From a virus, in the IMG/VR virus record IMGVR_UViG_3300030007_000012, positions 1 to 38,092 of that record: a DNA stretch of 38,092 bases; one strand, given 5' to 3'. Below the pieces are notes generated by a model. It searched no databases. It was not told the DNA's origin and saw only the letters and a program-made list of their open reading frames with translations. Made by a program: the position numbers and the translations under genes. The first letter of the stretch is position 1, and every line of letters starts with the position of its first letter. Positions 1 through 38,092 of this stretch are shown here, piece after piece.

Positions 1-1
1 C

Positions 2-691
2 GGCGAGCAGGGGCGCGACCTCTCGACCTGCGTCATCATCGACCTCGTGAGCGGGAACCAAGTAGCGGAGTTCGCGGGAACGATCGCGCCAATCGACTTC
101 GCCGATGACCTCGTGCATTTATGCGAGTGGTACAACAAGTGCATGATCTTGCCGGAGATCAATGGACTCGGGAGCGTCGTGCTCAAACGTATGAGCGAGT
201 GGGGGTTTACGAATTTCGCATACGAGGAGCAATGGGATGAGATCGGAGTAAAGAAAAATAAGCCAGGATTTCAGACAAAGCCGAGCAATCGCCCGATGAT
301 CTTCAGCACCCTGCAATGGTTCGTGCAAGAGCGGTACTTCAAGCCTGCAAGCAGAGACCTCGTACGCGAAATGTCCACGTTCAAGAGGGACGGCATGGAG
401 TATCGCACGGCAAAGAAGCACCAGCACGACGACCGCGTGGTGGCGGCGGGGCTTGCGTGCATCGCGATCCGTCAGGCTCCCAAATACTTGATGATGATCG
501 AGAAGGCGCGGCGTGATCGCATCCCGACCGCCGTCGATCTCGGCCTCTCGCATTCGCCAAGCCTTGAGGCGAAGGAACAGAACCTTCGCAATAAGGCCGA
601 TGATGAGGTTATAGAAAAAGCCTTCGGGCGAAGCGATGCCATCGACTATCCGTGGAATGCAATTCGCGGATTCATGGATTTCGCAGACTAA
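2..691 (+). CDS. terL: Terminase large subunit, C-terminal nuclease part (partial)
   Basis: This is the nuclease half of the packaging motor. It cuts concatemeric DNA and works with the ATPase half at 36693-38092. The frame is open from base 2 and ends with TAA at 689-691. The acidic motif ILPEINGLGSVV and the late motif HDDRVVAAGLACIA match the second and last metal-binding motifs of RNase H-fold terminase nucleases. The reading begins at GEQGRDLSTCVIIDL, the segment that normally follows the first catalytic Asp (G-x-D-x-A/S-E-G). That Asp is not in the window. Joining the window end to base 1 keeps the frame, with a GAC codon across the join. The internal ATG is not a start. The portal module lies downstream, as usual. 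Confidence 0.85.
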   Translation, partial: GEQGRDLSTCVIIDLVSGNQVAEFAGTIAPIDFADDLVHLCEWYNKCMILPEINGLGSVVLKRMSEWGFTNFAYEEQWDEIGVKKNKPGFQTKPSNRPMIFSTLQWFVQERYFKPASRDLVREMSTFKRDGMEYRTAKKHQHDDRVVAAGLACIAIRQAPKYLMMIEKARRDRIPTAVDLGLSHSPSLEAKEQNLRNKADDEVIEKAFGRSDAIDYPWNAIRGFMDFAD

Positions 692-707
692 GGATAGGAG
701 TAGCGAA

Positions 708-851
708 GTGGCATTTGAGGATGAAGGCGGCGAAAAAGGTTTCCCCGGTAGCGACGAAGGCGACCGCGAGGAAGGCGGCAAGCGCAAGAAGCGCGGACGC
801 AAGAAGCACGGTCGCAAGAGCGAGCGCAAGGAACACGGTCGGCGCGGATAG
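708..851 (+). CDS. Small charged low-complexity protein (uncertain)
   Basis: This is a 47-codon frame starting with GTG, with AGGAG at 696-700 seven bases upstream. It lies in the gap between the terminase stop and the zinc-ribbon gene. The first half is acidic and Gly-rich (FEDEGGEKGFPGSDEGD). The second half is almost all Lys, Arg, Gly and His (KKRGRKKHGRK), so it could bind nucleic acid. The same DNA read one frame over, from ATG 721, gives an Ala/Lys/Arg-rich stretch that would fuse in frame to the gene at 856. I prefer the GTG frame because of its ribosome site. No family is recognised. The Arg/Gly/His composition recalls the 16-residue peptide at 5077. Confidence 0.4.
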   Translation: MAFEDEGGEKGFPGSDEGDREEGGKRKKRGRKKHGRKSERKEHGRRG

Positions 852-855
852 AGCA

Positions 856-1326
856 ATGCCCCTCTACGAGTACAAGTGCCCGTGCGGGATAAGGGTCGAG
901 GATTACTACCCGATGGGTGAAGCGCCGCCGTGGACGTACATCACTCACGCCTCGACTACTCCTGAGTGGAACTTGTCTTGCTGCGCTATGCGCGTCTTCG
1001 GAGACTTCAACTTCGTCGAGGATCGCACGCGCATGTTCCGCAACCCGCGCACGGGGACGCGGTTCTCCGATACGCTCGGGTGCGAGATGCCCGAGGATCG
1101 GGCATCTCGTGACGCGCTCTACGCAAGCAAAGGGATCGAGCCCGTATCGCCGCGCGACATGCCCTCGCAATGGAAAGTCGCGAAGGAATACGCGGACCAC
1201 CTCAAGAGCGGCGGAGAGAAGCTCGACCGCAAGGAAGAAGCGAAGCTCATCGAGCCGCCCGACCTTAGCGGCGTGAAGAGCATCGCGCAGCAGTTGCGTG
1301 AGTCGAACTACCGGGCTCCGGCATGA
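856..1326 (+). CDS. Zinc-ribbon-like protein between terminase and portal
   Basis: The 156-residue protein begins MPLYEYKCPCG, the typical opening of FmdB-type small zinc ribbons, with further Cys at SCC near residue 46. The rest is charged and soluble and ends in a helical tail (DLSGVKSIAQQLRES). An upstream in-frame ATG at 721 would add a 45-residue basic Ala-rich extension. I chose ATG 856 because the family start is recognisable there. Its stop overlaps the portal ATG by four bases, so the two are probably translationally coupled. Proteins of this type between terL and portal are common in phages, but their role is not established. A structural or assembly function is inferred only from position. 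Confidence 0.6.
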   Translation: MPLYEYKCPCGIRVEDYYPMGEAPPWTYITHASTTPEWNLSCCAMRVFGDFNFVEDRTRMFRNPRTGTRFSDTLGCEMPEDRASRDALYASKGIEPVSPRDMPSQWKVAKEYADHLKSGGEKLDRKEEAKLIEPPDLSGVKSIAQQLRESNYRAPA

Positions 1327-3302
1327 GCGGTGTAACACCGTCAAAGCAAGACGAGGCCCTCGCGGGAGCGTCCGGCAAGAAAGGCGACACGCCTTCGGGG
1401 GATGACGAGGAGGGGTCCTGGGAACGGCGACTCGTTTTGCGATGCGCGGAATATGTTGCTCGGGCCGACGCCAACGAGGACGCACGTAGAAAGTCCGATC
1501 GCATCGGTGCGAATCTCATGTATGGACGGCATTGGAACGTCCCCATGCCATCGACCCGCGCGGCCTTGACAGTCAATTTCACCAAAGCGTTGATACTCCA
1601 CAAACTCGCAATTATGACCAAACAAGATCCTATACCTGTAATTGAGCCGACCGAGTTCGGAGACGCAAAGGCGAGTAAACTCCTCCGCCAAGTAATGATG
1701 AAATGGTGGCGAGAAAAGAATCTGAAGACGAAGCTCCGTAAAGCGGAGCTTCTGGCAAATTCAACGCGCACCTGTTCGTGGAAAATTAGTTGGGACCCGA
1801 CCGATAACGGCGGCGTCGGCGATGTGACGTGCGATGTGATTCCCGGCTGGCGCTTAATTCTCGATGATCGCGCGGACACGACGCATCGCATGCAGTTCAT
1901 CGGGCATCGCGAGACGCTGCAACGCAGCGAGGCGGCGTTGCTCTACGAAGACGCTGCGGAGAAGATTTACGCCGGAGCCGAAGACGGCAAGCGGGGACAA
2001 ACGCATTCCGGCGGAAGCATGCCGACCTCGCCGCTTGGCGATCCGTGGCGACGCATGGCGGCGAGCAACCAAAACCTCGGCACTATCGTCAACGGCAAGC
2101 CGGTGATTAGCGCGTACTCGATGACGGGGCCAAGTGCGAAGCCGCAATTCTCAAACGAAGACTCCGTGCAGATCATCGAGCTGTTCCATCGCGACCGCAC
2201 CCTTATACGCAAAGACGTGCAGGTCTACGACGTCTCAGGCAACCCGCGCAAGCAGATCGCGCGCGACGACGAAGGCATTCCGCAATTCGACCCGGCGGAA
2301 GAAGAGCAGCATCCGCAACCGGACGGCACGACCGTTACGTTGCCGGGATTCAAGCTCCGTATGGAACCCGTGATGGAGAAACGCCTTGTTCCGAAATACC
2401 CGCATTGGCGGAGAACGACGTTCCTTTTACCCGACCTCGCGTTGGTTGACGACCGTGCTTGGGATGGTCCAGTGCCCCACGCGCTATTTTCAGATGGTGA
2501 AGCACTTGAAGGGCCGTGGGTTAAGGGATGCGCGCTCGATTGTGAAGACATACAGATGTCGCTCAATGTGAGCCTCTCGATCATGATGGACAACCTTCGC
2601 ATGTCCTCGTTGCGGCCCGTGCTCGCCGGACAAGGAAGCAACATCGAGCAGAACACTCTCTTAGTGAAACCGGGGCAGGTGGTTCGTGTCGGCAAGATTA
2701 GCGAAGTACAACCGTTTGAGTTTCCGCAGCTTTCCGATACGTGGTTCCAATGGTGCAATTTTATGGTTAGCAACATGGAACGGATTGTCGGTGCGACCGG
2801 GATTATGCAGGGTGAAGCTGCGGGCCGCGTGGATTCGGCAGCGGGGTACGATCTGTTGGCCGAGATCGGCGGATCTCGACTCGTGGCGGAAACAAAGCGG
2901 ATGGAGCAGAGCATCATCGACGCAATGCGAATCGCCGCCTGGTTCATGCAACGCCGCTATACCGAGCAACACGCCGTCGCCGTAACGGACTCTGAAGGAA
3001 ACATTAGTGAAGAAAAACTCGGTGGCGCATTTTTGCTCGGGACGTTCAATTTCGATATCGTCACCGGATCCACTATGGCGTGGTCCGAATCGAGCGTACG
3101 TGCTCGACTACTGCAAGAATTGCAGAACGGTATTATTGACAAAGTGGCGTATTGGCAGCGCACGAATACGCCGGATTGGCAGCAAATCCAAGAACGGATT
3201 CTTCATCAACCGCCTGCTCTATCCGGCGCAGCAGCTTCGCCACCGCCTCGTACGCGCACCGCTCCGAAGAATGCAAGCAAAGTCCCCAAGGTAGCGGCGT
3301 AG
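1323..3302 (+). CDS. Portal protein
   Basis: At 659 residues this is the expected size and place for the dodecameric portal, the DNA gateway at one capsid vertex, directly after the terminase end. The N-terminal region has the usual helical segment with GANLMYGRHWNVPMPSTRAAL, then LTVNFTKALILHKLAIMTKQDP, like the wall region of podovirus and siphovirus portals. The middle has a beta-rich insertion (PHWRRTTFLLPDLALVDD). The later part (DIQMSLNVSLSIMMDNLRMS, then MERIVGATGIMQGEAAGRVDS) matches the helical crown and stem segments of portal families. The C-terminus is a short basic Pro/Ala tail. It overlaps the gene before by four bases and the next start by one. Confidence 0.85.
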   Translation: MSGVTPSKQDEALAGASGKKGDTPSGDDEEGSWERRLVLRCAEYVARADANEDARRKSDRIGANLMYGRHWNVPMPSTRAALTVNFTKALILHKLAIMTKQDPIPVIEPTEFGDAKASKLLRQVMMKWWREKNLKTKLRKAELLANSTRTCSWKISWDPTDNGGVGDVTCDVIPGWRLILDDRADTTHRMQFIGHRETLQRSEAALLYEDAAEKIYAGAEDGKRGQTHSGGSMPTSPLGDPWRRMAASNQNLGTIVNGKPVISAYSMTGPSAKPQFSNEDSVQIIELFHRDRTLIRKDVQVYDVSGNPRKQIARDDEGIPQFDPAEEEQHPQPDGTTVTLPGFKLRMEPVMEKRLVPKYPHWRRTTFLLPDLALVDDRAWDGPVPHALFSDGEALEGPWVKGCALDCEDIQMSLNVSLSIMMDNLRMSSLRPVLAGQGSNIEQNTLLVKPGQVVRVGKISEVQPFEFPQLSDTWFQWCNFMVSNMERIVGATGIMQGEAAGRVDSAAGYDLLAEIGGSRLVAETKRMEQSIIDAMRIAAWFMQRRYTEQHAVAVTDSEGNISEEKLGGAFLLGTFNFDIVTGSTMAWSESSVRARLLQELQNGIIDKVAYWQRTNTPDWQQIQERILHQPPALSGAAASPPPRTRTAPKNASKVPKVAA

Positions 3303-3688
3303 TGGCTTCGAGTATAAAGTATTACTATCGAAATATGGAACGCGGCGTTTGCGTTAACGGGCCGAAGCACGGGCCCGCAACGCATGGCGTTCTTTGCGTG
3401 AACTGTTATGAGAAATCTCGCGCAACAAATGCTCGGGTAAGGCTCCGAAACGCCGAACAAGGACTCTGTAGCTATAGCGCGGCTCACGGTCCTCCGACGA
3501 TTGGAAAAGCCTGCGATGCGTGCAAGGCGTATTATCGCGAGCACGTAGCGTATCAGCGGAAGTGGAACCGCGAGCACGGCCTTTGCATGAACGCGACTTC
3601 GCACGGTGAGACGGGAGGCTTCCTCTTCTGTCTGTCGTGTCGAGAAAAGCAGCGAGCACAATATCACGCTAAAAAGGTAGCGGCGTAG
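3302..3688 (+). CDS. Triple C-x5-H-x8-C-x2-C zinc-module protein
   Basis: This 128-residue protein has three copies of one Cys/His module with identical spacing: C17-H23-C32-C35, C56-H62-C71-C74 and C95-H101-C110-C113. The period is exactly 39 residues. Between the modules are basic, aromatic helical linkers (KAYYREHVAYQRKWNRE). Each module carries the motif G-[LV]-C...H-G...C-x-x-C, so each probably binds one zinc ion. The gene starts at GTG 3302, sharing its G with the portal TAG stop; ATG 3335 is an alternative. I do not recognise a named family. HNH nucleases can carry similar Cys pairs, but no H-N-H core is present. Nucleic-acid binding is inferred. Paralogous modules occur at 27443, 29078 and 29581. 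Confidence 0.75.
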   Translation: MASSIKYYYRNMERGVCVNGPKHGPATHGVLCVNCYEKSRATNARVRLRNAEQGLCSYSAAHGPPTIGKACDACKAYYREHVAYQRKWNREHGLCMNATSHGETGGFLFCLSCREKQRAQYHAKKVAA

Positions 3689-3689
3689 C

Positions 3690-3902
3690 TTGAACGCCTC
3701 GCTCGTCAATGCGGAGGGCCTTCTCACGCTCTCCGCTCAGGAACGCATCATTGCGGCGGTGATTCACCTCGCGGGGCAGAATCCGCGCGCAGCCGCCCGA
3801 CTCATCGCGGTGATCTCGCATCCTCCGCAGGTCGGCAGCGTGAAGCTCTCGTGGCGCGAAGGGAAGCTCAACGGGTGTGAGGTCGTGGAGCAGACGTATT
3901 GA
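3690..3902 (+). CDS. Small protein, unknown
   Basis: This is a 70-residue frame starting with TTG one base after the previous stop. It has an amphipathic helical first half (SAQERIIAAVIHLAGQNPRAAARLIAVIS) and a short beta-like end (VGSVKLSWREGKLNGCEVVEQ). The position in a tightly packed run and the codon use support a real gene. No domain is recognised. It overlaps the next TTG start by four bases, so the pair is probably co-translated. Its place after the portal does not by itself show a virion role, because the neighbours look like accessory rather than structural genes. Confidence 0.55.
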   Translation: MNASLVNAEGLLTLSAQERIIAAVIHLAGQNPRAAARLIAVISHPPQVGSVKLSWREGKLNGCEVVEQTY

Positions 3903-4117
3903 GGGACCTCACGCATATCGAGGATGCGGTTCTCGCCTGCGTCTTCGCCGGACAAGAGGAGATTTATCGCGCCTTGGAGCGCCTTGAGCGCGAAGGGTTC
4001 ATCACGCGGGACACCGAGGGGCGTAAGAGCTACACGCTCGCCCGCGCTTTTGATTGGCTGCTTCGCGCGAAGGACGGGAAGCTCAGCGTGATTGGCCCGA
4101 TGGAACGCCCCGGCTAA
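3899..4117 (+). CDS. Small winged-helix-like protein
   Basis: The 72-residue protein begins at a TTG that overlaps the previous stop (TTGA). Residues about 18-48 (EEIYRALERLEREGFITRDTEGRKSYTL) have the pattern of a recognition helix followed by a wing: helix, Leu-rich turn, G-F-I, then a beta hairpin. This suggests a minimal winged helix-turn-helix, as in small phage DNA-binding proteins. The first helix is short, so the fold is not certain. The gene ends just inside the first 94-bp repeat and is followed at once by a strong terminator, so it is the last gene of this transcription unit. Confidence 0.55.
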   Translation: MRDLTHIEDAVLACVFAGQEEIYRALERLEREGFITRDTEGRKSYTLARAFDWLLRAKDGKLSVIGPMERPG

Positions 4118-4207
4118 CCTCTGCCGCGAAAGCGCCGATACCTCCATTGAGATGTCACGGCGATCCCGGACACGCGCAAGCGTGTTCCGGGATCTTTGTT
4201 TTCAAGG
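4114..4207 (+). repeat. 94-bp direct repeat, copy 1 (contains terminator)
   Basis: The element runs from CTAACCTCTGCCGCG to TTTTCAAGG. Copy 2 at 4472-4564 is close to 90% identical by eye. Differences cluster at the first hairpin, a short stretch near CTCCATT/CCCTAGT, and the right arm of the terminator. Inside are a small GCG-AAAG-CGC hairpin and then a long terminator hairpin. The two copies bracket one minus-strand gene, as expected if a gene entered by duplicating or recombining at a terminator. Confidence 0.85.
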
Positions 4208-4433
4208 CGCGAAGCGCGGCTTGCATCACGCGATGATTATGCGCGCACCTCTCGCATTGCGTCTTCGCCGGGATCGCCGGGGCCTCGGCGCAGGTCACGC
4301 AGATTCCCTGGCGCTTGAGACGCTTGTAACGAGACTCTAAGTACGAAGCATCGACAGACTTGCCCGTGCGATCTGCTCGCGCCTGGGCTTTCTTTATCAC
4401 GACCTCGCGCTTCGTCTTGAGCTTCCTCGGCAT
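4155..4433 (-). CDS. Minus-strand CxxC/CxxC mini zinc protein (moron-like)
   Basis: This 92-residue, very basic protein is encoded against the structural operon. Its core is KRQGICVTCAEAPAIPAKTQ followed by CERC: a C-x2-C-x11-C-x2-C ribbon with basic helices on both sides. The frame and flanks (G-x-C before, C-x-x-C-x3-H/R after) match the C-x5-H modules elsewhere, with the His replaced by a Cys pair. Its last residues (EHACACPGSP) are encoded by the terminator hairpin of repeat copy 1. The gene lies between two direct repeats, so it looks like an inserted accessory gene with its own expression. No strong ribosome site precedes the ATG. The function is unknown; DNA or RNA binding is inferred. 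Confidence 0.65.
   Translation of the reverse strand: MPRKLKTKREVVIKKAQARADRTGKSVDASYLESRYKRLKRQGICVTCAEAPAIPAKTQCERCAHNHRVMQAALRALKTKIPEHACACPGSP
4162..4202 (+). terminator. Rho-independent terminator in repeat copy 1
   Basis: The stem GATCCCGG-ACACGC pairs with GCGTGT-TCCGGGATC around a GCAA loop, with one bulged base, and is followed by TTTGTTTT. It should end plus-strand transcripts from the portal region. On the minus strand the same bases encode the C-terminal residues of the gene at 4155-4433. Confidence 0.85.
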
Positions 4434-4471
4434 CGTGCCAAGAACGTACTGCGCTTTATCTTTGTACCCCT

Positions 4472-4564
4472 CTAACCTCTCCGGCGAAAGCGCCGATACC
4501 CCTAGTGAGATGTCACGGCGATCCCGGACACGCGCAAGCGTGGTCGGGATTTTTGTTTTTAAGG
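4472..4564 (+). repeat. 94-bp direct repeat, copy 2 (contains terminator and SD)
   Basis: This is the second copy of the 4114-4207 element. It has a perfect GGCG-AAAG-CGCC hairpin at its left and a terminator at its right. Its last bases (AAGG, running into ATGAG) serve as the ribosome site of the gene at 4575. That suggests the unit normally sits between a terminator and a downstream start. Confidence 0.85.
4521..4560 (+). terminator. Rho-independent terminator in repeat copy 2
   Basis: ATCCCGGACACGC pairs with GCGTGGTCGGGAT around GCAA, with a two-base internal mismatch, and is followed by TTTTTGTTTTT. The stem is weaker than copy 1 but the T-tract is longer. It lies 15 bases upstream of the next start codon, so downstream structural genes need read-through or a promoter that I cannot identify. 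Confidence 0.8.
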
Positions 4565-4574
4565 ATGAGTGTTC

Positions 4575-5063
4575 ATGGCCGGATTCCCCGTCGCCGCACC
4601 CGGAGGCCCACCAGCTCCCGGCGCGCTCGGCAAGGGCGATGCGTCCGCGTTACTCGCGCGGCTGAAGCAATCAGCTCCGGCGGCGAATCCGAAGACGCCC
4701 GACTCCCGGATTGATCCGGGCATCGAGCGGTTGCAGACGGCAAACCAAGTGCGCGTGAGCTTGGAAAAGCTCTTGAACACGATCAATGATGATGAAGTGA
4801 TTCTGAAAGCGTTGGTCACCGGAATGCACTCTGTCACGACAAAGATCCTTGCGGAAGTGGATCCGCAGGAGATTCTCGCCGGTGCCGCTTCTCAGCTCGG
4901 GAAAGCGCAGGCTTCTGCTTCACCAGCTCCACCACCAAGCCCCACGGCAGGGATGCCAGGCAAACCAGGAGCGGGTGTCGGCGCAATGCCACCTCCGCCA
5001 GGTCCAGGGATGGCCCCTGGAATGCCGAGCGGACCTGTGTCGCCCGGAGCACCTCCGGGTTAA
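4575..5063 (+). CDS. Pro/Gly-rich protein before the scaffold
   Basis: The protein has 162 residues. A central helical domain (residues about 45-105, SRIDPGIERLQTANQVRVSL through KILAEVDPQEILAGAASQ) lies between Pro/Gly/Ala-rich arms (AAPGGPPAPGALG; GMPGKPGAGVGAMPPPPGPG). It starts at ATG 4575 with AAGGATGAG upstream; GTG 4569 is the in-frame alternative. Its place between portal and scaffold and its disordered ends suggest a head-assembly factor or minor head component. I know of no defining family motif. It begins the second structural transcription unit after the doubled terminator. Confidence 0.6.
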   Translation: MAGFPVAAPGGPPAPGALGKGDASALLARLKQSAPAANPKTPDSRIDPGIERLQTANQVRVSLEKLLNTINDDEVILKALVTGMHSVTTKILAEVDPQEILAGAASQLGKAQASASPAPPPSPTAGMPGKPGAGVGAMPPPPGPGMAPGMPSGPVSPGAPPG

Positions 5064-5076
5064 CAAGGAGGTTGTC

Positions 5077-5127
5077 ATGCGTAGACATCACGGTGGCCGC
5101 AAAGGCCGTCACGGACGTCGGAAGTAA
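5077..5127 (+). CDS. 16-residue Arg/His/Gly peptide
   Basis: A complete tiny frame, ATG 5077 to TAA 5127, has an ideal ribosome site (AAGGAGG at 5065-5071, five bases from the ATG) and encodes MRRHHGGRKGRHGRRK. Eight of its 16 residues are Arg or Lys and three are His. It fits exactly between the Pro-rich gene and the scaffold (three-base gap), so the site is not explained by the scaffold ATG at 5131. A protamine-like or RNA-binding peptide, or a short leader for the scaffold, are both possible. Confidence 0.55.
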   Translation: MRRHHGGRKGRHGRRK

Positions 5128-5130
5128 CCG

Positions 5131-5841
5131 ATGAGTAACGGCGGCGTGGGCGAGCCCTCTCCAGGCGGCGGATTCACGCCGCCCTCTTCCCCCGCGATTG
5201 ACGCGGGAGAGTACGCGCGAATGCAGCAGCAGCTGCACGAGCTACAGCAGTACCAGCAAGAGACGCAATCCGTCTTCGACCAGCTTGCTCCGCACTCTGC
5301 GCGTATCAAGCGCATGGTCGAGGATGAGTCGGCGGCGAGGTTGTTTGACGATTCCCTTGCGAGCTACGAGGCGCTACAGTCGCGCAACAAGCCGAAGCTC
5401 AGTGACGAGTGGAATCCCGAGATCAACCCCTACCTCAAAAAGATAGACGAGCTTTACGATGAGGTGAAAACCTTCCGCAAGCAGAGCGACGAGTACGGGC
5501 AGCAGCAGCAGCAGCAGGTAAATCAACGCCTGCTCTCCGAGAACACGAAGCTTTCTGAGCAGCTCATCGAGAAGTTTCCGCACCTCGCAGAAGCGGACTA
5601 CGCGGGAATTAAGATGATCGCAAGCTACGGCATCCAAAACAAGATGTCGTTTGCGGATGCGGCCTCGGCGCTAGAGCCCGCGTACAAGCGCGAGCGAGCG
5701 GTTGAGCCGACGCTTCGCACGACCGCAGGCGCTCCCGGCGTTCCCGGTGCGAGCGAAGGAAAACTCGACAACATTGATCTCGTTGCACGCGCGACGGATC
5801 TCATAAAACACGAGCAGCGTAAAGCAGGGATGCAACGATAG
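5131..5841 (+). CDS. Capsid scaffolding protein
   Basis: This 236-residue acidic, helical protein ends three bases before the capsid gene, the standard position of a scaffold. The N-terminus is disordered (SPGGGFTPPSSP). Residues about 28-55 form a Gln-rich coiled coil (ARMQQQLHELQQYQQET). A second coil with a QQQQQQ run (DEYGQQQQQQVNQRLLSE) leads to a conserved-looking segment (EKFPHLAEADYAGIKMIASY). The C-terminal tail is basic and helical (ATDLIKHEQRKAGMQR), as in scaffold segments that contact the capsid protein. Scaffolds drive procapsid assembly and are absent from mature virions. No protease was seen nearby. Confidence 0.75.
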   Translation: MSNGGVGEPSPGGGFTPPSSPAIDAGEYARMQQQLHELQQYQQETQSVFDQLAPHSARIKRMVEDESAARLFDDSLASYEALQSRNKPKLSDEWNPEINPYLKKIDELYDEVKTFRKQSDEYGQQQQQQVNQRLLSENTKLSEQLIEKFPHLAEADYAGIKMIASYGIQNKMSFADAASALEPAYKRERAVEPTLRTTAGAPGVPGASEGKLDNIDLVARATDLIKHEQRKAGMQR

Positions 5842-5844
5842 ATC

Positions 5845-6876
5845 ATGGCTGATATTTCATCGCAGTACATCTACCTCAACGCCTTTCAATCTCTCACCCG
5901 CGAGGGATTCGTTACGCGCAAGATCATCGACACCGTTTTCAAGGCGAAGAAATTCTACCAATACCTTCGCAGTCGAAGCATGGTCGATGATGTCAAAGGA
6001 ACCGCCGCCTTAACGTGGCCGATCAACATCGGAACAAGCCCGAACACGACCACGTTTGACGGCGACGACAACCTTCCGATCGCGACGATGAACGGGAATA
6101 TCGTGCGGCCTGCCCTCGGCTGGCGGCGATATACCGACGCGCTCGCAATTCCGCTTACCGATGTTTTCGATAACAACGACAGCCCGGAAGCAATCGCGAA
6201 CTTGCTTGACGTGCAGCTCGACATAACCAAGATGTCGCTGGTTGATCGTGTCTCAACCGATACGATCACGAACACGAACGCGATCAATCCGAAAGGCCTC
6301 GACGGGCTTGCGGAAGCGATTGACGATGGTACCGTCGCGCCGACGTATGCAGGTTTCTCTCGCGCACAATTAGGCGCGAAGTGGAAGAGTCAGGTCAACT
6401 ACAGCGTTGCGAACGGCACGAGCGCAAACCTCATTGCGAACCTGCACACGCTCGACTTGCAGGCTTCCGTTGACGGCTCGCGTCCCGATGCCTACTTCAC
6501 AAATATAGCGGCCTTTGGGGGCCTGATACAATCTCTCTTTCCGCAAGACAGATATGTGCAGCCCGACCTTGCTCGCACGGTTGGAGGCTCAGATCTTTTG
6601 TTCAACGGGAGCCCCTTGTTCCTCGACAACGCTATACCTACGGGTATAGCGACGCCTGGGACGCCTCCTGGAACGGGAAACAACAGCGGCGGATACTTCT
6701 ACGGAATCAATTCGACGTACATGAAGCTCGTGGTAAATCCCAACGTGAACTTCATCACGATGGATTGGCAGATCGGTCAAAATAACCTTGTGATTTTCAC
6801 ACGTATTTTGTGGTTTGCGAATCTCGTTTGTCTCAAGCCATCCGCTCATTTCGTAGCCTGGCTCCAGAATTACTAA
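5845..6876 (+). CDS. Major capsid protein, HK97 fold
   Basis: At 343 residues, directly behind the scaffold, this fits the major capsid protein. The N-terminus (MADISSQYIYLNAFQSLTRE) and the segments FYQYLRSRSMVDDVKGTAAL and PALGWRRYTDALAIPLTDVF match the N-arm, spine-helix and E-loop regions of scaffold-dependent HK97-type capsid proteins. The later DAYFTNIAAFGGLIQSLFPQ and NSTYMKLVVNPNVNFITMDW fit the P- and A-domain strands. No N-terminal delta domain is fused, which agrees with a separate scaffold. The next gene is preceded by AAGGAG overlapping this stop, typical of strongly expressed head genes. Confidence 0.85.
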   Translation: MADISSQYIYLNAFQSLTREGFVTRKIIDTVFKAKKFYQYLRSRSMVDDVKGTAALTWPINIGTSPNTTTFDGDDNLPIATMNGNIVRPALGWRRYTDALAIPLTDVFDNNDSPEAIANLLDVQLDITKMSLVDRVSTDTITNTNAINPKGLDGLAEAIDDGTVAPTYAGFSRAQLGAKWKSQVNYSVANGTSANLIANLHTLDLQASVDGSRPDAYFTNIAAFGGLIQSLFPQDRYVQPDLARTVGGSDLLFNGSPLFLDNAIPTGIATPGTPPGTGNNSGGYFYGINSTYMKLVVNPNVNFITMDWQIGQNNLVIFTRILWFANLVCLKPSAHFVAWLQNY

Positions 6877-6887
6877 GGAGAAGCATC

Positions 6888-7124
6888 ATGGCAAAGAGTG
6901 AAACGACCAACGCGCACGGCCCCGACAAAGATTACTACGAGACTGCCTCCGGCGTCGTATTCTCGCCTGCGTTCATGGCGAACGGAATAACCGGCGCACC
7001 TCCGTTCCCCGGCATGCGCGGCGGGAACGGAGAACCGGGCTCCGGCACACTTGACGGCAAGAGCCCGCGCACGAGCGGCAACGGCATTCCGAATCACTTC
7101 TTCGGGAAGGGTGAACGCGGCTAA
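6888..7124 (+). CDS. Small Gly/Pro-rich protein after the capsid gene
   Basis: This 78-residue protein starts at ATG 6888 with AAGGAG at 6875-6880. It is rich in Gly, Asn and Pro (PGMRGGNGEPGSGTLDGKSP) with a short Tyr-rich N-terminal segment (DKDYYETASGVVF). No domain is recognised. Its position and ribosome site point to a minor head protein, perhaps a cement or decoration factor. Its stop overlaps the next ATG. Confidence 0.6.
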   Translation: MAKSETTNAHGPDKDYYETASGVVFSPAFMANGITGAPPFPGMRGGNGEPGSGTLDGKSPRTSGNGIPNHFFGKGERG

Positions 7125-7903
7125 TGGGCATCAACAAAAACTTCGTTAGCACGGACGGCCTTAACGCCGGTGTGCAGGGCGATGACATCTTCGTCGGCGT
7201 CTCACTTGCCGCCGCAGGTGTGCTTGCCGTTGGAACGCCGATCTGCCGCGACCTTACGGCGTTGCCTGGCGGGTTGCTTCCGCAGGACGTGAATCCAAGC
7301 AAACTCTTCCAGAACGCGCGCGTGAGTGATCACGGCGTTCTTGCGACGAGCGCGAATGCGGGCGATCTTCTCGGCGTCTTCCAAGGTGTCGGCGAGCAGG
7401 GCATCGCCTACACGAATAACACGGGCGCAGCGCAATACTATCCGGCCCCCTGTCGATTCCAGGGTATCGGGCGCGTGCTTGCGGGTGCGATTGCAGCGGG
7501 TACCGCCGTTACCATCGGCTCGATTCTCGTCATCTCAAACGCGAATATTTTTGCAACCGTTGGCTCGCGCGCGTTCGGTACGGCAATCGGGCGCGTGATC
7601 GCGTACCCCGTCAACACGACCGTCGCCGCGAATAGTGCGGCGGGAAGTGTCGCCGTCACACCGGCGAGCATGGTCGGCATTGTCGCGGGTATGTCGCTTG
7701 TGATCGACCAGGGGACTTTGCAAGAGACGGTAGTCGTCGCAAGCATCACCGCAACGACCTTCACCGCTCCATTCACCCTCGCGCATACCGGGCCGTTCAC
7801 CGTGCAGGGCATATTGAGTACCGTTGGCGCGGCGATCATTCCCGTTCCCGGCGCGAGCAACACGCAAGCCGTCGTCTTCGCCGACTTCAACGGTATCGGT
7901 TGA
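7124..7903 (+). CDS. Probable head decoration protein
   Basis: The 259-residue protein is nearly all beta-strand by composition (Val, Ala, Gly, Thr). It has internal repeats of the V-x-A-G-x-x-x-G-T kind (GVSLAAAGVLAVGTPICRDL; RVLAGAIAAGTAVTIGSILV) and a C-terminal beta sandwich-like part (SMVGIVAGMSLVIDQG, then TATTFTAPFTLAHTGPF). Such proteins next to the capsid gene are usually capsid decoration or stabilising proteins. The segment ASMVGIVAGMSLVIDQGTLQ resembles phage proteins where a short IVAG-type domain is added to surface-exposed chains. The assignment rests on location and composition, not a diagnostic motif. Confidence 0.55.
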   Translation: MGINKNFVSTDGLNAGVQGDDIFVGVSLAAAGVLAVGTPICRDLTALPGGLLPQDVNPSKLFQNARVSDHGVLATSANAGDLLGVFQGVGEQGIAYTNNTGAAQYYPAPCRFQGIGRVLAGAIAAGTAVTIGSILVISNANIFATVGSRAFGTAIGRVIAYPVNTTVAANSAAGSVAVTPASMVGIVAGMSLVIDQGTLQETVVVASITATTFTAPFTLAHTGPFTVQGILSTVGAAIIPVPGASNTQAVVFADFNGIG

Positions 7904-8616
7904 TGGATCTGCGCGTTACGCTTGAGAAGCCTTGGGCCTTTGACGCGACCGGCAAGGAAATGCCGGTCACCATTCGCTTCGGCTCGACGCAAGCGCGTGA
8001 GATCGGCGGCGGCGGAAACATCGTCATTGGTGGTGAGGCCGTGAGTGGCGACGATCTCGTCGATGTCGGCTCGCACATCGACACGGTACCGCGTCCGCGC
8101 AAGCAATACATTCCCGGCAAGCGAATCGAGTGGAGTTTTCTTGTCTCCGATCCCGAGAAGAACGGCCTGCTCGTTCCGATGGAGGCCGTCGTCTTGTGGT
8201 TTGGTGATTGGCGCTACCCGAAAGAGAGCGCGCCGAATACGCCCCCCGATGAGACGTACAACTACGAGCGCAATCGCGCGGCGATGAAGTGGGGAAATTG
8301 GAAATTTCCTCAGACCGGGCCAAGCGGCTTCTCGCATCTCAAACGCGGCGAGGAAGGCCCCGACACGACGAAGATCGGCCCGCCGCCCGTTCCGCATGTG
8401 CTTATACAAAGCGTCGATGGACGCGGGCAGACGACCGACAAGCTCAATTTTCGCCCGTGGGAATGGTTTCGTTGGCAGGATGACGTTGTTAGTATTGCCC
8501 CCGCGCACGCGCAGGCTGCGCCTGCTGCAATCGAGACTTTTAGCGTGGCTCAACTCCGGGCAATGGCCGACGAGATCGAAGCCCGCTCAAAGAAAACGCC
8601 CGCTAAGGCATCCTGA
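7903..8616 (+). CDS. Structural-region protein, unknown
   Basis: This 237-residue soluble protein starts at ATG 7903, which shares bases with the previous TGA; a TTG at 7900 is also possible. The middle has many aromatic residues (EAVVLWFGDWRYPKESAP; RPWEWFRWQDDVVSI). The C-terminus is a helical A-Q-L-R-A-M-A-D-E-I-E-A-R-S element, like the short HeH/SAP-like tails seen on many phage head proteins (SVAQLRAMADEIEARSKK). No enzyme motif is visible. Its place between a decoration-like protein and fibre-like proteins suggests a head or neck role. Confidence 0.5.
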   Translation: MDLRVTLEKPWAFDATGKEMPVTIRFGSTQAREIGGGGNIVIGGEAVSGDDLVDVGSHIDTVPRPRKQYIPGKRIEWSFLVSDPEKNGLLVPMEAVVLWFGDWRYPKESAPNTPPDETYNYERNRAAMKWGNWKFPQTGPSGFSHLKRGEEGPDTTKIGPPPVPHVLIQSVDGRGQTTDKLNFRPWEWFRWQDDVVSIAPAHAQAAPAAIETFSVAQLRAMADEIEARSKKTPAKAS

Positions 8617-8618
8617 TT

Positions 8619-8834
8619 ATGACTGCTAGAGATCGCGTTGAAATCGAGATCGAGGTCGGCATCCCCGAATCGAGCTACGGCAATCATTCGGTCGGCGAGC
8701 CTGATCGAGGCTACCCGCGCTTCGAGCATTCGGTCGGTGCGCCGAGCATCGGCATCTCGGATAACCGCCCGGTTGAGATGGGTCCCGAGCCACGCGCGCA
8801 CGACATCGGCCTATTCACGCACGAGCATGAATAA
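8619..8834 (+). CDS. Small acidic protein, unknown
   Basis: This 71-residue acidic protein has a twice-repeated motif: HSVGEPDRGYPR and HSVGAPSIGISD share H-S-V-G-x-P-x-x-G. It starts with ATG two bases after the previous stop, and its own stop abuts the next ATG. No family is recognised. Tight packing in the head operon is the main support for it being real. Confidence 0.55.
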   Translation: MTARDRVEIEIEVGIPESSYGNHSVGEPDRGYPRFEHSVGAPSIGISDNRPVEMGPEPRAHDIGLFTHEHE

Positions 8835-9872
8835 ATGGCCTCTAATTCGAAGTACGCAGATGGAGGCGCGTTTCTCGGCGTAGCGCAGTTTCTTTTAAGC
8901 GGCCCTCCCAACCTCACCGCAGACGGCTACCGCAATTTTCAATGCGACGCAGCCGGAAATCTCTGTGTAAACGTGAAGGCGGGCGGCGGCGGGGGAAGCG
9001 GCGGCGCGGTCACGATCGCCGACCCGACCACGAGCACGAACCAGGTAGCCGTTCTCGCTCCCGGCGGAAGCGGCGCGTATGCGGCCTCGATCCAGGGCGT
9101 TCCAGGCGGAACGCCCGTGCCTGTCTCCGGCACGTTCACGACCACGGGCACGGTCACGGCAAATGCGGGCACGGGCTTTCCGACCGCTTCGGCCCCCGGA
9201 ACCTCGGGGACCCTCCTCACGACGATCCAGGGCTCCCCGAGCGGCGTGTCCGTGCCCGTCTCCGGCGTCTTCTACCAGGCGACGCAGCCCGTAAGCCTCG
9301 TTACGCTTCCCGCCCTTACGACGGGAGCCGCGACGATCGGGATCGTGAACGCGGGCATCGGGTTCCCCTCGCTCACGACGGCAGGAACGAGCGGGGCGAA
9401 CCTCATCACCGTTCAGGGCTCCCCGAGCGGCGTCGGCATTCCCGTTACCGGGACGTTTTACCAGACGACGCAGCCCGTAAGTGGCACCTTTTGGCAGGCG
9501 ACGCAGCCCGTAAGTGGGACGATCACCGCGAACCTGCAAGTCAGCGGCACGGCAATTTCGCAAACGAATCCCGCGCCGGTCACAAGCGGGCAGTTCGCGC
9601 GCACAGACAAGAGCGGCACGATCACCGCAGGCGGCACGGCGCAGAACGCCTTCGCGGCGGCTGCCGCACTGCACGGCTTTTATTTCCAGAACCTCTCAAC
9701 GGTCGCCATGTATATCAGGGACGACGGGACCTCTGCGTCGGCGGGCAGCGGCTCGATTCTCGTTCCTGCAAACGGCGGGTACTACGAGAGCCCGCCGCTC
9801 TCGACGCCGACCTCGGCTCTCTCCGTCTTCTGCGCGACGACGAGTTCCGCGTATACCTGTAAAGTCTGGTGA
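8835..9872 (+). CDS. Repeat-containing fibre-like virion protein
   Basis: The 345-residue protein is built from repeated beta elements. V-Q-G-S-P-S-G-V-x-x-P-V-[ST]-G-x-F-Y-Q-x-T-Q-P-V-S recurs around residues 127-150 and 195-217, with a further short copy GTFWQATQPVSG. An earlier related copy is SIQGVPGGTPVPVSGTF. This pattern is typical of phage head-fibre or tail-fibre shafts. A distinct C-terminal domain (HGFYFQNLSTVAMYIRDDGT onward, ending SSAYTCKVW) looks like a small beta-sandwich receptor or attachment domain. The N-terminus (KYADGGAFLGVAQFLLSGPP) may attach to the head or neck. Confidence 0.65.
   Translation: MASNSKYADGGAFLGVAQFLLSGPPNLTADGYRNFQCDAAGNLCVNVKAGGGGGSGGAVTIADPTTSTNQVAVLAPGGSGAYAASIQGVPGGTPVPVSGTFTTTGTVTANAGTGFPTASAPGTSGTLLTTIQGSPSGVSVPVSGVFYQATQPVSLVTLPALTTGAATIGIVNAGIGFPSLTTAGTSGANLITVQGSPSGVGIPVTGTFYQTTQPVSGTFWQATQPVSGTITANLQVSGTAISQTNPAPVTSGQFARTDKSGTITAGGTAQNAFAAAAALHGFYFQNLSTVAMYIRDDGTSASAGSGSILVPANGGYYESPPLSTPTSALSVFCATTSSAYTCKVW
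9274..9514 (+). repeat. Three near-identical 19-bp repeats in the fibre-like gene
   Basis: AGGCGACGCAGCCCGTAAG occurs at about 9277-9295 and 9496-9514, with a one-base variant at 9463-9481. These encode Q-A-T-Q-P-V-S units. The repeats could allow the shaft to lengthen or shorten by recombination. Confidence 0.8.
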
Positions 9873-9876
9873 GTGT

Positions 9877-10530
9877 ATGCCATTAACCATTCAGCAGAAT
9901 CAGACTGGGCCGACCGTACAGACGTTCTTGAGTGGCTCGGGCACGTATACGACCCCCGCGAACGTGAAGTGGATTGAAGTCAAGGCCGTGGGCGGCGGCG
10001 GCGGCGGCGGTGGCTCGGGTACCACAGCAGGAACCGGCGGGACCGGCGGAACGACGACGTTCGGCACCTCGCTCATTTCGTGCGTGGGCGGCACCGGCGG
10101 GGCGAGTAGCAGCGTTCTCGGCGGGCTCGGCGGTACGGCATCTCTTGGCGGTGCTCTTGGCGTGGCGCTAAGCGGCGGCTCGGGCAGCGGTGTAACCACG
10201 TCCGGCGGCTCGGGCGCAGGCGGCGGCGTAGGCGGAAACGGGATCTACGGCGGCGCTGGCGGCGGGTTGGGTGGCGCGTCGGGCACTGCGGGCGCTGCGG
10301 GCGCGACGAACACGGGCGGCGGTGGTGGTGGTGCCAGTTCGGCGACGTTGGTAGACGGTGCAGGCGGCGGTGCTGGCGGCGGCGTTGCCGCGATCATCGT
10401 CGCTCCTTTGGCGACATATTCGTACGGCGTGGGGGCAGGCGGAACCGCCGGAGCGGCGGGCACGACCGGAACGGCGGGCGGTGTTGGCGGCAGCGGCAGC
10501 ATTTACGTTTTGGAGCACTATTCGTATTGA
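9877..10530 (+). CDS. Glycine-rich adhesin-like tail protein
   Basis: This 217-residue protein begins with the stretch TFLSGSGTYTTPANVKWIEV, the common lead-in of phage glycine-rich tip proteins. It then has about 150 residues made mostly of Gly, Ala, Ser and Thr with runs such as VGGGGGGGGSGTT and TNTGGGGGGAS. It closes with a short beta element (GGSGSIYVLEHYSY). Polyglycine-II sandwiches of this type in other phages form receptor-binding tips. A host-range role is therefore likely by family analogy. The start is ATG 9877. The coding strand holds G-rich microsatellite-like tracts (GGC repeats at 9991-10013). Confidence 0.65.
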   Translation: MPLTIQQNQTGPTVQTFLSGSGTYTTPANVKWIEVKAVGGGGGGGGSGTTAGTGGTGGTTTFGTSLISCVGGTGGASSSVLGGLGGTASLGGALGVALSGGSGSGVTTSGGSGAGGGVGGNGIYGGAGGGLGGASGTAGAAGATNTGGGGGGASSATLVDGAGGGAGGGVAAIIVAPLATYSYGVGAGGTAGAAGTTGTAGGVGGSGSIYVLEHYSY

Positions 10531-10542
10531 GAGAGGCCACGG

Positions 10543-11337
10543 ATGGCTATTGCACTCGGCGACATTGAGAATATCGTGTTATCCGCCCTCCAGCAGCCGG
10601 GGATTAACTTCGGCGTGGGCGCGTATCCGCAATGGGGCGGGGTCACGAATCCGAATATCTCTCAGGGCGAGATCGACTTTTTTATCAACGAAGGCTATAA
10701 GCGCGTCTGCACCGCGCTCTGGCCCTTGCGACTTACGACGGCGACGTTCGTCCTTACGACGACGACAGGGATTGCGTCCTACGCAATCCCGCCCGCAGGC
10801 AATCCGATGATGATGGCGGGGCGCGTCTTTGATGTCGTTTACTTGCCCCTTGGCGCAACGAGCGCGATTCGTTTCGAGCCGGGGGAGTCGCTGGTCTCGT
10901 GGGAGGCGTTCATGCGTCTCACGGGCCAGGGCTACCTGCGCGCAAATTCCTCCGGGCTCTATCCTCGATGCGCGGCAATCGGCCCCTCGCGCACGACCCT
11001 TGAGATCTATCCGAACCCGCTTGAGAGCGGGGATACGATCACGATTACGTACCCTGCCGTGCCGACGCCGGGGACCTCGCAGGTGCCGACGCTCGTGAAT
11101 CAGTCGGACACGATTCTCTTGCCCGATGAAGCTTCGGATGCCATCGGGCATTGGGCCTGCTATCGCTTGAATTGGAAGAATAACGCAACCGACGACATGA
11201 AGCTCAACCGGGCGCTTTACAAAGAAGAAATCCTGGAGCTTCAAGAGACCTACCGCGTAACATCAATGGGCGACGTGCAGCAGTTCACCGGAGACCCGAC
11301 CTTCCCCGTGTTCGGCGGGTTGCTCGGTGGAGTGTAA
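10543..11337 (+). CDS. Head-to-tail adaptor protein
   Basis: This 264-residue protein has the N-terminal helical pattern of podovirus adaptor or P22 gp4-like connectors: IENIVLSALQQPG then ISQGEIDFFINEGYKRVCTA. A beta domain (TATFVLTTTTGIASYAIPPA; SRTTLEIYPNPLESGDTITI) and a helical end (ASDAIGHWACYRLNWKNNAT) follow. The phrase LPDEASDAIGHWACYRL, an A-rich helix after a PTLVNQSDTILLPDE strand, is usual for this family. Adaptors form a ring under the portal that holds the tail. The next gene is the nozzle, as expected. Confidence 0.75.
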   Translation: MAIALGDIENIVLSALQQPGINFGVGAYPQWGGVTNPNISQGEIDFFINEGYKRVCTALWPLRLTTATFVLTTTTGIASYAIPPAGNPMMMAGRVFDVVYLPLGATSAIRFEPGESLVSWEAFMRLTGQGYLRANSSGLYPRCAAIGPSRTTLEIYPNPLESGDTITITYPAVPTPGTSQVPTLVNQSDTILLPDEASDAIGHWACYRLNWKNNATDDMKLNRALYKEEILELQETYRVTSMGDVQQFTGDPTFPVFGGLLGGV

Positions 11338-11342
11338 CACTC

Positions 11343-13061
11343 GTGGCTACTGAAACCGCAAAAGCAAACAAAGGCCCGTACAAAGTCTATTACGCCGACC
11401 TCGGCGGCGGCAGAAACACCAGAAAAGATTCGCACGCGCTCGCGCGCAACGAACTTGCAGCCTCGATCAATACATGGATGTTCGCGGGCCACACGGTCGG
11501 CAAGCGCCCCGGCAGTACGCCCGCGATCAGTACGACGGGCGCGACGGGGAGCGGTGCGCCATGCAAGGGCATGGCGACCGCGCGCTTCGGTAACGTAACC
11601 TCGGTTATCGAGCAGAGCAACAACGCGCTCTATACCGCCCGCCCCGGCGTCGATACGACGTATACGAACATCGGCAGTATCGGCGGCTCGGCGAATCCTA
11701 TCCAAGTCGCGCAGATGTACGACCCAACTCTCTCCGCGAATGCGGCCTTCATCGTTGATGGAGTCGATGTACCGAAGACGTGGAAGGGTCCCGGCAACAG
11801 TATCGCCACGGTCGGCACGGCTCCGCTCAATCACTCAGGAAGCGCGATGATAACGCCGACGTGTGTCGCAACGCTGAACAATTCTCTTTGGTATGCGGGT
11901 GAGCCGACAGAGCCGACCGCCGTCTACGTGAGTGACCCGAACACGCCCGAGTCGTTCACGTTTGGCGGGCAGCTTCCGGGCGCTTCATACATCGCATACT
12001 TCATCGGATACAACGACGGTATCGCGGGCGGGAATATCACGGCGATGGTTCCGCTCGGCAACGCAATGATCGTCTTCAAGCAGTCGGCGATCTACTCGTT
12101 TCAGTACGTCGGATATTATGGCGACGTCGGGCCATGGGCGATTGTGCTTCTCTCCGGCACGGTCGGCACGAACTCCCCGCAGTCTGTGGTGAGCTTCGAC
12201 ACGTATCTCTGCTTTCTCGGCATCGACGGCGTGTATACCGTTGACCTCCAGAACGGCGTGAGCAAGCGTCCGATCTCAGATAACAACCCCGACCTCTTTG
12301 ACGGTCCGATGGCAGCGATCCTCAACCGCACGAACGCAGTCGGCGTACGCTACGGAAGCAAGTATCTGCTCTTTTACGATAACGGCGGCATCCTCATTCC
12401 GCAGCAGCCGAACATTGCTGCACCCTTGGGCTATCCGAACGCAGGCGTGTGGTTCGACTTCCTCTTCAAGGATGCGGACGGCTTGCCGTGTTGCGGCGAG
12501 ATTCGGAACATGCCCGTCGCGGGCGTTGCACCCCTGCGCGGGCCTGCCGATACCGGAAACTTCATTTGGGGAAGCGGGGCGACGGATCGGCTCGGATTAT
12601 TCGGCTCGCAGATCGGCGACTTCGCGCAACCGATTGGCACGATTATCTCGGGCAAATCCGACTTCTTCAAGGAAGAGCTTGGCGACTCGTCTCCCGACAG
12701 TGTGAAGACTTGCGATAACGTCGCGCTTGCGATCTCGCTTGTCAATCCGGTCATCAACGAAACGCTCAACTTCCTCTTTGCGATCACCGCGAATTACGCG
12801 CAGACGTTCGACTCGACGGCGACGACAATCCCTTCCCCCGTATTCCAGGGGACGGGAAACGTCGTCGGCTCGGCAGTCGTCGGAACGGCGGTTATCGGCG
12901 GCGGCGGCGGCAATCAGGCGTTTCAGATTACTCGCGGGTACGCGCAGAACAACGCGCGCGGAAACGTGCTGCAAGTCTCGTTTCAAGAGAGCAGCATCTA
13001 TCCGTGGAACACGCTTGGCTACATTATCAACGTCAGCTCGCAGGAGGCAATCATATCGTGA
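11343..13061 (+). CDS. Tail nozzle protein (P22 gp10-like)
   Basis: At 572 residues and directly behind the adaptor, this matches the hexameric tail hub or nozzle of short-tailed phages. The beginning (NELAASINTWMFAGHTVGKR) is the standard opening in which the viral gene product lists and reads surface loops. After it come repeated blades (NNALYTARPGVDTT; NAMIVFKQSAIYSFQYVG; FDTYLCFLGIDGVYTVDLQN) of a beta-propeller-like domain. The C-terminal part is beta-rich with a GGGGGNQAFQITRGYAQNNA segment. It starts at GTG 11343 and overlaps the next gene by four bases. Confidence 0.75.
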   Translation: MATETAKANKGPYKVYYADLGGGRNTRKDSHALARNELAASINTWMFAGHTVGKRPGSTPAISTTGATGSGAPCKGMATARFGNVTSVIEQSNNALYTARPGVDTTYTNIGSIGGSANPIQVAQMYDPTLSANAAFIVDGVDVPKTWKGPGNSIATVGTAPLNHSGSAMITPTCVATLNNSLWYAGEPTEPTAVYVSDPNTPESFTFGGQLPGASYIAYFIGYNDGIAGGNITAMVPLGNAMIVFKQSAIYSFQYVGYYGDVGPWAIVLLSGTVGTNSPQSVVSFDTYLCFLGIDGVYTVDLQNGVSKRPISDNNPDLFDGPMAAILNRTNAVGVRYGSKYLLFYDNGGILIPQQPNIAAPLGYPNAGVWFDFLFKDADGLPCCGEIRNMPVAGVAPLRGPADTGNFIWGSGATDRLGLFGSQIGDFAQPIGTIISGKSDFFKEELGDSSPDSVKTCDNVALAISLVNPVINETLNFLFAITANYAQTFDSTATTIPSPVFQGTGNVVGSAVVGTAVIGGGGGNQAFQITRGYAQNNARGNVLQVSFQESSIYPWNTLGYIINVSSQEAIIS

Positions 13062-13774
13062 GACGGATTCTCGCAGCTCTTCTTTTCGGCTTCGGCATAA
13101 TTGCCGCACCGCTTCTCGCGCAAGCGGCCCCGTGCGCGCCCTCGATGACGTTTACGACCGGGCAGACGCTCACGGCGGCGGTACTGAATAGCAATCCGGT
13201 TACGTTTAGCGGTTGCTTTAGCAATATCGACTATACGAACATCGGCGCAGCGGGAATCTTCGCTTCGCAAATGATGCCGACGAACAGCTCTCAGGCGACG
13301 TTTGGCGGCGGTCAGAACTATACGTTCACGAATAACCTTACGGTCGGAGGCACGCTCACCGCAGCGGTCCTCGGGGGGCTCTATCCTTCGGCAATCGCAC
13401 CGACGACAACGGGGCAAGGGACGTTCGGCGGAAGCGTACCGATCACATTCCCGAATGGAACGATCACAACGACAGCGACCTCGACGACGGTCAACACGAC
13501 GACGGCGAACGCGACGACGGTCGCTGCGACGTACGTCAATGGCACCGTAGGAGGCAGCGCACAGCAGATATTGCCTGTGTATGTCGCGGGTCAGGTTTCG
13601 ACTTCGCAGGCTTCCGCCCACATCGAATATGTGAGTGTGCCCTTTGCAGGAACCTTTAACTTTCTAAAGCCTTTCGACGTTGCTCCGATTTGCGAAGGAA
13701 CGCTTGTCTCGGGCGCTACGACCACGCAATACACGACCACGGCAGCCGCGAACACCTCCTGCGCTGGAAGATGA
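13058..13774 (+). CDS. Virion-region protein with N-terminal signal peptide
   Basis: The 238-residue protein starts at GTG 13058 (CAGGAGGC ten bases upstream). Its first 22 residues look like a bacterial secretion signal: basic RR, a hydrophobic core (ILAALLFGFGIIAAPLLAQA) and an A-x-A cleavage site before APCAPS. The mature part is Thr/Asn/Ala-rich beta repeats (TFTTGQTLTAAVLNS; TTTATSTTVNTTTANATTVA), like fibre shafts, with Cys pairs near the start. The opening F-T-x-G-Q-T-L-T-A-A-x-L-N-S recurs in phage fibre-like chains. It sits directly after the nozzle, so a tail-needle or fibre role is likely. Export to the host periplasm is the odd feature. Confidence 0.6.
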   Translation: MRRILAALLFGFGIIAAPLLAQAAPCAPSMTFTTGQTLTAAVLNSNPVTFSGCFSNIDYTNIGAAGIFASQMMPTNSSQATFGGGQNYTFTNNLTVGGTLTAAVLGGLYPSAIAPTTTGQGTFGGSVPITFPNGTITTTATSTTVNTTTANATTVAATYVNGTVGGSAQQILPVYVAGQVSTSQASAHIEYVSVPFAGTFNFLKPFDVAPICEGTLVSGATTTQYTTTAAANTSCAGR

Positions 13775-14055
13775 CCGAGCAATCAGGCCAGGCGCTTCCT
13801 TCGGCGCTCGGCGCTCCCTTCGTGCGAAGCGGGCAGCGTGCCGGAAGGTGGCAGTACCTCACCGTGACGACGGTTACGGGCGGCGTTGCGGTCACGGTCG
13901 GGCACACCTTGGGCCGAATCCCAAGTATGCTTATCGTGCTCGACCCCGGCAACAACCCGTATCCTGCCTTCACCTGGCCTACGGCCTCGCGCACGAGTAC
14001 GAGCTTCTCGATCACGATGCCCGTGGCGGGCGCGTACCTGGTGGCGATAGCGTGA
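13771..14055 (+). CDS. Small beta-rich virion-region protein
   Basis: The 94-residue protein starts at ATG 13771, overlapping the previous stop by four bases. It has regular strands (WQYLTVTTVTGGVAVTVGHT; SMLIVLDPGNNPYPAFTW; SFSITMPVAGAYLVAIA), a compact beta-sandwich pattern often found as a small C-terminal or add-on fibre domain. It may pair with the signal-peptide protein before it as the tip of one fibre. No motif defines its function. It overlaps the GNAT-like gene by four bases. Confidence 0.6.
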   Translation: MTEQSGQALPSALGAPFVRSGQRAGRWQYLTVTTVTGGVAVTVGHTLGRIPSMLIVLDPGNNPYPAFTWPTASRTSTSFSITMPVAGAYLVAIA

Positions 14056-14447
14056 TCGCCCGCTCCGCCCTCCCCGAAGACTGGCCCGGGATCGAGGCGC
14101 TCCGCGACGCCTGCTACGCCCGATGGGGACTCCCGGTGCAGGCGCGCGACGGCCTCGCGTGGCTCATCGCCCTCCACGAGGGCCGGATCGTCTGCGCGGT
14201 CGGCAGCAGCGAGCCGACCGAAGGGCATTGGTGCATCCTGGATTGGTACGCCGAGGAAGGCCGCTACGGCAAGCGCGGCACGGCAGCGACTCTCAAGCGA
14301 CTTCTCGCCGAGGCCGATACTCAAAGAAAGACGATCGCCGGAGTCTCGTGCTTCGAGGTTTTCATCGCACACGCGCTTGCGCGCGGATTCCGATTTGTCG
14401 GGGTCGCGCTAGAGCGGAAGCCAGGAGGGCAAGGATGCCTTGGTTAG
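14052..14447 (+). CDS. GNAT-type acetyltransferase-like protein
   Basis: The 131-residue protein starts at GTG 14052, overlapping the previous TGA. It has the order of a GNAT fold: an N-terminal helix (DWPGIEALRDACYARWGLP), strands (GRIVCAVGSSEPTEGHWCIL), a central loop DWYAEEGRYGKRGTAATLKR where acetyl-CoA binds in the family, and a closing strand pair (GVSCFEVFIAHALARGFRFV). The classic Q/R-x-x-G-x-G/A is replaced by G-R-Y-G-K-R-G, so catalysis is uncertain. Small GNAT proteins occur in the tail or ejection regions of several short-tailed phages. Their substrate is not established. Confidence 0.6.
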   Translation: MIARSALPEDWPGIEALRDACYARWGLPVQARDGLAWLIALHEGRIVCAVGSSEPTEGHWCILDWYAEEGRYGKRGTAATLKRLLAEADTQRKTIAGVSCFEVFIAHALARGFRFVGVALERKPGGQGCLG

Positions 14448-14839
14448 GGACTGTACCGGCGATCATGGGAATGCTCGGCGTGGGCTCGATGATCGACCAG
14501 AACGTGCAGAGCAAGAACGCGATCAAAGACCAGCAGAATATGCAGACCTCCGAGCAGGCGCAGATCGCCAAGAACCAGGCGACGGCGCAGGCCGGGCTTG
14601 CCGGGAACCTCGCAGCGAACCCCGGCCCCGCGACGGCGGCGAATCAGCCTGGGAGCGCGGCTCCGGTCTACTCCGGGTCGAGCATTCCCCTTGCCGGGAC
14701 TCCGGCGCGTTCGCCTCTCTCGATGCCGGGGAGTGGTGCTCCAGCGAGTTTGAGCGGCGGTCCCGCATCGGCGGGCGGCGCTTCGCTTCCTCCGGCGGTC
14801 CTCGCCATGCTCAAGCAAGCAATCAGCGGGCAGGCATGA
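14435..14839 (+). CDS. Small internal virion protein
   Basis: The 134-residue protein begins MPWLGTVPAIMGMLGVGSMI, a short hydrophobic helix. A Gln/Asn-rich coil follows (KNAIKDQQNMQTSEQAQIAK), then a Pro/Ser/Gly/Ala-rich linker and a helical end (PPAVLAMLKQAISGQA). Its start (ATG 14435) has AGGAGGGCAAGG upstream and lies inside the end of the GNAT-like gene. The hydrophobic N-terminus, coil and place ahead of three larger Ala/Gln-rich genes fit an ejection protein, as in P22-like phages where three internal proteins enter the cell envelope with DNA. Confidence 0.6.
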   Translation: MPWLGTVPAIMGMLGVGSMIDQNVQSKNAIKDQQNMQTSEQAQIAKNQATAQAGLAGNLAANPGPATAANQPGSAAPVYSGSSIPLAGTPARSPLSMPGSGAPASLSGGPASAGGASLPPAVLAMLKQAISGQA

Positions 14840-14840
14840 G

Positions 14841-15815
14841 ATGGGAACTTCGCCCGTCACCATAAACCCCGTTACCGGCAAGCCGCAGGTCCTCGGCGCG
14901 GACGGTCTCCCCGTTCCCGGCGTGACCAATGGAAGCACGCCGGGGCAGATCACGGGCTTCTCAGCCCTCCAGAACGCCCCCGTCGCCCCCGGTATCACCG
15001 CCCCCGGTGCTCCGACCGTGGCGGGCTCGACGAGCTACAACCCGACCCTGCTCAATCCGAACAGCCTTGCCCAGGTCAACCCGACAATGTACGGCGGCAC
15101 GACCGAGGCCCCGACCGCAACGCAGAACCTCGGGCAGGTCTCGGGAATCGCAAATTCCGGCACCCCCGACCTCTCTTCGAACGCGACGATTCAGCAGCTC
15201 CTCTCCGGCTTCCAGCCGCAGGTTACCGAGCAGAACGGGCAGCTCGCCCAACAGCTCGCGCAATTCGGCCTAAGCGGTGGGCCTGCCGTCGCGGCTCAAA
15301 ACAATTTGGATGTTCAGCAGACGCAGGCGGAGGCCCCGAGCATCGCCTCGGCGATCCAGAACAGCCAATCAAACCAGCTCAATCAAAGTCAATTTGGCGC
15401 AAACGCTCAGCTCAACGCGCTCAACGCGAATCAAACGGCAACGAATACGGCGAATCAGGCGCAGGCGAGCCTGAACCAGCAGACCGGGCTAGCAAATCAG
15501 GATGCGAGCAATACCGCAAATACTGCCAACGTCGGGGCGACAAATTCGACCCTTGCGGCGAATACCTCCGCTCAGAATGCCGCGCAGCAGGCATATTTAC
15601 AGCAGCTTCAATCTCAATGGTTGGACCAATTTTCGGCGTACAATTCGATCAACGACGCCGGACTCGGCGCGCAAAATGAAATCGCCGTTTCCGGCGCGCA
15701 GGACTTCCAGACGCCCTCTACGGCGAGCCCGTACTCCGGGCTCTCCTCGGGCTTGAGTAGCATCTATCAGCCGACCGCGAAGACGCCTGCAACGCCTGCG
15801 ACGACAACGGCATGA
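14841..15815 (+). CDS. Gln/Asn/Ala-rich internal virion (DNA ejection) protein
   Basis: The 324-residue protein has a Pro/Gly-rich first third. A long helical Q/N/A-rich middle follows (QNGQLAQQLAQFGLSGGPAV; NQTATNTANQAQASLNQQTG), then a Ser/Pro-rich end. Low-complexity helical composition of this sort is typical of ejection proteins such as P22 gp7/gp20 and their analogues. These are packed with the DNA and form a channel across the periplasm. It begins one base after the previous stop and overlaps the next ATG. Confidence 0.65.
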   Translation: MGTSPVTINPVTGKPQVLGADGLPVPGVTNGSTPGQITGFSALQNAPVAPGITAPGAPTVAGSTSYNPTLLNPNSLAQVNPTMYGGTTEAPTATQNLGQVSGIANSGTPDLSSNATIQQLLSGFQPQVTEQNGQLAQQLAQFGLSGGPAVAAQNNLDVQQTQAEAPSIASAIQNSQSNQLNQSQFGANAQLNALNANQTATNTANQAQASLNQQTGLANQDASNTANTANVGATNSTLAANTSAQNAAQQAYLQQLQSQWLDQFSAYNSINDAGLGAQNEIAVSGAQDFQTPSTASPYSGLSSGLSSIYQPTAKTPATPATTTA

Positions 15816-16798
15816 CCTGGGAGGCACCAGCGTCGCCCTGGTCTACGCTTGCGAGTACCGTGACGGGGATTCTCTCGGCAAAGGAGCAGGGCAAGCGGGA
15901 CAAGGCGGAGGCCGACCGGCAGGATCGGCTGGATAAGGCGGCGGCGGTCACCGCCGGTCTCAAGAACACGCAGATCGGCGTGGACACGGACGAAGCTCGG
16001 GCGCGGACGACGGGACTTGCCAATACCGCCACTCACCAGCATGCCGATGATGTCTCGCACGGCTACATCCTTCCGCCGGGCGCTCTGCCGCCAGAGATGC
16101 CGAGCCAAGCTCCGGGGAAGCCGCCGCCGAATAACCGCGCCTTCGCCGACTATTACAGCAGACTCGGGGCGTTCTATACGAGAAACAAGGCCCTCGATGC
16201 CGCCTCCACGGCGGTCGGACTCGCAGAGAAGTACGGAGGCATGGCGGCGGCTGAAGAAAAGCAGGCGCTCGCCGTGAAAGCGCAGGCCGAGAAAGCGTTC
16301 CAGGACCTTGCGACCCAGAGGCACTGGAGCGCCGAGCTAAAGCAGAGGATGAGAGAGGAACTCGGGCGGATGGTGCGCGAGTCTATGCGCAACGGTACCT
16401 CGGTCGAAGTCGCCACGCTAAACGGCGTAAACGCAATGGCGCGCACGCTCGTTGCGCAGCAGGGCGAGAACACCCGCGCGACGGCGGCTCATAATTCGGC
16501 TCTCGGTATCCACCTCGACACGGAGCGGAACACAAACCACCGCTTCAACGTCACGGAGAATCGACTCAGGGCGACCGCTGCAACGCAGGCAGGCAATAAG
16601 GGCTATACGCGAGGCGTCGAGGCGTATAACGCTATAGCGAAGGGCGAGCGGTACGACGCGCTCTCGCCTCGTGCGAAAGCCTCTGTTCGATCGGCAATGG
16701 TCGATCATGGCATGTCGGTTCAGGACGCGATCTCCGCAGTAAGCGCCTCGAATAATCCCGACAAGGCGGCGATTCTCCAGGCCCTCGGCGGGCAATAA
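15812..16798 (+). CDS. Helical internal virion protein
   Basis: The 328-residue, mostly helical protein has an N-terminal charged coiled coil (AKEQGKRDKAEADRQDRLDK), a Pro-rich break (PPGALPPEMPSQAPGKPPPN) and a second long helix-rich domain (EEKQALAVKAQAEKAFQDLA onward). The C-terminal helices resemble a small-domain repeat (SPRAKASVRSAMVDHGMSVQ). It lies within the ejection-protein block, with one-base and four-base overlaps to its neighbours. No enzyme motif is visible. The role is inferred from location and composition. Confidence 0.6.
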   Translation: MTWEAPASPWSTLASTVTGILSAKEQGKRDKAEADRQDRLDKAAAVTAGLKNTQIGVDTDEARARTTGLANTATHQHADDVSHGYILPPGALPPEMPSQAPGKPPPNNRAFADYYSRLGAFYTRNKALDAASTAVGLAEKYGGMAAAEEKQALAVKAQAEKAFQDLATQRHWSAELKQRMREELGRMVRESMRNGTSVEVATLNGVNAMARTLVAQQGENTRATAAHNSALGIHLDTERNTNHRFNVTENRLRATAATQAGNKGYTRGVEAYNAIAKGERYDALSPRAKASVRSAMVDHGMSVQDAISAVSASNNPDKAAILQALGGQ

Positions 16799-19700
16799 TG
16801 CCTTCGGGCAATCCGTTCGACGTTCCGACCGGAACGCCGCAAGCGGCCTCTTCGGCTCCTGCGGCAGCCGTCACACCGAAAGGCAACCCGTTTGACGTGG
16901 GCGGGAACACGCCCTCGGCCCCCTCCTCCGCGCCGATGTTCGCGCGCACACCGACCACGAACCCCGTCATCGAGGCCCTGCGCGCGGGCAACGCCTTCGG
17001 CAAGCACCTCGTCACCGGGGGAGGCTTCGGCATCCCCGACCAGGCCGGAGAAGACGCCGACGATGTGAAGCTGAACGCGATCATCGACCGCATGGCGAAC
17101 GTGAAGCAGGAAGGGGTGCCGTCTTGGCTCCCCGCGCCGCCGCCGCCAACAGACTTGGACAAGGGCCTTCTCCGGGGGATGATCGACCCGACCCTGCTCA
17201 TTCCAGGCAAGGCCTATGGCGCGGCCTTCGGGCTCGCGAGGAAGGGGCTCGGCGCGGGCCTCGATGCGGCGAGGCCGCTCGGGCGATACCTCCCGCACGC
17301 CGTTCAAGACGCCGCAAGAGCAACGGGCGACCTCGCCCGCGAAGGCAAGGACGCCCTCGGGCACCTCTTCCGATGGGGCGGTAAAGACGCAGGCAAGATC
17401 GACCCCAAGGACTACGTGAACGCGACGCTCTCAAGCAATCGCGAGGGGGCGAACGCAGCGGAGGAGGCGCGACGGCACACGGTCGCCCTCACCGGCATCT
17501 TCTCCGGGCTCACCGACGCGCAGCGATTGGACGCCTACCGCGTCCTCAAGGGCGAGATCGACGTGGCCTCCGATCCGGCGGTCATGCGCGCGGCACGGCA
17601 AGCGCGACACTACCTCGATACGAACTACTTCCTGAAGGCGGATGCGGCGGGGCGGAAGCGGGTCGCGATGGGAAGCCCGACGGTGGCGAATGCGCGCTTT
17701 ACTCCCACGAAAGAGGCAAATCTTTTCCGATATCAGTCGGCCCCTGGCGCTCCTGCCGGAAATCCGCTCAGAGGGGGGACTTCCTTTTCGATGGGATCTC
17801 CGAGCGAGGCTTATGCGAGTCATGGTCGAGGGCTCGGGGGCGAGAACCTTGTCGGGCGCGTTAACACCGCGAAAAATCCCCTCGACCTCCGAGTAAAGTC
17901 GGATACGTGGCCTCTCCCCAAAGAGCTAGATTTGCAAGAAAAAATCTCGCAATACCAGGGGATGAGCGTCGCAAGGAAACTTCGTCCCGACAAGCCCACC
18001 TATGAGAATCTCCGTCGCGCCTTCGAGTCCGGGGATAGCAAGACATATCACCGCTACCTGAAGGCGCTCGGCGTTCCGCCTGAAGATATCGCCGCAATCC
18101 TGAAGCACGACGCTAGTGCGGGCCGCTTCGCGGGGCTTGCGGATGAGCGGATCGGTTCGGAGATGGCGCGACGCGCCGGACACGACGCGATCATACGCCC
18201 TCCCTCCGGCCCGCGCAGCGGAAAAGGAAGTCTCAATCCCGAGCTTTTCGCTCTCCATCCAAGCGCGCACGGCCCGGCGAAGGTCCCACCCCGGAAGCTC
18301 GACCCCTTCGAGCAGGCAGTTCCCGAGGGCGAGGGTGCCCCGCTCCCGCGTCACCCCGACCTCCCCGCAAACGGGCGCTCGCCTCTTCACCTGCGCGGGG
18401 GAGAAGCGGGCATCAACCGGGCCTCCCCCGGCCTCAATCGCGAGTTCGCCGTCCCCGAGCCGTTCCGCGAGTTCATCCCACCGGCAAAGCAAGGGGCGCT
18501 CGGCCCACTCGAATACAAGCCGCACTACTTTCCGGGCCTCCATCGCCCGCCGGAGATCAAGGATCTGAAGGCTCGCCCGGAGCCGTACAACCGCCTCTTC
18601 CCCTCGACTCCCGAGGCGCTCCACCAGCGCCCCTGGAGCATCGGCAAGGGCGAGCTTGACGAGGAAGGCAAGCCCAAGCTCGCCATGCTCGACGAGTCGA
18701 TGGCCCGCTCGGGGAAGTCCACCGCAAAGCAGACCGCCGCCGCACGCCTGCGGGAGTCCCTGGGCCTCTCCCCAGGGCCTCAAGACGCGAGTGAGAACCC
18801 GCTTATCAAGCTCTTCGAGGAGACGCCCAGGGCAAAGGGGCCAGCGCGCAACCTCGGCGAGAAGATCCAAGACGCCGCACGCGTTCCGGCGGATGCGGCC
18901 CGCGCCTCACTCATCGCGCTCGGGCTCGTACACGGGGGCAAGAACGTCCCGATCTTGGCCGGGATCTCCGAGCCGAAGGCCCTGGGAGGGATGTTCGCCG
19001 ACGCCGTGCGGACGATGCGGATGACCCCGGAGCAGAAGTGGGAGGCGCAGCGCGAGGCGCGCGAAGCGGGCGTCCTCGGAGCGCGGATGGATCACGATAA
19101 CCCGGTGCTCCGCGTGGCGGGGAAGATCCCCGCGCTCGCGCGGGCCGGGATAGGCGCGGCCTATGGCGGATGGCGCGGGCAGGACCTTGAGAACCAGGCG
19201 AACCCGCAGGGAAACCTCGCCGAGCGGATCGGCGGCGGGCTCACCGGAGCCGGAATCGGCGGGCTCACAGGACACTTCCTGCCCCAGATCGGCAAGGGCG
19301 TCGGCGGATTCACGCAGGCGATGGATGATGCCGCGAAGGTCAACGTGCATGCGGCGAAGGTCGCCCGAGGCATGGACCCGGCAGCAGCCGCGATGCAGAC
19401 CTTGCGCGAGACGGTGGACTACGGGCACCGCACGCCCGCAGCGAAGTGGCTCCAGCAGACCGGGCTCGCCCCCTTCGGGCAGTTCGCAACCAAGGTCCCC
19501 GGAGCCGTCGCGCGCAGCATCAAACGCGATCCGCGCAAGCTCATCCTCGCCGACCGGCTCTCCGGCGGGCTCCTCACGCAAGGCAGCATCGACCTGCCCC
19601 AGATGCCCGCGCGCGAGGACGGCAAGCCGCAGCAGCTCTCCCTTTCCAACCCGCTCTCCGAGACGATCAAGGCGGTCACCGATCCCGTGGGCTACGCGCG

Positions 19701-20025
19701 CACGAAGTCAAGCGACCTCGCCAAAGCCGCCGCAAGCATCGTCTCCGCCCTCCTGGGCGGGAACGTCGGCAACGCCTTCACCGGGACCGACCGGAAGGGC
19801 AAGCGCGACCCGCGCGCGCTCTACCCGACGCACGGGCAGCCGCTCTTACCGCACAAGGACAAGCTCGGAAACCAGAAGGCGGGCTTCCTCGGGGAGTCGC
19901 TTGCCCACCTTGCACCCTTTGGGGCTGGAGCCGGTGCTTTAGAAGCCTCCGGGGCCGATGAATACCAGCCGGAGAGCCCGCTCTCGCAGCTTCTCGGGCC
20001 GTTGATCGGCGGCTATGTCAGGTGA
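16798..20025 (+). CDS. Large internal virion protein with ART-like region
   Basis: At 1075 residues this is the longest gene. Twice near the start it carries G-N-P-F-D-V (residues 4-9 and 30-35), a short repeat common in large phage internal proteins. Residues about 309-490 resemble ADP-ribosyltransferase-like domains of polyvalent phage proteins: LFRYQSAPG, then GTSFSMGSPSEAYASHGRGL, NTAKNPLDLR, RRAGHDAIIRPPS and NPELFALHPS, in that order. Residues about 800-840 are Gly-rich and hydrophobic (IGGGLTGAGIGGLTGHFLPQ), like membrane-penetrating glycine zippers. The rest is helical. It is probably injected with the DNA. An active-site Glu has not been located with confidence, so activity is unproven. 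Confidence 0.65.
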   Translation: MPSGNPFDVPTGTPQAASSAPAAAVTPKGNPFDVGGNTPSAPSSAPMFARTPTTNPVIEALRAGNAFGKHLVTGGGFGIPDQAGEDADDVKLNAIIDRMANVKQEGVPSWLPAPPPPTDLDKGLLRGMIDPTLLIPGKAYGAAFGLARKGLGAGLDAARPLGRYLPHAVQDAARATGDLAREGKDALGHLFRWGGKDAGKIDPKDYVNATLSSNREGANAAEEARRHTVALTGIFSGLTDAQRLDAYRVLKGEIDVASDPAVMRAARQARHYLDTNYFLKADAAGRKRVAMGSPTVANARFTPTKEANLFRYQSAPGAPAGNPLRGGTSFSMGSPSEAYASHGRGLGGENLVGRVNTAKNPLDLRVKSDTWPLPKELDLQEKISQYQGMSVARKLRPDKPTYENLRRAFESGDSKTYHRYLKALGVPPEDIAAILKHDASAGRFAGLADERIGSEMARRAGHDAIIRPPSGPRSGKGSLNPELFALHPSAHGPAKVPPRKLDPFEQAVPEGEGAPLPRHPDLPANGRSPLHLRGGEAGINRASPGLNREFAVPEPFREFIPPAKQGALGPLEYKPHYFPGLHRPPEIKDLKARPEPYNRLFPSTPEALHQRPWSIGKGELDEEGKPKLAMLDESMARSGKSTAKQTAAARLRESLGLSPGPQDASENPLIKLFEETPRAKGPARNLGEKIQDAARVPADAARASLIALGLVHGGKNVPILAGISEPKALGGMFADAVRTMRMTPEQKWEAQREAREAGVLGARMDHDNPVLRVAGKIPALARAGIGAAYGGWRGQDLENQANPQGNLAERIGGGLTGAGIGGLTGHFLPQIGKGVGGFTQAMDDAAKVNVHAAKVARGMDPAAAAMQTLRETVDYGHRTPAAKWLQQTGLAPFGQFATKVPGAVARSIKRDPRKLILADRLSGGLLTQGSIDLPQMPAREDGKPQQLSLSNPLSETIKAVTDPVGYARTKSSDLAKAAASIVSALLGGNVGNAFTGTDRKGKRDPRALYPTHGQPLLPHKDKLGNQKAGFLGESLAHLAPFGAGAGALEASGADEYQPESPLSQLLGPLIGGYVR

Positions 20026-20411
20026 GCGATCCGATGGACGACGCTATCGCTCGGGCGGAGGTGCTCATATCGAGCGTGTCCGTGGGTGAAGTGAACTTCA
20101 AGCTCGTGCTTGCCACCAGCCGCCTCACCGATAGCGTTGCGGTCCTCAATAAGACCGTCTCGGCGCTCACCGTCTCGGTGGGTGAACTCGCTGGTGACAT
20201 CAACGGCGGCAAGGGCGTGCGGGTAGAGGTCCAGGATATCCGGCGCGACATTCGCGATACGGATAAGAAGATCGCCGAGGTCACAAGCAAGATCGAAGCG
20301 GGGATGACGCTCGTTTGGCGGGTGCTCTGGTTTCTCGTACTCGTCGGGGTCGTAACGGTCGTTACCGAAATTCGGAGCTTCGCGCCGATACTGCTCGGAG
20401 GAGGGAAATAA
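20022..20411 (+). CDS. Coiled-coil protein with C-terminal membrane anchor
   Basis: The 129-residue protein starts at GTG 20022, overlapping the previous stop. Heptad-like segments (NKTVSALTVSVGELAGDI; VEVQDIRRDIRDTDKKIAEV) lead to one membrane segment near residues 95-115 (VWRVLWFLVLVGVVTVV). The layout resembles small phage membrane proteins next to lysins (holin-associated or i-spanin-like in reverse orientation). No lipoprotein partner was seen. Being first of the three-gene lysis block supports a lysis or envelope role. Confidence 0.55.
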   Translation: MSDPMDDAIARAEVLISSVSVGEVNFKLVLATSRLTDSVAVLNKTVSALTVSVGELAGDINGGKGVRVEVQDIRRDIRDTDKKIAEVTSKIEAGMTLVWRVLWFLVLVGVVTVVTEIRSFAPILLGGGK

Positions 20412-20412
20412 T

Positions 20413-20892
20413 TTGCTTTACGACATCTCCGGCAGGCCGATACCGAAGACGCTTCCTTATGCGGCGGCGATTCAAACGCCCTGTCTTCAGCTTGGCTATC
20501 CGCCGTGCTTGGCCTACGCGATTGCTTGGAGGGAGAGTATCAGCGGGGAGGTGCATGGTTCTTGGAACGCTTGCACCGTTCTTTCATCGGACGGTGGACA
20601 TGGGCTTTTTCAGCTCACAAGCTCGTTTCCCGAAGGGTGGGACAATGAAGATGTCAACATCCGCTACGCCCTCAATTCTTTTCTTATCCCTACTCTACAC
20701 GACTTTGCTCGCCGTGGTTTGGCTGGAGATGATCTGGTCAGATTGGTCGCGGCGGCGTTTAATGCGGGCGAGACGGCGGCTTGGGAGGCTCATCTCGCCG
20801 GTGACGTTGACCTTGCAACAACCGGAAACGATTACGCCGCAAAAGTTCTATCCAATTTTCACCGCCTCATCAAAGGAGAATCCCCCGAATGA
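20413..20892 (+). CDS. Lytic transglycosylase-type endolysin
   Basis: The 159-residue protein starts at TTG 20413, with GGAGGAGGG upstream. It carries the SLT/lysozyme-like motifs in order: catalytic Glu41 in AYAIAWRES, then SSDGGHGLFQL (G-x-G-L-F-Q-L), then VAAAFNAG. These match soluble lytic transglycosylases that cleave between MurNAc and GlcNAc in peptidoglycan. There is no signal peptide, so release depends on a holin or on delivery with the virion. The adjacent holin-like gene at 20889 favours an endolysin. A tail-associated muramidase is the alternative. Confidence 0.8.
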   Translation: MLYDISGRPIPKTLPYAAAIQTPCLQLGYPPCLAYAIAWRESISGEVHGSWNACTVLSSDGGHGLFQLTSSFPEGWDNEDVNIRYALNSFLIPTLHDFARRGLAGDDLVRLVAAAFNAGETAAWEAHLAGDVDLATTGNDYAAKVLSNFHRLIKGESPE

Positions 20893-21194
20893 GCCTCTTG
20901 AAAGTTCTTCCAGTTAACCTTGCAACAGCGTTCTTCAAGATCGCAACGTGGGCGAACATCCTTGCGGCAATCGGCGTCATCGGAAGCGTCGCGCAATCCG
21001 TTGCCAATCAGCCGCTGCTTAATCTCGCATTCGGGCAAGCGCGCGGAGCGGCACTCTCGCTCGTTGCCATTGCCGTCTCGCACGCTGCAACCACGATCAC
21101 CGCCTACAGCGCGCCGATCGGGAGCGCAGGGACGACTGTCGTCGTCCCCGCCACAGCATCGCATACCGAGACGACCACCACAACCACGACATAG
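20889..21194 (+). CDS. Holin-like membrane protein
   Basis: The 101-residue protein starts at ATG 20889, overlapping the endolysin stop (ATGA). It has two hydrophobic segments, about residues 20-40 (ANILAAIGVIGSVAQSVA) and 50-72 (ARGAALSLVAIAVSHAATTI), and a Ser/Thr tail ending in a run of eight or more Thr (ETTTTTTT). Size, two membrane spans and pairing with the muramidase fit a class II-like holin. Holins lack a common sequence motif, so this stays probable. Confidence 0.6.
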   Translation: MSLLKVLPVNLATAFFKIATWANILAAIGVIGSVAQSVANQPLLNLAFGQARGAALSLVAIAVSHAATTITAYSAPIGSAGTTVVVPATASHTETTTTTTT

Positions 21195-21281
21195 AATATG
21201 CCCTTTCGCCTCATGCTCTGGTCGTAACAATCCGATAGAATGGTATGGTGAAGCCTGTGTACGGCTGGAATTGAGCATTCA
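21195..21281 (+). promoter_or_regulatory. Candidate promoter before the replication genes
   Basis: This gap separates the lysis genes from the replication genes. It holds two overlapping TANNNT boxes, TAGAAT at 21236-21241 and an extended -10 (TGGTATGGT at 21241-21249), about 33-40 bases before the nuclease ATG. No clear -35 hexamer or terminator was seen. The ribosome site of 21282 is weak (TTGAGC). Confidence 0.35.
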
Positions 21282-21995
21282 ATGAACATCGACCTCGATG
21301 CGGCGCTTATCGCGTTGCAGAACAAACAAAAGAAAGAATCGCCCTGGGATGACGCGGCGTTGCACGTCTCCGACCTTGCGTTATGCAAGCGGCAAGTATG
21401 GGCGCGACGCAACGGCGTCACGGAGAGCTACATCGACCTCGATAATTGGGTGCAGATGCAGCTCGGGCTAAAGTACGAAGAGATCGTCTGCGCCGCCCTC
21501 GATGCAAAGGGCGTCAAATACGAATACCAAGTCCCCGTGAAGGACCCGATCTTCGGACACAAGCTCATCGGCACGGCAGACTTCGTTTTCGAAGATGCGG
21601 TTCTCGATACGAAAACGACGACGTTTTGGTCGGGCTACGTCGGCAAGGGCGACGAGCGCAGGAAACAAGTCAAGATCCCCGAGGAGCCGAAGATGGGCTA
21701 CCGCATCCAAGCCGCAGCGTATGCGATTGCGCTTGGCAAGCCGCGTTACGGTCTGCAAGTCGTCTGTCGTGCGAGCGGAAAGCGCGTCACGTTCTGGTAC
21801 GAGACTGCGGGGCTTGCGTCGGTCATTGGCAAGGCCGTCGTCGATATGCAGACGACGACGACAAGCGACCCGGAGCCGATTGAGGCGAAGCCGCCGTGGT
21901 ACACCGAAGACGCCGATGGGAAGTCGTGGCAATGCGGATATTGCCCGTATGCAGCGTGTGAATCGAATCGCAATGAAAGTCTACAGGTGCTATGA
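21282..21995 (+). CDS. Cas4-like PD-(D/E)xK nuclease with Fe-S cysteines
   Basis: The 237-residue protein has the RecB/Cas4 nuclease order: Cys35 in DLALCKRQVWARR, Glu in GLKYEEIV, then GTADFVFEDAVLDTKTTT with the catalytic Asp and D-x-K (about 98 and 109-111), a Q-containing helix (YRIQAAAYAIAL), and C218-x2-C221-x4-C226 at the end. The first and last Cys sets together are the usual four ligands of a 4Fe-4S cluster in AddB/Cas4 proteins. It is expected to resect DNA ends. Next to an annealing-protein candidate and SSB it makes a complete phage recombination pair. No other cas genes are present. Confidence 0.8.
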   Translation: MNIDLDAALIALQNKQKKESPWDDAALHVSDLALCKRQVWARRNGVTESYIDLDNWVQMQLGLKYEEIVCAALDAKGVKYEYQVPVKDPIFGHKLIGTADFVFEDAVLDTKTTTFWSGYVGKGDERRKQVKIPEEPKMGYRIQAAAYAIALGKPRYGLQVVCRASGKRVTFWYETAGLASVIGKAVVDMQTTTTSDPEPIEAKPPWYTEDADGKSWQCGYCPYAACESNRNESLQVL

Positions 21996-23002
21996 TGTTA
22001 CAAAGTGTTGACGCCGACTTCAAAGAATCCGCTCCTCTCGCCGTCGTCTCGACTGCGGGATGGACTCCGTCCTTCTCCGTAAGTATAGACGCAGCGATCG
22101 AAATGAAGCGCCAGAAGAAACGCTTCTTCGAGAGCGTTATGGAAGAAGGGAAGCACTACGGCATCATCCCCGGCTGCTTAAAGCCGTCGCTCTACAAAGC
22201 CGGAGCAGAGATGCTTCTCTCGAATATGGGGCTTCAATCAGCGTTCGGAAACGAACTTCCTCCGGTCCTCGATTACACCGGCGAAGCGCACGGCGGCGAG
22301 CCGATGATCAAATATAATCGGCATTGCACGATCTATCGTCAGACCGGCCCGACCAAAGACGACCGTATTGTTATCGCGAGAGCTTCCGGGTCGTGCTCTT
22401 CGTGGGAGGATAAATACCGCTATCGTGGCGCGGAGCGCATCTGCCCGACCTGCGGCAAGCCCGCGATCATCAAAGGCAAAGAAGAGTACGGCGGCGGGTT
22501 CGTCTGCTTCAAGAAGAAAGATGGCTGCGGAGCGAAATTCAAAGACAACGATGCGAAGATCACCGGGCAAGAAACAGGGAAGGTTGCGAACCCGAACGTG
22601 ATCGACCTCGACAATACCATTCTCAAAATGGCCGATAAGCGCGCGCTCGTTGCGGCGACGCTTATCTCGACCGGGTGCTCCGACATTTTTACACAAGACG
22701 TGGAGGATATGCCGAACCTGAATAGCTCGCAACCGGCGCAAGTCGAGTCGAGCGAGCGGAACGCTCTCGATGAAAAGCGCGACGCGAAGGGAACGGCACC
22801 ACCGTCGCTCGCCTCGATTCGCAAGCGCGCGCTGCATTGCGGACTCATTCCCGACGAGAAACTCTTCGGCGAATGGGCGCGGGCCTCGATCCCGAGCTGC
22901 AAGGATATCCCGCAAGGCAAGCCTCCAACACCGCTCCAACTCCGCGATATCGAACTCGCAATTCATCAACACGAGAACCTACTCGCAAAGAAAACGGCGT
23001 GA
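21992..23002 (+). CDS. Probable ssDNA-annealing recombinase (Rad52/Sak-like)
   Basis: The 336-residue protein starts at ATG 21992, overlapping the nuclease stop. It has the pattern of a widespread phage family: VMEEGKHYGIIPGCLKPSLY then KAGAEMLLSNMGL, a beta-rich core (IYRQTGPTKDDRIVIARASG), and NTILKMADKRALVAATLIST followed by GCSDIFTQDVEDM. The last block matches the conserved helix of Rad52-superfamily annealing proteins. Inserted between is a four-Cys zinc knuckle (CPTCGKPAIIKG, then CFKKKDGCGAKF). The C-terminal part (SIRKRALHCGLIPDEKLFGE) is a separate helical domain. The function is inferred from the motif and from the neighbouring Cas4-like nuclease and SSB. Confidence 0.6.
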   Translation: MMLQSVDADFKESAPLAVVSTAGWTPSFSVSIDAAIEMKRQKKRFFESVMEEGKHYGIIPGCLKPSLYKAGAEMLLSNMGLQSAFGNELPPVLDYTGEAHGGEPMIKYNRHCTIYRQTGPTKDDRIVIARASGSCSSWEDKYRYRGAERICPTCGKPAIIKGKEEYGGGFVCFKKKDGCGAKFKDNDAKITGQETGKVANPNVIDLDNTILKMADKRALVAATLISTGCSDIFTQDVEDMPNLNSSQPAQVESSERNALDEKRDAKGTAPPSLASIRKRALHCGLIPDEKLFGEWARASIPSCKDIPQGKPPTPLQLRDIELAIHQHENLLAKKTA

Positions 23003-23003
23003 C

Positions 23004-23198
23004 ATGGGAGAGTTCCACGAAGGAGACATAAAGAAAGAGCTATCGAGGCTCTATCAATACCAGAGGGCCTCCGACCGAATTATCGCATCCGCGCTTGCGG
23101 CGCTCAAGGATCTCGAAGCATGTTTCTCTATCACTCACCAGGGCGCGAATATACTGCGAGACATTCTTACCGAGCCTCTTCTGGAAAAGAAAAAGTGA
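23004..23198 (+). CDS. Small helical protein, unknown
   Basis: This 64-residue protein starts at ATG 23004, one base after the previous stop, and is almost all helix (KKELSRLYQYQRASDRIIAS; LKDLEACFSITHQGANILRD). It ends in EKKK. Its stop overlaps a GTG used by or near the next gene. It belongs to a run of four tiny genes between the recombinase and SSB. No family is recognised. Confidence 0.6.
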   Translation: MGEFHEGDIKKELSRLYQYQRASDRIIASALAALKDLEACFSITHQGANILRDILTEPLLEKKK

Positions 23199-23203
23199 GC
23201 GCG

Positions 23204-23347
23204 ATGAGTGAACTCGACATCCAGATCCGCGAGGCGGAATGCCCCGCGTGCGAAGCGGAGCGGCTTCAGTTCACCGAAGTCGTAACCCCCGGACTCTACG
23301 ACCACGAACCACCGTGCGAGCACGCCGAGGAGAATCACGCACGTTGA
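23204..23347 (+). CDS. Tiny acidic protein with a CxxC pair
   Basis: A 47-residue acidic frame carries CPAC at about residues 13-16 and a later PPCEH. Three Cys and two His are enough for one zinc ion, but the spacing is not a known pattern. ATG 23204 is preferred. GTG 23195 overlaps the previous TGA (GTGA) and would add three residues. The stop overlaps the TTG of the next gene. Confidence 0.5.
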   Translation: MSELDIQIREAECPACEAERLQFTEVVTPGLYDHEPPCEHAEENHAR

Positions 23348-23508
23348 AAAATTGGGACCCGATCATCGGCGATTATGTCGCCTACCTCCAACAAGCGCGA
23401 GCGGAATGCGACGACCCTGCCGTTTTCGGTAAGGTCGTTCGCGCGTTATTGCGCGAGTTTTGCGATCACATCATAACGAGAGGAAAGTACTATGCCAGGA
23501 AACTATAA
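23344..23508 (+). CDS. Tiny helical protein, unknown
   Basis: This 54-residue frame starts with TTG overlapping the previous stop (TTGA). It is amphipathic helical (DYVAYLQQARAECDDPAVFG; VVRALLREFCDHIITRGKYY). Its 3' end overlaps the SSB start by 17 bases, and the SSB ribosome site (GAGAGGAAAG) lies within it. Tight coupling supports translation. The function is unknown. Confidence 0.5.
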   Translation: MKNWDPIIGDYVAYLQQARAECDDPAVFGKVVRALLREFCDHIITRGKYYARKL

Positions 23509-23884
23509 CCGCGTCATTCTCGTCGGGAATTTGACGAAGGACCCCGCGACCAAGACACTCGGCAGCGGGCAAACCGTCTGCAAATTCAGCATTGCCGTCA
23601 ATCGGCGCACAAAGACGACCGACGAAACAATGTTCGTTGAGATCGTTGCGTGGGAGAAGCTCGCGGATTTGTGTCAGCAATACCTCAAGAAGGGCCGGAG
23701 CGTCCTGGTCGAAGGGCGGCTTGCGATCCGCAGCTACGAGGACAAGGACGGCGCGAAGCGCAAGGCAACCGAGGTGGTCATCGACGCGATGCAGATGCTC
23801 GACAAGAAAGACGACGACGGCTCGACCGGCGTACGGCAAGCCGACCTCTACGGCGAGCAAGACGATTCGGAGATACCATTTTGA
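23492..23884 (+). CDS. ssb: Single-stranded DNA-binding protein
   Basis: The 130-residue protein is a standard SSB. The OB-fold starts with YNRVILVGNLTKDPATKTLG, continues with CKFSIAVNRRTK, the strand MFVEIVAWEKLADLCQQYLK, and KGRSVLVEGRLAIRSYEDKD. A short acidic linker ends in DDSEIPF, the usual C-terminal tip that recruits partner proteins. It coats single strands made by the Cas4-like nuclease and the helicase. It is co-translated with the next small membrane protein (TTGA overlap). Confidence 0.93.
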   Translation: MPGNYNRVILVGNLTKDPATKTLGSGQTVCKFSIAVNRRTKTTDETMFVEIVAWEKLADLCQQYLKKGRSVLVEGRLAIRSYEDKDGAKRKATEVVIDAMQMLDKKDDDGSTGVRQADLYGEQDDSEIPF

Positions 23885-24048
23885 GCCTGGTGAACTTGCT
23901 CGTCCTCGTCCTCGTCGTGGTCCTGCTCTTCCACCTGCTCGGCGGAGTCGTCGCGCCGGGATATCGCGCGCTGCCGTACTACCTTCCCGGCGCGGGCACG
24001 CTGCTCGTGATCGTGCTTATCGTGCTCGTGGTGACGCGCCTGCTTTAG
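23881..24048 (+). CDS. Small two-span membrane protein
   Basis: This 55-residue frame starts with TTG overlapping the SSB stop. It is almost wholly hydrophobic: residues 3-22 (LVNLLVLVLVVVLLFHLLGG) and 38-54 (GTLLVIVLIVLVVTRLL) form two spans joined by a short polar loop (APGYRALPYYLPG). The function is unknown. Its place behind SSB does not suggest lysis. Membrane-level interference with the host is one option. Confidence 0.55.
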   Translation: MSLVNLLVLVLVVVLLFHLLGGVVAPGYRALPYYLPGAGTLLVIVLIVLVVTRLL

Positions 24049-24229
24049 CTGCTCGGTCGAGCCGTTCCGGTGGGACGGAGTAACGGATTTCGCGGGGCCG
24101 AAAAACGGCGCGATCTGCGTGTCCGCGAATGGATCTTTGCGGACACGCAAGCCTACCCCATTCGCCTCTGTCGCCGGGACGCGCCGAAGCGCATGATGTT
24201 ACGACACACCGTCGCTTGGAGGCCCCCCA
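24049..24229 (+). other. Intergenic region with a perfect 11-bp-stem hairpin
   Basis: No gene was seen. TGCGTGTCCGC (24116-24126) pairs perfectly with GCGGACACGCA (24139-24149) around a 12-base loop. A small GCCG-AAAAA-CGGC hairpin lies at 24097-24109. There is no T-tract, so this is more likely an RNA structure or protein site than an intrinsic terminator. Confidence 0.6.
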
Positions 24230-24451
24230 ATGTTTCGTACGATATACACCGCATCGCAAGGCTGGTACAACCGCAGCACCGATTGGTTTCAGCACAGCAA
24301 GAACCCGGTCATCACGACCCTGCGCTGGATCTGGTGGGGCACGATTGGCCTCTGGGCGATGGTGCTCTTCAGCGGCATCAACGCCGACTTCTTGCAGCCG
24401 TTTCCCGGCGCGAGCATCGTCGGATCGGTCGCCGCGCTCTTCGTCCACTGA
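24230..24451 (+). CDS. Small single-span membrane protein
   Basis: The 73-residue protein starts at ATG 24230 with TTGGAGG upstream. It has an aromatic, basic N-terminus (MFRTIYTASQGWYNRSTDWF) and one membrane segment (LRWIWWGTIGLWAMVLFSG, about residues 31-49), then a second weaker hydrophobic stretch (GASIVGSVAALFV). No motif is recognised. It is followed by a terminator at 24490, so it ends a transcription unit. Confidence 0.6.
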   Translation: MFRTIYTASQGWYNRSTDWFQHSKNPVITTLRWIWWGTIGLWAMVLFSGINADFLQPFPGASIVGSVAALFVH

Positions 24452-24489
24452 TCGCGCCCGCGCCCTAGGCCCGCGTCGCGAGATCTGCC

Positions 24490-24515
24490 GACCTCCCGAA
24501 GACGGAGGTCTTTTT
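24490..24515 (+). terminator. Terminator whose right arm holds the next ribosome site
   Basis: GACCTCC (24490-24496) pairs with GGAGGTC (24504-24510) around CGAAGAC and is followed by TTTTT. The GGAGG in the right arm lies nine bases before ATG 24518. When the stem forms, the transcript ends or the ribosome site is hidden. When it is open, the next gene can be translated. Confidence 0.75.
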
Positions 24516-24517
24516 CT

Positions 24518-24799
24518 ATGTCCGAGTCCGCCCTACTCGCCCACGCCGACGCCTTCTTCGAGTGGCACCCCGATTGGCCCGAGGAGCGTCCCTCGACGTG
24601 GCACCTCCTGCCCGACCTCGACGCCCTGCGGCGGAAGTGGCGCAAAAAGATGGCCCTGCCGCGTGAGGCGAAGCCCGTGCAGCACGTCAATTACTGCGGC
24701 GGGTGCTTTGCGCGATTCGTCTCGCCAACGGCACAGGAATCCGCCGCCGCCCTGCGCGCGCACATCGAGGGAACGCCGTGTATGCACTACGCGGTATGA
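24518..24799 (+). CDS. Small CCHC-type zinc protein
   Basis: The 93-residue protein has a Trp-rich acidic N-terminus (ADAFFEWHPDWPEERPSTWH), a basic helix (LRRKWRKKMALP) and a C-terminal C-x2-C...H-x5-C pattern: NYCGGCFARF, then RAHIEGTPCMHYAV. This fits one zinc ion in a CCHC or CCHH finger. The closing H-x-x-G-T-P-C occurs in other small phage zinc proteins. The ribosome site is inside the preceding terminator hairpin. The function is unknown. Confidence 0.6.
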   Translation: MSESALLAHADAFFEWHPDWPEERPSTWHLLPDLDALRRKWRKKMALPREAKPVQHVNYCGGCFARFVSPTAQESAAALRAHIEGTPCMHYAV

Positions 24800-25038
24800 G
24801 CCGTTCGGCTAGGGAATCCTGGCCCGAACAGGAACCACCAACACACGCGAAAGGCGCACCTCTTAGGTGCGCCTCGGACGTTACTCGCCGACCCTCAAAG
24901 ATCTTTGACCGGATAAAGAGAGGATCGGCACCAGGGAGGGCCCTCGAAAGAGGGTCGCGGAGCCTCGCTATGTCCTTCGGACGGTCGCTTGGCTTCCCCT
25001 CCTTGGTTCTAGCTGCTCTTTAGCAGCGGAGGACCAGC
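24800..25038 (+). ncRNA. Structured 5' leader with possible SD/anti-SD switch
   Basis: This 239-base stretch has no convincing gene but many pairings: AGGCGCACCT/AGGTGCGCCT (24852-24861 with 24865-24874); CCCTC-GAAA-GAGGG (24941-24954) with a GNRA loop; an alternative long-range 8-bp helix CGACCCTC (24889-24896) with GAGGGTCG (24950-24957); GTCC-TTC-GGAC near 24972; and GCTGCT-CTT-AGCAGC just before the ribosome site. CCCTCC at 24997-25002 can pair with GGGAGG (24934-24939) or with the Shine-Dalgarno at 25028-25032, so two exclusive folds are possible. No known riboswitch or ribozyme core was recognised. Confidence 0.45.
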
Positions 25039-25332
25039 ATGAGTACCCTTCGATGCCCGGTCTGTAATTACGAGTGCCTACACCACGAACGCGTCGAAAT
25101 CTTCGAGCGTCGGGAAGACGCCAAACGCGGTCTTCACGTTACTGTCGAATCGGGCAAGGTCGAGATTGACGAAGACATTGACGAGAACCCGAGTCGCAGG
25201 CGTCACGGACTTACGATTTTCTTTTCGTGCGAGACATGTCCAAAAAAATCACGCCTCACACTCTCGCAGCATAAAGGGGCTTCCCTCGTTGAGTTCCTCG
25301 AAGTCGAGCCGGAACCGGAGTGTCCGTTTTGA
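25039..25332 (+). CDS. Zinc-ribbon protein before the primase-helicase
   Basis: The 97-residue protein has two Cys pairs: RCPVCNYECLHHE near the N-terminus (C-x2-C-x3-C-x2-H-H) and FSCETCPKK at about residues 62-68. They are separated by a charged beta region with an acidic turn (KVEIDEDIDENPSRRRHG). The arrangement is a two-knuckle zinc ribbon. Its acidic tail (EVEPEPECPF) overlaps the primase-helicase start by 13 bases, so it is translated with it and may assist replication. The 240-base structured leader precedes it. No family is recognised. Confidence 0.65.
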   Translation: MSTLRCPVCNYECLHHERVEIFERREDAKRGLHVTVESGKVEIDEDIDENPSRRRHGLTIFFSCETCPKKSRLTLSQHKGASLVEFLEVEPEPECPF

Positions 25333-27419
25333 ACGCGGCCACGAAGGAGATGACGCACCTGGAATGGGCGCTCCTTTATGCAAGTATGGGCATTTGCGTG
25401 TTCCCGCTCTATCCCAAAAGCAAGAAACCCCTCGCACGTTCTAACGGGCTTCTCGACGCGACCCGCGACCCCGTACAAATCACGAAGTGGTGGAAGGAAA
25501 ACCCGAAGTACAACATCGGGATGAATTGCGGCATGTCCAACAGAGTCGTGCTCGACGTGGACATGAAGGACGGCAAGGATGGGAACCGAGCGGTCTATGC
25601 CCTCGTCGACGATCAGATCGACTTGCTCGGGACGAAGCGAGCGACGACACCCACGGGCGGCTACCACCTCCACTATGAATACGCCGGGATCGACGTTCGC
25701 AATAGCCAGGGCGAGCTAGGCGAAGGGCTCGACATTCGAGGCGACGGCGGCTTCGTCTTGATGCACCCCTCGTTCGTCGACGACAAAGAGAAGGGCATCC
25801 TCGGCTCATACGCCTGGGTCGTCGACGAGGAGGGCGAGACGCTTCCCTGCCTGCCGTTCCCCGACATCTTCCGCGTCAAGAAGACGCCGAAGGGCATCCT
25901 CGTTCGCGTCGCCGACGGGGAGAAGATCCCCGAGAAACAGCGGCACAAGCACCTCCTTAGCTACGCCGGGAAGCTGGTACGCGTCGGAAGCTCCTCCAGC
26001 GAAATCTACGCGGCGCTGTCGGCCAGGAATCAAGAGCGATGCAACCCGCCGAAGGACGATGCCGAGATCCGCAAGCTCGCCGAGGACGTGGCAAAGCGAT
26101 ACCCGTCCGACCCGAAGGCTGCGGAAGTAGCGTCCGATGATGACGACGCTCCGCTCATCGTCATCGACGCAGCCGAAGCCTCGCTAGAGCCCGTCGAGTG
26201 GTTATGGCCTGGTCGCATACCGCTCGGGCTCACGACGGCCATTGTAGGCCCCGAGGACGCCGGGAAGACGTTCTTCTACTGCGCTCTCGCCGCCGCGCTC
26301 TCGCGCGGGGTGCGCCTCCCGGACGCGGAGGAGGCATTCTCTTGCTCCTCACTCTTGTATCACGGCGAGGACCTCCAGACGACGATTCGGGACCGTCTCA
26401 CGCGCTGCGGCGCGGATCTCAAACGAGTAAAACTCATCGGACAAGAAATCGGTAGCGGGACACTCCGCAAGCTCGACATCTACCTTGGCGAGCACCCCGA
26501 GGTGAAGCTCGTCGTGATCGACCCGGTAACGGTCATGCTCGACGGTGTGAAGAGCGATAATAACGACACCGAGGTACGCCGAGCCCTACTCCCGCTCAAG
26601 GCGCTCGCCGAGAAGCGAGGCATCGCCCTGCTCTACCTGCGGCACACCGGAAAGAACGCCGAGCTGCGCGTGAAGGACAAGGTGCTCGGCGCCAAGGGAT
26701 TCATCGCCGTGCCGAGGACCGTGCTCGTCTTCTTGGAGGATGCCGAGACGAAGCGCCGCTTCTGCTTCAACGAGAAGAATAACCTCTGCGAGAAGGCCCC
26801 TCCGGTCGAGTACTTCATCTCGGATGCCGGGTTCGCATGGGGCGACACGGACGAGAGCGTTTGCGCCGAGGCGTTCGCCAAGAGCAAGCCCGATCCTAAC
26901 AGTGCTAAGAAGCGCCTTAAAGCGGAAGAGGTCATCGCGTGGATTCGGCAGGCGCTCGACGAGGGGCCAATGCCTTCGACCATGCTTCTTCGCCTGGCAC
27001 GAGCCAACGAGATTCCCGAGCGGTCAATCGAGCGGCATAAGGACGAGGCCGACGCCGTAAGCGAGCGATTCGGCAAGCTCGCAGAGGGCGGGCGCTGGTA
27101 TTGGTACCTGCGCGACAAGCTCCCTAAGACCGCCATTGTGACGCAAGAGCCTAATCACGCTCAAATTCCCGTTATCTCCGTTGGCGGTCAACGGTTTGGC
27201 GGTCTTAGTGAAAACCCTGATTCTACGCCTACTACTACTAAGACCGCCAATAGAGAGTCTATGCGCGCGCGTGAGGGTATCCTCTCCCACGACGCCTTCC
27301 GGCTCCGCACGCCTGCCGAGCTGAGTGCGAATGGCTCGACCCACGGCCACGCGGACGTCGAAGTGCGGGTCGAGGCCTCTCTGCTCGACGGGCCGACGCT
27401 CGACGGCGAGCTGCCGTGA
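25320..27419 (+). CDS. Primase-polymerase fused to RepA-type replicative helicase
   Basis: The 699-residue protein starts at GTG 25320. Residues about 15-220 form an archaeo-eukaryotic primase-like prim-pol domain: NGLLDATRDPVQITKWW, the catalytic D-x-D in NRVVLDVDMKDG, GGYHLHYEY and GEGLDIRGDGGFVLMHPSF. After a linker, residues about 290-520 are an AAA-type hexameric RepA/DnaB-like ATPase: Walker A in GPEDAGKTFFYC (about 309), LYHGEDLQTTIRDRLTRC, Walker B in KLVVIDPVTVMLDG, and LLYLRHTGKNAE. The C-terminus (KRLKAEEVIAWIRQALDEGP, then SIERHKDEADAV) looks like a winged-helix end found in such helicases. It should prime and unwind phage DNA. A DNA polymerase was not found elsewhere, so synthesis may rely on the host or this prim-pol. 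Confidence 0.85.
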   Translation: MSVLNAATKEMTHLEWALLYASMGICVFPLYPKSKKPLARSNGLLDATRDPVQITKWWKENPKYNIGMNCGMSNRVVLDVDMKDGKDGNRAVYALVDDQIDLLGTKRATTPTGGYHLHYEYAGIDVRNSQGELGEGLDIRGDGGFVLMHPSFVDDKEKGILGSYAWVVDEEGETLPCLPFPDIFRVKKTPKGILVRVADGEKIPEKQRHKHLLSYAGKLVRVGSSSSEIYAALSARNQERCNPPKDDAEIRKLAEDVAKRYPSDPKAAEVASDDDDAPLIVIDAAEASLEPVEWLWPGRIPLGLTTAIVGPEDAGKTFFYCALAAALSRGVRLPDAEEAFSCSSLLYHGEDLQTTIRDRLTRCGADLKRVKLIGQEIGSGTLRKLDIYLGEHPEVKLVVIDPVTVMLDGVKSDNNDTEVRRALLPLKALAEKRGIALLYLRHTGKNAELRVKDKVLGAKGFIAVPRTVLVFLEDAETKRRFCFNEKNNLCEKAPPVEYFISDAGFAWGDTDESVCAEAFAKSKPDPNSAKKRLKAEEVIAWIRQALDEGPMPSTMLLRLARANEIPERSIERHKDEADAVSERFGKLAEGGRWYWYLRDKLPKTAIVTQEPNHAQIPVISVGGQRFGGLSENPDSTPTTTKTANRESMRAREGILSHDAFRLRTPAELSANGSTHGHADVEVRVEASLLDGPTLDGELP

Positions 27420-27442
27420 AGCTGGCCGTCGATAGATAGGCC

Positions 27443-27685
27443 ATGGCGAAGACGAAGGCGCAGGTCGCCGAGCGGGCCGCAGCGGGCCTCTGCATCAACA
27501 ACCCGTCGCATGCGAAGCCGCGCGGCATCCAGACCTGCGATGCCTGCGCGGAGACGGACGCGCGCATGGCTATGCGCCGGAGGCGGCGCATCCAGGGGCT
27601 CGCGCAGGCCGAGATAACCAAGCGCAGCTTCTTTGAGGCATTGCAGGACCTCTATTATGCGGGCAAGCTCGGGCTGCGACGGTGA
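27443..27685 (+). CDS. Single C-x5-H-x8-C-x2-C zinc-module protein
   Basis: This 80-residue basic protein contains one exact copy of the module shared with 3302, 29078 and 29581: AGLCINNPSHAKPRGIQTC then DAC, with Cys17, His23, Cys32 and Cys35. It sits at the same distance from the N-terminus as in the 3302 protein (Cys17). The N-terminal helix (KAQVAERAAA) is basic. After the module is a strongly basic helix (ARMAMRRRRRIQ) and a helical tail. It lies between the helicase and RusA genes and its stop overlaps the RusA GTG. A DNA- or RNA-binding role is inferred. Confidence 0.75.
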   Translation: MAKTKAQVAERAAAGLCINNPSHAKPRGIQTCDACAETDARMAMRRRRRIQGLAQAEITKRSFFEALQDLYYAGKLGLRR

Positions 27686-28128
27686 AGCTGGCCTTCTTCG
27701 TCCCCGGCGTGCCTCAGCCGAAGGGCTCGCGCCGGATGATGCCGGTCGGCGGGAAGACCGGCGCGCTTCGCCATGTGCTCATAGAAGACGGCACACGCCT
27801 CACGAGGCCGCTGCGAGTCTCCTGGTATAGCCGAGTGGCAAAACACGCGTCAGCGGCCTTCCAGGGGCCTTCTGTGGCCTCTCCCGTGGTTATCAGCGCG
27901 CTCTTCCGGTTCCCGATCGCCAGGTCACGCCTCAAGGGCAAGCGCAGGCTCAAGCCCGGCGATCCGCACACGCAGAAGCCCGATGGAGACAAATGTCTGC
28001 GCGGCATCTTCGACCCCCTCAAGGTCGCGGGCGTCGTGATCGACGACTGCGTATTCTTCAAGTTTCAGGCGCGCAAGGAGTGGTGCGCCGAAGGAGACGA
28101 AGGCGCGGAAGTCCTACTTACCTGGTAA
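27682..28128 (+). CDS. rusA: RusA-type Holliday junction resolvase
   Basis: The 148-residue protein starts at GTG 27682, overlapping the previous stop. It has the RusA pattern: VPGVPQPKGSRRMMPV near the start, a central strand pair (VASPVVISALFRFPI), and the catalytic region KPDGDKCLRGIFDPLKVAG then VVIDDCVFFKF, where the family's Asp residues lie (D in KPDGDK, D in IFD, DD in VIDDC). Usual RusA length is about 120-150. It would resolve branched DNA made by recombination before packaging. It ends the plus-strand replication block, and a strong inverted repeat follows. Confidence 0.85.
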   Translation: MKLAFFVPGVPQPKGSRRMMPVGGKTGALRHVLIEDGTRLTRPLRVSWYSRVAKHASAAFQGPSVASPVVISALFRFPIARSRLKGKRRLKPGDPHTQKPDGDKCLRGIFDPLKVAGVVIDDCVFFKFQARKEWCAEGDEGAEVLLTW

Positions 28129-28187
28129 GCCCGTAGTGCCTACGTCACGGTCTCGCGGGTTCTTGCATGCTTCATCAGCAACATCGA

Positions 28188-28222
28188 AAACGAGCTATCA
28201 AGGAATCCTTGATAGCTCGTTT
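28188..28222. terminator. Perfect 17-bp inverted repeat, bidirectional terminator
   Basis: AAACGAGCTATCAAGGA and its exact complement flank one central base. A-rich bases on the left and TTT on the right give a T-tract on either strand. It sits between RusA (plus, ending 28128) and the minus gene cluster (ending 28224), where a shared terminator is expected. Confidence 0.85.
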
Positions 28223-28223
28223 G

Positions 28224-28445
28224 TCACGATCGGGCGGCTGAAAGGTCGGTTCGGTCATGTGTGCCATTGAGGCAGTCGAGGCAAACATGTTCTTTCGGGC
28301 ATGGCTGCGGCGCGTGATCTTCGCAGTAGATCGCGGCGATACACTTACACTCCGTACCATTCGCTGTTGGCTTGCGACACGCGCAGATATAGTATTCTAT
28401 GTCGATCTTCTTTCTTGCATCTCTCGCCGCTTCTTCACGCGGCAT
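28224..28445 (-). CDS. AN1-like zinc-finger protein
   Basis: The 73-residue protein (ATG 28445) holds a dense Cys/His array: C-x-C-x9-C-x-C-x5-C-x2-H-x4-C-x3-H-x-C-x2-C. The part YCEDHAPQPCPKEHVC follows the AN1-type rule (F/Y-C-x2-H ... H-x-C), with CACRK and CKC supplying the earlier ligands. AN1 fingers bind two zinc ions and are mostly known from eukaryotic and archaeal proteins. A longer start at 28514 (GTG) adds 23 unremarkable residues. The start lies inside the gene before it (49-base overlap), but no later start exists in this frame. The function is unknown; protein or nucleic-acid binding is inferred. Confidence 0.6.
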   Translation of the reverse strand: MPREEAARDARKKIDIEYYICACRKPTANGTECKCIAAIYCEDHAPQPCPKEHVCLDCLNGTHDRTDLSAARS

Positions 28446-28600
28446 AGGCGGCAGGTGGCGTAGGGTGCCTGGGATGGGCCGTGAACGCCCGGTGTTACCG
28501 GGCGTCGGAAGCACAGGATACAGAAACCGAGGGCGTGCGCTTCGTCACGCCGCGCTTGCGAGCGAAGGCGCTGGTCGGTCGAGGATTGCTTCTGGGGCAT
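28397..28600 (-). CDS. CxxC/CxxC basic mini zinc protein
   Basis: The 67-residue basic protein starts at ATG 28600; GTG 28609 is also possible. The core is EAHALGFCILCFRRPVTPG through YATCRLCRVKKRREMQ: a C-x2-C...C-x2-C ribbon followed by a strongly basic helix. The opening A-L-G-[FL]-C and the final C-x-x-C-x3-K/R-R match the C-x5-H modules of the neighbours, with the His supplied by Cys. It overlaps the gene on each side (56 and 49 bases), which is unusual for this genome. The frames are nevertheless well formed. Confidence 0.6.
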   Translation of the reverse strand: MPQKQSSTDQRLRSQARRDEAHALGFCILCFRRPVTPGVHGPSQAPYATCRLCRVKKRREMQERRST

Positions 28601-28814
28601 GATTGGCACCGTTCTGGGCGATTATGGCCTCGATGGATTCGGCGGCGTGCCGGAGCAGACATGCGATGCGCGGCAAGTCTTTTGGGTCGAGGTGGATGAA
28701 GAGGTCCGATCCGTCGAGGTCGATGTTGAGATAGGGCAAGCCAGCTTTGAGCGAATGATTGAGAGCGATGCTCTTGCAGTCGTCGCTCTCTGCGAACATC
28801 TTGCCGCGCATCAT
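28545..28814 (-). CDS. Small protein, unknown (no Cys cluster)
   Basis: The 89-residue protein starts at one of two adjacent ATGs (28812-28814 or 28809-28811). The middle looks well ordered: KAGLPYLNIDLDGSDLFIHL, then DPKDLPRIACLLRHAAESIE, a beta hairpin plus helix. It has two scattered Cys and no metal motif, unlike its neighbours. Its start overlaps the stop of the preceding gene (TGATG). The tail after NGANHAPEAI overlaps the next gene. The function is unknown. Confidence 0.6.
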   Translation of the reverse strand: MMRGKMFAESDDCKSIALNHSLKAGLPYLNIDLDGSDLFIHLDPKDLPRIACLLRHAAESIEAIIAQNGANHAPEAILDRPAPSLASAA

Positions 28815-28987
28815 AGCAGCTTCTCAAGCGCGTCGCTTGCCTCCGAGACGCCGGGGTACCGCTCGAAAATGTCGCTGGAGTCGAGTAACGCGAGTAACGC
28901 TTGTACAGCTTCGGTCATCTTGGCGTGCATCTCGCGCAGTGTTTCAACGTCGTATTCGAGTTGCTCGTAGGATGTTTGCGTTCGCAT
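28811..28987 (-). CDS. Small helical protein, first gene of a minus-strand unit
   Basis: The 58-residue protein begins MRTQTSYEQLEYDVETLREM and continues as acidic amphipathic helices (MTEAVQALLALLDSSDIFER) to a short end (SEASDALEKLL). AAGAAGG lies upstream of the ATG, and a sigma70-like promoter starts about 50 bases before it (29036-29064). Its stop overlaps the next ATG. A coiled-coil, dimer-forming character is likely. No family is recognised. Confidence 0.6.
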   Translation of the reverse strand: MRTQTSYEQLEYDVETLREMHAKMTEAVQALLALLDSSDIFERYPGVSEASDALEKLL

Positions 28988-29035
28988 AATACGCCTTCTT
29001 TGAAAAAGCCTTGTGGTGATTGGGGTTCTCCTTCA

Positions 29036-29064
29036 ATTATCGGCGATATGGTCGTAACATTCAA
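29036..29064 (-). promoter_or_regulatory. Sigma70-like promoter for the minus-strand unit
   Basis: On the minus strand TTGAAT and GATAAT are separated by exactly 17 bases. Four of six bases match the -35 consensus TTGACA and five of six the -10 consensus TATAAT. It lies just upstream of 28811-28987 and downstream of a hairpin that ends the preceding gene. Confidence 0.65.
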
Positions 29065-29080
29065 TAAGGCTTTCGCCTTA
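29065..29080 (-). terminator. Hairpin at the end of the triple-module gene
   Basis: TAAGGC-GAAA-GCCTTA on the minus strand has a GNRA loop and includes the TAA stop of 29078-29545. It is followed by TTGAATGTT, a weak T-tract. It may end that transcript just before the next promoter. Confidence 0.5.
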
Positions 29081-29545
29081 CTGTTGCCGCCAGAGCAATT
29101 CCCATAGATCGCGCGAGTCGATATTTCCGCCACGCGAGACGCGCTCGGGAATGGGCTCCTTGCGTCTCGCAGGCTTCGGCGCTACGGCGTTGCGCTTGGC
29201 GAGGCGTTGTGCAGCCGCAGCGCGTCGCGCAGCACAGGCCGCGCACCACGATCCTGCTACGGCAATGCCGTGTGAGGATCCGAACACGCACAACTTGCGA
29301 CGCTTGCGGTAGCACGCCTCGCAGATGATGCCGCGTGTTGCCTTGCCGTGCGAGGGAGCGTTGGCACAGAGCCCGCTCTGCTTGTACCTCGCGGATGCCG
29401 CACGCTTGACTGCGTCCCGAGCCTCCGCGCACGCCCCGCAGAGGTTGTGCCGCACCGCAGGGCCGTGACGCGCGACGTTCTGGCACAAGCCAAGCGCACG
29501 ATTCCTCGCGCGCCGTGCAGGCCGGGTGCCGGGGTTCTCGCCCAT
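29078..29545 (-). CDS. Triple C-x5-H-x8-C-x2-C zinc-module protein (second array)
   Basis: The 155-residue, very basic protein has three exact modules: C21-H27-C36-C39, C60-H66-C75-C78 and C86-H92-C101-C104. The first two are 39 residues apart, as in the 3302 protein; the third follows after only 26. The motifs are GLCQNVARHGPAVRHNLCGA, GLCANAPSHGKATRGIICEA and KLCVFGSSHGIAVAGSWCAA, each completed by C. Linkers are rich in Arg/Ala. A basic tail (AKRNAVAPKPARRKEPIPER) and a short acidic end follow. It is probably a nucleic-acid binder. Sequence shared with 3302 is confined to the module, so the pair is old or under strong change. Confidence 0.75.
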   Translation of the reverse strand: MGENPGTRPARRARNRALGLCQNVARHGPAVRHNLCGACAEARDAVKRAASARYKQSGLCANAPSHGKATRGIICEACYRKRRKLCVFGSSHGIAVAGSWCAACAARRAAAAQRLAKRNAVAPKPARRKEPIPERVSRGGNIDSRDLWELLWRQQ

Positions 29546-29580
29546 GCCCGATGGATCGGCAGGCTAGGCGGCGTCGCCTT

Positions 29581-29799
29581 TCAAGCGAGCGAGGCGTTAC
29601 GCCTCTTGCGCGCGTCGCGAAGGGCGTAGTTCGCGGCAAGGCATGCGGCACAGAGGAGCCCGTGGGTCGGCAGCGCGTGTCTTTTCCCGTTCTGGCAGAA
29701 TCCCTCGGCGACGTTCGCTTGCCGCCATGCGCGAGTCTTCTGCGCGCCGGTCGGCGAGGTTAGCGCCTTCGCGCGCCTCGCCTTGGGCTTCGCGGTCAT
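29581..29799 (-). CDS. Single C-x5-H-x8-C-x2-C zinc-module protein
   Basis: The 72-residue protein starts at ATG 29799, overlapping the previous stop by four bases; an upstream start at 29862 exists but lies inside the other gene. A basic Lys/Arg/Ala N-terminus (AKPKARRAKALTSPTGAQKT) leads to one module, EGFCQNGKRHALPTHGLLCA then AC (C35-H41-C50-C53), then a basic helix (RDARKRR). It has A for the usual G after the His, like the copy at 27443. It is encoded next to the triple-module gene, so array growth by module gain is plausible. Confidence 0.7.
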   Translation of the reverse strand: MTAKPKARRAKALTSPTGAQKTRAWRQANVAEGFCQNGKRHALPTHGLLCAACLAANYALRDARKRRNASLA

Positions 29800-29978
29800 G
29801 CTGCTTTTCTCGCGGCAATTAGGGCTTTTTCTTTCGCGGTAGGAGTGCGTCGCGTTAGGCATCTGTAGCAGACGAGGATTGAATCTTCGTTGACGCTATG
29901 ATCCCCGAGGAGCATGTGTGTCGCATGCGCTTTTTCGCATATCCGGCAGAGCGTCTTGTCGTCTTCTTGTGTGGTCAT
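29796..29978 (-). CDS. CxxC-His-CxxC mini zinc protein
   Basis: The 60-residue protein starts MTTQEDDKTLCRICEKAHAT, then has HMLLGDHSVNEDSILVCYRC. It has C-x2-C, four His and C-x2-C, more than enough ligands for one ion. The tail is a basic helix (KEKALIAARKAA). GGAAG lies upstream of the ATG. It is co-translated with 29581. The spacing of its ligands differs from the C-x5-H module, but size, charge and location are the same. The function is unknown. Confidence 0.6.
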   Translation of the reverse strand: MTTQEDDKTLCRICEKAHATHMLLGDHSVNEDSILVCYRCLTRRTPTAKEKALIAARKAA

Positions 29979-30006
29979 TGTCTTCCGTCTTTCTAGCGCG
30001 GTGTGA

Positions 30007-30153
30007 TTAGGAGGTTGCGGCTATTAGCCGTCGCAGGCTTGTCCATCTCGTGCCGTTTGCGCTGTAGCAGTCTCCGGTGTGCTTCTTGTCTTGGTTGCAG
30101 TATTGCGTTCCACGAAAGTCTTTGTGGGCGTCTTGGCATTTCGTTTGCTTCAT
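30007..30153 (-). CDS. Tiny Cys/His protein of the GHxGxHxxxxGxxW type
   Basis: The 48-residue frame starts at ATG 30153. It has MKQTKCQDAHKDF then TQYCNQDKKHTGDCYSANGT followed by RW. The pattern C-x5-H-x2-D-C-x4-N-G-x-x-W resembles the short C...GHxGxHxxxxGxxW motif common in small actinobacterial and phage proteins, with Cys in place of the second His. It is the promoter-proximal gene of the minus cluster. The upstream start at 30264 is less likely. The role is unknown. Confidence 0.5.
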   Translation of the reverse strand: MKQTKCQDAHKDFRGTQYCNQDKKHTGDCYSANGTRWTSLRRLIAATS

Positions 30154-31058
30154 TGTCGTTCTCGCTTTCGTCGGCGGTGCTATGTGACTATCATATCGCA
30201 TCCCCACTACGCCGAACAGAGCACAATGGCTCCTCTCGCTTGAGCCTTTCGCCTCTTGCGACAATCCTGCTCACACACCGCGTCGAGGCAATCTTTACAA
30301 TTCGCGATAGGAAATCGCACCCACGCGCGTCGAAGCACCCGTAATCTTTGCGAGCGCACCGCAAGCGCAACCTCACCCGAAGCGGACGTGGAAACGCAAG
30401 CGACCGACCGCCCCAAGGCGGGCGGGCGCGCACGAAGGCGCATCCCGTGCGAACACGCGACCAGCCCGCTTGGCGCGGGCCGTCCGCTCGACCACGAAGA
30501 CCCCATCGAGAAGCAGCAGCATTACCCAGACCCGCACACTCTCTCTCCTCAACCTTCTTAAAGAGCACCACCCGCCACCTCACGTCACACGAATGCTTAC
30601 GTGCAGGCACGCGAAGAGCGCCACCCTGGGATGAAGCAGCTTGAAGAGCACGCACCTAATAGGACGTGCGAGCCATCCAGGCGAGCACACCTTCTGAAGC
30701 CAACGCAGCCGCACACGCGCACGGAACGCGAGCCCGCAGGCGAGCGAAGGGCAGCACGTAGAGGCGAGTGCAGAGCACGAGCCTCGGCCCCTGCGTCGGC
30801 CACGGATGAAGGTAGTACCCTGCTCTAAAACCTCTCTCATTTTTTCTTCTCCTATCGCCGAATGAAGAGATCGCACGAGAGTCTTGCCTGATCCCGACCG
30901 CCAAACTCCTCGCAAGGGGATGCTCGCTATCGCAAGAAGCGAGGTTTCCGGGGGACGCAAGAGCGCCGCACGCATCGTCAATGAGTCGGCTTGAGGCTCC
31001 GGTGAATAAAAAAGCTGCGAGCCTCTTCGTGCTAGGATCGACGCAACGGAGGTAACGT
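30154..31058. other. 0.9-kb region without a convincing gene, between divergent blocks
   Basis: Frames here have unlikely composition and conflict with each other. Visible structure includes hairpins CCGCC-CCAA-GGCGG (30408-30421) and GCCCGC-TTGGC-GCGGGC (30464-30480). The loose motif GAAGAGC plus A/G-C recurs about five times between 30560 and 30785. GAGGCTC/GAGCCTC at about 30992-31024 flank an A-tract just before the first rightward gene. One minus frame (30580-30840) has GGAGAAG before its ATG but a Cys/Arg/Leu-rich, unconvincing product. A regulatory region, an origin or an RNA gene are possible. Confidence 0.4.
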
Positions 31059-31319
31059 GTGGGGAAGGTCGGCAAGGGCGCGAAGCATCGCTGCCGCGCG
31101 AATCACGTCAAGGTGCGGGATGCCAAGGTCATTGCCGAGATGCAATGTCCACGCTGCGAGGCCGCTGCGGGGAGTCTCTGCGTTCGGTTCCCAGGGTCGC
31201 TAGAACCGATCAAATGGTCGCACTGTGTGCGCCGGGCGCAATGGATAATAGCGCGAGACGCCGCGCGCATCGAGCAGGTCAGGTGTGATACGCTAGCGGC
31301 GACGGCTTCAACGCTGTGA
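31059..31319 (+). CDS. Phage-type CPxC zinc-finger protein
   Basis: The 86-residue protein starts at GTG 31059 with GGAGG six bases upstream. Its centre is EMQCPRCEAAAGSLCVRFPG, then WSHCVRR: C-x2-C-x6-C...H/C, matching the C-P-x-C-x-A-x-x-G-x-x-C...H-x-x-R finger frequent in small phage and actinobacterial proteins. The N-terminus is basic (GKVGKGAKHRCRANHVKVRD) and the C-terminus helical. DNA binding is inferred. Its end overlaps a promoter-like element (TGATACGCT at 31286) and the next GTG start. Confidence 0.65.
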   Translation: MGKVGKGAKHRCRANHVKVRDAKVIAEMQCPRCEAAAGSLCVRFPGSLEPIKWSHCVRRAQWIIARDAARIEQVRCDTLAATASTL

Positions 31320-31738
31320 CGCAGGAGGATGAGGAGGAGGCCGTCTTCGAGGCCGCTCGCAAGTATTGGGCCGACGAGCTAGAGAAGACTTTGCGGAAGA
31401 TGAATCTCTGGCAAGAGGGCCTTCGGATCGAGGTTCCTCCTGGACGACAATGCTATGACGCTATACGCGGCTTGGCGTCGTTGCGTCGGGAGATCGACTC
31501 TGGTCTAGCATCCGGTACGCAGAAGTGCCCAAGGGTCCCATTTGCGAGCACGTCTGAGCGCGGTATAATGGATGTACCTTCTCGCGAAAACCAAGCGGAA
31601 GTGTATCTACCTCGGGCCACGGGGGAATCAACGCGCGGGGACATGGCACCTCTTTCGGACGAGCAATCGCCGGAAAGTGGCGTGGTTGAACCGCGAACCG
31701 AAGATGAGCACGAAAGCGCACATTTAGGAAGGCAGTGA
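31316..31738 (+). CDS. Acidic helical protein, unknown
   Basis: The 140-residue frame starts at GTG 31316, overlapping the previous stop. The first half is convincing: acidic helix EEEAVFEAARKYWADELEKT, then LWQEGLRIEVPPG and a helix DAIRGLASLRREIDSGLA. From about residue 78 the composition becomes disordered and Ser/Glu-rich (ESTRGDMAPLSDEQSPESGV). Here a second frame, 31572-31727, reads MYLLAKTKRKCIYLGPRGNQ and onward as a basic 51-residue peptide, next to a TATAAT at 31564. One gene may end early in an older state, or the two frames overlap. No family is recognised. Confidence 0.5.
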   Translation: MTQEDEEEAVFEAARKYWADELEKTLRKMNLWQEGLRIEVPPGRQCYDAIRGLASLRREIDSGLASGTQKCPRVPFASTSERGIMDVPSRENQAEVYLPRATGESTRGDMAPLSDEQSPESGVVEPRTEDEHESAHLGRQ

Positions 31739-31739
31739 T

Positions 31740-31989
31740 ATGCTAGTGGCGACAGTCTAGCCGCCGCATGGTACACTCGCAGCACAAACCGCCAATAGGC
31801 GTCCGCAGCTTCGGCTGCATGCTATACTAGGGGCACAATCGCCGTAAGGCGCGGCGCGCTCACACGAGCGCGATAACGCTTCCCGCTCTGCCTCGGCATC
31901 GGGCGTCATGGCTCCCCGTTTTCGCGGGGAGCTGTTCGTTGCCCGCAAGTCCCACTCGCGCCGAGGCCCCGGCGTGGTAAAATGGCGGT
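31740..31989 (+). promoter_or_regulatory. Regulatory region with serial extended -10 boxes and hairpins
   Basis: No gene with support spans this gap. Extended -10 elements (TG-N-TANNNT) occur at 31736-31744 (TGATATGCT), about 31769-31777 (TGGTACACT), about 31820-31828 (TGCTATACT) and 31975-31983 (TGGTAAAAT). The second and third are followed by GCACAA and a CGCC-NNNN-GGCG hairpin. GCAGC-TTCG-GCTGC lies between them. GCTCCCCG-TTTTCG-CGGGGAGC at 31911-31932 resembles a terminator with a weak T-tract. A 20-codon frame (31768) and a 53-codon frame (31908) exist but have little support. Confidence 0.5.
31975..31983 (+). promoter_or_regulatory. Extended -10 positioned for a leaderless transcript
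   Basis: TGGTAAAAT ends six bases before ATG 31990, so a transcript starting seven bases downstream would begin at the start codon itself. The gene lacks a ribosome site. The first bases of the message could form GCGGTAT-GG-ATACCGC (31985-32000). Confidence 0.5.
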
Positions 31990-32160
31990 ATGGATACCGC
32001 GCTAAAGGCAATACCGCGCCTCTGTTCGGAGTGCGGGCGGCAGATCACGAAGGCTCGTGCGAAGGAGCTTGAGCGCACCTGGAAGCGCCCGCTTTCGACC
32101 TGCGGCTTGCCCTGCGAGACGCGGCACATGAACCGAACTTCGCAGGCGAACCTTTCATAA
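31990..32160 (+). CDS. Tiny zinc-ribbon protein, probably leaderless
   Basis: A 56-residue frame from ATG 31990 to TAA 32160 has PRLCSECGRQITKARAKELE, then LSTCGLPCETRHMNR: C-x2-C, a 21-residue spacer, C-x3-C and His. This is the pattern of a small zinc ribbon or of the C-S/E-C-G opening found in many short phage proteins. There is no Shine-Dalgarno, and the -10 box at 31975 points to a leaderless message. The function is unknown. Confidence 0.65.
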   Translation: MDTALKAIPRLCSECGRQITKARAKELERTWKRPLSTCGLPCETRHMNRTSQANLS

Positions 32161-32205
32161 GGCCGCGCGCAATGTGCCGAGGCTTTCATTGGCGAAGAGC
32201 GGCGC

Positions 32206-32403
32206 ATGACGCATCCGCCGCCTCCGACCTGCATGATCGACTCGATGAGGCCGGGTCAGGTCGTGACGCTCTGCATGACCGATGATCGCCACTTCTTCGA
32301 GTACGTGGTGAGGATTCTCCCTGATCGGGTCGTGGTAACGAAGTCGTACATGCGGCAGGACGTGCGAGACGCGGACAAGCTCCCGGAGAACAGAGCGCAA
32401 TGA
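32206..32403 (+). CDS. Small beta-rich protein, unknown
   Basis: The 65-residue protein has strand-rich sequence (GQVVTLCMTDDRHFFEYVVR; ILPDRVVVTKSYMRQD), like a small SH3 or OB-type barrel. The ATG at 32206 has only a weak ribosome site; the in-frame ATG 32233 (MIDSMRPGQV) is a possible second start. The stop overlaps the next ATG (ATGA). No family is recognised. Confidence 0.6.
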   Translation: MTHPPPPTCMIDSMRPGQVVTLCMTDDRHFFEYVVRILPDRVVVTKSYMRQDVRDADKLPENRAQ

Positions 32404-32630
32404 ACCGCGAGTCCGACGAAGAGATCAGACTACTCCAGCGCGAGCTGGCATTCTGCGCGGGCGAGCGCGACGTTTATCGTGCCTTGCTGGAGCAAGTGCT
32501 CAAGGCGTACGACGACGGATCGTATGGTGAAACCTTGGCTCTCGCGCTGCGCGCCGTGCGAGACGCCTTGACGACGCCGCACGAGGATCATGAGATCGCG
32601 CTGCACAGGGCTCGGGTGCGGCGGGCGTGA
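32400..32630 (+). CDS. Small helical protein with MNRESDE start
   Basis: The 76-residue protein begins MNRESDEEIRLLQRELAFCA and continues as a leucine-rich coil (YRALLEQVLKAYDDGSYGET; LALALRAVRDALTTP). The start shares 19 identical bases with the next gene's start (32401-32419 and 32628-32646). Its stop overlaps that GTG. A dimeric coiled coil is likely. The function is unknown. Confidence 0.65.
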   Translation: MNRESDEEIRLLQRELAFCAGERDVYRALLEQVLKAYDDGSYGETLALALRAVRDALTTPHEDHEIALHRARVRRA

Positions 32631-32646
32631 ACCGCGAGTCCGACGA
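32401..32646 (+). repeat. 19-bp direct repeat at two adjacent gene starts
   Basis: TGAACCGCGAGTCCGACGA occurs at 32401-32419 and 32628-32646, at the same place relative to the start codons (ATG 32400, GTG 32627). Both proteins therefore begin M-N-R-E-S-D-E. The sequence around the copies then diverges. Confidence 0.9.
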
Positions 32647-33403
32647 GGCTTGCCTGGAGCTGATTGCGTCGATCCGCGACAAGTCGCTCAATGCAGGCTT
32701 CGACGAGACGGAGCGCCTGCTCGTCAACCTCGAAGCGCGGATTGAGGAGGCGGTCGGGCGGGAGCCTAGCGTCGTGTCGCATGCGGCCTGTTGGCAGTTA
32801 GTCGGCGAAATCCGCATCGACAAAGAGGTGTGCCAGGCCGAGAATGCGCGCCTGCGGGGACAGCTTGCCGACCTCGGCACGGAGTTCGTGAAGCTCACGG
32901 GCGAGGTCGAGCGTTTGCAGACGGAATGCGAGGAGAAGGAGATCGTGCGTTCTTGCTCGTCGCTGCACGCGCCGAAGGACGCCGAGCCCGAGCCGCCGAC
33001 GACCATCGGCGAGCGCGCCTCGCCGGAGGTGTGCGAAGAGTTCGGGCGAGCCCAACGCGAAGACTGCCCGTGCGGCACGGAGACCTGCCGCGAGGCGTGG
33101 CGCGAGCTGCGAGCTGCTGCTGATTCGGAGCAAGGCGCGATCCGCTTCCGGGCCGTGCTTCGCACGGAGGTCGCCAAGGAAACGGCAGAGTCTTCGCGAG
33201 AGATTGCCGTGCAGCTCATGGCATTGGGCGAGCGTCTGTCCGCAGTAGAGCTGCACAAAGCTGCCAACGAGCCAGGCCAGGTTTCGATCCGCTTCCGGGG
33301 CGTGATCCGAGAGGAGGTCGGGCGCGAAGTATCGCGGCAGCTTTCCTGGGCGTTCAGCCAATCTAAGGCGCTACGCGAAGCGATAGAGGCTAAAGACTCT
33401 TGA
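32627..33403 (+). CDS. Coiled-coil protein with duplicated start and RFR repeats
   Basis: The 258-residue protein starts at GTG 32627. The N-terminal coil (NLEARIEEAVGREPS; NARLRGQLADLGTEFVKLTG) leads to a loose Pro/Glu linker and a Cys-rich turn (REDCPCGTETC). Two copies of a motif follow: AIRFRAVLRTEVAKETAESS and SIRFRGVIREEVGREVSRQL, about 60 residues apart, each ending in a helix. It is probably oligomeric. It shows no enzyme motif and is of unknown function. It is co-translated with its neighbours. Confidence 0.6.
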   Translation: MNRESDEACLELIASIRDKSLNAGFDETERLLVNLEARIEEAVGREPSVVSHAACWQLVGEIRIDKEVCQAENARLRGQLADLGTEFVKLTGEVERLQTECEEKEIVRSCSSLHAPKDAEPEPPTTIGERASPEVCEEFGRAQREDCPCGTETCREAWRELRAAADSEQGAIRFRAVLRTEVAKETAESSREIAVQLMALGERLSAVELHKAANEPGQVSIRFRGVIREEVGREVSRQLSWAFSQSKALREAIEAKDS

Positions 33404-33786
33404 CGGACGAGCGGCTCCCCGACGAGGCCTACATCGCGGCGGCCATCAAGGACCACGGCTTCTCGGTCGTGCGAAGCAACGCGTGCGGGATGCCGCAGGC
33501 GCGGGTCGGGTTCAAGCAGCCGCATCTCGGCTATAGCAGCGACGGCAGCGTGATGATTTCCGAGGCGCGTGCGCGGGAATGTATGGCCCATGAGTGCGAT
33601 CCTGCCGAGCCCGACGATCATCCGCCTGCCCCCGAACTACCCGCCGCCGATCCCGGAGAGCGCGCCGAAGCCGTAGCCGATCCGGTGTGCTTCGTCTGCA
33701 CGACCGAGGACCTCGACGGCAACGCGCCGCCGCCGCCCGATCCGCCGAAGAAGCTCAAGAAACCACGGAAGAAGCCGACAACCTAG
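33400..33786 (+). CDS. Small protein with Pro-rich basic tail
   Basis: The 128-residue frame starts with TTG overlapping the previous stop. Its ordered part is DERLPDEAYIAAAIKDHGFS to QPHLGYSSDGSVMISEARAR. The rest is Pro/Ala/Glu-rich with a CFVC pair and ends in a Pro/Lys tail (PPPPDPPKKLKKPRKKPTT). The last gene before a terminator. A DNA- or protein-binding tail is suggested, but no family is recognised. Confidence 0.55.
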   Translation: MTDERLPDEAYIAAAIKDHGFSVVRSNACGMPQARVGFKQPHLGYSSDGSVMISEARARECMAHECDPAEPDDHPPAPELPAADPGERAEAVADPVCFVCTTEDLDGNAPPPPDPPKKLKKPRKKPTT

Positions 33787-33842
33787 GCGAGGCGTCGTCT
33801 TTGTCCCTTTGGCGGCGCTGCGTTGAGGGTGATTCGGTTGAG

Positions 33843-33879
33843 GCCGCTCGTGCATAAAATGCGAGCGGCTTCTTCTTTT
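33843..33879 (+). terminator. Rho-independent terminator
   Basis: GCCGCTCG pairs with CGAGCGGC, extended by CAT/ATG across a small bulge, and is followed by TTCTTCTTTT. It separates the 31059-33786 genes from the RHH regulator unit. Confidence 0.75.
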
Positions 33880-33907
33880 CGCGGTTCTGCCTGCCGATTA
33901 TAGGCGC

Positions 33908-34159
33908 ATGATAGATACCGTTACGGACGAAGCCGCGCGCACGGACGCACCTGCGCCGAACACGATGAAGCTCAGCATCAACGTCGCGCACGAGATCGGC
34001 AACCGCCTTCGCAGGTTGGCCTTTGACCGGCGCGTGAGCGAGTCGAGCATCGTGGAGGTCGCCTTGCAGGCGCTCTACGCCGACCGCGACGATCACCAGA
34101 TGGCGCACGTCCTGCGAGAGGGCGGCGCGACGCTCCGGCGCAAGCGGGTCGCAGCGTAG
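33908..34159 (+). CDS. Ribbon-helix-helix protein
   Basis: The 83-residue protein has a disordered acidic N-terminus (MIDTVTDEAARTDAPAPN), then the RHH (MetJ/Arc/CopG) pattern: MKLSINVAHEIGNRLRRLAF, where KLSINV is the DNA-contacting strand, then DRRVSESSIVEVALQALYAD as helices. It should bind DNA as a dimer and regulate phage genes. GATTAT at 33896-33901 lies six bases before the ATG, so it may be leaderless. No Shine-Dalgarno is visible. Its stop shares a base with the next GTG. Confidence 0.75.
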   Translation: MIDTVTDEAARTDAPAPNTMKLSINVAHEIGNRLRRLAFDRRVSESSIVEVALQALYADRDDHQMAHVLREGGATLRRKRVAA

Positions 34160-34638
34160 TGGCGCACGGACTCGATAAGTACCTGGGCTCCTCCATCGCC
34201 TCGCAAGAGACGATCCAAGCCATCGTCGGCCAGATGATGCAGTCTGCGTTCGCCGAGCGGGACGCGCAGCTTCAACAGATCGTGAACCAGGTCGCGGCCA
34301 AGCTTCAGCAGCTCGAAGCGGGGCTCAATCAGGTCGCGCTTGCCGCGCAGCAGACGAAGCTGAGCCCGTTTGAGGTTGCGCTTAAGGCCCTCCCGCTCTG
34401 CGGGAAGAACACCTCGATCATCGAGGACTCCGAGGGGCGATGCTATGACAAATGCTACGCCGTCATCGAGCGGTGGCTCGACGCCGCATTGGCGACATCC
34501 GAGACCGGAGGCGGGGAGCCTGGAAGAGCGGAGGCTCCAGCTCACCAAGAAGAAGCGGAAGCTGGCGCAGGAAGCGCAGGCGATCAATCACCGCCTCAAG
34601 GCGATCAAGCGGAGGCGCTACCCGCCGACAACGGTTGA
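34159..34638 (+). CDS. Coiled-coil protein upstream of terS, overlapping it
   Basis: The 159-residue frame starts at GTG 34159 (TAGTG overlap). Its helical first half is convincing (ETIQAIVGQMMQSAFAERDA; NQVAAKLQQLEAGLNQVALA) and goes on through EDSEGRCYDKCYAVIERWLD. From about residue 115 it becomes Gly/Glu/Ala-rich (EEAEAGAGSAGDQSPPQGDQ). There it shares 194 bases out of frame with the gene at 34445. That tail may be a passive extension. The role is unknown; a DNA-packaging or terminase-linked function is suggested by location only. Confidence 0.55.
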   Translation: MAHGLDKYLGSSIASQETIQAIVGQMMQSAFAERDAQLQQIVNQVAAKLQQLEAGLNQVALAAQQTKLSPFEVALKALPLCGKNTSIIEDSEGRCYDKCYAVIERWLDAALATSETGGGEPGRAEAPAHQEEAEAGAGSAGDQSPPQGDQAEALPADNG

Positions 34639-35197
34639 GGAAGCCATTGCGCTGGTCGGGCGGAAGCGCGATCGCTATTGGCTCACGCGCGTACTAGGAC
34701 ACCTGGCGAAAGGATGCGCCGTGGACGAGGCAATGGATGACGCGACCCGCGCCTGCTTCCCGAGCGTCCGCAAGGACGAGGCGGTACGGGCGCGCAGCCT
34801 CACGCAGATCCGCAAGCCGGACATCTGCTCCGCCATCGAGGACGCCTTCGCCGCCCTCGGCTTCACGATTGAGGACGCGATCAAGGCCCACATCGGGCAC
34901 ATCCAGGGGACGCACACGAAGCAGGTCGTGGTCGGTAGTGAAGTCGTTGAACTTCGTATGCCTGCATCCTTTCAGGCGCTTCAAGCATACCACAAGCTAA
35001 CGCTACCTGCGCCGACCGCGCGTGTTCAGATAGAACACTCGAACATCGGCGAGATGCTCAAGACGATTGATGCCGATACCGACAGGGAAGCGCAGGTCAT
35101 GCGGACCGTGGGCGAGGTGATCGACGTCGAGCCCGAGGAAGATCCCGATGACCGCGATCCGTTTGAGGATGAAGAAAGCGAAGAGGACGAAGAATGA
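34445..35197 (+). CDS. terS: Probable terminase small subunit
   Basis: The 250-residue protein starts at ATG 34445. After a basic coil (EERRLQLTKKKRKLAQEAQA) it shows the small-terminase order: helices RYWLTRVLGHLAKGCAVDEA with MDDATRACFPSVRKDEAVRA (the HTH-like DNA recognition part), RKPDICSAIEDAFAALGFTI, then EDAIKAHIGHIQGTHTKQVV, a hairpin VGSEVVELRM, and QALQAYHKLTLPAPTARVQI. It ends in an acidic tail (EEDPDDRDPFEDEESEEDEE). Small terminases recognise packaging sites and activate TerL. It is 1.5 kb from terL, not adjacent, so the call is probable rather than firm. Confidence 0.6.
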   Translation: MTNATPSSSGGSTPHWRHPRPEAGSLEERRLQLTKKKRKLAQEAQAINHRLKAIKRRRYPPTTVEEAIALVGRKRDRYWLTRVLGHLAKGCAVDEAMDDATRACFPSVRKDEAVRARSLTQIRKPDICSAIEDAFAALGFTIEDAIKAHIGHIQGTHTKQVVVGSEVVELRMPASFQALQAYHKLTLPAPTARVQIEHSNIGEMLKTIDADTDREAQVMRTVGEVIDVEPEEDPDDRDPFEDEESEEDEE

Positions 35198-35553
35198 GCA
35201 TGTTCGGAACGCAAGCCAACACCATCCGGCAGACCTGCCGCGCCTGTCACAACGTCTGCTTCACGCCCGAGGGCTCACCGGCTATAGGACCCGACGGCTA
35301 TAGGTGCGAGGCGTGCGAGACCGCAGGCTACGAACGCTACGACTTCGACAAGAGCTTGCCGAGGCCCGAGGCAACGGAACCCGGTGAGGCAACGGAAGCC
35401 ACCGAGGCAACGGATGCAACGGAGCAAGGCGAGGCAACGGAGAGTGAGGCGCGACCGAGCGACGAGCCCAAAAGTGGCGACGGTGATTCCACCGAAGGCG
35501 ATCCCCAAGGCGAAGTGGTGGAGGTTTCCGCTCCCGCTCCCGAGGCGGAATAG
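35194..35553 (+). CDS. Zinc-ribbon protein with E-A-T repeat tail
   Basis: The 119-residue protein overlaps terS by four bases. The N-terminal half is a zinc ribbon: QTCRACHNVCFTPEG, then GYRCEACETAGYE (C-x2-C and C-x2-C). The second half is a low-complexity tail of E-A-T units (PGEATEATEATDATEQGEAT). These are encoded by a repeated GAGGCAACGGA unit at about 35367-35451. The tail probably varies by slippage. The function is unknown. Confidence 0.65.
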   Translation: MSMFGTQANTIRQTCRACHNVCFTPEGSPAIGPDGYRCEACETAGYERYDFDKSLPRPEATEPGEATEATEATDATEQGEATESEARPSDEPKSGDGDSTEGDPQGEVVEVSAPAPEAE

Positions 35554-35556
35554 GTC

Positions 35557-35976
35557 CTAGAGTCCGTGCTTAGCCAGGGTGCGGAGCAGTCGGCGTTCAG
35601 CCTTCGGCAAGGATGCTCGCGCAAACCGTTCCCGCTCGCGCTTGATGGCCTCGGGATAGCTCCGGTCGATCATCACAATCCGGGTGCCGTCCCATTTTTC
35701 ACGGATGTTCTGATCGAAGAGGCTGAGCTGTTCGAGTGATGGCAGAAGATTGCCGTTCTCATCGAGAACCCCCATCCACCCGCAACCAGCTGAGACGCAT
35801 CGGCGTGTTCCAGAATCTCTGAAACTTTCCACCCGAGAGGCGCAGACGGGGCAGGTATAGCCGGACGGGCGCACAAAGCTCCTCTCAACGAAAAAAGCCT
35901 CACGGAGATCATACCTCCGCAAAGCCTGTTGACAGGATACCACGGAAACTGTGTCCTCGAAACTGTCATAAGTCAC
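35557..35976 (-). CDS. Minus-strand zinc-ribbon protein
   Basis: The 139-residue protein starts at GTG 35976; ATG 35969 is out of frame. It has YTCPVCASRVESFRDSG then RRCVSAGCGWMGVL: C-x2-C...C-x4-C, a TFIIS/ribbon-like pattern. The C-terminal half is charged and helical (DQNIREKWDGTRIVMIDRSY; IKRERERFARASLPKAERRL). It points away from terS and terL, with 0.3 kb of non-coding DNA before it, a typical place for a regulator. No Shine-Dalgarno was seen. DNA binding is inferred only. Confidence 0.6.
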   Translation of the reverse strand: MTYDSFEDTVSVVSCQQALRRYDLREAFFVERSFVRPSGYTCPVCASRVESFRDSGTRRCVSAGCGWMGVLDENGNLLPSLEQLSLFDQNIREKWDGTRIVMIDRSYPEAIKRERERFARASLPKAERRLLRTLAKHGL

Positions 35977-36288
35977 AAATTTTCAAGGTATGATCGAGGA
36001 AAATAGGGGTGCGGGGGGCCAGAAGGCCCCACCCGGCGCGTTAAAGTGCTACCGGGGTTTGAAGCAGAAATCTTCGCGCGCCCTGAGACACGGCAACGTC
36101 GCGAAGACAACCAAGAAACGCCGCCTTCAGGGCGGCGGTGCTGCCAAGCATGCGATGACCGGGGTTCACTTCAGGGGGCCTTCTTGACCGCGAGCATGCC
36201 TGGGCGACGACACGATAGCCGATAGCTGTCGGAACGCCGACCGCACGCTCCCCTCGACCGCGCTTCGGCGTGGGGGAGGGGGGCGTGC
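35977..36288. promoter_or_regulatory. Intergenic region between a divergent zinc gene and the terminase unit
   Basis: Plus-strand TATGAT at 35989-35994 is a possible -10. GCCGCC-TTCAG-GGCGGC (about 36119-36138) is a stem without T-tract. CCGATAGCTGTCGG lies near 36222. CTCCCC/GGGGAG (about 36249-36278) flanks a GCGCTTCGGCGTG stretch and puts the following ribosome site GGGAGGGGGG in a stem. A 65-codon frame (35990-36187) has no ribosome site and a weak product. Confidence 0.45.
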
Positions 36289-36717
36289 GTGCTCCTCTCC
36301 TCCAACCTCCTGCCGTGGAATGCCACACGCTTTGCCGATCACCCGAAGATGACCGACGAGCGCCTCGCCCTGATCGTCCGCAGCGCCTTCCGTGGGATGA
36401 TGGAGGCCGTGCTCGAATCCGGCGAAGCCGGAGAGAGTCTCGCGCCCCCCGATTTTGCTTTAGCCCAAGAGGCCGGTCGGCCCGCGCAGGCGGTCGTCCC
36501 CGAGGAAATCCCCTTCCCGAGCGTGACCGCAGCGGAGGAGACGCTCTTCGGCGAGACGCCCCCTCCGACGTTGGGGCTAAATCAGATGGACCTCGACGCT
36601 GCCCTAGCCGCTCGCGCAAGAGCGCGAGCGGCTTCCGAGCAGAACCTCCAGCCGCAGCACCAAGGCGGCCCCGGCGAAAAGGATGTCGCAGAATGGCTCA
36701 GGTTGCCGAACGCCTAG
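36289..36717 (+). CDS. Protein directly upstream of terL, unknown
   Basis: The 142-residue frame starts at GTG 36289, with GGAGGGG at about 36276-36283; ATG 36349 (MTDERLALIV) is the alternative. A helical segment (MTDERLALIVRSAFRGMMEA) is followed by Pro/Glu-rich linker and an Ala/Arg helix (DLDAALAARARARAASEQN). It overlaps the TerL start by 25 bases, so it is expressed with it. It lacks the helix-turn-helix of small terminases. A terminase accessory protein is possible. Confidence 0.55.
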   Translation: MLLSSNLLPWNATRFADHPKMTDERLALIVRSAFRGMMEAVLESGEAGESLAPPDFALAQEAGRPAQAVVPEEIPFPSVTAAEETLFGETPPPTLGLNQMDLDAALAARARARAASEQNLQPQHQGGPGEKDVAEWLRLPNA

Positions 36718-38092
36718 CGTACGATCCCAAGGACCGCACACACCGCCAGATCACGCCCGAAGCCTACGAGATCGTCACGAGCAACGGCGGCGTCATTGCG
36801 CCGGGAAGGCGCGATGACCTTACGCCCGTCTTCCGTGGCCTAAGCAACCCGTGGTGGCAACACCTGCACGACACGAGCCCGCAGGCGTTCGTGCAGCTCG
36901 TTGCGATCTGCCGTCGAGACTTCCCGACCTTCGCCGCGCTCATGCTCAAGATCGTGAACCGGCTCGACATGTCGAAGACGCCGTTCATTTTTAATAACGG
37001 GCAACAAATCATTTGGAATAAACAAGTAATGCGCCGTCGCGCGGGGATGATGATTTTCTTTCTCATTCTCAAAGCTCGCCAATTAGGAGCAACGTGTTTC
37101 GATGCTGGTGAACATTTTCACGAACTTTGGAGAGGAGAAAACGTCCGCACGCTCGATACGACGCATGATGAGCCGCTTGCAGCGCGCGTAATTTCGTTCT
37201 TCCGTATATTTTACGACAACCTTCCTATCGTCAAAGACGCGAATGGCGAAATAATTCGCGCGATAAAGCCTCCGCTCCGCAGCGAATCGAAGACGGCGAA
37301 AATACCAAAAAAAGAATTATACTTTAGTGACCGCATGTGCGAAGGCGCAACCTACGTTGCGAAGAATCTCGATCCGCGTGGGTTCACCTCGCAGCACATC
37401 GGGCTGCACGAGTGCGCGTTTTATCCGAATCTTAAAGATTTTTGGCAAGCATTAAGCCCGCAGCTCCCGGCAATGGGAACGAAAGCGCGATTGAAGTGCT
37501 CGGTAACGTGGGAATCTACACCTAATGGTCAGAACGACTTTTATGATTTTTGGCAATTAGCGAAGAATCCAGAGTCGGAGATGACCGCGATATTCCTGCC
37601 GTGGTACGTTCACGATGACGAATACACGATGGAGCCGCCCGAGGGATGGCGCATGAGCGGCGATGAAAAATCATTGCAAGAGCAGTTGAGTTTACAACGA
37701 CAAAAGATCGACGGGAAGAAAGTAACCCGTGCGCAAATGTACTGGCGACACCGGAAGCTTATCGACCTCGACGGCGACGAAGACGCCCTAGATATGGAAT
37801 TTCCCGCCGACGATTCCACTTGCTTCCTTCAGCGCTCAGAATCCGTTTTCTCCGCCGACATGAAATTTCTCACGCGCTCGTGCGCGGAAGCGGACGTGCG
37901 CGCGAAAGAAGCCTGGGGACGGCGCAACGACACGAACGGCGAACCCATCGAGACGCTCGGCCCCGTGTGCGGTAAGCTCCGGTATAAGCCGATGATCTCG
38001 CCGTTCTCGCCAATGATGAGCTTCCATGAGATCGAGCGCCCGAAGTTTGCAATCGGCGAGAGTGGTGATCTCTACGTCTGGGAGCCGCCCGA
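36693..38092 (+). CDS. terL: Terminase large subunit, N-terminal ATPase part (partial)
   Basis: This is the ATPase half of the packaging motor. It starts at ATG 36693 with AAGGA upstream and runs off the window. The adenine-binding and Walker A region is FFLILKARQLGATCFDAGEH, where KARQLG-A-T replaces the usual G-K-S/T loop in the way of many TerL proteins. The Walker B-like segment is IGLHECAFYPNL. The coupling motif is CSVTWESTPNGQNDFYDFW, with the S-T-P-N-G-x-N-x-F-Y typical of the family. After that come LPWYVHDDEYTMEPP and the linker to the nuclease (GESGDLYVWEPP). The nuclease half continues at base 2. A few codons with the first catalytic Asp appear to be missing at the join. Confidence 0.9.
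   Translation, partial: MAQVAERLAYDPKDRTHRQITPEAYEIVTSNGGVIAPGRRDDLTPVFRGLSNPWWQHLHDTSPQAFVQLVAICRRDFPTFAALMLKIVNRLDMSKTPFIFNNGQQIIWNKQVMRRRAGMMIFFLILKARQLGATCFDAGEHFHELWRGENVRTLDTTHDEPLAARVISFFRIFYDNLPIVKDANGEIIRAIKPPLRSESKTAKIPKKELYFSDRMCEGATYVAKNLDPRGFTSQHIGLHECAFYPNLKDFWQALSPQLPAMGTKARLKCSVTWESTPNGQNDFYDFWQLAKNPESEMTAIFLPWYVHDDEYTMEPPEGWRMSGDEKSLQEQLSLQRQKIDGKKVTRAQMYWRHRKLIDLDGDEDALDMEFPADDSTCFLQRSESVFSADMKFLTRSCAEADVRAKEAWGRRNDTNGEPIETLGPVCGKLRYKPMISPFSPMMSFHEIERPKFAIGESGDLYVWEPP

Follow-up and report, generated by a model that had tools for sequence, protein, structure and literature searches.

The zinc modules of this phage appear to belong to a larger repeat family. We put at about 0.6 the probability that the C-x5-H-x8-C-x2-C module (hereafter, His module) is a rare, ligand-swapped variant of a common, little-described phage zinc-finger repeat, as opposed to an independent new fold, and that its proteins are DNA-binding arrays of zinc modules that stand alone and vary a type of recognition repeat otherwise associated with nucleases. 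The window, the whole 38,092-nt stretch of bacterial virus DNA that was analyzed, yielded exactly eight matches to C.{5}H.{8}C..C in a six-frame search. These fall in four proteins (Table 1), just as an earlier note on this DNA had claimed. Every one of the 24 cysteines in these proteins serves as a module ligand, and the proteins are basic, as the note also held (predicted pI 9.5-11.5). Shuffling residues within each protein gave a mean of 0-0.0014 modules and reached the observed number in 0 of 5000 trials. In other phage DNA totaling 1.08 Mb, frames of at least 40 aa contained only two matches that lack a Cys at +3, or about 0.07 per 38 kb. The flanking pattern [GK]-[LFV]-C proposed in the note holds throughout the window, but one module of the related phage G001 reads P-T-C.

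Table 1. Module genes and associated features of the window (positions in nt).
Feature	Position	Strand	Remarks
Three-module protein gene	3302..3688	+	GTG start overlaps portal stop; absent in G001
3302 protein, module 1	3350..3406	+	
3302 protein, module 2	3467..3523	+	
3302 protein, module 3	3584..3640	+	
15-bp exact direct repeat AAGGTAGCGGCGTAG, left copy	3288..3302	+	portal gene end
15-bp exact direct repeat AAGGTAGCGGCGTAG, right copy	3674..3688	+	3302 gene end
C-x2-C-x11-C-x2-C module protein	4155..4433	-	module 4245-4301
94-nt direct repeat, left copy	4109..4202	.	terminator-like hairpin; overlaps 4155 gene 3' end
94-nt direct repeat, right copy	4467..4560	.	
Single-module protein	27443..27685	+	module 27491-27547
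RusA-type Holliday junction resolvase (Pfam PF05866)	27682..28128	+	
C-x2-C-x19-C-x2-C protein	28397..28609	-	similar helical flanks, longer loop
Three-module protein with conserved tail	29078..29545	-	
29078 protein, module 1	29429..29485	-	
29078 protein, module 2	29312..29368	-	
29078 protein, module 3	29234..29290	-	
Single-module protein	29581..29799	-	module 29641-29697
Small Cys-rich protein (C-x2-C ... C-x2-C)	29796..29978	-	upstream of, coupled to 29581 gene

The zinc module defined here is undescribed in any family library searched. No family in Pfam, PHROG, NCBIfam, PADLOC, or PDB matched the four proteins, in agreement with the earlier remark that the exact spacing is not that of any known named family, and a literature search returned no description of the module. 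The modules are nevertheless no isolated novelty, because their parent, a C-x2-C-x11-C-x2-C repeat, is abundant in phages (at least 120 stretches). The His-module and Cys-module profiles align over 45 columns without a gap (probability about 95%, E 5.8e-8). Tandem proteins of the parent type, such as AUV56821.1 of Faecalibacterium phage FP_Taranis and XCD07520.1 of Dulem virus 39, are unnamed, fall partly in PHROG phrog_19644 (“DNA binding protein”), and have no Pfam model of their own among those scanned. They share with the window modules the G-[LIVF]-C start, the 15-residue frame, the final C-x2-C, basic helical flanks, a period of ~39 residues, and a replication-region setting. They differ in the second ligand, which is Cys at +3 in the parent and His at +6 in the window. 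This comparison shows how a ligand can shift by three positions while the helix-loop-helix frame stays fixed. It also brings to light a much larger family of repeats, widespread in viral contigs and partly HNH-fused, that offers a testable source of small modular putative DNA-binding proteins.

The module proteins probably bind DNA. This is suggested by the parent repeat, which in some proteins is joined to a DNA-cutting enzyme: an HNH/endonuclease VII-like nuclease motif was recognized in at least 10 of 79 parent-type proteins, PHROG matches also include endonuclease VII and HNH endonuclease, and one parent-type protein exceeds the Pfam cut-off for HNH_4. The commonest neighbors of parent-type genes, in a census without formal background, belong to primase/helicase, DnaB, replication initiator, integrase, methyltransferase, and ParB families, and the FP_Taranis gene adjoins genes for Ref and RuvC. 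The earlier idea of nucleic-acid binders is plausible and is narrowed to DNA by the fusions of the parent module. The accompanying idea of host-interfering factors is unsupported; the neighbors of the parent module are mostly replication and recombination genes. No nuclease fusion of the His version itself was seen, and no nuclease motif in the window proteins matched Pfam, PHROG, or NCBIfam above cut-off.

We propose a mechanism in which the parent is a 19-residue zinc loop placed between basic helices every ~39 residues, occurring either by itself as tandem arrays or in fusion with HNH/endonuclease VII-type nucleases. The variant would shift the second ligand while keeping the frame (15 residues from Cys1 to Cys3, with the last Cys at 18), the helices, and the 39-residue period. 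Each module would bind one zinc ion, and the arrays, strung like beads, would read DNA. Stand-alone proteins free of nuclease would serve as DNA-binding accessories or repressors, and their putative role is probably in phage replication/recombination or in repression. The 27443 protein would work with the RusA resolvase, the 29078 and 29581 proteins would act from a minus-strand operon of early type, and the 3302 protein would be a cassette related to the 29078-type three-module protein. Comparable zinc-finger repeats in T5orf172 phage homing endonucleases have been likened to beads on a string, and the transcriptional repressor CapR is related to homing-endonuclease repeats (PMC10448857). There too, small zinc modules are repeated, combined with nucleases, and used in a stand-alone repressor; however, the CapR/DUF723-type motif is CxxC...CxC, which is not the pattern of the window modules. 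DUF723-type Pfam domains, a set without the CapR profile itself, gave no match to the window proteins up to E 1. A more specific scenario is tentative and on balance unlikely: the dispersed multi-gene arrays (one to three ligand-swapped modules each) would be sequence-specific DNA readers that derive from the recognition part of homing-type nucleases and have spread within the genome in small cassettes bounded by repeats, and the Cys-to-His shift would set their function apart from that of the phage's own Cys-type modules.

RNA binding by the arrays is improbable. Here the arrays would target RNA of the phage or the host, with antitermination and ribosome control as examples of a role. Ribosomal protein eL37 is an rRNA-binding C-x2-C-x11-C-x2-C finger to which the parent profile bears a weak resemblance (E 0.006-0.8), and the strong basicity of the module proteins would also fit. 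However, the eL37 match alone is not significant, and the fusions and neighborhoods of the parent indicate DNA enzymes. No more probable is that the modules bind and modify a host or phage protein, in host takeover or counter-defence, with the basic helices serving only solubility or charge contacts. Small, fast-evolving proteins and a minus-strand early-type operon are consistent with such a role, and the conserved tail of the 29078 protein (RGGN-x-DS-x3-WE-x-LW) resembles a binding peptide. Yet the other module proteins are without this tail, and no defence-related match was found.

The likeness of His and Cys modules extends beyond their cysteines. The score between the two profiles was 36.8, whereas permuting all non-Cys columns gave 12.1 ± 2.3, with a maximum of 22.8. 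Of 127 parent modules, 103 have Cys1 and Cys3 15 residues apart, a distance that the window His modules share along with the final C-x2-C. Repeat spacing peaks at 38-40 residues in the parent; it is 39 twice in the 3302 protein and 39, then 26, in the 29078 protein. Natural bridging modules that bear both Cys+3 and His+6 occur at six loci. As His+6 is about as frequent in parent modules as any His, these indicate that such a transition is feasible but do not show that it occurred. Profile match, fixed-cysteine permutation control, and bridging modules together strongly support the suggestion of one adaptable scaffold. Of the two C-x2-C proteins, the 4155 protein has the Cys1-Cys3 distance of the His modules; the 28397 protein, with its longer loop, does not (its G001 orthologue is ~50% identical). 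An independent origin, with the likeness arising from zinc-binding demands alone, is very unlikely: although the modules are short and compositionally simple and the second ligands differ, the profile score far exceeds the controls, the period and helices are common to both kinds, and the same phages carry both (contigs G004 and G010). The NCBIfam mobilome family TIGR04402 has the Cys spacing of the 4155 protein and, by name, a mobile-element setting; its match to that protein is not significant and covers the motif only (E 0.077, 13 bits, cut-off 70), and it does not match the His-module proteins.

The predicted fold is compatible with one tetrahedral zinc site per module. AlphaFold2 modeled the module as a helix (6-19), a zinc loop, and a second helix (39-59) with a pLDDT of 96. 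In the three-module protein, 20-residue helices are predicted to link the zinc loops, a model that was confident in one of five cases (84.9 vs ≤65.4). Fold searches gave no match in the PDB and weak matches only in a viral structure library.

His modules were found in five viral contigs, including the window. The first ligand pair is C-x5-H in all eight window modules and eight elsewhere; only the 4155 protein has C-x2-C. G001, the sole relative retrieved by a capsid-protein scan, has five His modules in three orthologues, with 20 of 20 ligands intact at 39-51% identity (for the 29078 protein, 12 of 12 at ~50%). Contigs G003, G004, and G010 have one module apiece. A collection scan with the full pattern gave 20 stretches, with real modules in three contigs (G001, L023, and L038); the chance estimate, from a pattern one base shorter, was 11 stretches and no modules. 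No relative of the three-module proteins was found by tblastn in phages and plasmids. Among the cellular genomes scanned, there was no convincing His module: a genome-contig scan gave 85 stretches and none convincing (matches in Oligoflexaceae, Labrys, and Hyphobacterium were rejected as weak and in unlikely frames), and two profile searches, covering 398 and 299 Pseudomonadota genomes and run without a positive-control genome, were empty among the capped number of candidates scored.

Two module genes lie in segments that G001 lacks. The 3302 gene, which follows the portal gene and precedes a short conserved stretch, and the 4155 gene are both in segments flanked by direct repeats (the 94-nt copies are 85% identical), which provide a clear case of gain or loss of module genes between related phages. 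These flanks and the parent modules of HNH proteins would suit functionless, decaying remnants of mobile HNH/endonuclease VII genes, kept briefly after insertion, but this is highly improbable given eight modules without a broken ligand, full ligand conservation between the window and G001, dN/dS values of 0.26-0.31 for the 29078 and 29581 pairs, and the poor agreement with the active-site region of endonuclease VII (score 17.8, 9 columns, two sequences only). For comparison, dN/dS is 0.85 for 27443 and 0.06-0.08 for the capsid and exonuclease genes.

Haloviruses likewise encode many small zinc-finger-like proteins per virus, mostly outside assembly genes (PMC7911831, PMC7230728); these, likened here by description only, have CxxC motifs only and archaeal hosts. 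The 27443 stop overlaps the start of the RusA-type resolvase gene as GTGA, so that the two are apparently coupled, a placement seen for one of the four window module genes. For the 29581 protein, the most probable start is at 29799, where its ATG overlaps the upstream stop as ATGA.

Eight zinc-finger-like modules of the form C-x5-H-x8-C-x2-C (His-type) are encoded in the window, in four proteins named here by their starts: 3302 (three modules, plus strand), 27443 (one, plus), 29078 (three, minus), and 29581 (one, minus). These are exactly the eight that the earlier note had claimed, each at its claimed position, and a six-frame search of the window returned no others. Residue shuffles of the four proteins gave a mean of 0-0.0014 modules and never reached the observed number, while 1.08 Mb of other phage DNA held just two such motifs without Cys at +3 (reading frames of at least 40 amino acids). 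The eight modules are far above chance expectation. Their ligands account for all 24 cysteines across the four proteins. For 29581 the probable start codon is at 29799, coupled through ATGA to the preceding gene. In a genome that is otherwise mostly plus-strand, one block of very small genes lies on the minus strand, several of them Cys-rich and translationally coupled.

One relative, the phage G001 (IMGVR_UViG_3300049433_000130; 36,386 bp, portal 94% identical), carries five His-type modules in orthologues of 29078 (three), 29581, and 27443. These orthologues keep 20 of 20 ligands at a protein identity of only 39-51%, against 89-92% for the exonuclease and capsid. The three module proteins have dN/dS values of 0.31, 0.26, and 0.85, those two genes 0.06-0.08. 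Judged by this sequence comparison, the module genes are therefore real and their ligands under selection, with 27443 the weakest case of the three. The 29078 protein also has a tail (RGGN-x-DS-x3-WE-x-LW) that is kept in G001 and absent from the other module proteins, possibly an interaction peptide.

The His-type module is a new form, with one ligand swapped, of a phage zinc-finger repeat that is abundant yet has hardly been described. No family for it was found in Pfam, PHROGs, NCBIfam, PADLOC, or PDB sequences. Searches did turn up phage proteins of the same layout with C-x2-C-x11-C-x2-C ligands (Cys-type), many of them carrying three modules in tandem and others one. The two types align over 45 columns with no gaps, scoring 36.8 versus 12.1 +/- 2.3 (maximum 22.8) in 200 permutations of the non-cysteine columns with cysteine columns fixed. 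Among the matches listed (79 reading frames), the distance from Cys1 to Cys3 is 15 in 103 of 127 Cys-type modules and spacing between modules peaks at 38-40, the same as the spacing of 39 in the 3302 protein. The earlier proposal of one adaptable scaffold is thus well supported for the Cys-type protein at 4155 (minus); the 28397 protein (minus; C-x2-C-x19-C-x2-C), with its longer loop, is related more loosely. Modules at six loci combine Cys+3 with His+6. Since His+6 in Cys-type modules is about as frequent as background His, these dual-ligand modules show a passable Cys-to-His route and nothing beyond that.

At similar pattern stringency, viral contigs yielded at least 120 Cys-type stretches versus a handful of His-type. 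The Cys-type family (L157-L276) is very common in phage contigs, with up to five modules per protein among the matches listed and some members fused to HNH nucleases; in scanned members the module itself had no Pfam match above cut-off. Single His-type modules occur in three more viral contigs (L038/G003, L023/G004, and L138/G010). A pattern run against 84,980 species genomes matched at 85 places, none of them a convincing module; this pattern recovers only three of the window's eight modules, so absence from cells is no more than suggestive.

AlphaFold2, given 16 sequences, predicts the 29581 module (pLDDT 96) as a helix (6-19), a four-ligand loop, and a second helix (39-59), on whose start the last C-x2-C would sit. 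For the 3302 protein, predicted zinc loops are linked by 20-residue helices, with one of five models confident. Neither predicted structure had a match in the PDB; viral structure matches were weak, four of nine coming from the single phage ctrNG92.

Among the matches listed, 10 of 79 Cys-type proteins contain an HNH-like nuclease motif. One Cys-type protein passes the Pfam HNH_4 cut-off, and PHROG matches include endonuclease VII, HNH endonuclease, and 'DNA binding protein'. The largest genes beside Cys-type genes mostly serve replication, integration, and methylation, in a census without formal background; in FP_Taranis such a gene adjoins Ref and RuvC, and in the window the 27443 gene overlaps the RusA start. 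Zinc-finger repeats of phage homing endonucleases are described as beads-on-a-string recognition modules, to which the stand-alone repressor CapR is related (PMC10448857). By analogy with these and with Cys-type proteins, the window proteins probably act as stand-alone DNA-binding arrays. Binding to RNA, or to protein, is a less likely alternative. The earlier suggestion of nucleic-acid binders or host-interfering factors is supported in part.

Features of the window and of related loci
Feature	Location	Detail
Exact direct 15-mer, AAGGTAGCGGCGTAG	3288 and 3674	brackets 3302 gene (3288-3688)
Direct 94-nt repeats, 85% identical	4109-4202 and 4467-4560	bracket 4155 segment (4109-4560); include terminator-like hairpin
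Major head protein	5845-6876	
Prim-Pol/helicase	25320-27419	
Small-gene block	28175-29978 (-)	
29078 protein tail	29081-29200 (-)	
Other exact direct repeats, 15 nt, at most 600 nt apart	32401/32628; 33138/33285	listed besides internally repetitive coding stretches
Shared 19-nt gene start	32401-32419; 32628-32646	two consecutive genes
Dual-ligand modules	L144, 4546-4692	likewise L159, L186, L192, L272, L276
Cys-type tandem threes	L154 (MT835745); L156 (Dulem virus 39)	
Cys-type single	FP_Taranis	

The window is a complete IMG/VR record of tailed-phage type (38,092 bp) with genes for portal, major head protein, SSB, Prim-Pol/helicase, RusA, and a Cas4-like exonuclease. Among 50,697 phage records, its first 25 kb had no nucleotide match and its capsid and exonuclease no protein match, nor did the major head protein by tblastn at E 1e-5. 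The phage is a member of a group that has been sampled sparsely. G001 is collinear with it, yet inverted and permuted, and spans the window ends. Prim-Pol/helicase is only about 30% identical between the two versus 77-94% for structural genes, a pattern suggestive of a replication-gene swap.

G001 lacks the 3302 gene, and its portal end continues directly into the sequence that follows this gene in the window; the 4155 gene lies within a second segment missing from G001. With two genomes compared, the repeats flanking these segments are compatible either with a gain through duplication or with a recombinational loss. Outside internally repetitive coding stretches, just two other exact 15-nt direct repeats occur at such short range in the window. 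The 19-nt sequence opening two consecutive genes may be a small duplication.
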